A stretch of 40,104 nt of DNA from a virus, in IMG/VR virus record IMGVR_UViG_3300038565_000010, positions 1-40,104 of that record. One strand, given 5' to 3'. The translations under genes and the position numbers were made by a program. Shown piece by piece: positions 1 to 40,104 of this stretch; position 1 is the stretch's first letter; every line of letters starts with the position of its first letter. The notes beneath the pieces were generated by a model. It did not search any database, had not been told where the DNA came from, and saw nothing but the letters and a program-made list of their open reading frames with translations.

Positions 1-1776
1 ATGGCGACCTATAAAGCCCCCCTCGAGGACATGCGTTTTGTTCTCAACGATGTGTTCAAAGCGGATCAGCTCTGGGCCTCCATGCCGGCCACCGCAGAGG
101 TGACTCAGGATTTGTCCGATGCCATTCTGGAAGAAGCGGGCAAAATGACCGAAGGCCTGCTGTTCCCGCTGAATCGTAACAGCGATGAGCAGGGCTGTAC
201 CTGGAACGACGGGGAAGTAACCACCCCGGACGGTTTCAAGGATGCATTCAAGACGTTTGCCGAAAACGGCTGGAGCGCATTTTCCGGTAACCCGGAGTTC
301 GGTGGCCAGGGTATGCCCAAGTCACTGGCGGTACTGTTCGAAGAAATGATGCACAGTGCCTGCTCTTCGTTTGCCCTGTACCCGGCACTGACCAGCGGTG
401 CCTGCCTGGCGGTAGACGCGCATGCCTCTGAAGAGCTGAAGGGGCAGTACTTGCCCAAGCTCTACAGCGGTGAGTGGAGCGGTACCATGTGCCTCACCGA
501 GCCGCATTCTGGCACCGACCTGGGCATCCTGCGCACCAAGGCCGTGCCCAATGATGATGGCTCCTTCAACATCACCGGCACCAAGATTTTCATCACCGGC
601 GGCGAGCATGACCTGACCGGCAACCATATCCACCTGGTGCTGGCCAAGCTGCCGGACGCGCCGGCTGGCTCCAAAGGCATCTCCCTGTTCCTGGTGCCCA
701 AGTTCCTGCCCGATGCGGACAACAACCCGGGCGAGGCCAATGGCGCTACCTGTGGTTCCATCGAGCACAAGATGGGCATCAAGGGCTCGGCCACTTGCGT
801 GATGAACTTCGACGATGCCAAAGGCTGGATCATCGGTGAGCCGAACCAGGGGCTGGCGTGCATGTTCACCATGATGAACTACGAGCGTTTGTCTATCGGT
901 CTGCAAGGCCTGGGCCTGGGTGAAGCCAGCTACCAGAGCGCGGTGGAATACGCCCGCGAACGTCTGCAGGGCCGCAGCGCCACCGGCGCGAAAAACCCGG
1001 AAGGGCCAGCGGATCCGATCATCGTGCACGGTGATGTGCGCCGCATGCTGATGAACATGCGTGCCATCAACGAAGGGGGCCGTGCACTGGCCGCCTACGT
1101 GGGCATGCAGCTGGATACCTCCAAGTTCAGCGAAGACGCAGACGCCAAGAAAAAAGCGGAAGATCGCGTGGCGCTGTTGACCCCGATTGCCAAGGCCTTC
1201 TTCACCGACCGTGGCCTGGATACCACCATCACCGGTCAGCAGGTGTTCGGTGGTCACGGTTATATCCGTGAGTGGGGCATGGAGCAGTTCGTTCGTGATT
1301 GCCGTATTTCCCAGATCTACGAAGGCACCAACGGCATTCAGGCCCTCGACCTGGCCGGCCGCAAAGTGGCTCGCAACGGCGGCAAGTCCGTGGATGCATT
1401 CCTGGCGGATGCCCAGGCCTGGGTTGATGCCAATGCCGACAACGCGCAGCTGGCTGCAGTAAAAGAGGACCTGCAAGCGGCTTTGGCATTGCTGAAGTCC
1501 TCCACCGATACGCTGCTGGCCCAGGCCGGTGACAACCCGGATGCCATCAGTGCCGGTGCGGTGGAGTATCTGGATATCTTCGGGTATGTGATCTACGCAT
1601 GGCTGTGGGCCCAGATGCTGGCGGCCACAGACGGTCGTGATGATGACTTCGTCAAAGCCAAGCGCATCACCGGTCAGTACTACTTCCTGCGTGTGTTGCC
1701 GAAAGCCCAGTCCCTGGCTGCCCAGCTGAACAGTGGGGCGGCTACCATGATGGACCTGGATGCGGATCTGTTTTAA
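1..1776 (+). CDS. Acyl-CoA dehydrogenase (long form, C-terminal extension)
   Basis: FAD-dependent enzyme of fatty-acid beta-oxidation that oxidises acyl-CoA to trans-2-enoyl-CoA and passes electrons to ETF; cytoplasmic. The 591-aa protein has the N-terminal helical domain, the middle beta domain with MCLTEPHSGTDLG near residue 165, and the C-terminal helical domain with GGHGYIREWGMEQ followed by the IYEGTNGIQ segment that carries the usual catalytic glutamate. About 130 further residues form the extra C-terminal domain of the longer subfamily. It starts with ATG at the first base of the window and ends with TAA. This is a host chromosomal gene: it runs away from the prophage operon and its codons look unlike phage accessory genes. 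Substrate chain length cannot be read from sequence. Confidence 0.96.
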   Translation: MATYKAPLEDMRFVLNDVFKADQLWASMPATAEVTQDLSDAILEEAGKMTEGLLFPLNRNSDEQGCTWNDGEVTTPDGFKDAFKTFAENGWSAFSGNPEFGGQGMPKSLAVLFEEMMHSACSSFALYPALTSGACLAVDAHASEELKGQYLPKLYSGEWSGTMCLTEPHSGTDLGILRTKAVPNDDGSFNITGTKIFITGGEHDLTGNHIHLVLAKLPDAPAGSKGISLFLVPKFLPDADNNPGEANGATCGSIEHKMGIKGSATCVMNFDDAKGWIIGEPNQGLACMFTMMNYERLSIGLQGLGLGEASYQSAVEYARERLQGRSATGAKNPEGPADPIIVHGDVRRMLMNMRAINEGGRALAAYVGMQLDTSKFSEDADAKKKAEDRVALLTPIAKAFFTDRGLDTTITGQQVFGGHGYIREWGMEQFVRDCRISQIYEGTNGIQALDLAGRKVARNGGKSVDAFLADAQAWVDANADNAQLAAVKEDLQAALALLKSSTDTLLAQAGDNPDAISAGAVEYLDIFGYVIYAWLWAQMLAATDGRDDDFVKAKRITGQYYFLRVLPKAQSLAAQLNSGAATMMDLDADLF

Positions 1777-1814
1777 AGGCCGCTGCATGTGGCACGCAAC
1801 ACGCCGCACGCATT

Positions 1815-1843
1815 AAAAAAACCGCACCCCTCAAGGGTGCGGT
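1815..1843. terminator. Terminator hairpin, T-tract present only on the minus strand
   Basis: A 9-bp perfect stem (ACCGCACCC/GGGTGCGGT, 1821-1829 with 1835-1843) and a 5-nt loop is preceded by seven A residues. For minus-strand transcripts, i.e. the phage early operon, it is a complete intrinsic terminator. For the host gene upstream the expected T-tract is missing, because the sequence changes abruptly to TGACCGGG. The simplest reading is a bidirectional host terminator cut by prophage insertion. Confidence 0.8.
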
Positions 1844-1963
1844 GACCGGGAACTAGATAAATAACAGGGATAAACGAGATAAATCCGGGAAGTGCCGGGA
1901 TGAAAAGGGAAGAAACGGGGTGGCGACTGAAAAAGAGTTGCGCCCAGTGAAAAAGGTGGGAGA
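1843..1963. other. Putative left end of the prophage with transposase-site-like repeats
   Basis: Non-coding stretch between the broken host terminator and the last early gene. It opens with TG, the terminal dinucleotide of Mu-family ends. Within it AGATAAAT occurs twice (1855-1862 and 1877-1884) exactly 22 bp apart, GGGATAAAC lies between them, and CCGGGA recurs at 1846, 1885 and 1895. Repeats at about two helical turns suit binding sites for the transposase A protein. The exact boundary is inferred; no right end is visible for comparison. Confidence 0.55.
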
Positions 1964-2308
1964 TTAGAAAAGAGAGGTTTGGTTCGGGTCGCCCATCGCC
2001 CGAACCCGCTTTACGATCTTGTAGATGGCCCTGACGGTCATGCCATATTTGCGAGCCAGCACGTCATGGTTCGTACCAGTGAATTCCTCATAGATAATCA
2101 GATCGCGACGACCGACCCGGTAGTGGTGATCCTTGGGGATATTGACCAGTTGCCCACCCCAGTCGTTTGCCAGCATCTCACTGATCGCGCAGCCCGCCTG
2201 GTCGGCGAGTTCCGGGTCGATGCCCATATCGATCAGGGTCTGGCGGGCGTGAAGGTGGACCCCTTCCAGCAGCTCGTGGCGACGGATTTCCATCTCGTTG
2301 CGGCTCAT
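1964..2308 (-). CDS. mor: Mor/C-family transcription activator
   Basis: 114-aa protein of the Mor transcription activator family, which in phage Mu turns on middle (Mor) or late (C) promoters by binding a dyad just upstream of -35. An N-terminal dimerisation part is followed by a C-terminal helix-turn-helix (GTNHDVLARKYGMTVRAIYK, about residues 76-95). The ATG at 2308 is preferred because it has AGGGGAG upstream and overlaps the gemA stop as ATGA; a longer reading frame to 2347 lacks this. It is the last early gene, and gemA-mor overlap is also the arrangement in Mu. It is the only Mor/C homologue in the window, so it probably controls the late boxes at 13557, 21413, 27341 and 38929. Confidence 0.9.
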   Translation of the reverse strand: MSRNEMEIRRHELLEGVHLHARQTLIDMGIDPELADQAGCAISEMLANDWGGQLVNIPKDHHYRVGRRDLIIYEEFTGTNHDVLARKYGMTVRAIYKIVKRVRAMGDPNQTSLF

Positions 2309-2745
2309 TGCGCTCCCCTTTGCTGTTTCTCTACCCGGGACTGCCACTGTTTCAGCGCCTCGATGACCTTCTCGGCCTGCTTGCTGCTGAGCCAGTCCAT
2401 GCGATCTACACCGGTTTGCCGGCTGACGTAGCTGTTCAGGGCCTTTTCTGAGCGGTCGCGAACAGCGCCCAGGTTTGCCAGGTCGAGCCAGAGGGCCCGG
2501 ATCTTGCGATCCACGGGCTCTCTGGCGGTGATTTTCTGGCGTGGTTTACGGGTTTTCGGCTTCCAGCCCAGCTTTTCCAGTCGGCGCAGCACCTTGGAAC
2601 GTCCGGCGACGGTCAGGTCCGCAGACGATCCAACACCGGCCACGTCCTGGAGCATGGCGCGATAGTCCTCCTCCTCCATGCCCAGCTCTTTGCGGGCAAT
2701 ATGGATTTTGGCCAGGTCTCTGCGCTTCTGATCGGCTGCGGTCAC
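2305..2745 (-). CDS. gemA: GemA-like regulatory protein (Mu gp16 family, DUF1018)
   Basis: 146 aa. Matches the GemA/gp16 family of transposable phages by its N-terminal pattern (LAKIHIARKELGMEEEDYRA), the VAGVGSSADLT segment, and a C-terminal helical part ending near VIEALKQWQ. In Mu, GemA alters host gene expression and DNA topology early in infection; the precise biochemical activity is not settled. The gene overlaps the stop of the upstream gene by 4 bp and the start of mor by 4 bp, so the three are probably translationally coupled. Confidence 0.88.
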   Translation of the reverse strand: MTAADQKRRDLAKIHIARKELGMEEEDYRAMLQDVAGVGSSADLTVAGRSKVLRRLEKLGWKPKTRKPRQKITAREPVDRKIRALWLDLANLGAVRDRSEKALNSYVSRQTGVDRMDWLSSKQAEKVIEALKQWQSRVEKQQRGAQ

Positions 2746-3254
2746 TGTTCACCTCCAGGAGACTTGTGCTTTTTCAGCAGCTCATCCGGGTTGATGCCCA
2801 GTTTTTCCATACCTCTACGCCATTCCGCATCGCTGGCGGCGCGGAGCGGCTGCCCTGACTTTGGCTCTTTCTGCGCAGCTGCTGGGATTGCCTGGCCGAT
2901 ACGGTCCCCGATGCCTTTCAGTACCTTCTTCAGGTAGTTGTGGTTCTTCAGGGGCGAAACGTCACCCCCTGCTTGCCGGTTGGTCTGGATCTGCTGGACG
3001 GTTTCCGCCATAGCCGCCCCCAGGAGGTAGCGATCGGAAGTCAGTGCGAGTACTTCCTCTGCCAGCTTGAGGGTGCGGCTGTTGGTCAGATCCTGCTTGA
3101 GGGGGCGAAACAGCCCGAGATAGGACAGTAACGGCCCGGCCAGTTGGCTGGGCAGCTTGGCCATCAGCGCCAGCAGATCACGGCCTGATTCATCCACCTC
3201 TATCGCCTGCAGGTCCAGCTGGCTGCGGCATATTGGACAGCGACCCAGTTTCAT
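2742..3254 (-). CDS. Conserved early phage protein with N-terminal CxxC
   Basis: 170 aa. It begins MKLGRCPICRSQLDL, giving one CPxC knuckle at residues 6-9 but no clear second pair, so metal binding would need a partner or a dimer. The middle part is helical and conserved-looking (LLALMAKLP, LLSYLGLFRP), and the C-terminus is basic. The ATG at 3254 is chosen over an earlier in-frame start because AGGGAGAG lies 5 nt upstream and the ATG overlaps the preceding small gene's TGA. Similar proteins occur beside gemA in other transposable prophages; no function is known to me. Confidence 0.75.
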   Translation of the reverse strand: MKLGRCPICRSQLDLQAIEVDESGRDLLALMAKLPSQLAGPLLSYLGLFRPLKQDLTNSRTLKLAEEVLALTSDRYLLGAAMAETVQQIQTNRQAGGDVSPLKNHNYLKKVLKGIGDRIGQAIPAAAQKEPKSGQPLRAASDAEWRRGMEKLGINPDELLKKHKSPGGEQ

Positions 3255-3421
3255 TTTGGCTCTCCCTGGCCTGGTGCCCACAGCCACCCGTTCATGGGGC
3301 CGTGCCAGCGAACACACTCCCCACGCTTCCGCAGCTTTCTCTTGCGCTTGCTGCTTCTCACAATGCGCCAGTGCCCCTGTTCAACCATCGACAGCGCATG
3401 CTGCTCCATAAAATCGCTCAC
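3251..3421 (-). CDS. Small basic early protein, GTG start
   Basis: 56 codons, probably starting at GTG 3421 with AAGGGGG upstream; an internal ATG at 3409 lacks a ribosome binding site. The product is very basic in the middle (RSSKRKRKLRKRGE) and rich in Trp (four). It overlaps the upstream gene as GTGA and the downstream gene as ATGA, so it sits in an unbroken chain of coupled cistrons, which is the main evidence that it is real. The Lys/Arg cluster suggests nucleic-acid contact; the function is unknown. Confidence 0.65.
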   Translation of the reverse strand: MSDFMEQHALSMVEQGHWRIVRSSKRKRKLRKRGECVRWHGPMNGWLWAPGQGEPK

Positions 3422-3582
3422 GCAGCCCCCTTGTCCGCAACCAGGCGGCGCAGCACCTGCAGGTCAGAGCGACGAATGAGGGCATACGGCGAGGCCGTGC
3501 CTTCGATTACCCGCTCAGTGACTTCCTGGATGGCTTGCTGCATGGTCGCCAGTTCCTGCTCTGGCTGGTGGACCTGCTGCAT
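3418..3582 (-). CDS. Small early protein
   Basis: 54 aa beginning MQQVHQPEQELATMQQ and ending VLRRLVADKGAA; predicted almost wholly helical. The start ATG shares one base with the TGA of the upstream gene (TGATG), and its own TGA overlaps the next gene's GTG. Both overlaps point to translational coupling. No family recognised. Confidence 0.65.
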   Translation of the reverse strand: MQQVHQPEQELATMQQAIQEVTERVIEGTASPYALIRRSDLQVLRRLVADKGAA

Positions 3583-3953
3583 CAGGACACCCCCCGTTTA
3601 CTGGCGCAGAACATGGCTTTAAACACGGACTCCAGCATGACGGGCCATTGTCTTTCACCCGCCTTGTGCTGCTTATCCCACTCAGCCATGCCGGCAGAGA
3701 TCATTTCAGGTGTAACCTCATTCGGGCCCGCTGGATCGTCCCCATTGGTTGCCTGTGCCAACTCCAACGCCTTGAGGTAACGCTCAGTATCGGGCCCGGT
3801 GAGCAATGCCACCGCTGCCACCGGCTGGCTTTGAGTGCCGTTAAAGGCCATAACGATCTTGCTGTCACCGTGGCTGCCCATCTCATCAATGATGTGGCGA
3901 AGCGGCAGAGCTTCGAGCCGTTTCAGTTCGTACTGCAAGCGCTTAATCCCCAC
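3582..3953 (-). CDS. Hypothetical early phage protein
   Basis: 123 aa, beginning MGIKRLQYELKRLEALPLRH. A predicted helical start is followed by a mixed region (KIVMAFNGTQSQPVAAVALL) and a C-terminal part with EVTPEMISAGMAEWDKQH. It overlaps the upstream gene by 11 bp and the downstream gene by 1 bp inside the early operon. No recognised domain. Confidence 0.72.
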   Translation of the reverse strand: MGIKRLQYELKRLEALPLRHIIDEMGSHGDSKIVMAFNGTQSQPVAAVALLTGPDTERYLKALELAQATNGDDPAGPNEVTPEMISAGMAEWDKQHKAGERQWPVMLESVFKAMFCASKRGVS

Positions 3954-4155
3954 TGGAAGTCTCCTTTTCCGAGTTGGTGCTGATATGAAAATTACCTATA
4001 TCATCGATCTGAAAATTATTGACCGTAAGCTCAATAGCCTGGCCATCAATCACTGCCGTGACTGGAAAAGCCTCAAGGTCAGCTTGTGAGGCATCTGCAT
4101 GACGAAGAATCGTGCTAATCCGACCGACGATCATTCCCAAAGAAACTGGTTTCAT
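3943..4155 (-). CDS. Hypothetical early phage protein
   Basis: 70 aa, MKPVSLGMIVGRISTILRHA at the start and a beta-rich middle (AVIDGQAIELTVNNFQIDDI). It overlaps the next gene by 11 bp and begins 9 bp after the DUF3164 gene. The segment around 3980-4120 is more AT-rich than the rest of the operon, which may mark a more recent acquisition. Function unknown. Confidence 0.65.
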   Translation of the reverse strand: MKPVSLGMIVGRISTILRHADASQADLEAFPVTAVIDGQAIELTVNNFQIDDIGNFHISTNSEKETSSGD

Positions 4156-4164
4156 AACGGCCCC

Positions 4165-4788
4165 TTACAGTTTCGCGATATCGAGCGGGATGGCCTTCCA
4201 CTGGCCTTCCGGGTTGTCACGCTCATAGATGCGGATGTACTCGGCAGAACCGATCACCTGCATCGAGTCGCGGATGATGTCCATGGCCTTGAGCCATTTG
4301 GCATGGGTGATTTTCCAGCGCAGCAAGTTGAGGATTTTGGTCACACTGAGTTGACCTTGGGCGTTTTGGGCAAAGGCGTTCGCCGCTACCACTTTCAATT
4401 CATCAGGCACGCCGGGATGGTTAGTCCATTCCTCGTTGCACTCGTTGACCAACTGCTCTGCGGCCTGAATGCGTTCATCGAAGCGAATCAGGCTGGCAAC
4501 CTGCACCTTAACCATGCGGGTACCGTCATAGCTGACAAGACTGACATTTCCCTTTTTGCCGCCCAGGGTGACGTCGTACTTACTGGCAGCCAGGATGATG
4601 AAATCCTTCACTTCGGACATCGCATCACTGCGATATTTCTTTATGTCGCCATGGAGCAACTTCCCCTTAGCAACCAGGTTGCGGACCAGGTCATCACGCA
4701 CCAGGTCTACCTCTTCCACCAGATTCTCGGGCACCAGGTGGCCCTGGGCGTTTTTCATGTAGCCTTCAGGAACAGCATTGGTATCCAT
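4165..4788 (-). CDS. DUF3164 family protein
   Basis: 207 aa. Recognised as DUF3164, a family nearly confined to transposable phages and prophages: N-terminal NAQGHLVPENLV, then VDLVRDDLVRNLV, and a conserved central block with GKKGNVSLVSYDG. The start is set at ATG 4788 because GGAG stands 7 nt upstream; the GTG at 4794 would be only 2 nt from it. The family is usually found close to the transposition genes, but no biochemical role is established that I know of. Confidence 0.85.
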   Translation of the reverse strand: MDTNAVPEGYMKNAQGHLVPENLVEEVDLVRDDLVRNLVAKGKLLHGDIKKYRSDAMSEVKDFIILAASKYDVTLGGKKGNVSLVSYDGTRMVKVQVASLIRFDERIQAAEQLVNECNEEWTNHPGVPDELKVVAANAFAQNAQGQLSVTKILNLLRWKITHAKWLKAMDIIRDSMQVIGSAEYIRIYERDNPEGQWKAIPLDIAKL

Positions 4789-4790
4789 GT

Positions 4791-5474
4791 TCACTCTCCT
4801 GCTTGAAGGCGCGCCGGGCCGTTCTGGCCGGCGACGCCGTGATTGAGATTTGCTGAGCGGCCACTGAGGTGGCCGTCCCAGGCGGATCGGTTGTCGTTGG
4901 CTCTGGCCTTTCGGGGCTTTGACTCGGAGGTTTGCAGGTCTGGATGGTGCTCATTGACGAAGGCATCGATTGCCCGCTGAGTTTCTTCATCCATCCCGGC
5001 AAAATCGTTCACCTTCATGGCCACGGCATTCACCCAGGCGTTGGCAAATACATCTCCACGACGCCGCTTGGTGGCCAGCTTGCAGCGTTTCAGACTGGCC
5101 ACATGCTCGCGCCTCGCTTTCACCAACTGGCGCTCCAGAACCTCATAGGCGTACTGCGCCAGGCGAGGAGAAAGCGATGTGCCGATAAAGGTGAAATAGG
5201 ACCCTTCAAACCGAGTTTGCAAAATGACCTTGCAGCCGAATGCCTGGCCCACTACGTAGGCCAGCGACCACTTCCAGTGAGGCGGGTTACCTGTATTGCC
5301 TGTCGCCTGCAGGAGTTCGCTGGCGTCCAGGGCGGCCACAGCCCCTTCCTCGATGTTGTACTTCTCCATCAGCTTGCGTGCCTGGCGAAGCGCGGCTTGC
5401 GCCTCGTTGGGGTTGCTGCTTTTTGCCAGGGCCAGGCATTTCTGAATGCGCCGGAGCACTTTCTCTTTATCCAT
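4791..5474 (-). CDS. DUF2786 domain protein
   Basis: 227 aa. The first 40 residues (KVLRRIQKCLALAKSSNPNE, AALRQARKLMEKYN) are the DUF2786 signature, a short helical domain. The rest carries a second domain (WKWSLAYVVGQAFGCKVI, a lone Cys) and a low-complexity basic tail. The ATG overlaps the preceding stop as TAATG. In phage genomes this domain often accompanies early DNA-metabolism genes; the activity is unknown. Confidence 0.82.
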   Translation of the reverse strand: MDKEKVLRRIQKCLALAKSSNPNEAQAALRQARKLMEKYNIEEGAVAALDASELLQATGNTGNPPHWKWSLAYVVGQAFGCKVILQTRFEGSYFTFIGTSLSPRLAQYAYEVLERQLVKARREHVASLKRCKLATKRRRGDVFANAWVNAVAMKVNDFAGMDEETQRAIDAFVNEHHPDLQTSESKPRKARANDNRSAWDGHLSGRSANLNHGVAGQNGPARLQAGE

Positions 5475-5686
5475 TACTGCATGCTCCCTCGTTTCTGCCG
5501 GCCACGGGCCTTCTGGCCATTCAGCCGGGCCCGGGCCGCGTCATCGGCGGTGCAGTTCAGCCGGCCATAGGCCCCACTCTCACCTGACATTCCGTTTGGA
5601 ATCTGGCGAATCTGCCCGCCTTGCTGCAGGTAGTTGTCGATATCGCTGCGGATCTTCTCGGACCGCTTACGGTGTTGAAATGACAT
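5474..5686 (-). CDS. Small basic early protein
   Basis: 70 aa with GGGAGATAAGG just before the ATG. The N-terminus SEKIRSDIDNYLQQGGQIRQ followed by IPNGMSG resembles small helical proteins that touch RNA polymerase or DNA in pseudomonads, but the resemblance is only a pattern and I do not assign a family. The rest is Arg-rich. It is coupled to the DUF2786 gene by TAATG. Confidence 0.65.
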   Translation of the reverse strand: MSFQHRKRSEKIRSDIDNYLQQGGQIRQIPNGMSGESGAYGRLNCTADDAARARLNGQKARGRQKRGSMQ

Positions 5687-5688
5687 CC

Positions 5689-5988
5689 TTATCTCCCGTT
5701 CGCGTGGTGTTTAAGTGGCTCGTAGGGGTGGCCGTTTTCGATCCGGCGCAGCCCATCCACTTCGCGCTCAAGTCGTTCCAGGGCTGTTTCCAGCCCCCCG
5801 GTGTCCAGATCGATAAGGCGGCGCATATTCCGCTGCTCTGGCAATAAAGGGCGGTGGGGCCCACCCATGATTTCCAGCCAGTACTTGCGCGGGTTTCTCA
5901 TGAAGGCATCGAACGTCATGTAGCGTTCCAGGCCGTGACGGGTGAACTTGTTGCCCCAGTACTCCAGCTGCTCGGTTTCAATCGCCAT
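5689..5988 (-). CDS. Hypothetical early phage protein
   Basis: 99 aa, starting MAIETEQLEYWGNKFTRHGL, with AGGAGCGAATC before the ATG. It contains a helical, charged second half (LETALERLEREVDGLRRIE) that could form a short coiled coil. It ends 2 bp before the next early gene. No known family. Confidence 0.68.
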   Translation of the reverse strand: MAIETEQLEYWGNKFTRHGLERYMTFDAFMRNPRKYWLEIMGGPHRPLLPEQRNMRRLIDLDTGGLETALERLEREVDGLRRIENGHPYEPLKHHANGR

Positions 5989-5997
5989 GATTCGCTC

Positions 5998-6195
5998 CTA
6001 ATGCAGTTCCCGCTTTGCAGGACGAGTGGGCCCGCCTACCAACGCTTTGCCGATAGTCAGTAACCCCTTGGTGCTCACGAGTAAGCCGATAACCAGGTCC
6101 CGAGCTTCGCTGGGTTTAAGGTTCAGGTCGCCGCCGGTTGCAGTGACTTTTACGCCATCCGCCGTGTCTTCGATTTCCACCAGATACTTCGCCAT
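5998..6195 (-). CDS. Hypothetical early phage protein
   Basis: 65 aa. Compact beta-then-helix pattern (AKYLVEIEDTADGVKVTATG, then SEARDLVIGLLVSTKGLL) with a basic tail. It lies 1 bp downstream of the B ATPase stop and has AGAGGTG before the ATG, so it belongs to the transposition operon. Function unknown. Confidence 0.68.
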   Translation of the reverse strand: MAKYLVEIEDTADGVKVTATGGDLNLKPSEARDLVIGLLVSTKGLLTIGKALVGGPTRPAKRELH

Positions 6196-6196
6196 C

Positions 6197-7390
6197 TCAC
6201 ACCTCTCGGATCAGATCCGCGTTCAGCTTGGGTACCCCCAGCTTCGCGGCTTCGTTAAGGGCAGCGGCCAGCACGTTGTTGATGGCCAGCGGGTACAGCA
6301 CGGAATAATCGCCGCGCCCGGACAGCTTCTGGCGCAGGGCCTCGACGGCGCCGGCATCCATGACGTCAGCCAGGTCGCGGCCCGCCAGCTTGAAGCGGTG
6401 AGCGAGATAGCCCTCCAGCTCCTGATCGATCGGGCGCAAGGTGACAACCTCGCAGCGCTGGACCACTTCGCGCACGTTGGGGTTGCGCTCATCCAGCTTG
6501 ATGGCCAGCTCGCTCTGACCGATCAGCACAATGCTGATCAGCTTCGAAAAGCCATCTTCCAGCTCGTAGAAGCGCTTCAGGTGTTTCAGGGTGGGAATCG
6601 GCAGGCCGTGGGCCTCCTCGATCACCAGCACATGCCGGTGGCCGGCGCGGTGGGATTCACGCAGTGCGGCATGCACCTGGCGGAACCGGGCCTCGGGGCT
6701 GCGGCGCAGCGTCTCGCCGGCGGCGATCTTGGCCATGATGGCCTCGGCGATGTGGCCCGCCTTCAGGGTCTTGCCCTTCATGTCGTTGTCTTCCAGGCCC
6801 AGCACATAGGGCTCGATGATGGTCACGCTCGGCTCATCATCATTCGCCCACTGGGCCAGATCCCGGCGCAACGTGGACTTGCCGGCACCGGATTCACCGA
6901 CGACAGCCAGGAAGCCGCCATGCTTCGCCGTCTGGCGCAGGCTCTCCCGCACATAGCGGAATTCCGCGTTGGCAAACACCTCATCGGCATTGCGGACCTC
7001 GGCAAAGGGGTCACGCGCCAGGGCGAACGTCTGGCGGGTCTTTGGTGTCAGCGCTTGTTTTCGTAGTAACATAATATTCTCCAGTTCAGAGTCGGCTTTG
7101 CTTTGGTCTGGGTCTTCATCCTCGTCCCCGGTGGCAGCCGGGGCGGGGATTTCCTCTTCTTCTTCCGGTTCTTCTTCTGCAGGGTCGTACTCCTCGAAGA
7201 TCTCGTCGCCGAGTTCCGGGTCATCCATGAAGTCAAAAATGCGCTTGCGGATTTCCTCCTCTGGCCAGCGCTTAGGCCATTTGCGGTAGTTGAGCAGCAA
7301 CGTGATCGTTGCCGGTGATAGGCCGATGCCGCAGGCCAGCGCCATGCGGGTCACCCCCCGTTTTTGTAATATCCGTCCGAGTTTCATCAT
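6197..7390 (-). CDS. B: Transposition target-selection ATPase (MuB-like)
   Basis: 397-aa AAA-type ATPase that in the Mu family binds target DNA, delivers it to the transposase and stimulates strand transfer. Visible parts: an N-terminal helix-turn-helix (residues 1-50), an extremely acidic linker (about 58-105, mostly Glu/Asp/Pro), Walker A GESGAGKS at 165-172, Walker B LVIEEAH at 255-261, and a C-terminal helical domain. The ATP-binding core is of the ExeA/TniB-like kind. The ATG at 7390 overlaps the transposase stop and has GGAGGTGACC upstream. The acidic linker is longer than in Mu B and could mimic DNA or contact the transposase. Confidence 0.93.
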   Translation of the reverse strand: MMKLGRILQKRGVTRMALACGIGLSPATITLLLNYRKWPKRWPEEEIRKRIFDFMDDPELGDEIFEEYDPAEEEPEEEEEIPAPAATGDEDEDPDQSKADSELENIMLLRKQALTPKTRQTFALARDPFAEVRNADEVFANAEFRYVRESLRQTAKHGGFLAVVGESGAGKSTLRRDLAQWANDDEPSVTIIEPYVLGLEDNDMKGKTLKAGHIAEAIMAKIAAGETLRRSPEARFRQVHAALRESHRAGHRHVLVIEEAHGLPIPTLKHLKRFYELEDGFSKLISIVLIGQSELAIKLDERNPNVREVVQRCEVVTLRPIDQELEGYLAHRFKLAGRDLADVMDAGAVEALRQKLSGRGDYSVLYPLAINNVLAAALNEAAKLGVPKLNADLIREV

Positions 7391-9162
7391 CCTTGGTCAC
7401 CTCCATTCACCACGCGCAGCGGTTGGGTAACCGGGCGTGACAAAGCGTCTTCGATAGTGGGGAGGTCGTCCTCCTGGACACCCTCCGGGTAGCGTTGCTG
7501 CAGCCACTGGAAATGCTCCGGCTTCCAGGCATCGCCCATGCGACTGGCCAAACGTTTTGCGGCTTGCACATGCGTCAGCGTCAGGGCCTGAACCTCCGGC
7601 GCGTTCAGCTCCATCTCGGTACCGCGCCGTGGCAGGTAGTCCGGTACCGGGGTCTCTTCGATGGGCTTCATCGGATTGATAGAGCCACCGAAAGGCACCG
7701 TCTTCGCCTTGCGCTTCTGCTCGGCTTCCTGGTCGGTACCGGCTTCCATCGCCAGCCTCTCCACCGCTTTGCGCTCGGTGTCGATGTGGCTGTCTGCCTT
7801 GGCCCGGTATTCCTGGCCGATGACCGGGTCATCGTGGTTGAAGCCGTATTCGTTCTGCTGCAGGGCTTCCACCACCTGCATGACCTCCCGGCCTTCCTCA
7901 TTCAGGAACAGCACCTGGGCGGCATCGTCGCGCCAGGGGTTGCGGGTAATGCGAAGCTTCTCGCCCACGGCAACGCCCGGGATATCGCCCACCGGGAACT
8001 CCTGGCCCTTGAACGACACAGTGAGGAAGCGGCTGACCTTGCGCTCAACCGGCGCACTCACCGCCAGCTCGCGCATGACCTGCGGATCAGGTGCAAGCAG
8101 CAGCTGTTCGGGGGTAATCGTCAGCCACGCGGCATAGCGGGACTTGCCGGTGCGGGTATGCACCTTGTGGCTGTTAAACCAGCGCATCCACGCCCAGGCC
8201 TGCTGGTTGATCTCTTCAAGGCTGGTCGGCGGTGTTTTCAGGGTCTTCAGCCGGTGCTCGAAAGACCGCTCCACCTGGTCGTTCGCCTTTTCCACTTGCC
8301 CCTTGGCCCACGGCTGCCCCGGCAGGTTCACCTGCACATGAATGTTCAGCGCCCGGCACAAGTTCTGGAAAACAGCACCGGTGTTCGCGCTGCCCGGGTC
8401 GACCATCACCATGCGAGGAATGCCGCAGAACGGGTCGCTGATGTGGCGCTTCTGGCTGGCCCCGATGAAGGCTTCCACCAGGTTCTTGCCACTCTCAGCG
8501 CCCAGCACGTAGTGGACGTAAATCACCCCGCTGGCGTGATCCGTAATCACGTAACGCCACACCCGCTCTTTCTCGATCTTGCGAATGTTGGCCGGCTTGT
8601 TCTTGTAGAATTTTTTCTCGTCCATCACCTGCAGGCAGTCACCGGCCCGGGTCGGCATGTAATAGAGCACACACAGTGAGGGGTCGATCTGCCAAACATG
8701 GTTCGGGTGCTCGCTGGCCAAATGCACCCGGGGTGCGGAGCGAGAAAGCTGCTCAGGGTGCAGACCGTAAGCGCGCAGCGCCCGCCCGATCGCGGCCATG
8801 GATAAGGGGCGGAATTCCCCGGTCTCCTCATCGACACGACCGGCCATGATGCGATCATTGCTGCGCAGTACCTCGACGGCTTCCTCGAGCGATGCCAGCT
8901 GCTTGCCATTCTGGCGCCGGCTCTCCATCAGGTAGGCGCTGATCAGCCTGGCCTCGTCCTGAGCCAGGGAACTGTTGCCCGCATCCTTGCGCCGCTTGCG
9001 GGGGGCGGTGTTGCGGACGGCCTGCAGCTGCCGTTGCAGGGTGCCAACGCTGACCCCCATCTCCTCGGCAGCAGCGGCATAGACCGCGCTTTTTCGACCG
9101 TGGCCGGCAGCCTCTGCTTCTGCCGCCACCGCCATCAGTCGGTGCGTCAGTGCAGGATTCAT
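7387..9162 (-). CDS. A: DDE transposase (MuA-like, BcepMu type)
   Basis: 591 aa. It cuts and joins the phage ends for integration and replicative transposition. An N-terminal helix-turn-helix region (about 15-50) and basic linker precede the rve-type catalytic core. The acidic triad is D160 (in VWQIDPS), D255 (in MVMVDPGSAN) and E291 (in GQVEKAND); the last two have the classical 35-residue spacing. The C-terminal beta-barrel and B-interaction regions of the Mu-transposase family follow. The gene overlaps both neighbours by 4 bp. Its leftward direction, pointing away from the repressor and toward the left end, is the BcepMu arrangement rather than that of Mu. Confidence 0.95.
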   Translation of the reverse strand: MNPALTHRLMAVAAEAEAAGHGRKSAVYAAAAEEMGVSVGTLQRQLQAVRNTAPRKRRKDAGNSSLAQDEARLISAYLMESRRQNGKQLASLEEAVEVLRSNDRIMAGRVDEETGEFRPLSMAAIGRALRAYGLHPEQLSRSAPRVHLASEHPNHVWQIDPSLCVLYYMPTRAGDCLQVMDEKKFYKNKPANIRKIEKERVWRYVITDHASGVIYVHYVLGAESGKNLVEAFIGASQKRHISDPFCGIPRMVMVDPGSANTGAVFQNLCRALNIHVQVNLPGQPWAKGQVEKANDQVERSFEHRLKTLKTPPTSLEEINQQAWAWMRWFNSHKVHTRTGKSRYAAWLTITPEQLLLAPDPQVMRELAVSAPVERKVSRFLTVSFKGQEFPVGDIPGVAVGEKLRITRNPWRDDAAQVLFLNEEGREVMQVVEALQQNEYGFNHDDPVIGQEYRAKADSHIDTERKAVERLAMEAGTDQEAEQKRKAKTVPFGGSINPMKPIEETPVPDYLPRRGTEMELNAPEVQALTLTHVQAAKRLASRMGDAWKPEHFQWLQQRYPEGVQEDDLPTIEDALSRPVTQPLRVVNGGDQG

Positions 9163-9968
9163 GCGCTTTGCTCCTCCCAGGGGGCGCCTTCGGCGTCACG
9201 TGGAACACCCAGCTCCTCTCGAAGGTGCAGCAGCGCGCTGTCGATCTGATCCAGTTGGCCTTTCTGCCAGGCATGGATATCCATATTGCTGGCGTTGGCA
9301 AACTCGGCCACGGCTTCCAATGCCGCAGTTAGCTGCACACGAATCTGGCACTGGACGTCGAAACAGCGGGCGTCCGCTTCGGCCTGTATCTGCGCCAGCT
9401 GCTCATCCAGCGGTATGGTTTTCAGTTTCTTGCTCTTGGTGGCCAGCTCATCCAACTTTCTGTTTTTATCAGCGATGACCTGTTCTTTGGCGTCGCTGTC
9501 ATCACGGGCTTTGCGCAGTGCCTTGCGGAGTTCGCGGGTGGACATCGTGTCGATATCGTCCAGCTCCAGCCCCGCCACGGTGCCCCCATCGGCCAGGGCT
9601 TCCAGATCGTCGTCTTCCTCGAGCATCAGCTCATAGAGCTTGGATTTGCCTAGGGACAGTAGCTTGTGGTTTTTGCCCTGGAGCTTGGGAGAGAGGAACT
9701 TGCAGGCCGCGCCCATCATCTTTTGGGCGATGCGTTTATCGATACCCAGCTGGGTTTCCACGATAGTGGTGAATTCGCCATGGCCTTCATGCTCTTTCAG
9801 CACGATCAGCCGTTTACCGGCTTCCAGCATCGCCTCAGCGCTCTGCGCCATGCAGAAACGGGTTTCGTTAACGACCCGCAGGCGGTCATAGGGCTGGCCA
9901 TCAAGGTACTGCTCGCAAATGTCGTGGCTGTGAGCCTGAAATTCGGCGAGTTCGTTTTTCTTGGTCAT
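9159..9968 (-). CDS. DUF3102-type early protein
   Basis: 269 aa. The N-terminal half (SAEAMLEAGKRLIVLKEHEG, then KRIAQKMMGAA) matches the DUF3102 pattern, a helical domain found in phage and plasmid proteins with ParB-like partners. The second half is a charged coiled coil (TRELRKALRKARDDSDAKEQ onwards). It immediately precedes the transposase gene, with a 4-bp overlap. A role in early DNA handling or in assisting transposition is inference only. Confidence 0.75.
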   Translation of the reverse strand: MTKKNELAEFQAHSHDICEQYLDGQPYDRLRVVNETRFCMAQSAEAMLEAGKRLIVLKEHEGHGEFTTIVETQLGIDKRIAQKMMGAACKFLSPKLQGKNHKLLSLGKSKLYELMLEEDDDLEALADGGTVAGLELDDIDTMSTRELRKALRKARDDSDAKEQVIADKNRKLDELATKSKKLKTIPLDEQLAQIQAEADARCFDVQCQIRVQLTAALEAVAEFANASNMDIHAWQKGQLDQIDSALLHLREELGVPRDAEGAPWEEQSA

Positions 9969-9977
9969 GGTGGCTCC

Positions 9978-10280
9978 TTACTGATAGGCCCCCGCAGAGA
10001 CGCGGCGGTTGATTTCGTTGATACGGTCCTGGGCCTTGGCCATCTCCAGGGCGTGTGCCTGGGAAATTTGCAGGGTGGCGATGGAGTGGCGGAAACGGCC
10101 ATCTTCACCACGCTCGGCCAGGCCCTCCTCAATCAGGGCAGCCATCACCCGGGTGATCCCGCTGGGTGAAAGCCCGGTTGCCTGTGCCAGCTGCTGGTTG
10201 CTCAAGCCATTGAGCGTGTGGCCCCGCAGGGCTTTGAAGACGCGAAGACCTTTGTGCAACGCAGACGCTTTCTCGTTCAT
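9978..10280 (-). CDS. Winged helix-turn-helix early regulator
   Basis: 100 aa. The first 65 residues form a clear winged helix like the DNA-binding domain of IclR-type regulators (ALHKGLRVFKALRG, LSNQQLAQATGLSPSGITRV, LAERGEDGRFRHS). No effector domain follows, only a helical tail. It starts with ATG after GAAGGGGATG and overlaps the upstream gene by 4 bp. Probably a DNA-binding accessory protein or early regulator; the target is unknown. Confidence 0.8.
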   Translation of the reverse strand: MNEKASALHKGLRVFKALRGHTLNGLSNQQLAQATGLSPSGITRVMAALIEEGLAERGEDGRFRHSIATLQISQAHALEMAKAQDRINEINRRVSAGAYQ

Positions 10281-10507
10281 TGCGCATCCCCTTCAGGTGC
10301 TGGCTTGCCGTTGCGAATCAGAACCTCATCGCTGAGCTGGATGAAGCCGAGATGATCGACACCGTCCAGATGCTTCCACGCATCGCTATGCAGCGTGTTG
10401 GCCTCGGCGATCTTGCTGCGGCTGATGAACGTCGCCCGGTACTCTTTGCCGTCGGGCCCGGTAACCAGGAGCGGATCTCCTGGACGAAGTTGGCTGGGAA
10501 TAATCAT
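10277..10507 (-). CDS. Hypothetical early phage protein
   Basis: 76 aa, beta-rich (GDPLLVTGPDGKEYRATFIS, FIQLSDEVLIRNG), suggestive of a small SH3-like barrel, with GGAGAG upstream of the ATG. It overlaps its neighbours by 4 bp on each side. No recognised family. Confidence 0.68.
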   Translation of the reverse strand: MIIPSQLRPGDPLLVTGPDGKEYRATFISRSKIAEANTLHSDAWKHLDGVDHLGFIQLSDEVLIRNGKPAPEGDAQ

Positions 10508-10998
10508 GTGTCGCTCTCCATGTCGGTCAGCCCCAGCGGAAGCTCCGGGGTCTGGTGTTGTTCAACATTTCGGTGGTGGTAGGCCAGGCCCTGCATGGCG
10601 GCTTTCAGTTGGGCCAGCGTTTCAACGGCGTCTTGCTTGCCGCTGTAGAAATCGGTGAGGGATTTGATGGCGCCACTCAGTTCGCCCTGCAGCTGCATCA
10701 CATCTTTGGCATCACAGGATTTGCCGCTGGGGATCTCAACTACCAAGCGGCCACCGGTACCGGCCAGAAAGCGGCTGACAAAATCGATGCCGCAGGCGGC
10801 TTCATAGGCGGGGATCAACACTGCCGGCATCCGACCGTTTTCTACCCACTTGTAAATGCTCCAGTGGTTGGCCTGCCCCATCTTGGTGGCAATGCCTTCC
10901 ACGGAGAGGTTGTGCACCTCTCGGGCGTAGTCCATGCACCAGACCATTGCCTGGCGCAGATTGGTCGGTACCCGGTTTTTCCAGCGGCGACGGCTCAT
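10504..10998 (-). CDS. Helix-turn-helix protein, first gene of the main early operon
   Basis: 164 aa. The N-terminal third reads as a helix-turn-helix (VEGIATKMGQANHWSIYKWV) of the kind found in CII-like and Ner-like phage regulators. A central helical segment (DVMQLQGELSGAIKSL) and a C-terminal tail follow. It starts just downstream of two inverted repeats (11013-11022 and 11025-11038), so it may regulate its own transcription. Assignment is to an HTH regulator only; calling it CII or Ner would go too far. Confidence 0.72.
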   Translation of the reverse strand: MSRRRWKNRVPTNLRQAMVWCMDYAREVHNLSVEGIATKMGQANHWSIYKWVENGRMPAVLIPAYEAACGIDFVSRFLAGTGGRLVVEIPSGKSCDAKDVMQLQGELSGAIKSLTDFYSGKQDAVETLAQLKAAMQGLAYHHRNVEQHQTPELPLGLTDMESDT

Positions 10999-11107
10999 TG
11001 GAAAGTCCCCTCAAACGTGTTTCCAAACAAAGTTGTTTTTTGCATCTGGTGAAACGGGGTTGCGCTGTGTGTAAATACGGTCATCATCAACACAACGGAG
11101 AAACGCG
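10999..11107. promoter_or_regulatory. Divergent regulatory region with two inverted repeats
   Basis: 109 bp between divergently oriented genes. Two adjacent inverted repeats lie just upstream of the leftward gene: AAAC-GT-GTTT (11013-11022) and AAACAA-AG-TTGTTT (11025-11038). They look like operator sites for a dimeric regulator. I could not find a convincing sigma-70 pair on either strand, so promoters here may need activation, or the main early operon may be read from the promoter at 11658-11686. Confidence 0.5.
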
Positions 11108-11338
11108 ATGGCTGATGAGCTACTTCGGCTACAGTCACAGGTCACCGCCCTCTCGACAGCGTGGCTTTACCTAGCCGCGTCCGTAGAACTACACGGCGGC
11201 CTGGACCCTGAAGGATTCGAGCGCGCGCTTCTGGCTGCCCGGATACCAGATCCGGCGCAGAGGCCCGAAGCGAAGAGGACCATTGCGGATTTGCTTGATC
11301 AGCTGGCTGAAGCCAGACGGCATCGGTCTGCTCAGTAG
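11108..11338 (+). CDS. Hypothetical protein encoded antisense to the early transcript
   Basis: 76 aa with CGGAGA well placed before the ATG. Sequence is amphipathic helix-rich (ADELLRLQSQVTALSTAWLY, then PEAKRTIADLLDQLAEARR). It runs rightward between two leftward genes, so a leftward early transcript reading past 11374 would be antisense to it. Competing minus-strand frames over the same bases have no ribosome binding site and unnatural composition. Function unknown; reality judged from the ribosome binding site and composition. Confidence 0.55.
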   Translation: MADELLRLQSQVTALSTAWLYLAASVELHGGLDPEGFERALLAARIPDPAQRPEAKRTIADLLDQLAEARRHRSAQ

Positions 11339-11373
11339 GAAATCCGTATTGATCGCGCAGCATCTCAACCCCC

Positions 11374-11601
11374 TTATGCAGCAGCATGCTGGCTGCTGGT
11401 GGACTTCGGTTGAGGCTTAATCTGCAGATCAACAGCGATATCGTGGGCGCGGCCAAAGTTGGCTTTATCAACCCCGTTGAGTACCCGATAAACCGCTCGG
11501 GCGGGGTAACCGTGTTCCTCTGACCACGAGGCAATCGTTTTGCCTTGTGCCTTCAGACCCTGCTTTACCTGGTCTGGAGTGAGTACCTGCTGGGTTGCCA
11601 T
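11374..11601 (-). CDS. BcepMu gp16-type DNA-binding protein
   Basis: 75 aa. Fits the phage-associated BcepMu gp16 family: WSEEHGYPARAVYRVLNGVD and RAHDIAVDLQIKP form a compact helix-turn-helix, followed by a loose tail. TAAGGAG stands 8 nt before the ATG. It is the first gene read from the leftward promoter at 11658-11686 and lies opposite the repressor, the position occupied by ner in Mu. A Ner-like role in shutting off repressor transcription during lytic growth is plausible but inferred from position. Confidence 0.82.
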   Translation of the reverse strand: MATQQVLTPDQVKQGLKAQGKTIASWSEEHGYPARAVYRVLNGVDKANFGRAHDIAVDLQIKPQPKSTSSQHAAA

Positions 11602-11619
11602 TGGGCTGGCTCCTTACGG

Positions 11620-11638
11620 GTGAATTGTTTGTGAATTG
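11620..11638. repeat. Direct repeat GTGAATTG, 11-bp period
   Basis: GTGAATTG occurs at 11620-11627 and 11631-11638, one helical turn apart, within the presumed early leader between the leftward promoter and the gp16-type gene. A tandem binding site for a regulator on one face of the helix is a reasonable guess. Confidence 0.45.
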
Positions 11639-11657
11639 AACGTGTTTTGTATGGGTG

Positions 11658-11686
11658 ATGTTGGTGCAGATATCCGCACCTGTCAA
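11658..11686 (-). promoter_or_regulatory. Leftward early promoter with operator palindrome in its spacer
   Basis: On the minus strand a perfect -35 TTGACA (11686-11681) is followed by a 17-bp spacer and CAACAT (11663-11658) as -10. The spacer is almost exactly an 18-bp near-perfect palindrome (11663-11680, GGTGC-A-GATATC-C-GCACC, one mismatched pair). Extra GGTG/CACC half-sites flank it, including TTGCACC at 11694-11700. A repressor dimer bound here would block RNA polymerase directly. This is the likely early lytic promoter and its primary operator. Confidence 0.7.
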
Positions 11687-11719
11687 CACCTATTTGCACC
11701 TTTTAGTGTGGAAATTTGC

Positions 11720-12100
11720 ATGATAGGTCAACGACTGAAACAGGAGCGCCAACGCCTGAAGCTGACTCAGCCTGAGTTTGCCGAGCTGGCGCTAACCAAG
11801 AAGAGAACGCTGATAGACTGGGAGAAAGGCGTTTCCTCGCCTACGGCTCCCCAGCTGGCAGCAATGGCGAATGCCGGGGTTGATGTCCTGTATGTGATTA
11901 CTGGGCAGAAGGTGGAGGTGCAGAATTTAGCACCTGATGAGGAGCTGCTTCTGGAGTCCTACCGGCAGCTGTCTGCTGGGGAAAGGCGGGAGTTACTATC
12001 CGGCATATTATCCGGGCGAGCGCTCGGTAGAGGCACCGGGATGGAGGTGTCTGGTGATGGAAACCGGGTTGCGGGAAGGGACTACAAAGAGAACAAGTAA
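11720..12100 (+). CDS. Prophage repressor (XRE family)
   Basis: 126 aa. Residues 1-60 are a typical XRE/Cro-CI helix-turn-helix (GQRLKQERQRLKLTQPEFAE, DWEKGVSSPTAPQL). A helical linker (LAPDEELLLESYRQLS) follows, then a C-terminal GDGNRVAGRDY motif. There is no LexA-type protease domain, so induction by RecA-driven self-cleavage is unlikely. The ATG at 11720 is chosen because the domain starts there, although the ribosome binding site is weak. It faces away from the early genes across the operator region. The C-terminal motif recurs at the start of the gene at 12369. Confidence 0.88.
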   Translation: MIGQRLKQERQRLKLTQPEFAELALTKKRTLIDWEKGVSSPTAPQLAAMANAGVDVLYVITGQKVEVQNLAPDEELLLESYRQLSAGERRELLSGILSGRALGRGTGMEVSGDGNRVAGRDYKENK

Positions 12101-12120
12101 TTAATAATGGGACGCAATTA

Positions 12121-12146
12121 CAAAAGCGAAAACGTTTTCGCTTTTG
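12121..12146. terminator. Perfect 26-bp palindrome after the repressor gene
   Basis: A perfect 26-bp inverted repeat (arms CAAAAGCGAAAAC) starts 20 bp after the repressor stop. It ends in four T on both strands, so it may act as a bidirectional terminator, but the stem is AT-rich and has no loop of its own. Perfect symmetry without a spacer also suits a protein-binding site. Both readings remain open. Confidence 0.55.
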
Positions 12147-12294
12147 AGCCTGCCACATGTCGCTGACACGTCTGTCGCTCCTGCTCTGCGCAGTAAGGGC
12201 AGCAGGCAGTGATAGATTGCCAAAGGCGCAGCTGCTGCGATGTCATCTTTGGCCGCCAGAACCTGTAAGCATTTTTCCTCATGGAAGGCGAGAC

Positions 12295-12323
12295 TTGTCA
12301 TACGTGAACGGGTTTCATATGGT
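12295..12323 (+). promoter_or_regulatory. Sigma-70-like promoter for the lysogeny-module gene at 12369
   Basis: TTGTCA (12295-12300), a 17-bp spacer and TATGGT (12318-12323) match the consensus at 5/6 and 4/6. The predicted transcript would start near 12330, 39 nt upstream of the ATG. This suggests that the downstream cassette is expressed independently of the repressor and late promoters, i.e. in the lysogen. Confidence 0.55.
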
Positions 12324-12368
12324 AAAACCGCTTTTGTGATGTGGTTGGCAGTAACGCTAGGGGATGGC

Positions 12369-12923
12369 ATGGAAACGAGCGGTAACGGAAACCGAGTCGC
12401 TGCAGGGGATTACCTGGAATTCAATTTCTCTCAACAGATTGATGTGCAACCACTGGTGCCTGCGCAGCGCCAGCAATTGAACAGTCAAATCAGAGCAGCA
12501 GCCGCTGCGCTTCGGGAAGAACCCCAACTGATCTGGCGGCATGTGCACGCCGCGTTGGGTGTGGAAAGTATCAGCGATATCACCCGTGACCAGTACTCGC
12601 TGGCCCAACAGGCCGTGAGTGAATACCTGGACAAGGGCAAGCAGTACGCTGCCTGCCAAAAGCTTGTTGGTCAGGTGCTGAGATTGGCTGCCGATAAAGG
12701 CATCCAGGAGCCTATGGAGAACTTTTGTCTCGGCGCTTTCGGAATGGATCGCTTGAAGGAGCTTGGCCGGGAAGAGTTGGCCCAGGTATATGCCTTCGTT
12801 GAGCAGTACCCAACGGAAGGGAACTCGCCCCCCAAATTGCAGCATCACCTGCAGTCAAAGTCCGTAAGAGTTGCTGTGCTTTCCAGCTTCGTTGCTGGGT
12901 TGCTATTGGGGCTGCTGATCTAA
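12369..12923 (+). CDS. ORF6C-like protein with C-terminal membrane anchor
   Basis: 184 aa. Three parts are visible: an N-terminal SGNGNRVAAGDY motif nearly identical to the repressor's C-terminal motif; a middle domain (IWRHVHAALGVESISDITRD) resembling the ORF6C domain of phage antirepressor-type proteins; and a C-terminal hydrophobic helix (VRVAVLSSFVAGLLLGLLI) ending at the last residue, typical of a tail-anchored membrane protein. ATG 12369 has AGGGGA 5 nt upstream; earlier in-frame starts do not. It follows its own promoter-like sequence. The ORF6C assignment is by pattern and moderately sure. Possible roles are immunity modulation or superinfection control at the membrane (inference). 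Confidence 0.7.
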   Translation: METSGNGNRVAAGDYLEFNFSQQIDVQPLVPAQRQQLNSQIRAAAAALREEPQLIWRHVHAALGVESISDITRDQYSLAQQAVSEYLDKGKQYAACQKLVGQVLRLAADKGIQEPMENFCLGAFGMDRLKELGREELAQVYAFVEQYPTEGNSPPKLQHHLQSKSVRVAVLSSFVAGLLLGLLI

Positions 12924-12934
12924 AAGGATGAATC

Positions 12935-13243
12935 ATGGCTTTAATAAACTGCCCTGAGTGCTCAGGCACCGTCTCGTCAAACGCCAATGCTTGCCCCCAT
13001 TGCGGTGCGGCAATCAAGAAACGAAACATGGCTTGGCTGTGGATCGTGATTCTTGCAGTCGTGTCCTTTGTCGTTTTTGCAGTAATTCGAGGAAGCGACC
13101 CAGAGGTTCAGGCAAAGCGAGAAGCGAAAGCTGCCTATGATCTTTGTATGGACATGTACAGGGAGTCAGGTGATCCACTGGCGAAACTGGCCTGTGAGAA
13201 GATGGGTAAAGACTTTCGAGACGAATACGGTTCTTACCCATAG
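12935..13243 (+). CDS. Zinc-ribbon membrane protein
   Basis: 102 aa. An N-terminal zinc ribbon (INCPECSGTVSSNANACPHC, two CPxC pairs) is followed directly by one transmembrane helix (MAWLWIVILAVVSFVVFAVI, about 32-51) and a soluble C-terminal part with two further Cys. The gene lies 11 bp after the ORF6C-like gene and is probably cotranscribed. Such zinc-ribbon/single-helix proteins are common bacterial accessory genes. Here it is likely prophage cargo expressed in the lysogen; the role is unknown. Confidence 0.78.
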   Translation: MALINCPECSGTVSSNANACPHCGAAIKKRNMAWLWIVILAVVSFVVFAVIRGSDPEVQAKREAKAAYDLCMDMYRESGDPLAKLACEKMGKDFRDEYGSYP

Positions 13244-13305
13244 GTAGAGATCAAAGGGGTGCCAGCATCCCTCATAACAATCAATAACCCCTGAAGGGAA
13301 TCATC

Positions 13306-13503
13306 ATGAGAAAAGCCTTATTTGCTTGCCTGTTTGCTCTGTCCGCCACCGCTTGCACCACTGCTGGCCCCTATGTAACCAACATATCCAGCGACGGTAG
13401 TGATGGCCTGAATATCGAGAAATGCGGTGTGAAGCTGAATGCCTTTATGGGCACGGTTTCAACCACGGATTGCACCAGCCAGCATATTCAGCTTCGACGT
13501 TAA
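13306..13503 (+). CDS. Small prophage lipoprotein
   Basis: 65 aa. Begins MRKALFACLFALSATAC: a positively charged start, hydrophobic core and a lipobox-like SATAC with the modified Cys at residue 17. The mature part is about 48 residues with two Cys that may pair. GAAGGGA lies upstream of the ATG. Located in the lysogeny cassette just before the first late box, it is a candidate for altering the cell surface of the lysogen (inference). Confidence 0.78.
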   Translation: MRKALFACLFALSATACTTAGPYVTNISSDGSDGLNIEKCGVKLNAFMGTVSTTDCTSQHIQLRR

Positions 13504-13513
13504 CGGCATGTAA

Positions 13514-13561
13514 GGCTCGACTGCTGGGAGCAATAGCTCCTTTGCCAACTGAGCCGTTTTT
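13514..13561 (+). terminator. Terminator of the lysogeny cassette
   Basis: Outer stem GGCTC/GAGCC (13514-13518 with 13551-13555) encloses an inner hairpin GGAGC-AATA-GCTCC (13527-13540) and is followed by G and five T (13557-13561). The T-tract is at the same time the start of the first late box. Confidence 0.6.
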
Positions 13562-13609
13562 GCCCGCGTTCAAAAGACGTTTTCCGCTGCGCCCCCGATT
13601 ATGGGGGCG
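13557..13609 (+). promoter_or_regulatory. Late promoter box 1 (lysis genes)
   Basis: Dyad TTTTGCCCGCGTTCAAAA (13558-13575), identical in three of four copies in the window. The dyad has arms TTTTG/CAAAA around CGCG. The -10-like GATTAT (13597-13602) begins 21 bp after the box and forms the exact loop of a 7-bp hairpin (CGCCCCC/GGGGGCG). No -35 is seen. Position corresponds to Mu Plys. The predicted start is about 36 nt before the holin gene. Confidence 0.72.
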
Positions 13610-13644
13610 TAGTCGTTTTGATTCATATAAAACCGGAGAACGTC

Positions 13645-13944
13645 ATGCCCCGCCTGATCGGATGGTTCTGCATCACCCTCGGCCTGCTCTGCGCTCTGGC
13701 GCTGCTTAACCCCCAGCAGCTGCCTGTTGTGCTCTACAAACTCTCCCTGGTCAGCCTCGGCGCTGTGTTGGGGTACTGGATTGATCGGTCGTTGTTTCCT
13801 TACGCCCGCCCGCATTGTTTCCTCTTTCCGCGTGAGCCGAATAGCTGTGGGCCCGAACATATCAATACCGCGATCAGCCTGCTGATGATCAGACGGGCTG
13901 TGGTGATCTTCGCCGTGATCCTTGGCCTGACACTGGGGCTATAG
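13645..13944 (+). CDS. Putative holin
   Basis: 99 aa with at least two hydrophobic helices near the N-terminus (LIGWFCITLGLLCALALLNP and VVLYKLSLVSLGAVLGYWI) and a third at the C-terminus (AVVIFAVILGLTLGL). The IDRSLFPYARPH segment is characteristic of a putative phage holin family found in transposable phages of proteobacteria. Holins form inner-membrane holes that time lysis and release the lytic enzyme. ATG 13645 has GGAGA upstream. First gene after late box 1 and 3 bp before the transglycosylase gene. Confidence 0.8.
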   Translation: MPRLIGWFCITLGLLCALALLNPQQLPVVLYKLSLVSLGAVLGYWIDRSLFPYARPHCFLFPREPNSCGPEHINTAISLLMIRRAVVIFAVILGLTLGL

Positions 13945-13946
13945 CG

Positions 13947-14594
13947 ATGCGAATGGATCGTATATTCCAGGCCATCATCCTGCTGGCGCTAACAGCTCTG
14001 ATCGTGTTTGCCGCCATCGGCTGCCAGCCCGCCTATGCGGACGATATCCCTGCGGATGCCAAGAGCTATCAGCGCACCCTTATCCGCACCTCTCATGCCT
14101 TCTGGGGTTTAGATGCCCCGGTGGCTACCTTTGCCGCGCAAATCCACCAGGAGAGCCGTTGGCGGGCCAATGCGCGCTCACATGTGGGGGCCGAAGGCCT
14201 GGCGCAATTCATGCCGGCCACATCGGACTGGTTTGCCGAGCTTTACCCAAGCCACCTTGGGGAACGGCAGCCCTATAACCCCGGCTGGGCCATGCGGGCC
14301 ATGGTGCTCTATGACAAGTGGCTGCATGCACGAATCCAGGCCGCGTGCCCCTGCGAGAAGTGGGCAATGGTGTTATCTGCGTACAACGGTGGCCTTGGCT
14401 GGGTTTACCGCGACAAAAAGCTGGCATCGAGTAAGGGGCTTGATTCGCTGGTCTGGTTCGATTCGGTGGAGCGGGTCAATGCGGGCCGCTCCGCTGCCAA
14501 CTGGGAAGAGAACCGGGGCTATCCGCGTCGCATCCTACTGCGGTGGGAGCCTCTCTATGAAATGGCCAATTGGGGCCTGGGAGTATGCCCATGA
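13947..14594 (+). CDS. Phage lytic transglycosylase (SLT domain)
   Basis: 215 aa endolysin-like enzyme that cleaves peptidoglycan. After an N-terminal hydrophobic segment (about 6-25) ending in a possible signal cleavage or lipobox site (AAIGC, PAYA), the SLT fold shows the catalytic Glu69 in IHQESRW, then GAEGLAQFMPATS and SAYNGGLGWV. Export by a signal peptide would make lysis partly Sec-dependent. It overlaps the spanin gene by 4 bp. A second ATG at 13953 is possible. Confidence 0.9.
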   Translation: MRMDRIFQAIILLALTALIVFAAIGCQPAYADDIPADAKSYQRTLIRTSHAFWGLDAPVATFAAQIHQESRWRANARSHVGAEGLAQFMPATSDWFAELYPSHLGERQPYNPGWAMRAMVLYDKWLHARIQAACPCEKWAMVLSAYNGGLGWVYRDKKLASSKGLDSLVWFDSVERVNAGRSAANWEENRGYPRRILLRWEPLYEMANWGLGVCP

Positions 14595-15007
14595 TTGCCC
14601 GCTGGATCGTGGCTGTATTGCTGAGTTCGCTACTCACCGGCGCCGGCACCTACTTCTGGGGTTACCACCACGGCGAAACCGCCGTGCAAGCCAAAACCAG
14701 CGCCGCGACGGTTACCAAACTTGGCGAAGCCCTTGCCGAGCATGCGGACCTGGTCAGGGATTCCAAAGCGGCGAGCCTGCGTATTTCCCAGCTGCTGGCC
14801 GACAAAGCCGAATTCGATCAACAAACCACTCAGGAGCTACGCGATGCACTCGATGAGAACGCTGGCCTGCGTGCTGATCTTCGCTATAGCGAGCGTGTCA
14901 TGCAGCAGCTGGTCGCCGCCAGAGAGCGTGCCATCAAAGCCGCAACCGGAGGCCTCGGCAACGCCATGCAGCGCCCACCTCCCATACCCGACCAACGACC
15001 CGAATGA
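14591..15007 (+). CDS. Inner-membrane spanin (Rz-like)
   Basis: 138 aa from ATG 14591 (ATGA overlap with the previous stop; ATG 14585 also possible). A single N-terminal transmembrane helix (WIVAVLLSSLLTGAGTYFW) is followed by a periplasmic, Ala/Glu-rich coiled coil (LADKAEFDQQTTQELRDALD) and a Pro-rich end. With the outer-membrane partner encoded in another frame of the same DNA it would fuse the two membranes at the last step of lysis. Confidence 0.85.
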   Translation: MIARWIVAVLLSSLLTGAGTYFWGYHHGETAVQAKTSAATVTKLGEALAEHADLVRDSKAASLRISQLLADKAEFDQQTTQELRDALDENAGLRADLRYSERVMQQLVAARERAIKAATGGLGNAMQRPPPIPDQRPE

Positions 15008-15107
15008 GATGCCTGTGACGCTGAAGATCATGTACGACCTATATGGCGAATGCGCCGGGCTGAAGTATGAGCAGTACCGGTTCCGAATGGACCAGGGGGA
15101 AGAATGA
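14844..15107 (+). CDS. Outer-membrane spanin lipoprotein (Rz1-like)
   Basis: 87 aa, read in a different frame within the 3' half of the Rz-like gene and running 100 nt past its end. It begins MHSMRTLACVLIFAIASVSC: a lipoprotein signal with lipobox ASVSC at residue 20, then a Pro/Ser-rich stretch typical of Rz1. The C-terminal extension (NEMPVTLKIMYDLYGECAGL) is longer than in lambda Rz1. GGAG stands 7 nt before ATG 14844; the next ATG (14853) is an alternative. Partner of the i-spanin at 14591. Confidence 0.85.
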   Translation: MHSMRTLACVLIFAIASVSCSSWSPPESVPSKPQPEASATPCSAHLPYPTNDPNEMPVTLKIMYDLYGECAGLKYEQYRFRMDQGEE

Positions 15108-15451
15108 GCGAGATCTCCATCGACATCGCCAAATTCTTAGGGCTGGTGCTGACACTGCTTGGCATGTTCTGGGGGATGAGCCGCCGACAGCAGGGCATGT
15201 TTGAGAAACACCTGGATGAGAAGTTCGCCATCCTCCAGCTCCGGCTTGAACAAATTGAAAAGAAGGAAGGCGACAACGGCAAAGAAGTCGCCAGGGTAGA
15301 GAGACAGCTGATGGAGTTACGCGCTGATCTACCCGAAAAGTATCTGCGACGAGAAGACTACATACGCGGCCAGAGTGTTATTGAAAGCAAGTTGGACGCG
15401 CTGGCCCTGAAACTGGAAAACATGCAAATCCGGGAGGCAAAACGTGATTGA
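15104..15451 (+). CDS. Membrane-anchored coiled-coil phage protein
   Basis: 115 aa. One N-terminal transmembrane helix (FLGLVLTLLGMFWGM) followed by a long charged coiled coil (QLRLEQIEKKEGDNGKEVAR, LPEKYLRREDYIRGQSVIES). Resembles the DUF2730/gp25-like proteins that sit between lysis and packaging genes in transposable phages; the exact family is uncertain. It overlaps Rz1 by 4 bp and the next gene by 8 bp. Confidence 0.72.
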   Translation: MSEISIDIAKFLGLVLTLLGMFWGMSRRQQGMFEKHLDEKFAILQLRLEQIEKKEGDNGKEVARVERQLMELRADLPEKYLRREDYIRGQSVIESKLDALALKLENMQIREAKRD

Positions 15452-15755
15452 TCATAACAAGGTGCGCCGCGAAGGCATGCGCTGGACGATCCTGCTCACC
15501 CTCAACCACGCCCGCCCGATCGGGGCGCATGAGCAGCTGATACTTCAGACCATTCAGGGGGTATACCCGGATGCCACTGCCACTGAAGTGCGGCGCGAGC
15601 TGGAATACCTGGACGACCGCAAACTGGTACAGGTAGAGAAGACCCCGGCTGGCGCCTGGCACGCCAAGCTGACCCACTACGGCGTGGATGTGGCCGAGTA
15701 CACCGTGGAGTGCCACCCCGGCATCGCCCGGCCTGAAAAATACTGGGAGGGCTGA
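15444..15755 (+). CDS. Winged-helix phage protein upstream of the terminase
   Basis: 103 aa. Sequence pattern suggests a winged helix (AHEQLILQTIQGVYPDATAT, EVRRELEYLDDRKLVQVEK, then AKLTHYGVDVAEY). Related small proteins stand just before the DUF3486 small terminase gene in Mu/BcepMu-like genomes (Mu gp26 region). It could help recognise the packaging site; this is inference. Confidence 0.72.
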   Translation: MIDHNKVRREGMRWTILLTLNHARPIGAHEQLILQTIQGVYPDATATEVRRELEYLDDRKLVQVEKTPAGAWHAKLTHYGVDVAEYTVECHPGIARPEKYWEG

Positions 15756-15757
15756 GT

Positions 15758-16276
15758 ATGCCCCGGGTATCCAAGGTGCAAACCCTCAATGATGGGGACA
15801 AAGACTGGCTGAATCAGGAGTTGGTGAAGCGCGGCTTTTCTGGCTATGAGGAGCTGGAAGCGCTTTGCCGGGACCGGGGCATCGATATCTCCAGTTCCAG
15901 CCTGCATCGCTATGGCAAGTCATTCCAGGATCGTCTGGATGCGGTGCGCCTGGTAACCGAACAGGCCCGAGCCGTGGTCGACAGCGCACCAGACGAAGAA
16001 GGTGCCGTGAATGAGGCGCTGATGCGTCTTATCCAGGAGAAGCTGTTCACCGTGGTGATGGAGGCTGAATTGAATCCTGGCGATATCTCCAAGGTGACCA
16101 AGGCGATCGCGGATCTGGGCCGTGCCAGTGTCAGCCAGAAACGGCTGGCGGCAGAGGTTCGTAAGCAGGCCCTGGAAGAAGCTGCAGCCAATGCTGAAAA
16201 CGCTGGACGCGCCCAAGGGCTGACCAAAGATGGCGTGGCCGCTCTGCGGGCTGCGATCATGGAGGGTATGGCGTGA
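15758..16276 (+). CDS. Small terminase subunit (DUF3486, Mu gp27-like)
   Basis: 172 aa. Matches DUF3486: N-terminal helix-turn-helix (ELVKRGFSGYEELEALCRDR, GIDISSSSLHRYG) and a long helical C-terminal part (SVSQKRLAAEVRKQALEEAA). Expected to bind phage DNA near the left end and start headful packaging from inside the host flank, as in Mu. It overlaps the large subunit gene by 4 bp. Confidence 0.88.
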   Translation: MPRVSKVQTLNDGDKDWLNQELVKRGFSGYEELEALCRDRGIDISSSSLHRYGKSFQDRLDAVRLVTEQARAVVDSAPDEEGAVNEALMRLIQEKLFTVVMEAELNPGDISKVTKAIADLGRASVSQKRLAAEVRKQALEEAAANAENAGRAQGLTKDGVAALRAAIMEGMA

Positions 16277-17832
16277 AACGCAATCCGATCGCTGAAGGCG
16301 TCCAGGAAGCCAATAACGCCGATGCCATTCTGCTCGGCTATCAGCAGCGTTGGGTGACAGACAATGCCGCCGTTAAGGTGATGGAGAAAAGTCGCCGGAT
16401 TGGTCTGTCCTATGCCGAAGCGGCGGATGATGTGCTCTACGCTGCCTCAGAAGAAGGCGCCAACGTCTATTACATTTCCTACAACAAGGAGATGACCCAA
16501 GGGTTCATCCAGGACTGTGCTGGCTGGGCCAAAGCCTACCAGGCCGCCGCTAGCCAGATTGAAGAATCGGTGATCGAGCAGGACGACCGCCAGATCCTTA
16601 CCTATACCATCAAGTTTGATTCCGGAAATAGTATTCAGGCGTTTACTTCCAACCCTCGCAACCTGCGTTCCAAGGGGCGCCCTGGTGAGCGGCTAGTGAT
16701 CGATGAGGCCGCATTCGTGGATGACATCGAGGAGCTGCTCAAAGCCGCCATGGCGATGACGATCTGGGGTGGCCAGATCCGCATCATCAGTACTCACAAC
16801 GGCGAAGATAACCCCTTTAACACTCTGATAAATGATATCCGTGCCGGTCGATATGACTACTCGCTGCATCGGGCGACCCTGGATGACGCGATGGCCGATG
16901 GTTTGTATAAGCGAATCTGCAAAGTGACCGGGCAGGCCTGGAGTCGGGATGGCGAGGCCACCTGGCGACAGCAGCTGATAAACCGCTACAAGCCCAACCA
17001 TGATGAAGAATTGTTCTGCATTCCCGCCATGGGCGGTGGCGCCTATTTGACCCGCGTAATGATTGAAGCCTGTATGGCGAAAGCGCCGGTGCTTCGTTTT
17101 GACGGCACCCGGGAATTCAATCAGCTCCCCGAGCCGCAGCGAGCGGCCATCATGCAGGACTGGATCAATGATGAGCTGCGCCCGCTGCTGAAGACCCTGG
17201 ACCCGGAATTACGCCATGCCCTGGGCATGGACTTCGCTCGCAGTGGCGATATGTCAGTGCTGGCCCCGATGGCTATCAGCAAGACGCTCCACCATACCGT
17301 GCCCTTCCTGGTGGAGCTGCACAACGTGCCCTTCAAGCAGCAGGAGCAAGTGCTATTTGCCTTGGGCGATGCGCTACCCCGGCTAAGTGGCGTCGCAATC
17401 GATAGCCGCGGTAATGGCCAATACATCGGGGAAGCGGCCCACGATAGATGGGGGGCACTGGTTGACCAGGTGATGGCTACCGAGCAGTGGTACCGGGAGC
17501 AAATGCCACGCTACAAGGCACGGTTTGAAGATCGCACCATCACTATCCCGAAGAATGATGATGTGCTGGAAGACCACCGAGCCTTCATCTTGGTTCGTGG
17601 TGTGGCCCGCCTGCCCGAGGGTAAAACCGACAAGAAAGGCAATCGCCATGGTGATTCGGCCATGGCTTGTGTGCTGGCTAACTGTGCCGCCGCCATGGAT
17701 GCCTGGACGGCGGATTACCAATCCACTGGCCGGCGTGCTGCATTGATGGACACGGACATGGCACAACCCGTCTCACTCACCGACACCGGCTTTGGCACCG
17801 TCGGTGGCGGCAACAATTTTGGAGGCTTCTGA
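16273..17832 (+). CDS. Terminase large subunit (Mu gp28-like)
   Basis: 519-aa packaging motor and nuclease. The ATPase shows a Walker A variant SRRIGLS (40-46), Walker B LVIDEA (141-146) and a coupling motif IISTHNGE. The RNase H-like nuclease begins around LGMDFARSGD and includes AIDSRGNG and the late acidic GDSAMACV. It would cleave and pump DNA into the prohead bound to the portal. The stop is immediately followed by the portal ATG. Confidence 0.93.
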   Translation: MKRNPIAEGVQEANNADAILLGYQQRWVTDNAAVKVMEKSRRIGLSYAEAADDVLYAASEEGANVYYISYNKEMTQGFIQDCAGWAKAYQAAASQIEESVIEQDDRQILTYTIKFDSGNSIQAFTSNPRNLRSKGRPGERLVIDEAAFVDDIEELLKAAMAMTIWGGQIRIISTHNGEDNPFNTLINDIRAGRYDYSLHRATLDDAMADGLYKRICKVTGQAWSRDGEATWRQQLINRYKPNHDEELFCIPAMGGGAYLTRVMIEACMAKAPVLRFDGTREFNQLPEPQRAAIMQDWINDELRPLLKTLDPELRHALGMDFARSGDMSVLAPMAISKTLHHTVPFLVELHNVPFKQQEQVLFALGDALPRLSGVAIDSRGNGQYIGEAAHDRWGALVDQVMATEQWYREQMPRYKARFEDRTITIPKNDDVLEDHRAFILVRGVARLPEGKTDKKGNRHGDSAMACVLANCAAAMDAWTADYQSTGRRAALMDTDMAQPVSLTDTGFGTVGGGNNFGGF

Positions 17833-19361
17833 TGGCCGATTTTGAACAGCTTGATTCCGGGTTGCTGGTGCCTGCCAATTTCGCTACCCAGCCGGCCAGC
17901 AACGCACGGCCAGAAATGCGTGAGGTGGCCTCAACCAGCGATGGCCGGGATATCACCCGGGGTTACCTGGACCCGATGTCCATACAGCCCACGACCGACA
18001 ACGTGCTGATGACCCGTGGCAACGGGGATTACAACCTCTACAAGGAAGTGCTCCGCGATGACCAGGTCGGCAGCACCTTCAACCAGCGCCGCTTGGCGGT
18101 ATCCAGCAAGGAATGGGGGGTGGACCCGGGCGGCAAGACCCGCAAGGACAAAGCGGCTGCAGACTTCATGGCTGAGCAGATCCAGCACATCGGCTGGGAT
18201 CGGGTCACCGAGAAAATGCTGTTTGGCATCTTCTATGGCTTTGCCGTTGCTGAGCCCATGTGGGGCCGTGATTCCCGGTTCGTTACCATCGATCGGCTGA
18301 TCGTGCGAAACCGCCAGCGTTTCGGCTTTGATGGCAAAAGCCGGCTGCGCATGCGCACCTGGAACAATCCGGAAGGCGAGTTGATGCCGGATAAGAAGTT
18401 CTGGCATTTCACCACCGGCGGCGATCACGACGATGAGCCTTATGGCCTTGGCCTGGGCCATTGGCTTTACTGGCCGGTGTGGTTCAAGCGGAACGGACTC
18501 AAGTACTGGCTGGTGTTCCTGGAGAAGTTCGGTCAGCCCACCGCCAAGGGGACTTACCCACCGAATGCGCTCCCCCACGAAAAGCAAAAGCTGCTGCAGG
18601 CGCTGGGGGCGATCAGCACGGATGCCGGCGTGATAGTGCCAGACGGCATGGCCATCGAACTGCTGGAGGCCGCCCGCTCCGGTACCGCCGATTATTCCAG
18701 CTTGATGGATCGCATGGACCGGGCCATCGCCAAGGTGTGCCTCGGCCAGACCGCGAGTTCAGAAGGCACACCAGGAAAACTTGGCAATGATGAGCTGCAG
18801 GGGGACGTGCGCCAGGATCTGGTGAAGGCAGATGCCGACCTGGTGTGTGAGAGCTTCAATACCAGCGTTGGCCGCTGGCTCACCGAGTGGAACTTCCCCG
18901 GTGCTGCAGTGCCGCGTGTGTATCGCAAGGTTGAGCCGGATGAAGACACCAGCAAGCGTGCAGAGCGTGACAAGACCATTTACGACATGGGCTTCAAGCC
19001 AACTCTGAAACACATCCAGGATAACTATGGCGGTGAATGGGAAGAGAAGGCACCCGTCAACGATCCACCTGCAGTGCCAGGCAATGAGGCCAACTTTGCT
19101 GCGGGTGACCCATCCGTACCCCAGCAGCTGGAGCCGGTTGCCCGCACGAATGTGGAACAATCCACTGACAGCTGGATCAACCAGATCCGCCAGATCGTTG
19201 AGGAAGTGGACTCCCTGGAAGCGCTGCGCGATCGCCTGCTGCAGGTGTACCCGGATCTGACCCTGGACCAGTATGCGGATGCCATGGCTGAAGCCTTGGC
19301 CACGGCGCGCCTGGCTGGCCGCAACGAGGTGGTGGAGGAAGATCCCGATGCCCTCCGTTAA
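17832..19361 (+). CDS. Portal protein (DUF935, Mu gp29-like)
   Basis: 509 aa. DUF935 portal family: MSIQPTTDNVLMTRGNGDYN near residue 50, a WGV...MAEQIQHIGWD region, the wing part (LKYWLVFLEKFGQPTAKGTY) and the C-terminal acidic tail. Forms the dodecameric ring through which DNA enters and leaves the head. It begins right at the terminase stop and overlaps the MuF-type gene by 14 bp. Confidence 0.93.
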   Translation: MADFEQLDSGLLVPANFATQPASNARPEMREVASTSDGRDITRGYLDPMSIQPTTDNVLMTRGNGDYNLYKEVLRDDQVGSTFNQRRLAVSSKEWGVDPGGKTRKDKAAADFMAEQIQHIGWDRVTEKMLFGIFYGFAVAEPMWGRDSRFVTIDRLIVRNRQRFGFDGKSRLRMRTWNNPEGELMPDKKFWHFTTGGDHDDEPYGLGLGHWLYWPVWFKRNGLKYWLVFLEKFGQPTAKGTYPPNALPHEKQKLLQALGAISTDAGVIVPDGMAIELLEAARSGTADYSSLMDRMDRAIAKVCLGQTASSEGTPGKLGNDELQGDVRQDLVKADADLVCESFNTSVGRWLTEWNFPGAAVPRVYRKVEPDEDTSKRAERDKTIYDMGFKPTLKHIQDNYGGEWEEKAPVNDPPAVPGNEANFAAGDPSVPQQLEPVARTNVEQSTDSWINQIRQIVEEVDSLEALRDRLLQVYPDLTLDQYADAMAEALATARLAGRNEVVEEDPDALR

Positions 19362-20586
19362 CTATGGATCTGTTCCTTTCCAGGAACAGATCCAGTTCTT
19401 CCGCCGCAAGCTGAATATCCCGACCGAAAGCTGGACGGATATCTACAACCAGGAGCATGACTGGGCCTTCATGGTGGCAGGTGCTAACCGTGATGCGATT
19501 GTGGCGGATTTCCGGGAAGCGGTGGAAAAGGTAATCGCCGATGGGGGCACGCTCGAAGAGTTCCGCAAGGACTTTGACAAGATCGTTGCTCGCCACGGCT
19601 GGGACTACAACGGCGGGCGCTCCTGGCGAAGCCGGACCATCTACGAAACCAACCTGTTTTCCAGCTACTCAGCAGGACGCTATGAGCAGCTGCGGGCGGC
19701 GATCGGTGCCTTACCGTATTGGCAGTATCACCACAGTGATGCCGTTGAGCACCCGCGCCAGAAACACCTGGCATGGGACGGGATGATCCTGCGTGCGGAT
19801 GATCCCTGGTGGCAAACCCATTTCCCAATCAATGCCTGGGGTTGCCAGTGTTATGTGACAGGCCTGACTGAAGACGACCTGCGTGAGCTGGGCAAGGATG
19901 GCCCGGACGAGGCACCCGCCATGGAATGGGAAGAACGGATCATCGGGCAGCGCAGTCCTGACGGACCGAGAACGGTGCGCGTTCCTGCAGGCATCGACCC
20001 AGGCTTCGAGCATGCACCGGGTCGTAGCCGCCTGAAGAGTGCCATACCCCCTGAATACGATATGGAGCCGCCGCCAGGTGGTTTGCCCAGCCGTCGAGCC
20101 TCAGAGCCCTTGCCGCCGCCTCGCCCCATGCCGGCATCCAGACTGTTACCCCCGGATCTCGGCGAGGAGCAGTATGCCGAGGCCTTCCTGGAAGAGTTCG
20201 GCGCCACCCTTGATCGCCCGTCGCTTGTGAGGGATGTGCTGGGTGAGGCTTTGGTGATGGGGCAGGAGCTGTTTCAAGATCGCCGGACCGGCGAGTTGAA
20301 AGCCAACAAGCGCGGCCGTGGCCGCTTCATGAAGCTGCTGGCTGATGCGGTGCTGTCACCGGATGAGGTGTGGGCCAATATCGAATATCAGCATGCCAAG
20401 GGCCGGGCCGTAGTGCGCCGGCGTTATGTGGCGCGATTCCTGTTGCCGGGTGAGCAATTGCCGGCGCTGGCCGTGTTTGAGCATGGGGAAACCGGCTGGG
20501 GCGGTATCACCGTCTTTTCCAGCGACGTAGAGGGGTATCTGGAGCTGCAGCGGCACGGGGTGTTGCTGTACCGGCGGGAGGAATAA
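19348..20586 (+). CDS. MuF-type minor head protein with C-terminal PBECR-like nuclease domain
   Basis: 412 aa. The first half is the phage head morphogenesis (Mu gpF) domain: FRKDFDKIVARHGWDYNGG, TIYETNLFSSYSAGRY, HPRQKHLAWDGMIL, INAWGCQCYV. A Pro-rich linker (about 225-270) joins it to a C-terminal domain of about 130 residues (LKANKRGRGRFMKLLADAVL, EVWANIEYQHAKGRAVVRRR) that looks like the phage Barnase-EndoU-Colicin-RelE (PBECR2) nuclease group. MuF proteins sit in the head and are known carriers of toxin domains ejected with DNA. ATG 19348 with GGAGGAAG upstream is preferred to the longer frame. Confidence 0.85.
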   Translation: MPSVNYGSVPFQEQIQFFRRKLNIPTESWTDIYNQEHDWAFMVAGANRDAIVADFREAVEKVIADGGTLEEFRKDFDKIVARHGWDYNGGRSWRSRTIYETNLFSSYSAGRYEQLRAAIGALPYWQYHHSDAVEHPRQKHLAWDGMILRADDPWWQTHFPINAWGCQCYVTGLTEDDLRELGKDGPDEAPAMEWEERIIGQRSPDGPRTVRVPAGIDPGFEHAPGRSRLKSAIPPEYDMEPPPGGLPSRRASEPLPPPRPMPASRLLPPDLGEEQYAEAFLEEFGATLDRPSLVRDVLGEALVMGQELFQDRRTGELKANKRGRGRFMKLLADAVLSPDEVWANIEYQHAKGRAVVRRRYVARFLLPGEQLPALAVFEHGETGWGGITVFSSDVEGYLELQRHGVLLYRREE

Positions 20587-20590
20587 TAAA

Positions 20591-20614
20591 CCCCCGGCGC
20601 GGCCACACCGGGGG
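20591..20614 (+). other. Hairpin between the MuF-type and gpG-like genes
   Basis: A 7-bp perfect GC stem (CCCCCGG/CCGGGGG) with a 10-nt loop lies 5 bp after the MuF-type stop. No T-tract follows, so it is unlikely to be a full terminator; it may protect or process the late mRNA. The remaining 75 bp to the next gene hold only the ribosome binding site. Confidence 0.5.
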
Positions 20615-20689
20615 CACCGTGAGCGTGGGATTGGAGGCCCTGGCCGGGGCTGCCCGCTCAATCAGTACACCCCCAGTTTAGGAGGTTCC

Positions 20690-21253
20690 ATGGCTGGTGC
20701 CAAGATCGACTTCGACCACAAGGACGTCAGCGCCAAGATCGGCGCGGCGATCCAGAGCCTGGATAACCCCGGCCCACTGTTTCAGATCATCATCGAATAC
20801 CTGACGCGAGTGCATCGTCAGCGCTTTCGTAACCAGGTGTCGCCAGAGGGCACGCCCTGGGCGCCGTTGTCACCGGCCTACAAGAAGCGCAAGCACCGCA
20901 ACGCCAACAAGATCCTCACACTGCGTGGGCACCTGGCTGGAACCCTGCGCGGCCAGTATGACCAAACCGGCCTGGAGTTCGGTACCGACCGGCCATACGG
21001 TGCGGCCCAGCACTTTGGTGCTGAGATCGATCGGGCTGCCAGTACCCGCGAGGTGTACTTCCGCCAGAAGCGTGACGGCAGTGTTGGCAACCAGTTCGTG
21101 AAGAAGGGCAAGAGCAACTTCGCCCAGACCGTGAATGTGGGTGGCTACAAGATTCGGATTCCTGCCCGGCCATGGTTGGGCACCAATGAGCAGCAGAACA
21201 ACCAGATCGTCAAAAAAGCCCACGATTACCTGCAAGATGCCATGGGCGGCTGA
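20690..21253 (+). CDS. Phage virion morphogenesis protein (Mu gpG-like)
   Basis: 187 aa, preceded by AGGAGG. Fits the phage virion morphogenesis family (Mu gpG/P2 S-like): FRNQVSPEGTPWAPLSPAYK near residue 45, then ILTLRGHLAGTLRGQ, GAAQHFGAE, and a C-terminal IPARPWLGT. Family members act in tail completion or head-tail joining. It is the last gene before late box 2. Confidence 0.85.
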   Translation: MAGAKIDFDHKDVSAKIGAAIQSLDNPGPLFQIIIEYLTRVHRQRFRNQVSPEGTPWAPLSPAYKKRKHRNANKILTLRGHLAGTLRGQYDQTGLEFGTDRPYGAAQHFGAEIDRAASTREVYFRQKRDGSVGNQFVKKGKSNFAQTVNVGGYKIRIPARPWLGTNEQQNNQIVKKAHDYLQDAMGG

Positions 21254-21303
21254 GAGGCTCTGTAAGGCCTGTCAGTGCCGTTGGCGCTACCGTTGCCGCA
21301 CCC

Positions 21304-21367
21304 AAACCCCGTTTCGAGGCCATAAAAGTTTTATAAAAGCGAATTGAGGCCTTCCCGCTCGGGGTTT
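21304..21367 (+). other. Nested hairpin upstream of late box 2
   Basis: Three nested inverted repeats: AAACCCCG/CGGGGTTT (21304-21311 with 21360-21367), AGGCC/GGCCT (21317-21321 with 21348-21352) and ATAAAA-G-TTTTAT (21322-21334). It lies in the 3' untranslated part after the gpG-like gene and probably ends or stabilises that transcript. No classical T-tract follows. Confidence 0.5.
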
Positions 21368-21412
21368 CTGCCTGAGTTGTCATTTCCAGTCTGAAAACCC
21401 GCAATCGGCAAA

Positions 21413-21464
21413 TTTTGCCCGCGTTCAAAAGACCCTGCACACCCCCCGGCACTAGTCTGCATCC
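21413..21464 (+). promoter_or_regulatory. Late promoter box 2 (protease/scaffold)
   Basis: Exact copy of the dyad TTTTGCCCGCGTTCAAAA at 21413-21430. A weak -10-like sequence (ACTAGT at 21451-21456 or TAGTCT at 21453-21458) begins 20-22 bp after the box. No -35. The predicted start near 21464 is about 33 nt before the protease/scaffold gene. Position corresponds to Mu PI, which drives gene I. Confidence 0.7.
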
Positions 21465-21496
21465 ATCACGTTGAAATACACACCAGAGTGGGTGGC

Positions 21497-22642
21497 ATGA
21501 ACGGACTGGAAATTTTCAAGGCAGGCATCCATACCGGCATGGACGGTAAGCAATACACCTTCACCGAAGAGGATGTGAAAGCCTCCGTGGAGGCCTACGA
21601 CCCGGCGCTGTTCAGTGCGCCGCTGGTGGTTGGTCACCCGAAAGTGGAAGACCCGGCCTATGGCTGGGTGTCTGGCCTGGCTTTCAAAGAAGGCATCGTC
21701 ACCGCTGATCCGGAAAAGGTGGAGCCGAACTTTGCCGAGATGGTGAACGATGGCCGGTTCCCCAAGATCAGCTCTTCTTTCTGGCCCCCGAATCACCCCT
21801 CCAATCCGAAGCCTGGCGTTTGGTACTTGCGCCATGTTGGCTTTCTTGGCGCTGCCGCTCCAGCAGTGAAGGGCCTGAAGCCTGCCAGTTTCTCTGACGA
21901 AGCCGCCGACCTGGTCACTATCGAGTTCGCTGATGCCGACTTTGAAAGCCGCTGGGTATTGGGCCGCCTTGCCCGTGGCCTGCGTGACTGGATGCTGGAG
22001 AAGTTCGGCGCCGAAACGGCTGACCAGGTTATTCCCGATTATCTGGCACGGGATGCAGAACGTGCCGGTGACCCGCAGCTGATGGAAAGCCAGCCGGCTT
22101 TTGCTGCCCCTACCGATACGACTCATCACCATAAGGAGCCCACCGTGGACCCGAACAAAGACAAAGAGCAACAGGCTGCGGACTTTGCGGAGCGTGAAAC
22201 TGCGTTGCAAACCCGCGAACAGGAACTGGCTGCCAAGGAACAGAAACTGGCGGAACAGGCCGCCGCTGCCCGTAAGGAAGACATTGCTGAATTCGCCGAG
22301 AAGTTGGTGAAGGAAGGCAAGGTGCTGCCCCGGGAAAAGGAAGGTCTGGTTGCCTTCATGGAAGCCCAGGACGACGAGACTGTCGTGGAGTTCGCCGAAG
22401 GCGATACCACCGTCAAGAAGCCTGGTAGCGACTGGCTGAATTCCTTCCTTGAAGGTCTGCCCCCGCGCGTTGACTTCAACGAGCGTGGAGCAGCGGAAGA
22501 AGACGGTAAGGCAACTGCCCAGTTTGCCGCACCGGCAGGTTATTCCGTCGATCCTGACTCACTTGCCATCCACAACAAGGCCCTGGCTTACCAGGCTAAA
22601 CATCAGTGTGACTACACCACCGCCATCAACGCGGTGAGCTAA
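21497..22642 (+). CDS. Prohead protease/scaffold (Mu gpI-like)
   Basis: 381 aa. N-terminal part matches the Mu-like prophage I protein family: HTGMDGKQYTFTEEDVKASV, APLVVGHPKVEDPAYGWV with the likely catalytic residues of a self-cleaving prohead protease, and FPKISSSFWPP. The second half has a charged coiled coil (LQTREQELAAKEQKLAEQAA) that would act as scaffold, as in Mu where an internal start makes the separate scaffold Z. ATG 21497 is preferred; GTG 21488 is possible. Confidence 0.88.
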   Translation: MNGLEIFKAGIHTGMDGKQYTFTEEDVKASVEAYDPALFSAPLVVGHPKVEDPAYGWVSGLAFKEGIVTADPEKVEPNFAEMVNDGRFPKISSSFWPPNHPSNPKPGVWYLRHVGFLGAAAPAVKGLKPASFSDEAADLVTIEFADADFESRWVLGRLARGLRDWMLEKFGAETADQVIPDYLARDAERAGDPQLMESQPAFAAPTDTTHHHKEPTVDPNKDKEQQAADFAERETALQTREQELAAKEQKLAEQAAAARKEDIAEFAEKLVKEGKVLPREKEGLVAFMEAQDDETVVEFAEGDTTVKKPGSDWLNSFLEGLPPRVDFNERGAAEEDGKATAQFAAPAGYSVDPDSLAIHNKALAYQAKHQCDYTTAINAVS

Positions 22643-22653
22643 AGGAGAGTTTC

Positions 22654-22992
22654 ATGAGTGCTCAAAAGATCGCGTTGCTGACGCTGACCGCCTCTGCCAC
22701 TGCTGCTATCACCCAGCACCGCTTTGTCGGCTTCGATGGTGCGCCTGCTGCAGCTGCAGGAAATGCCATGGGTGCCGCCGTTTTTAACGCCGTTATTGGT
22801 GATGACTTCGCGGTGGATGTGATTGGCACCACGGTAGTGGAAGCCGCTGGCGCCATTGCTGATGGCGCAGAAATTGAAGTGGGTGCCGATGCCAAAGCTG
22901 TTACGCAGTCTGCCGGTGTCACCGTTGCAAGGGCTCTGCAGGAAGCCGCAGCGGACGGTGATCTTATCGAAGTCCTGCTGATCGCTAATTAG
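22654..22992 (+). CDS. DUF2190 capsid decoration protein
   Basis: 112 aa, rich in Ala/Gly/Val with beta-strand pattern (ITQHRFVGFDGAPAAAAGNA, IAEGAEIEVG-like DGAEIEVGADAKAV). Members of DUF2190 are capsid cement or head-fibre proteins that stabilise the shell. It stands between protease/scaffold and major capsid genes, the usual location. AAAGGAGAG precedes the ATG region. Confidence 0.82.
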   Translation: MSAQKIALLTLTASATAAITQHRFVGFDGAPAAAAGNAMGAAVFNAVIGDDFAVDVIGTTVVEAAGAIADGAEIEVGADAKAVTQSAGVTVARALQEAAADGDLIEVLLIAN

Positions 22993-23012
22993 GCCAACCT
23001 GGAGAACCTTCA

Positions 23013-23930
23013 ATGAATAACAGTCAAGTTCGGATTATCGATCCCATTTTGTCCACTCATGCGCAGGGGTATCGCCACCCTTCCCATGTGGGCCGGTTTT
23101 TGTTTCCTCGTGTCCCGGTAGCGGCGTCTGGGGGTCAGATCATGACCTTTGGCAAGGAAAGCTTCCGTGAGTACAACGCACGCCGCAGCCCCGGTGCTAA
23201 CACCAAGCGTGTGCAGTTTGGTTATGCCGGCGACCCGTTCTCACTGGTGCAGGACGCCCTTGAAGGGCAAGTGCCTCGTGAACACATGCGGGATGCCGCC
23301 GCTGTGCCGGGTATTAATCTGGGCCAGCGTGCCGTCAAGAACGTCATGAACATTATCAGCCTTGCCCTGGAAAGGGAGCAGGCCGCTCTGGCTCGTGATG
23401 CGGCAAAGTATGACGCCGATCACAAGGTGGACCTGGCTGCGGCCAAATGGACGGATGACGCAAACAATCCGGCGAAGGATATCCGCGCTGGTGAGGAAGC
23501 GATCCGTGAGACCACCGGTATGTCTCCGAATACGCTGCTTTTGTCCGCAAAGGCATTTGCGGCAATGCGCGAGAACGCCAAGGTGCTGGAGCGTTTCAAG
23601 TACACCAGCAGTGACTCCATTACCCGCGAAATGATTGCAGCGCTGCTGGATCTGGACGAAGTCGTCGTGGGTAAAGCCGTTACCGCCGGGGGGGATGACA
23701 AGTTTTCCGATGTATGGGGGGCGGACGCCATTCTGGCTTATGTCGCTCCTGAAGCCAGCGACTGGGAAGAGCCCAGCTATGGCTACACCTACACCATGGA
23801 AGGCCACCCGCTGGTTGAGCAGACCTACTACGACAAAAACGCCAAGAGCTGGATCTATCCGGTAACCATGGAACGTCAGGCCGTGATGAGTGGTATGACG
23901 GCAGGCTACCTGTTCCAGAACGTGGGCTAA
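23013..23930 (+). CDS. Major capsid protein
   Basis: 305 aa. Position after scaffold and decoration genes, length, and overall pattern (PILSTHAQGYRHPSHVGRFL at the start, AGEEAIRETTGMSPNTLLLS in the middle, SWIYPVTMERQAVMSG at the end) fit the HK97-fold major capsid proteins of Mu/BcepMu-like phages. A hairpin follows the gene, consistent with separate control of the amount of this message. Confidence 0.88.
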   Translation: MNNSQVRIIDPILSTHAQGYRHPSHVGRFLFPRVPVAASGGQIMTFGKESFREYNARRSPGANTKRVQFGYAGDPFSLVQDALEGQVPREHMRDAAAVPGINLGQRAVKNVMNIISLALEREQAALARDAAKYDADHKVDLAAAKWTDDANNPAKDIRAGEEAIRETTGMSPNTLLLSAKAFAAMRENAKVLERFKYTSSDSITREMIAALLDLDEVVVGKAVTAGGDDKFSDVWGADAILAYVAPEASDWEEPSYGYTYTMEGHPLVEQTYYDKNAKSWIYPVTMERQAVMSGMTAGYLFQNVG

Positions 23931-23954
23931 TCCCCCCCAGGCGGTGGCGAACTT

Positions 23955-23991
23955 GCCGGTTCATAGCCACATACCCTCCGTCAGAACCGGC
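23955..23991 (+). other. Hairpin after the capsid gene
   Basis: An 8-bp perfect stem GCCGGTTC/GAACCGGC (23955-23962 with 23984-23991) with a 21-nt loop, 24 bp after the capsid stop. It is followed by CCTATTTC rather than a strong T-tract. Likely role: partial attenuation or 3'-end protection so that capsid message exceeds that of downstream genes (inference). Confidence 0.5.
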
Positions 23992-24010
23992 CCTATTTCA
24001 GGAGAACGTG

Positions 24011-24538
24011 ATGCCACGTTTCAAAATTGAACGCCCAGTCAAGCTGGGCGGAAAGATCCGCAAGGATGGAGAGGTCACTCTCGACCAGGAAGACGCCGAG
24101 CCGTTGGTGACCTCTGGCAGCCTTGCCCCCCTGGACGCCGTGTTGATCGGCGGCGCTGCGGGTGATGCCGTCACTTTTGCCGAAGCGATCGCCAAGCTAG
24201 ACCCGAACAACCCGGATCACTGGATGAAATCGAACGGTGCGCCGGACTTGAAGGCCCTGGAGAAAATCGGGGGCCTGAAACTGAAAGCGGCAGAGCGCGA
24301 TAGCCTGTGGGCTGAGCATCTGAAAGCTCAGGAAGTTGAAGGCTACTGGGTGAGCGCCAAAGAAGGCACCGTCCAGTGGGGTGAAATGGCTATCGACGAA
24401 GATGGTGTCGGTTTTGACCTGGATGGGCTGACCGAGGAGCAGGTGGCCGAACTGGAGGCCCGGGAAGACCTGATCATTGCACAAGGCACCTTTGCCGGAA
24501 TCGCAGCACAGGAAGGTGGCGATAATGGAGCAGCCTAA
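24011..24538 (+). CDS. FluMu-type head protein
   Basis: 175 aa. The first 40 residues (MPRFKIERPVKLGGKIRKDG, then DAEPLVTSGSLAPL) match the Mu-like FluMu N-terminal domain. The rest is helical and acidic, with a repeat-like WMKSNGAPDLKALEKIGG that recalls an HeH/LEM-type segment. GGAG stands 6 nt before ATG 24011; the GTG three bases earlier is too close. It overlaps the Acb2-type gene by 14 bp. Exact structural role unknown. Confidence 0.75.
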   Translation: MPRFKIERPVKLGGKIRKDGEVTLDQEDAEPLVTSGSLAPLDAVLIGGAAGDAVTFAEAIAKLDPNNPDHWMKSNGAPDLKALEKIGGLKLKAAERDSLWAEHLKAQEVEGYWVSAKEGTVQWGEMAIDEDGVGFDLDGLTEEQVAELEAREDLIIAQGTFAGIAAQEGGDNGAA

Positions 24539-24743
24539 AATCACTGGTTATCGCCAGCTGAGCCCCGAGGACGCTGCCTTGATGAATGAGATCAAGGCGC
24601 ATGGGGAAGAACTGAAAGCCCTGGTGGAAAAGCTACGTGGCCTGCCTGATACAGACCAGCGCTGGATCAGCATTGGTGCCACGGATCTGCAAACCGGGCT
24701 TATGGCTCTGACCCGTTCCGTCGCCAAACCGACGAGCTTCTGA
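24525..24743 (+). CDS. acb2: Acb2/Tad1-type cyclic-nucleotide sponge (anti-CBASS)
   Basis: 72 aa. Fits the Acb2/Tad1 hairpin family that binds cyclic di- and trinucleotide alarms made by host CBASS (and related signals of Thoeris) and so prevents abortive infection. Signature parts: ITGYRQL with Tyr9, LMNEIKAHGEEL with Lys24 (the same 15-residue spacing as Tyr11/Lys26 that I recall for the phage PaMx33 protein), DQRWISIGATDLQTGLMALT, and a C-terminal SVAKPTSF. ATG 24525 has GGAAGGTGG upstream and lies inside the end of the preceding gene. Expressed with head genes, it would appear late, which is notable for an anti-defence protein. Confidence 0.82.
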   Translation: MEQPKITGYRQLSPEDAALMNEIKAHGEELKALVEKLRGLPDTDQRWISIGATDLQTGLMALTRSVAKPTSF

Positions 24744-24744
24744 C

Positions 24745-25254
24745 ATGAGCTATATCTCCCACGCTCAATTAGCCGAACGGCCCGGCGCCCGTGAACTCGC
24801 AGAGGTGGCAACCGCTACTCATGAGCACATCGTGGCCGCCGAGCTGATGGAGGCCACCTTGCAAGGGGGTGATCGTAGCGCCTGGTCGGCAGATGAAATC
24901 GCGGTGGCGGATGACGCCCTGCAGCGCATTGATGATGCGGTTTCTGATGCCCAGGCCACGATCGATGGTTTCCTGGGTAAGCGTGGGTACCTGCCCCTCA
25001 ATCCCGTGCCAGGCATTGTTACCGCCTGGACCCGGGCGATTGCCCGGTACTTCCTGCACAAGGACAGAATCCGCACTGACGAAAAGAGCGATCCGATCGT
25101 GCGGGATTACCGGGATGCCATGAAGCTGCTGCAGCTGACCGCCGAGGGGAAATTCAGCCTGGGTGCGGAGGATGACCTGGTCAGCCAGGGCACCGGCTCC
25201 CCGGAATTCACGCCTGGCTCCTCAACGATCCGCGACAGCTTGAAGGATTACTGA
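24745..25254 (+). CDS. Head-tail connector (DUF1320, Mu gp36-like)
   Basis: 169 aa. DUF1320 signature: SYISHAQLAERPGARELAEV, then AVADDALQRIDDAVSDAQAT, IDGFLGKRGYLPL and a C-terminal region with TAWTRAIARYFLHKDR. Proteins of this kind form the connector ring beneath the portal. It starts 1 bp after the Acb2-type stop and its stop overlaps the next ATG. Confidence 0.88.
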   Translation: MSYISHAQLAERPGARELAEVATATHEHIVAAELMEATLQGGDRSAWSADEIAVADDALQRIDDAVSDAQATIDGFLGKRGYLPLNPVPGIVTAWTRAIARYFLHKDRIRTDEKSDPIVRDYRDAMKLLQLTAEGKFSLGAEDDLVSQGTGSPEFTPGSSTIRDSLKDY

Positions 25255-25712
25255 TGAGCGCCCCCCTGGATACCACGGTCATCGAGCAGCGGCTCCGCGA
25301 TGCGGTGCCGGATCTGCAACAGGTCAAAGGGTCCGCAGAGTTTGCCGGCGTGTCCGCGCTGGGTAGTTACAGGGTGCCCTCTGCCTACGTGGTTTTGGCT
25401 CGGGAAGAAGGCACGGATGAAACCAACAGTCAGCCTGGTCGGCGCCCAGGCGGTAAGCAGCAAGCCAAAGTCACCTTCGGGGTGATTACGGCAGTACGTA
25501 ACTACCGAGACGCCACTGGTGCCCAGGCCGCTCAGGATGCCGCCCCAATTATCGGCCGCATTCGCGATGCCCTGATGGGCTGGCAACCGGATGACCAGTC
25601 TATGCGGCCCATCGGCTGGCTGCAGGGCGATGTGCTGGATTACGACGCCAGCATATTGCTCTGGATCGACGTTTTCACTACCACCCACTTCATTGGAGGC
25701 AACGCCCCATGA
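25254..25712 (+). CDS. Tail terminator-like protein (Mu gp37/DUF1834)
   Basis: 152 aa. Fits the Mu gp37/gp68 family: TVIEQRLRDAVPDLQQVKGS near the start, SAYVVLAREEG, VTFGVITAVRN and IGRIRDALMGWQP. Such proteins cap the tail tube at the head-proximal end. Immediately follows the connector gene and overlaps the next small gene by 4 bp. Confidence 0.82.
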   Translation: MSAPLDTTVIEQRLRDAVPDLQQVKGSAEFAGVSALGSYRVPSAYVVLAREEGTDETNSQPGRRPGGKQQAKVTFGVITAVRNYRDATGAQAAQDAAPIIGRIRDALMGWQPDDQSMRPIGWLQGDVLDYDASILLWIDVFTTTHFIGGNAP

Positions 25713-25915
25713 GCACCAAGAAAAAGACGGTGAAAGTCACCCTCACCAAGCCTCACACCCATGCGGGTAAGCCGCGTAAGGAAGGCGCCGAAATCGACGT
25801 CACCCCTCGCCAGGCGGAATGGCTTGCTGAACGCGGCAAGATCAAAACCGGGCCCGGTGGCTATCAGCCGGTCAAGACTGACGGCCCCAAAGGCGATAAA
25901 GGAGAGCAGAAATGA
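25709..25915 (+). CDS. Small phage protein (DUF7210-like)
   Basis: 68 aa, very basic (KKKTVKVTLTKPHTHAGKPR) with a compact beta pattern and QAEWLAERGKI near residue 40. Small proteins of this kind are widespread between the tail terminator and tail tube genes of Mu-like phages and are grouped as DUF7210; function unknown. Overlaps both neighbours by 4 bp. Confidence 0.72.
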   Translation: MSTKKKTVKVTLTKPHTHAGKPRKEGAEIDVTPRQAEWLAERGKIKTGPGGYQPVKTDGPKGDKGEQK

Positions 25916-26670
25916 AAGACTTTTCCCTCCAGGGCAAAGTGTACCTGGGCGCATCCCTTGCCGGCGGCAAACCCGGTGCCATGCACTGGGTGAACGATGC
26001 CGGCGTGCTGCAGATTTCCCCATCGGTTTCCCAGGAAACCCGGCAGGAAAGCCATTCCGGGCAGCGCCTTACCAGCGCCACCCTGAACACCTCCACCGAA
26101 GTGTCGTTCACGCTGACACTTTATCACGGCACTGCCAAGAATCTGGCGTTGGGCTTGTATGGCACCGAGCGCAGCATTGTGGCTGGTACGGTGACCGATG
26201 AGGAGATCCCCACTGTTGTTGATGGCGATGTGGTAGTGCTGGATCGTGGCGGCATCAGTGCCCTGACGATCGATGACAGCAACGCCACACCGACCACTCT
26301 GGTGGAAGATACCCATTACCGTATCGTCAGCGCTGACGGCGGTGTGCTGGAAATGCTGGATGTTGCGGCATTAACCCAGCCCCTGCTGGCCGACTACGAG
26401 AATGGTGCGGCCACCGACCTGACCATGTTCACGCAGCAGGCGCCTATCCGTTATCTGATGCTGGACGGCATGAACACCGTAGATGGTTCCGGTGAGAAGG
26501 TTCGGGTTCGCCTCTACAAGCTGAAGTTTAACCCGGTCTCCCAGCTGGACCTCATTAACAGCAGCTTCGGTGAGATTTCGCTGACCGGCACCTGCCTGTT
26601 TGAGTCTGCGGCGGCCATGGATGAAGCGCTGGGTGGCTTTGGCCGTATCGAGTTGCTGGAGGCCTCCTAA
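25912..26670 (+). CDS. Major tail tube protein (siphovirus type)
   Basis: 252 aa. Beta-rich: DFSLQGKVYLGASLAGGKPG, TSATLNTSTEVSFTLTLYHG, VRVRLYKLKFNPVSQLDLI and FGEISLTGTCLF fit tail tube proteins. No sheath gene is present next to it, so the tail is non-contractile. It stands directly before the frameshifted chaperone and tape measure genes, the canonical siphovirus order. Confidence 0.82.
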   Translation: MKDFSLQGKVYLGASLAGGKPGAMHWVNDAGVLQISPSVSQETRQESHSGQRLTSATLNTSTEVSFTLTLYHGTAKNLALGLYGTERSIVAGTVTDEEIPTVVDGDVVVLDRGGISALTIDDSNATPTTLVEDTHYRIVSADGGVLEMLDVAALTQPLLADYENGAATDLTMFTQQAPIRYLMLDGMNTVDGSGEKVRVRLYKLKFNPVSQLDLINSSFGEISLTGTCLFESAAAMDEALGGFGRIELLEAS

Positions 26671-27185
26671 TGGCGAAGGTGGTGCCGCAAGAGCAACAGC
26701 CTGACGCCCAGGAGGAGAATGACCTGGAAATCCTGCACCCCGAGCAAGAAGTGGTAATTGCCGGGGTGAAGGTAGTCATTCGTGAATATGGCTTTGTTGA
26801 GGGGCTGAAGATCCGCACCAAAGCAAAGCCATTCATTCATGGCCTGCAAGAGATCCTCAGTGGTGGCCAGCCATCGCTGGAAGAGATCCTGGACCTGCTG
26901 GCCGAGCACCTTGATCTGGCCCTGGAGCTGGTGGCTGATTCTGCCGATATGCCCCTGGAGTGGGTTCATTCGCTCAGTGAGCATGAGGGGGACGTGCTGC
27001 TCTACACCTGGTGGAGTGTGTGCGGCCCTTTTTTTGTTCGGTCTGCTCAAAGACGGGTGGTCAGCCGAAAACTGCAAGACCGGTTAGAAAAGGCAAGCCA
27101 GTCCGCTGGCGAGAAATCTACACCACCCTCATCGGAGCAGGCCACCGAGCTGACCAAATCGGAGACTACACCGAGCGACAAATAA
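26670..27185 (+). CDS. Tail assembly chaperone, upstream frame (lambda gpG-like)
   Basis: 171 aa. N-terminal beta/helix domain (EQEVVIAGVKVVIREYGFVE) followed by helices (LEEILDLLAEHLDLALELVA) and a hydrophilic tail. Position between tube and tape measure genes is that of lambda G. The frame contains T-TTT-TTT at 27029-27035 in the correct register for a -1 slip (codons TTT TTT, residues 121-122); ribosomes that slip read on into the second frame. Normal termination is at 27185. Confidence 0.82.
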   Translation: MAKVVPQEQQPDAQEENDLEILHPEQEVVIAGVKVVIREYGFVEGLKIRTKAKPFIHGLQEILSGGQPSLEEILDLLAEHLDLALELVADSADMPLEWVHSLSEHEGDVLLYTWWSVCGPFFVRSAQRRVVSRKLQDRLEKASQSAGEKSTPPSSEQATELTKSETTPSDK

Positions 27186-27316
27186 TGCTGTATTTCGATG
27201 CAGCATTACGCCGTGAGCGGCGCCAACGGGTTGCCCGGTTAAATGATGTCCGGATGGCCTTTGGTGCGAATAATGACGAGGCGACAAGCTATATAAAATC
27301 GCTCACGGATAACTGA
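27011..27316 (+). CDS. Tail assembly chaperone, -1 frame extension (lambda gpT-like)
   Basis: Open in the -1 frame relative to the upstream gene. It carries a conserved-looking helical segment [20 protein letters not shown] and [20 protein letters not shown] that resembles the T-part of tail chaperones in transposable siphoviruses. There is no good ribosome binding site for an independent start at the 5' end, and the conserved part begins well upstream of the only internal ATG (27185, TAATG with the upstream stop). It is therefore most likely made as a fusion by frameshifting at 27029-27035. Reinitiation at 27185 would yield a 43-aa fragment instead. Confidence 0.75.
27029..27035 (+). promoter_or_regulatory. 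Slippery heptamer T TTT TTT (programmed -1 frameshift)
   Basis: Seven consecutive T followed by G, in register so that both P- and A-site tRNAs read TTT before and after a -1 shift. The slip joins the sequence ending CGPFF to CSVCSKTGG in the second frame. No equally good heptamer occurs elsewhere in the overlap (27011-27185). Confidence 0.72.
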
Positions 27317-27319
27317 CTG

Positions 27320-27345
27320 GCGGCCATGGAGGCCGCTATTTTTTT
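27320..27345 (+). terminator. Terminator before the tape measure gene
   Basis: Perfect 6-bp stem GCGGCC/GGCCGC with loop ATGGA, followed by TA and seven T (27339-27345). It ends the protease-to-chaperone late unit. Its T-tract is shared with late box 3. Confidence 0.8.
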
Positions 27346-27392
27346 GCCCGCGTTCAAAAGACGATTCCCGCCAGACCCGCCATGATCCCCCC
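27341..27392 (+). promoter_or_regulatory. Late promoter box 3 (tail genes)
   Basis: Exact dyad TTTTGCCCGCGTTCAAAA at 27342-27359. CATGAT (27381-27386) is the -10-like sequence, 21 bp after the box. The predicted start falls at about 27393, on the A of the tape measure ATG. No -35 and no ribosome binding site are visible. The position before the tail genes parallels Mu PP. Confidence 0.7.
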
Positions 27393-30209
27393 ATGGCAGA
27401 CCAAGACCTCAAACTCGCGCTCCGAATGCAGGCTGACCTTAAACAAGGTCGGCAAGAGCTGGATGCGCTCGATACCGCCCTGGATGACGTTGGGGAAAGC
27501 GCTGATCGCACCAGCAAGCGATTGGACAACCTCGATGGCAAGGGCCCCGCCAAAGTCAAACAGGATCTGGATGCTGCCACCAAGTCCGCGCAGAACATGG
27601 ACGCCGCTGTCGATAAGGCAAACAAAAGCGTTAATGGCATGGGCGGCAAGAACCGCAAGAGCCCGGTTAGTGGCCTAAGTGACGATGTCGATGAAGCTTC
27701 TGACGCCATGCGCCGTGGCGGCCTTTCTGCAGGTGAATACAAGCAAGCCATGCGGCAGCTGCCGGCTCAGATCACCGATATCACCACAAGCCTGGCATCT
27801 GGCATGCCGATCTGGATGGTGGCCATCCAGCAAGGCGGCCAGCTGAAGGATTCCTTTGGTGGGGTCAAGCCCGCCGCGCGCGCCCTGATTTCCTCCATCA
27901 AGCCCATGCCGCTACTGTTTGGCGGGGTTGCCGCCGCCGTGGGTTTGGCTGTTGTCGCCCAGCAGAAAGGGGCCAATGAAGCGCGCCGGTATAACGAGGC
28001 GCTGATTCTTACCGGCAACATTGCAGGAACCAGCTCAGATCAGCTTAGTGACATGGCTCGCCGGATCGATGATGTAGCGGGCACCCAGGGCAATGCTGCT
28101 GCAGTCCTGGCAGAAGTGGCCCGCACCGGCAAAGTGGCAGCTGACCAGATCGAGCAGGTTAGCCGTGCCGCGATCGCCATGGAGATCGCTACCGGCAAGG
28201 CGATTTCCAGCACGATTGATGAGTTCGTCAAGTTAGCGGAAGACCCCGTCCAGGCCATTGCTGACCTGAATAACGAGTACCACTTCCTGGATGCATCGGT
28301 GTACTCGAATATCGTGGCCTTGAAGCAACAGGGCCGCGAAGTTGAGGCAGTTAAGCTGGCGGTCGAAGCCTACGCCGATGTGGTGGAAAGCCGAGCCAAA
28401 GAGATATCTGACGATATCGGTCTGCTGGAACGTGCTTGGAAAGGCGTGAAGGATGCCGCCAGCGAGGCCTGGGATAGTGCCCTGAATCTTGGCCGTGAAA
28501 GGACAAGGCAGCAGGAACTGGATGATCTGAATGAGCGCATCAAGCTGTTCGAGCAGCTCAATGAGAAAAGCCTTTTCCAGCGAGGAGAAAGGGACGCCCA
28601 GATCGAGGCCGATAAAGCACGACGTGATGCGTTGGCCCAAGAGATCGAAGATGAGGAGCGCCTAGCTAAAGAGAAGGCCGAAGCCCGCCAACTGGAAGCT
28701 GAAGCCATTAAGGCCATGGCTGAGGTGGACAAACTCACCCGTTCCAATCTGAGCAATGAAGAAAAGCGGGTCAAGGCCATCAAAGCCTACCGTGAGCAGC
28801 TGGACGCTATTCGTGAAGCCAACCCCTCTGATAGTCGCCTGGATGAAGCCACGGTTGCCAAGAACATTGCTGGCATCAATGAGCGCTACGAGACAAAAGA
28901 CCCGGAGGCCGATCGCCGCGAACGGGAGGCCAAGCAGCGCCAGAAAGAGATGGAGTCCTTCGTCGCCCAGCTTGAAAAGCAGGCGGCGGTGGCAGGCAAA
29001 TCCAAGGATGCGACCCGTGCCTATGAGATCAGCGAGAAAGGCCTGACTGGGGCGCTATTGCAGCGAGCGCAAGCCGCCAACGCCGTTATCACCCAGCAGG
29101 AAGAGCTGAACCAGGCGATGGACGATGCGGAAACACTGAATGGCATCGCCGCCCGCTTGCTGTCGCTGGATGGAAACAGCTTTGAAGCCAGGGGCAAAGA
29201 GCTGGAGCAGGAGTTCGCCAAGCTGCTGGCGCGCCTGGAAGCGCGCGGTGATGAAGCCGGTAAAGCCCTGGTCAGGGAGCTAATCAATAAGGAGCAGCTG
29301 CAGGCTGGCCTGGATGACTTTCAGCGGCAAATCGACACCATCGCCCGGGGCGCCAGCAGCCAGCGGGATCTGCTCTCTTCCCAGTTTGAAGCCGGCCTGA
29401 TCTCCCAGCCTGAGTACCGTGAAGGTCTGATGGATATCGACAGCAACGCCGTTTCGCAGCTGGAGCAGATGCGTGATGCGGCGGTTGAATATGCCCAGGC
29501 CATGGGTGACCCGACCATCCTGCAGAACTTCGACGCCATGGTGCTGGGCTACCAGCGGGTGAATGATCAGACCCAGCGCTTCCTGGCTGACGGCCAACAG
29601 ATCAACGAAATGCTTTCCACCGGTTTGTCGGATGCGCTCTTGAACGTCGCTGACGGCACTCAATCTGCCGGAGAGGCATTCCGCCAGTTCGCCGCTGACT
29701 TCCTGCGTCAGCTCGCCCAAATGATTCTCAAGCAGATGATCTTCAACGCGATCAGTGGCGCCACCGGTGCGGGAGGTATTGGTGGTGCTGTTGCCGGCGC
29801 TGCTGCGGGTGCATTTGCCGATGGCGGCTACACCGGGCCCGGCGGTAAGTATCAGCCTGCAGGTGTGGTCCACCGTGGTGAGTATGTGCAGCCCCAAGAG
29901 GCACTGCGTGAGCCTGGTGCCCTGGAGTTTATGCACGCCTTCCGTCGCGAGGGCATGCGATCGCTGGCGCGGTTCCAGGGCTATGCCGATGGCGGCCTGG
30001 TGGGTGCCTCACCAACGATCAGCGATAGCCCTGCTGCCCTGATGGGCCAGGCAGTACCCAAAGCGGATCTGCACCAGCGTCTGCTGCCGATCCTGGACGA
30101 TGACCTGATTGCAGGTGCCATGAAGGGCCCTGCCGGCGAGCAGATCCTCGAACTTCATATCAGCCGGAACCCCAGCAAGTTCCGAAGCTTGCTCAACGGA
30201 GGCAGTTAA
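27393..30209 (+). CDS. Tail tape measure protein
   Basis: 938 aa. Matches the prophage tail length tape measure family related to lambda [21 protein letters not shown] and a hydrophobic pair of helices ([20 protein letters not shown]) near residues 140-200. A long coiled coil follows (350-700), then a C-terminal lambda-type region ([39 protein letters not shown]) and a Gly-rich end with [20 protein letters not shown]. It sets tail length; 938 residues would correspond to a tail of roughly 140 nm by the usual proportionality. No Shine-Dalgarno sequence precedes the ATG. Confidence 0.9.
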
Positions 30210-31243
30210 TGGCTGTAGAAAACGGCAACGCCACGGATCATGTGGATCTGTATAACAAGCTGTACACCTTCCTGACCAGCCACGCGGATCTTGTTAACGC
30301 TGGGCAGCAGTGGATGCGGGTAGCGAGTGTGGGGTTGGCTCCACCGTTAACCGCCAACTCTGATGCGTTGGGGGATGACGGTATTTCAGGTGCCGTAATG
30401 CTCAAAGGCCCGGGGCTGGCCGGCGCGGATGAAATCTACGTGTCGATGTACTTGTACGACAACACCGCCCTGGACCGCCAGATGCTCTATCTGGTGGGCC
30501 ATAACGGTGTGCTCGCCGATAACGACACCTATCAAAATCATATTAACAGCAGCCCCCGCAAGGCTTTCCCGGTGTGGCGCCAGGCCATGGAATATTGGTT
30601 TATTGCCAGTGGCCGTCGATTCATGGGGGTGGTCAAGCTCGGCACGGTCTATGAGGTGTTCTATTGCGGGTTTTACCTGCCTTACGCCTTGCCAGATGGC
30701 AACCCGTACCCCTTGATGATCGGCGGCACCACTGCGGGCACCACCAGTAGCGTTGGGCAGGAGACAACCGGCGATGATCATAGGGCTTTTGTTGACCCCT
30801 GGGAGCGTAGCCCGGGCAGCCTTGCCTTTCTGACTTATGCCGGCAACTGGGTGAATGCTCGCCATGACAACTCCACGAATAATGTCGAGCATGCTGTGCA
30901 CCCCTTCTTTTCAGCTGCCGAGCCCCGTGAGCTGGAAAGCGATACAGATTCCATTACCCCGCCCAGTGATGACTGGCTTGATACCCGGCTTTCATACCTG
31001 GCATCACAGCGCCCGCTGCTGGGCGGTGGATATCTTCTTACTCCGCTGACTCTGCACGGAACCCAGTACCACACCCCTGTTGCCGACCCCGGTGTGCACG
31101 GGATCATGGATGGGATTCATCACGTAACAGGCAGCGGGAATTTAGCGGAAAACATCGTCCAGGTTGGCGGCGTGGATCATCTGGTCCTGCATAACGTTTA
31201 TCGAACGACCACCGCCTCGTATTTCACCATGGCCCTGGAGTAA
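30209..31243 (+). CDS. Virion tail structural protein
   Basis: 344 aa. Begins DLYNKLYTFLTSHADLVNAG and continues with beta-rich segments (AGADEIYVSMYLYDNTALDR, RRFMGVVKLGTVYEVFYCGF). Placed directly after the tape measure gene with a 1-bp overlap. Proteins of this type occupy the same place in transposable siphoviruses of Pseudomonas, where they are virion components. The role in the tail tip is inferred from position. Confidence 0.7.
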   Translation: MAVENGNATDHVDLYNKLYTFLTSHADLVNAGQQWMRVASVGLAPPLTANSDALGDDGISGAVMLKGPGLAGADEIYVSMYLYDNTALDRQMLYLVGHNGVLADNDTYQNHINSSPRKAFPVWRQAMEYWFIASGRRFMGVVKLGTVYEVFYCGFYLPYALPDGNPYPLMIGGTTAGTTSSVGQETTGDDHRAFVDPWERSPGSLAFLTYAGNWVNARHDNSTNNVEHAVHPFFSAAEPRELESDTDSITPPSDDWLDTRLSYLASQRPLLGGGYLLTPLTLHGTQYHTPVADPGVHGIMDGIHHVTGSGNLAENIVQVGGVDHLVLHNVYRTTTASYFTMALE

Positions 31244-31245
31244 CC

Positions 31246-32241
31246 ATGCCTTTCGCGATTAGCACTCCCTCGAATCTGGCCGATGCCATTACCCATCTCG
31301 CAGACTTCTACGAGAACACCATGGGCTGGACAGTTAACCATGATGTGCCCAATTCGACGGCCACGGTCAGCATCCCGGGGAAACCCGCCGTTTTTACTCT
31401 GTCCAAAAGCGACTATGTGCTGAGCAACTCCAGTGGTGGCGTTGACTTTGAGGTGCTGATCATTGATGTCACCAATATCACTACACCGATTCGGGCAACC
31501 GTAAATTGGTTGAACCCGATCACTACTATGCATGTGCACGCTGACGATGCCGGCCCAGAGCCCTGGTCGCTGATTACCTTCCAATCTGCCCCTGAGTATT
31601 ACCACCATGGGTATTTCGGCTACGTGGAGAAATTCGGGAGCTACAACGGTGGTGCCATTGCTGATGGCACTAACTGGTATGTGACAAGTAATGATAGTTA
31701 CCGGCGAGCCTGGGATTACGATAATAACCATATGCTGTTTTCGGGCGGTTTCTGGACGTTCTATGAAAGTGACAGCCTGGGTCAAAAACCCGGTGGCATC
31801 GAGATCGACCATGTTGATGCAGCTAACGGTTCGTATGTCTTCACCAGAGACAGCACTTACAACGCTGGCGGTGGGTGGGCCAACGCGCATAACGGCACGT
31901 TGGCGTGGGTGGAGCCCTCTGGTGCGGATGGGTCTATCAACATGCATCCCCCGATCATCTTTGCGAACCTCGCCGGCGACAATTTTGTGACTCCGGTTGG
32001 CTGCCCTCCAGGTGTGCGCATGATCAACTGCGCGCCCTTTGAATTAGGGCAGGTAGTCACCATCGGCGGTATTGACTGGCAGGTTTTCCCGCTGTGTAAC
32101 AAGACCGCCCCTTATAAGGGAACGAACGGGGATGGATCTGGCCCCGGCAACATCCAGCCAGATCCTGATGACGGCGTGTATCGCTATAACATCGGTGGCG
32201 GTACCGAGCGCTGGGGTATTGCCGTGTTGCATGAGGCGTAA
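31246..32241 (+). CDS. Virion tail structural protein
   Basis: 331 aa. Starts ITHLADFYENTMGWTVN at residues 15-31 and is beta-rich with many aromatic residues (YYHHGYFGYVEKFGSYNGGA, YRYNIGGGTERWGIAVLHE). Its layout resembles that of its upstream neighbour (helical start, then a Tyr/Trp-rich beta body), so the two may be distant paralogues. Two base pairs separate the genes. A tail-tip or minor tail role is probable. Confidence 0.68.
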   Translation: MPFAISTPSNLADAITHLADFYENTMGWTVNHDVPNSTATVSIPGKPAVFTLSKSDYVLSNSSGGVDFEVLIIDVTNITTPIRATVNWLNPITTMHVHADDAGPEPWSLITFQSAPEYYHHGYFGYVEKFGSYNGGAIADGTNWYVTSNDSYRRAWDYDNNHMLFSGGFWTFYESDSLGQKPGGIEIDHVDAANGSYVFTRDSTYNAGGGWANAHNGTLAWVEPSGADGSINMHPPIIFANLAGDNFVTPVGCPPGVRMINCAPFELGQVVTIGGIDWQVFPLCNKTAPYKGTNGDGSGPGNIQPDPDDGVYRYNIGGGTERWGIAVLHEA

Positions 32242-33948
32242 ATGGCTATCTTCGGTGGGGTAATCGCGCCTGCTGGGTCTAGCCAGGCGCGCAACATCAA
32301 CGGGACTGCCAATCTGGCTGGCCGTACTCTGAATGCCTGGCGTCAGGTATCCATTGATACCGTTGCGGACCTGCCATATGACGGTACGCTGATCGACAAC
32401 AGTCCGATCACCCCGGCGGTACCACGAGCCGTTACCGGTCAGCGGGCTTGCAGCTTCTTTGATGATTTCTATAACCGTATCTACTTATTCCCCAGCCCGA
32501 TGCGCCTTGGCTCCGTGGCGAGTGACCGCGAGGAGCCATTGGAGATCTGGTCGGCCTTCCTTGACCAGCAGTCACTGAACGCTGTCAGCGCCGACCTGGA
32601 TAACACTGTTCACCTGGTCTACCCGGACTTGCCGGTGCTTTTCGCGGGCCTTGAGATCAAGGTTTTCACTCTCGATGTGAGCGGCGAAGGCCTGCCGGAG
32701 ATCGACACCAGTTATTCCTTCACGTTTCAGGATGGGTTGTCCTTAGATTGGACCGTGACGGGTACCCGGGTTGCTATCTGGACCTTTGCCCATAACTGGC
32801 AGACAGGTCTTCGTGAGCGCCTCGCCTGGCTGACAAATGTGATTTCCAGCCAGACCGGTGTTGAGCAGCGCAGGGCCTTGCGGGTCGGTGCCAGACGGTA
32901 CTTCGAAGTGAGTGGGTTGCTGGAGGGCCGAGACCGCCGGCTGTTCGATATGGCGGTGTTTGACTGGGGCTCACGTCTCTGGTCACTGCCGATGTATCAC
33001 GATGTGCAGTGGATTGGCCCGCTGCAGGCGGAAGCCCTGGAGATCCCCTGCGAGACCGAAAACCGGGAGCTGGTGGTCGACGGGCTGGTGCTGCTGCAGG
33101 GCGAAAACGCCAGGCACCACGAAGTGGTAACGGTTCGTGAGATTCATCCCGATCGGATTGTTGCCCGCCAGCCCCTGGAGTATGACTGGCCTGCAGGGAC
33201 CAAGCTCTACCCCATGAAGACGGCTCAGTTGGTTGAGCCTCCGGAGGCGCGGCGGGGGCACGATGATCTGGCTGCTTTTAATGCTGAGTTCTACCTGGTA
33301 GAGCCTTATCAGGATGACCGCACGATTACGCTGCCCACCTACCGTGGCTGGCCAGTACTGGAGCGCCAGCCCCAGGAGAGCGGCGATCTGACTTCTTCCT
33401 TTCACCGGCTCCGGCAGTTCCTGGACAACCAGGTGGGCAAGCCCCTCTCTATCGATACGGCAGAGCGGGCATTTCCTGTCATGCAGCAATTGTGGTGGAT
33501 GTATGGGCTACAGGAGCGCTCTGACTTCCGGGGCCTGATGAACCTGCTCAATGGCCGCCAGAAAGCCCTGTGGGTACCGACCTGGTCGGCGGACATGATC
33601 ATCGTCAGTTCAGTGAATATCGGGCTGGATACCGTGGACATCCAGCATATGAATTATAGCCGTCATGGCCTTCTGCAGATGGGCCGCCGGGATATCCGGG
33701 TGGCGCTGAAAGACGGCCAGGTGTTCTACGCACGGGTGGTGGGTGCGGCGGAAGTAGATGCCGACACTGAGCGCCTGCAGTTCGAGTCAGGGCTGCCGGC
33801 CGCATTTGATCCGGAGGATGTGTACCTGGTGTCCTGGATGGTGCTGTCGCGTTGTGAGCAGGACGAATTCGAGATCAGCCACATGGCTGATGTGGAGGGG
33901 GCGGCCAGCTCCTCGCTGATGTTCCGGGGGGTGCGTGATGAGCTTTGA
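32242..33948 (+). CDS. Tail tip structural protein (Dit-like position)
   Basis: 568 aa. An N-terminal beta region (MAIFGGVIAPAGSSQARNIN), a middle part (FDMAVFDWGSRLWSLPMYHD), and a C-terminal part (SSFHRLRQFLDNQVGKPLSI, NLLNGRQKALWVPTW). It lies between the minor tail genes and the BR0599 gene. It overlaps the latter by 11 bp. Likely forms part of the distal tail complex; I recognise no named domain. Confidence 0.68.
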   Translation: MAIFGGVIAPAGSSQARNINGTANLAGRTLNAWRQVSIDTVADLPYDGTLIDNSPITPAVPRAVTGQRACSFFDDFYNRIYLFPSPMRLGSVASDREEPLEIWSAFLDQQSLNAVSADLDNTVHLVYPDLPVLFAGLEIKVFTLDVSGEGLPEIDTSYSFTFQDGLSLDWTVTGTRVAIWTFAHNWQTGLRERLAWLTNVISSQTGVEQRRALRVGARRYFEVSGLLEGRDRRLFDMAVFDWGSRLWSLPMYHDVQWIGPLQAEALEIPCETENRELVVDGLVLLQGENARHHEVVTVREIHPDRIVARQPLEYDWPAGTKLYPMKTAQLVEPPEARRGHDDLAAFNAEFYLVEPYQDDRTITLPTYRGWPVLERQPQESGDLTSSFHRLRQFLDNQVGKPLSIDTAERAFPVMQQLWWMYGLQERSDFRGLMNLLNGRQKALWVPTWSADMIIVSSVNIGLDTVDIQHMNYSRHGLLQMGRRDIRVALKDGQVFYARVVGAAEVDADTERLQFESGLPAAFDPEDVYLVSWMVLSRCEQDEFEISHMADVEGAASSSLMFRGVRDEL

Positions 33949-34747
33949 TGCCCTGGAATCGTCCATCGCTGATGGCAAGCCGCTGCGCCTGTATCTGTTT
34001 GAGCATGGCACCCGCCAGTGGCGCTACACCAGCGCTGGCAAAGATGTGGTAGCCGACCAGGTCAACTGGGAGTCGATCTATATCAAGGATGACGGCAACC
34101 GGCAGACCGGTGAGGCCAGTGCCGATGCCATGAACATAGATGTGCCGCTGACGTTCCCGGTGCTGGAGAAGTTTCGGATCTACCCATCATCGCGCCGGGT
34201 GTCGTTAACGGTGTTCAACCTTCACCAGGGCGACGGAGATCTGCGGGCCACGTGGGTGGGCACCATCAGCGATGTGAAGCGTCGGCGGGTGGATGCCAGG
34301 CTGATCTGCACGTCGATCGCCGATGAGCTGGCCTCTACCGGCCTGAAATTACCCTGGACCCGGAACTGTCCCCATACGATCTACGATCACAATTGCAAGT
34401 TGAAACCGGGTGATTTTCGGGTGCTGATCACCGTCGCTTCTATGGATGGGATAACCCTGACCGCAGCCGAATTAGCCACCAAACCAGACGGCTGGTTTTC
34501 CGGTGGCTATATCGAGTGGGAGGCGGAAGACGGGGTCATCGAGGAGCGCGGGATCGATATCCATGTGGGCAACCAGGTGACGCTGATGGGAAGTACTGCC
34601 GGCATCACCCTTGGGCAGGTGCTGAAAGCCCATGCCGGTTGCGAGTGCACCAAGCAGGCCTGCCTGGACAAAGGCAACTATGACAACTATGGCGGCGCCC
34701 CTGGTTTACCTGGGCAGTCTCCCTTCGACGGCCAGCCGATCTTTTAG
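33938..34747 (+). CDS. Phage BR0599 family tail assembly protein (DUF2163-like)
   Basis: 269 aa. The C-terminal half carries the family's Cys motifs: WTRNCPHTIYDHNCKLK and HAGCECTKQACLDKGNYDNY, then GGAPGLPGQSPFDGQPIF at the very end. The N-terminal half is beta-rich. Related proteins stand just before the central tip protein in gene transfer agents and siphoviruses, where the cysteines may bind metal. ATG 33938 has GGGGG upstream and is preferred to GTG 33935. Confidence 0.85.
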   Translation: MSFDALESSIADGKPLRLYLFEHGTRQWRYTSAGKDVVADQVNWESIYIKDDGNRQTGEASADAMNIDVPLTFPVLEKFRIYPSSRRVSLTVFNLHQGDGDLRATWVGTISDVKRRRVDARLICTSIADELASTGLKLPWTRNCPHTIYDHNCKLKPGDFRVLITVASMDGITLTAAELATKPDGWFSGGYIEWEAEDGVIEERGIDIHVGNQVTLMGSTAGITLGQVLKAHAGCECTKQACLDKGNYDNYGGAPGLPGQSPFDGQPIF

Positions 34748-34756
34748 GAGAACGCT

Positions 34757-34987
34757 ATGTGGATCCAGCTCGCAATCATCGTCATCAGTGCTGTCGTCAG
34801 TTATCAGATGCGGCCCAAGCCCGCCAAGCCAAAGCCGGCGGCGTTTTCTGATTTCGATTTCCCCATGGCAGAAGAAGGCACCCCCCAGTATGTGATCTTC
34901 GGTGACTGCTGGGTGGAGGACTGGATGGTCCTGGCGGTGGGCAACTACCGCACCACAGCCATCCGCAAGAAGGGGGGCAAGAAGTAA
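34757..34987 (+). CDS. Small tail-module protein with N-terminal hydrophobic helix
   Basis: 76 aa. One hydrophobic helix at the start (WIQLAIIVISAVVSYQM), a Pro/Lys linker and a compact end (YVIFGDCWVEDWMVLAVGNY). AGGAG precedes the ATG. Its stop overlaps the next ATG (TAATG). Small proteins of this design are regular members of the BR0599/tip cassette and are thought to help assembly; function unproven. Confidence 0.72.
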   Translation: MWIQLAIIVISAVVSYQMRPKPAKPKPAAFSDFDFPMAEEGTPQYVIFGDCWVEDWMVLAVGNYRTTAIRKKGGKK

Positions 34988-35190
34988 TGGTGGTTGTCTA
35001 TCCCCGACACATTCGCGCTGCAGGGCTGTGCATGTCCGGTGCCCGGCGTTGGTTTCCTCAGTACGGCATGACCTTCGAGGCATGCCGGCGCGGTGAGGTA
35101 ACGGTAGAGATGCTGGAAGCGACTGGTGATCAGTTTGCCCTGCAGGTTGCCGAGATTGCCCGCCAGGAGGTGAATGATGGGCGGAAGTAG
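34987..35190 (+). CDS. Small tail-module protein
   Basis: 67 aa: VYPRHIRAAGLCMSGARRWF near the start and VEMLEATGDQFALQVAEIAR near the end. Coupled to the upstream gene by TAATG and overlapping the tip protein gene by 17 bp. Conserved position in this tail cassette; function unknown. Confidence 0.7.
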   Translation: MVVVYPRHIRAAGLCMSGARRWFPQYGMTFEACRRGEVTVEMLEATGDQFALQVAEIARQEVNDGRK

Positions 35191-37402
35191 TAAGCGCCAG
35201 ACAGTCGGGTACCGCTACTTCTTCGACCTGCAGATGGGTATCTGCCGTGGGTCAGCGATCGATCAGGCCGTGGATGAGCTGGTGGAGGTGAGGGTCGGCG
35301 ATCGGACCGCCTGGAAAGGCAGCCTGACCGAGTCTGGATCAGTAGCTATCAACAAGTACAACCTCTTCGGCGGGGATGAAGGCGAAGGCGGCGTAGAGGG
35401 CCGCTTGTACGTGATGATGGGTGAGCCCAGTCAGGTAGCACCTGGTCGCTTGGCGAACCTGCTTGGAGGCGTGTCACCGGGTTTTCGTGGGGTCTTCACT
35501 CTGTTCTTTACCGGCATGGTTGCCGCTATCAACCCTTACCCGAAGAAGTGGTCCACCCGACAGCGGCGGCTGCTTAAGGGGTGGGACCGTTCTGCCTGGT
35601 ACACCCCAAAGCTGAAGATCGAGCTGGCCGGTGGCCAGATCCACGCCATGAATGGGGTCCATATCCTCATGGAGTGCCTGACAAACCGTGACTGGGGCCG
35701 AGGCCTTGAGCCGTCGCGATTGAACCTGGTGAGCTACCAGGAGGCGGCTGACAAGCTGTTCGATGAAGGGTTCGGGTTGTGCCTGCGCTGGAGCCGGCAG
35801 GAAAGCCTGGCGGACTTCATGCAGCAGGTGCTGGATCATATTGGCGGCGCGCAATACACAGACCCTGAAACGGGCCTGCTGACGCTCGATCTTATCCGTG
35901 GTGACTACGACCCTCAGACGCTTCCGCTGTATACCTACGACACCGGTCTGCTGAGCGTGGTAGAGGATGATTTCGCCAATCCTGCCGTATCCGCCAATGA
36001 GATAGTGGTGAAGTACCGCGACCCGATCACCAACAAGGAGCGGGTCGCTCGAGAGCGAAATATCGGCGCGATTCGTGCTGCAGGTGTGAAGCATACCGAG
36101 ACGGTCAATTATCCCGGGATTCCCACTTACAGCTTGGCCAGCCGTATCGCTCGCCGGGATCTTAATGCCAAACAGCCAGGCCTGCGGCGCTTCAAAGTGC
36201 GCCTGGATCGGCGCGGCCTGAAACTGAAGCCCGGCGGGTTGCTGCGTATCTCGGCACCGGATAAGGGGGTTGCCGATATCGTGCTGCGGGTCGGTCGGAT
36301 TGAGGATGGCCCGCTGGAGTCTGGCGAGATCGTTGTCACCGGTGTCCAGGACGTGTTCGGCCTGCCAGCCACCCAGCTCACCAGCGAGCAGGGTTCCGAA
36401 TGGCAGGCGCCGGACTACACCACGCAGCCAGCAGCTGACCAGGTCGCTCTGGAGTTTTCTTATCGCGATATCACGCTGGAGATGAGCCCGGGGGATCTGG
36501 GTACCGTCGAGAGCGATAGCGGTTGGGTCGGCGCCCTGGGCGTGCGCCCCACCGGCTTGTCCTGGAACTACGGCCTGGCTACCCGAACCGGCGCAGATCC
36601 GTATGAAATAGCAGACCAGGGCGAGTGGTGCCCGACGGGCCTGCTGTCTGCAGATCTGGAGCCAGGCGAAACCAGTTTCATGCTGACCAACTGGCTGGAT
36701 ATCGAGCTGGTTGCGGTCGGCACTGCCGGCATGGTCGGCGGTGAGCTGTTCCGGGTAACCAGCCTGGATGAGGAAACTGGCCTGGTAGAAGTCGATCGCG
36801 GGTGCATCGATACCGTGCCTGTGAAACACCTGGCAGGCACGCGAGTGTGGTTCTACGAGAGCTATGCAGCGATCGATCCCGCTGAGTACGTGGACGGGGA
36901 AACCGTCAACCTGAAGCTGCTGACGCGCACCAGCTCAGGTGAGCTGGATGAAAGCCTGGCGCCGTCCAGCGTGGTGACCCTGGACCAGCGGCAATTCCGA
37001 CCCTATCCCCCCGCAAACGTGCGCCTGAATGGCGAGTATTGGCCGTCTGAGGTGGTTGGTGCGGTTTTGATGCAGTGGGCCCACCGCGACCGCCTGCTGC
37101 AGCACGACGTGCTTGTGCCCTGGACTGATGGAGATATCGGGCCCGAGGCCGGAACGTCCTACCAGGCGACCCTGCTGCAGGGCGCCAGCCAGATCCAGCA
37201 GGAGAACACCGCTGGCACCACCACAACCCTGACCCCCACCGAGGATGGCCAGTACACGGTCACCGTGCTGAGCCAGCGCGATGGGCTGGATAACTGGCAG
37301 ACGTTTGAGCACACCTTTAACTGGTATCGCACTGAACCCATGGCCACGGAGGCAGGAGACATCATGCTGACCGAGGCCGGCGAAGAGATGATCGTGGAGT
37401 AA
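35174..37402 (+). CDS. Central tail tip protein (J/GTA-like, Phage-tail_3)
   Basis: 742 aa. GSSKRQTVGYRYFFDLQMGI at the start, a middle part with NRDWGRGLEPSRL and WSRQESLADFMQQVLDHIGG, and a C-terminal part with fibronectin-like beta segments (PYPPANVRLNGEYWPSEVVG) fit the putative phage tail protein family related to lambda J. It would form the tail spike hub that carries the fibre and penetrates the envelope. AGGAGG lies 3 nt before ATG 35174 and 6 nt before ATG 35177, so the second may be used. Confidence 0.83.
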   Translation: MMGGSSKRQTVGYRYFFDLQMGICRGSAIDQAVDELVEVRVGDRTAWKGSLTESGSVAINKYNLFGGDEGEGGVEGRLYVMMGEPSQVAPGRLANLLGGVSPGFRGVFTLFFTGMVAAINPYPKKWSTRQRRLLKGWDRSAWYTPKLKIELAGGQIHAMNGVHILMECLTNRDWGRGLEPSRLNLVSYQEAADKLFDEGFGLCLRWSRQESLADFMQQVLDHIGGAQYTDPETGLLTLDLIRGDYDPQTLPLYTYDTGLLSVVEDDFANPAVSANEIVVKYRDPITNKERVARERNIGAIRAAGVKHTETVNYPGIPTYSLASRIARRDLNAKQPGLRRFKVRLDRRGLKLKPGGLLRISAPDKGVADIVLRVGRIEDGPLESGEIVVTGVQDVFGLPATQLTSEQGSEWQAPDYTTQPAADQVALEFSYRDITLEMSPGDLGTVESDSGWVGALGVRPTGLSWNYGLATRTGADPYEIADQGEWCPTGLLSADLEPGETSFMLTNWLDIELVAVGTAGMVGGELFRVTSLDEETGLVEVDRGCIDTVPVKHLAGTRVWFYESYAAIDPAEYVDGETVNLKLLTRTSSGELDESLAPSSVVTLDQRQFRPYPPANVRLNGEYWPSEVVGAVLMQWAHRDRLLQHDVLVPWTDGDIGPEAGTSYQATLLQGASQIQQENTAGTTTTLTPTEDGQYTVTVLSQRDGLDNWQTFEHTFNWYRTEPMATEAGDIMLTEAGEEMIVE

Positions 37403-37405
37403 GAC

Positions 37406-38488
37406 ATGGCTAAGCAATGGTCGGAGATACGAACAGAAAACCCTGCGGGCCCACTCACTGGCGCGGAGGTCACCGTGGCCGTCCAGGGCGGGCAGACGGT
37501 GGGGCTGACCTACCAGCAGCTGAAGGACTGGGTGAAGTTCAAGAACAAACTGGATGCCACCGCTGACCCCGGTGTGAACGATGACAGCACCGCTGGCTAT
37601 GAGCCTGGTAGCCGGTGGTTGAACAACGCGGTCTCGCCTAAACGCTGGTGGATCTGCACCGACGCTACTGCTGGGGCGGCGGTTTGGGATGTGCTGTCGC
37701 TGTCGGAAGATGAGTTGGGCACAGCCGCGCTGGTCAACACTGGTACCGGGGCGGGAGATGTGCCGCTGAACAGCGATCTGGGCACTGCTGCTTATGAGCA
37801 GGCCAATCAACTACCTTTCACGAGCCAGTTGAAATTCTCAGGGCGCCTAACGGACGCTGAATACGGGATCAACATAGGGGGGGGGTTTGAGAATGTTGGC
37901 GCCGTTTTCACGCCCTATAACGGCTCGACAGTGTCTGACGCAGGCCAGTTTATACACAATAATTCGGATTACGGCGGTACTGCGGGGAACATGACTCAAG
38001 CCGTGATAGACCTGATCGAGGCCCAAGGTCGAGATAGTTCAAGGTTAAGGTACGGGCCGGAGTTCCGAATAGCAGAGTTCCTTGCCGGCGGCGGGACCAA
38101 CGCTTCGTCCAGTGGGCCATTCGGCACTAAATATGCCTTGATAGTGCCCGACTCGAACGATTTGGGGCTCGGTGCGGATAACTTCACTACGGTTTGTTTT
38201 TGGGTGGCCGCAGTGGACAATCCGGTCTACCTCGATTTGGTGTCCGGGAACATGAGGCATTGGGTCAATGGCGTAGAGCCCGCCGAGTCTACATATGTCC
38301 TGAGCCCGGCGGATGGTTGGGTTTTCTACCGGGTAACCGAACAATCAAACCTTGGCTATACGACAAGAACTCCGCGGGTCGCTGCTAGCCTAGGGGACCG
38401 AATTCGACTTGCGCTCCCCTCTAAGTTCGCGGGTTTTTTCGATCCTGGTATCTATCTTTCCCCCTACATCAATTCGGTGCCTTTGTGA
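37406..38488 (+). CDS. Tail fibre / receptor-binding protein
   Basis: 360 aa. The N-terminal 150 residues (LTYQQLKDWVKFKNKLDATA, PGSRWLNNAVSPKRWWICTD, LNSDLGTAAYEQANQLP) look like an attachment domain common to many phage fibres. The remaining 200 residues differ in composition: codons such as ATA, AGG, CTA become frequent and GC falls, typical of an exchanged receptor-binding domain. A G9 tract (37877-37885) lies at that junction. The next gene, coupled by TGATG, is probably its chaperone. Confidence 0.75.
   Translation: MAKQWSEIRTENPAGPLTGAEVTVAVQGGQTVGLTYQQLKDWVKFKNKLDATADPGVNDDSTAGYEPGSRWLNNAVSPKRWWICTDATAGAAVWDVLSLSEDELGTAALVNTGTGAGDVPLNSDLGTAAYEQANQLPFTSQLKFSGRLTDAEYGINIGGGFENVGAVFTPYNGSTVSDAGQFIHNNSDYGGTAGNMTQAVIDLIEAQGRDSSRLRYGPEFRIAEFLAGGGTNASSSGPFGTKYALIVPDSNDLGLGADNFTTVCFWVAAVDNPVYLDLVSGNMRHWVNGVEPAESTYVLSPADGWVFYRVTEQSNLGYTTRTPRVAASLGDRIRLALPSKFAGFFDPGIYLSPYINSVPL
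37877..37885 (+). repeat. G9 homopolymer in the tail fibre gene
   Basis: Nine consecutive G encode three Gly as GGG GGG GGG (codons 158-160), although GGC or GGT is favoured elsewhere. One extra G would give GTT TGA right after the tract and stop translation at once; one fewer leads to a stop about 30 codons later. Slippage could therefore switch the receptor-binding part off. Confidence 0.6.
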
Positions 38489-38928
38489 TGCGTATACTTA
38501 GAGACGGCGTTTACTTTTCGGAAGGCGATGACCTTGGTTTTGTGGCGTCAATCGACAATGACGACCCCTCCCTCTACAGCTTCCACCCCGACGACTACCG
38601 GGCCAATAAACTGGCTGAAATCAAATCTGCTTGCGAGGCAGAGCTTTCTGCCCTGCAGGCAGAGTATCCGGAATCTGAGGTGATGAGCTGGGACAAGCAG
38701 GAGCGTGAGGCCAGAGCGTTTGTGGCTGATTCATCTGCTTCGGTGCCCTTGATTTCCAGTCTAGCGTCAGTGCGCGGTATCGGCGTGCCAGACCTAGCTA
38801 ACCGCATCATCCAGAAGGCGGACGCTTACACTGCAGCCATAGGGCAGGCATTGGGCAGACGTCAGAAACTGGAAGATCAACTCAACGCCATGACTAGCTG
38901 GGAGGAAATGGCAGAGATCAACTGGTGA
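38488..38928 (+). CDS. Tail fibre assembly-like protein
   Basis: 146 aa. ATG 38488 shares its A with the TGA of the fibre gene. Short beta-rich N-terminus (ILRDGVYFSEGDDLGFVASI) and a helical C-terminal domain (ACEAELSALQAEYPESEVMS, SWDKQEREARAFVADSSASV, RIIQKADAYTAAIGQALGRR) as found at the end of many prophage tail fibre assembly proteins. Probably the cognate chaperone for the fibre. Confidence 0.75.
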   Translation: MRILRDGVYFSEGDDLGFVASIDNDDPSLYSFHPDDYRANKLAEIKSACEAELSALQAEYPESEVMSWDKQEREARAFVADSSASVPLISSLASVRGIGVPDLANRIIQKADAYTAAIGQALGRRQKLEDQLNAMTSWEEMAEINW

Positions 38929-38980
38929 TTTTGCCCCCGTTCAAAAGCCACCAGCAAAGAGGCCTCCATATAGTGGAGGC
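38929..38980 (+). promoter_or_regulatory. Late promoter box 4 (com-methylase unit)
   Basis: TTTTGCCCCCGTTCAAAA at 38929-38946, one base different from the other three copies, begins directly after the TGA of the fibre chaperone gene. TATAGT (38969-38974) is a 5/6 match to -10 at 22 bp after the box. It includes most of the loop of the terminator hairpin. The position before com and a DNA-modification gene equals that of Mu Pmom. Confidence 0.7.
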
Positions 38981-38986
38981 CTCTTT
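38956..38986 (+). terminator. Terminator of the tail operon
   Basis: Thirteen-bp perfect stem (AAAGAGGCCTCCA/TGGAGGCCTCTTT) with loop TATAG, ending in TTTGTTAT. Placed between the late box 4 and the predicted start site near 38981, it would stop read-through from the tail genes while leaving the com-methylase promoter free. Confidence 0.82.
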
Positions 38987-39173
38987 GTTATGAAGCACTG
39001 TCACACTGTCACTTCTGGAGCGGAGCAATGTAACGATAAAGAGGAGCGCCCTTAGCCTGGTGCAGCAACACCGGGCTGAGGGCCCAACCCGCAGCAACAC
39101 CCTGCGAGCCAGCAAGGCTCCCCACTCCGCGCGGAGCGGGAGAAGCCTAGCAGAATACGAAAAGGCTTTGCAG
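38987..39173 (+). promoter_or_regulatory. Long structured leader of com
   Basis: About 190 nt without a gene between the predicted start site and com. It holds a tandem direct repeat CACTGTCA (38996-39003 and 39004-39011) and a strong hairpin with arms AGGCT/AGCCT (39115-39119 with 39144-39148) around the 12-bp palindrome CTCCGCGCGGAG (39125-39136). Such a leader suggests post-transcriptional control of the modification genes. Confidence 0.5.
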
Positions 39174-39302
39174 ATGGTAAAAAAGGATTTCAGGTGCCAG
39201 CGGTGCAATAAAAAGCTGGCCGAAGCGATCTTCACTTGGCTCAGTATCAAATGCCCGCGCTGCGGGCATCTCAACACGGAGAAGGCCCAGGAGCCTCGAT
39301 AG
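39174..39302 (+). CDS. com: Com-like zinc-finger regulator
   Basis: 42 aa with two Cys pairs (FRCQRCNKKL and IKCPRCGHLN), matching the Com family. In phage Mu, Com is an RNA-binding zinc finger that opens a hairpin in the mom message and permits translation of the DNA-modification gene. Here the next gene is a DNA adenine methylase. A small hairpin CCTC-GATA-GAGG (39294-39305) overlaps its Shine-Dalgarno sequence, so a Com-like mode of control is possible. ATG 39174 has AAAAGG 8 nt upstream; a longer frame from 39060 is composed of unlikely residues. Confidence 0.82.
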   Translation: MVKKDFRCQRCNKKLAEAIFTWLSIKCPRCGHLNTEKAQEPR

Positions 39303-39312
39303 AGGAGGTTCC

Positions 39313-40104
39313 ATGCCAGATCCGATCATCCCTTGGCTGGGCGGCAAGCGTCGCCTGGTCGACCGCATCATCCCCTTCATTCCTCCCCACAAGTGCTATG
39401 TGGAGCCCTTTGCCGGCGGTGCCGCGATGTTCTTCATGCGGCCTGTGCCGGCAGAGGTGGAGGTGCTCAACGATATCAATGGCGAGCTGGTCAGGCTGTA
39501 CAGGGTGGTGCAGAACCACCTGGAGGAGTTCGTCAGGCAGTTCAAGTGGGCGCTATCCAGCCGGGAAGTCTTCAAGTGGCAACAGATGACCAGGCCCGAG
39601 ACCCTGACGGATATCCAGCGGGCGGCGCGGTTCTACTACCTACAGCAGCTGGCTTTCGGTGCCAGGGTCGATGGCCAGTCCTTCGGTACCGCAACCACCA
39701 CGCCACCGGGCCTCAACCTGCTGCGCCTCGAAGAGAGTCTCTCTGCAGCTCACCTACGGCTTTCCAACGTGTTCATCGAGAATCTGGCCTGGCAGGACGT
39801 CATCAAGCGCTACGACCGGCCCCACACCCTGTTCTATATGGACCCGCCTTACTGGGAAACGGAAGGCTATGGTGTGGATTTCGGCTGGGAACACTACGAG
39901 GAGATGGCTGAACTGATCGGCCAGATCAAGGGAAAGGCCATCATCAGCCTCAACGACCACCCGGACATACGCCAGGTGTTTTCCCAGTATCACATCGAGT
40001 CAACGGATATCCGGTACACGGTCGGAGGGGGTAAAGGGGTGCAGAGAGGTGAGGTGCTGATCTTCAGCTGGGATATTCAGGCAGAGCCGGCTGGTCTATT
40101 CTGA
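39313..40104 (+). CDS. DNA adenine methylase (D12 class)
   Basis: 263-aa SAM-dependent N6-adenine methyltransferase of the Dam/D12 class. Order of motifs: PWLGGKRRL (SAM-binding motif X, residues 7-15), YVEPFAGGAAMFF (motif I, about 30-42), VLNDINGELVRLY, and the catalytic DPPY in YMDPPYWETEGYG (about 177-190). GAGGAGG precedes the ATG. The target sequence cannot be read from the protein; GATC is only a guess. As the last gene before the unseen right end it takes the place of Mu mom, and would protect phage DNA from host restriction. Confidence 0.93.
   Translation: MPDPIIPWLGGKRRLVDRIIPFIPPHKCYVEPFAGGAAMFFMRPVPAEVEVLNDINGELVRLYRVVQNHLEEFVRQFKWALSSREVFKWQQMTRPETLTDIQRAARFYYLQQLAFGARVDGQSFGTATTTPPGLNLLRLEESLSAAHLRLSNVFIENLAWQDVIKRYDRPHTLFYMDPPYWETEGYGVDFGWEHYEEMAELIGQIKGKAIISLNDHPDIRQVFSQYHIESTDIRYTVGGGKGVQRGEVLIFSWDIQAEPAGLF

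Follow-up and report, generated by a model that had tools for sequence, protein, structure and literature searches.

The question raised by the virus record IMGVR_UViG_3300038565_000010 is how the late genes of this phage are switched on, and by which protein. The record was analysed over its whole length of 40,104 nt (the window). In phage Mu the late promoters Plys, PI, PP and Pmom are activated by protein C, which is made from a middle operon driven by the Mor-activated promoter Pm. The first-pass annotation had claimed that this four-promoter layout is mirrored here, with copies of one dyad box at four sites and nowhere else, before lysis, the gene I homologue, the tail genes and com-methylase.

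The window was scanned for the box TTTTGCCCGCGTTCAAAA with up to three mismatches allowed. Three copies are exact (0 mismatches) and the fourth carries one mismatch, a change of the central G to C. All four lie on the plus strand at the positions originally given (Table 1), the dyad form TTTTG-NN-CGCG-NN-CAAAA was confirmed, and no fifth copy was found in the 40,104 nt at ≤3 mismatches. The number expected by chance was small, with a mean of 0.01 over shuffles, none of which reached four copies.

Profile searches placed the boxes before the four gene groups that had been named, with the exception that the first gene of the tail unit is tape measure and not P. The genes after box 1 are holin, endolysin and Rz, and the holin ATG lies 69 nt past the box. 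The protease gene is preceded by a leader that contains an SD-like GGGTGG, and the true start of the Com-like gene is probably internal, near 39177. Two overlapping frames, 26670-27185 and 27011-27316, precede the tape measure gene and resemble a tail assembly chaperone pair, which may be produced via frameshifting. At the other end of the window an acyl-CoA dehydrogenase gene was found at 1-1776 on the plus strand (PF12806, PF00441 and others); this is probably host chromosome flanking the left end of the prophage, which would place that end past 1776 but before the Mor gene at 1964.

Table 1. Coordinates of the boxes, promoter elements, hairpins and genes of the predicted late regulon in the window.
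Feature	Position	Strand	Basis or remark
Mor/C-family activator, last gene of leftward early operon	1964..2347	-	PF08765 E=8e-30; PHROG late transcriptional activator
Box 1, predicted activator dyad before lysis unit	13558..13575	+	exact copy; same box precedes holin in relatives
12-bp terminator-like hairpin, -10 in loop region, then CGTTTTGATT	13586..13613	+	kept in relatives
-10 GATTAT, late promoter 1	13597..13602	+	starts +21 from box end
Holin, first gene of lysis/packaging unit	13645..13944	+	phrog_1528 E=1.5e-33
Box 2, predicted activator dyad before head (gene I) unit	21413..21430	+	exact copy
-10 TAGTCT, late promoter 2	21453..21458	+	starts +22 from box end
Head maturation protease (gene I homologue)	21497..22642	+	phrog_976 E=1e-118
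Terminator-like hairpin	27318..27338	+	T-run 27339-27345 runs into TTTT of box 3
Box 3, predicted activator dyad before tail unit	27342..27359	+	exact copy
-10 CATGAT, late promoter 3	27381..27386	+	starts +21 from box end
Tail tape measure protein	27393..30209	+	phrog_24 E=5.5e-169; ATG at predicted +1
Box 4, predicted activator dyad before com-methylase unit	38929..38946	+	one mismatch; same place in relatives
13-bp inverted repeat AAAGAGGCCTCCA-TATAG-TGGAGGCCTCTTT around promoter 4 -10	38956..38986	+	sequence; stem score
-10 TATAGT, late promoter 4	38969..38974	+	starts +22 from box end
Com-like zinc-ribbon translational regulator	39060..39302	+	PF10122 E=1e-8
D12-class adenine DNA methyltransferase	39313..40104	+	PF02086 E=1e-25

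The region downstream of the box was examined in 17 non-redundant copies from relatives, non-redundant meaning that the downstream 40 nt were less than 85% alike. The most conserved positions of sigma-70 -10 elements are the A at hexamer position 2 and the T at position 6. A hexamer of this form, NANNNT, is found in all 17, beginning 21 nt past the box in 12 copies and 22 nt past it in 5, against an expectation of about 0.7 per offset and counts of 0-2 at the remaining offsets in the spacer and further; the only other peak, at offset 0, arises from a conserved GAC. The -10-like hexamers that had been placed 20-22 bp past the four boxes of the window were retained in every case, with the offsets now fixed at +21 or +22 and the hexamers of copies 2 and 4 settled as TAGTCT and TATAGT. 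The view that there is no -35 did not hold. GAC or TAC, rarely GCC or GAG, stands immediately 3' of the box, and GAC, TAC or GCC here is in register with the GAC of TTGACA at a spacer of 17-18 bp, so that a degenerate -35 remains. These -35 elements are very poor and a sigma-70 consensus scan lists none of the four late promoters, which indicates that the promoters need activation.

With the hexamer placed at -12 to -7 the box spans approximately -51 to -34 (or -52 to -35), with its centre at -42.5 to -43.5. The distance from the dyad centre to the start of the poor -10 is 30-31 bp, compared with 31 bp at Plys and Pmom in the Mu genome. At Pm the dyad bound by Mu Mor extends from -51 to -36, around a centre at -43.5 (PMC4287176).

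When 2.9 million viral contigs were scanned for exact matches, the box was recovered in 23 stretches on 19 contigs, with one to four copies each and every copy on one strand, the late one; a reversed-pattern control gave zero copies in the same 19 contigs. Their positions beside the gene groups named in the first-pass annotation proved non-random. In the fully read contigs the box precedes holin, protease, tape measure or Com/methylase, with a sole exception in contig G009. There the fourth box (L077 3860, minus strand) is followed by TAC and then by CAGACT-GGCCGC-ATG before a gene that stands at the right end instead of com-methylase; it encodes a 116-aa protein without assigned function and appears from its sequence to be leaderless. 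The site of box 4 is occupied alike in G006, G008, G010, G015 and G038, in several of them with 2-3 mismatches. Whole-genome specificity of the box was measured in the relative with the closest Mor among sequenced genomes, an Alcanivorax MAG. Its 3.6 Mb genome contains only four boxes (≤2 mismatches), all inside a prophage, at spacings of 7.8, 6.1 and 11.8 kb compared with 7.9, 5.9 and 11.6 kb here, and the fourth is again 5' of Com and methylase.

Named divergent phages were searched de novo, without supplying the box, for the 18-mers that match best among the regions 5' of holin, protease and tape measure. Triples resembling TTTTCGCYCCTTCCAAAA came from Fc02 and UMP151 and scored 47/54, compared with a maximum of 44 among random controls. 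In B3 the search returned TTTTCG-N6-CGAAAA at the holin, protease and tape-measure starts with a score of 44, equal to the best random control, and a scan of the whole B3 genome found the perfect dyad at exactly those three starts. Dyads were recovered at just two of the three starts in phiSHP3, KP12, PhiKM and YPCBV-1. The de novo 18-mer search gave no clear box in D3112, Komp_PAO1_1 and Leptolyngbya phage Lsp-JY19, in which Mor-like genes are present, and no convincing triple in Mu. As no stretch was conserved across a broad Mor alignment, viral contigs were searched from their protease loci, which yielded TTTTGACACGTGTCAAAA three times in one contig, at the holin, protease and tape-measure starts, and further dyads including TTGGAAACCAGTTTCAAA, TGCGGACCGCGGTCCCAA and CCTTAAAGCGCTTTAAAC. 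In nearly all of the divergent dyads NANNNT stands 21 or 22 nt past the box.

Chromohalobacter phage YPCBV-1 carries identical copies of CGCTGAAGTCCTTCGCCT before holin and protease (L063 10512 and 18662), with NANNNT at 22 nt, and this is probably its late box, judging from position and spacing. The box of the Stenotrophomonas phages L092 and L098 is CTTGGAACGCGTGCAAAT (L092 11182 and 19250); its reverse complement resembles the box of the window at 14/18 positions by eye, suggesting that the dyad, with its slight asymmetry, can take either orientation with respect to the promoter.

By RNA-seq, the late genes of Fc02 fall into three clusters: a first that begins with holin-endolysin, a second made up mainly of structural genes, and a third (PMC9936078). 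The three Fc02 dyads precede these clusters, for which that paper gives the first gene of cluster one only, clusters two and three being matched to protease and tape measure via its description and gene map. The Pseudomonas phages B3 and Fc02 have the genome layout of the phage of the window: their early operon is inverted and has Mor as its final gene, their late clusters lie at holin, protease and tape measure, and their dyads are of the same geometry. They differ from it in having other box sequences and three boxes only, and in B3 com-methylase precedes the tape measure gene without a box of its own.

The candidate activator is the record's sole PF08765 protein and matches the Mor structure 1rr7 across the HTH (E=1.4e-6). 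Its assignment to the Mor family was correct in the first-pass annotation, but the frame, taken there as 1964-2308, runs to 2347, with a likely ATG at 2308. Across 13 Mor types box similarity was correlated with Mor identity (Mantel r=0.55, p ~2e-4). The partial correlation was 0.45-0.53 when controlling for TnpA, TnpB, protease or portal, and 0.52 (p=2e-4) when controlling for the neighbouring GemA. Given Mor, the correlations of TnpA, TnpB, protease, portal and GemA with the box were -0.09 to 0.14 (GemA r=0.08, p=0.21). The box sequence therefore tracks Mor, and not transposase, portal, protease or GemA. This covariation is the best available stand-in for a binding assay, short of proof.

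The specificity is not a simple helix-to-box code, as contig G002 carries the box of this phage yet has a Mor recognition helix (MTERGARKVI) closer to that of phiSHP3. A one-residue code pairing a recognition-helix Arg with the central CG was dropped, since G002 and L198 fit it poorly, and so was a code based on the recognition segment, which alone was not better than the rest of Mor (partial r 0.25). Mor was not found in the box-bearing contigs G004, G009, G011, G013 and G015, probably because these contigs are fragments.

The boxes are most readily explained as operators of four Mor-activated, class-II-type sigma-70 late promoters that would operate with no second regulator C, a reading to which a probability of approximately 0.9 is assigned. 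From the observed positions, recurrence, geometry and Mor covariation of the boxes we infer that Mor would bind and activate at these sites. The boxes could instead be late operators read by another phage or host regulator, such as GemA, a CII-like protein or an HTH early protein, and further early DNA-binding proteins do exist, for example an HTH_3 protein at 11636-12100. This is unlikely, as box similarity follows Mor after GemA is controlled for and the position of the box is that of the Mor/C site of Mu (PMC4287176).

Terminator-like hairpins are found at or beside copies 1, 3 and 4, and T-rich sequence follows the stems of copies 1 and 4. The repeats might accordingly be terminators or insulators between transcription units and not activator sites. 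That is very unlikely, because the 18-bp dyad is conserved whereas the hairpins vary in sequence and position, and because it leaves the fixed-spacing -10 and the Mor covariation unexplained; the hairpins look like a feature added at the same junctions. That the boxes are repressor sites silencing the late units in the lysogen has a slighter chance still, since repression could likewise act through a dyad that overlaps the -35 region, but the very poor -35s mean that the promoters need activation, a repressor-like gene lies elsewhere and the box sequence tracks Mor.

Activation by Mor, the preferred explanation of the boxes, can be set out as a sequence of predicted steps. Mor would be expressed from the final gene of the early operon, and its dimer would bind the 18-bp dyad. 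The bound dimer would recruit RNA polymerase to the weak -10 (NANNNT) with its remnant -35 (GAC/TAC), so that the lysis/packaging, head, tail and com-methylase units would be switched on together, by direct action of Mor on the late promoters without a C step.

The hairpins were analysed further at 60 promoters. The -10 often sits between complementary arms, as in GCCGCC-NANNNT-GGCGGC-ATG, and some stems take in the ATG, as in CATGCCGCC-CACCAT-GGCGGCATG. The mean stem was 4.17 bp, compared with 2.82 bp when the 3' arms were swapped between promoters (sd 0.15, maximum 3.45 in 2000 trials), and this excess indicates covariation. It is plausible that the hairpins insulate each late unit from upstream transcription.

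At promoter 3 the arrangement is CATGAT-CCCCCC-ATG, with six nt from the -10 to the tape-measure ATG at 27393. A start approximately 7 nt past the -10 would coincide with the A of this ATG, and the tail-unit transcript is consequently predicted to be leaderless. The tape measure or protease ATG of relatives is likewise 33-34 nt from the box end. In a set of 59 non-redundant Mu-like phages, the protease start codon is preceded at 6 or 7 nt by NANNNT in 34, compared with 26/424 for other long-ORF starts at the same loci. GGCNNC directly 5' of the start occurs in 41% compared with 1%, and SD-like motifs occur in 15% of the 34 phages compared with 46-52% of the rest. The start codons were assigned by rule, so single cases may err, but this alone does not explain the peak. 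Leaderless mRNAs would therefore be produced from the tail unit here and, in about half of the relatives, from the gene-I unit, a prediction based on start codons 6-7 nt past the -10. The annotated start of the B3 protease ORF36 (L096, NC_006548; 19857 within 19835-19890) lies within the predicted promoter, downstream of the box and upstream of the -10; on sequence grounds the ATG 34 nt past the box is the likelier start, and a leaderless one.

In leaderless genes the start codon would be hidden by the hairpin when RNA reads through from upstream, while transcripts from the late promoter would begin at the AUG and thus escape the hairpin. Together these two effects would allow the protein to be made only from properly activated late transcription. 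A tentative extension, somewhat short of an even chance, is that a widespread class of Mu-like phages expresses head protease, tape measure and sometimes lysis genes as leaderless mRNAs from Mor promoters, guarded by hairpins against read-through. No report of leaderless late mRNAs in Mu-like phages was found in the literature searched, the coverage of which was incomplete.

When the system is compared with Mu, the lysis, gene I, tail and com-modification units each stand behind a predicted Mor/C-family dyad, as at the Mu late promoters. The dyad sequence is different (the Mu Pmom site is TTATGCCCCAATAA), the third unit starts at tape measure where that of Mu starts at P, a methyltransferase is found where Mu has Mom, some transcripts are predicted to be leaderless, and a separate C gene is absent from the record. 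The resemblance to Mu Pm lies in the activator, a Mor homologue encoded last in the early operon, and in a dyad at a similar position, but unlike at Pm, Mor here appears to control all late units directly. The proposed mirroring of Mu thus stands for the four units and the geometry, but not for the start of the tail unit or for the Mor-then-C cascade, which seems to be replaced by one Mor. It is highly probable that the system works like, and mainly belongs to, the Mor/C-activated late regulon of Mu, of which it is classed as a variant because it has no separate C gene and a shifted tail unit.

The Mu paradigm is extended to a general rule recognisable in sequence, as Mu-like late units can be found by the pattern dyad-21/22 nt-NANNNT even where the dyad has diverged. 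Each box is a ready substrate for studying the evolution of Mor-family specificity. A cascade shorter than that of Mu is suggested, leading from early Mor straight to the late genes, and a large and apparently unremarked set of leaderless virion-gene mRNAs is predicted, possibly with an inbuilt safeguard against expression by read-through.
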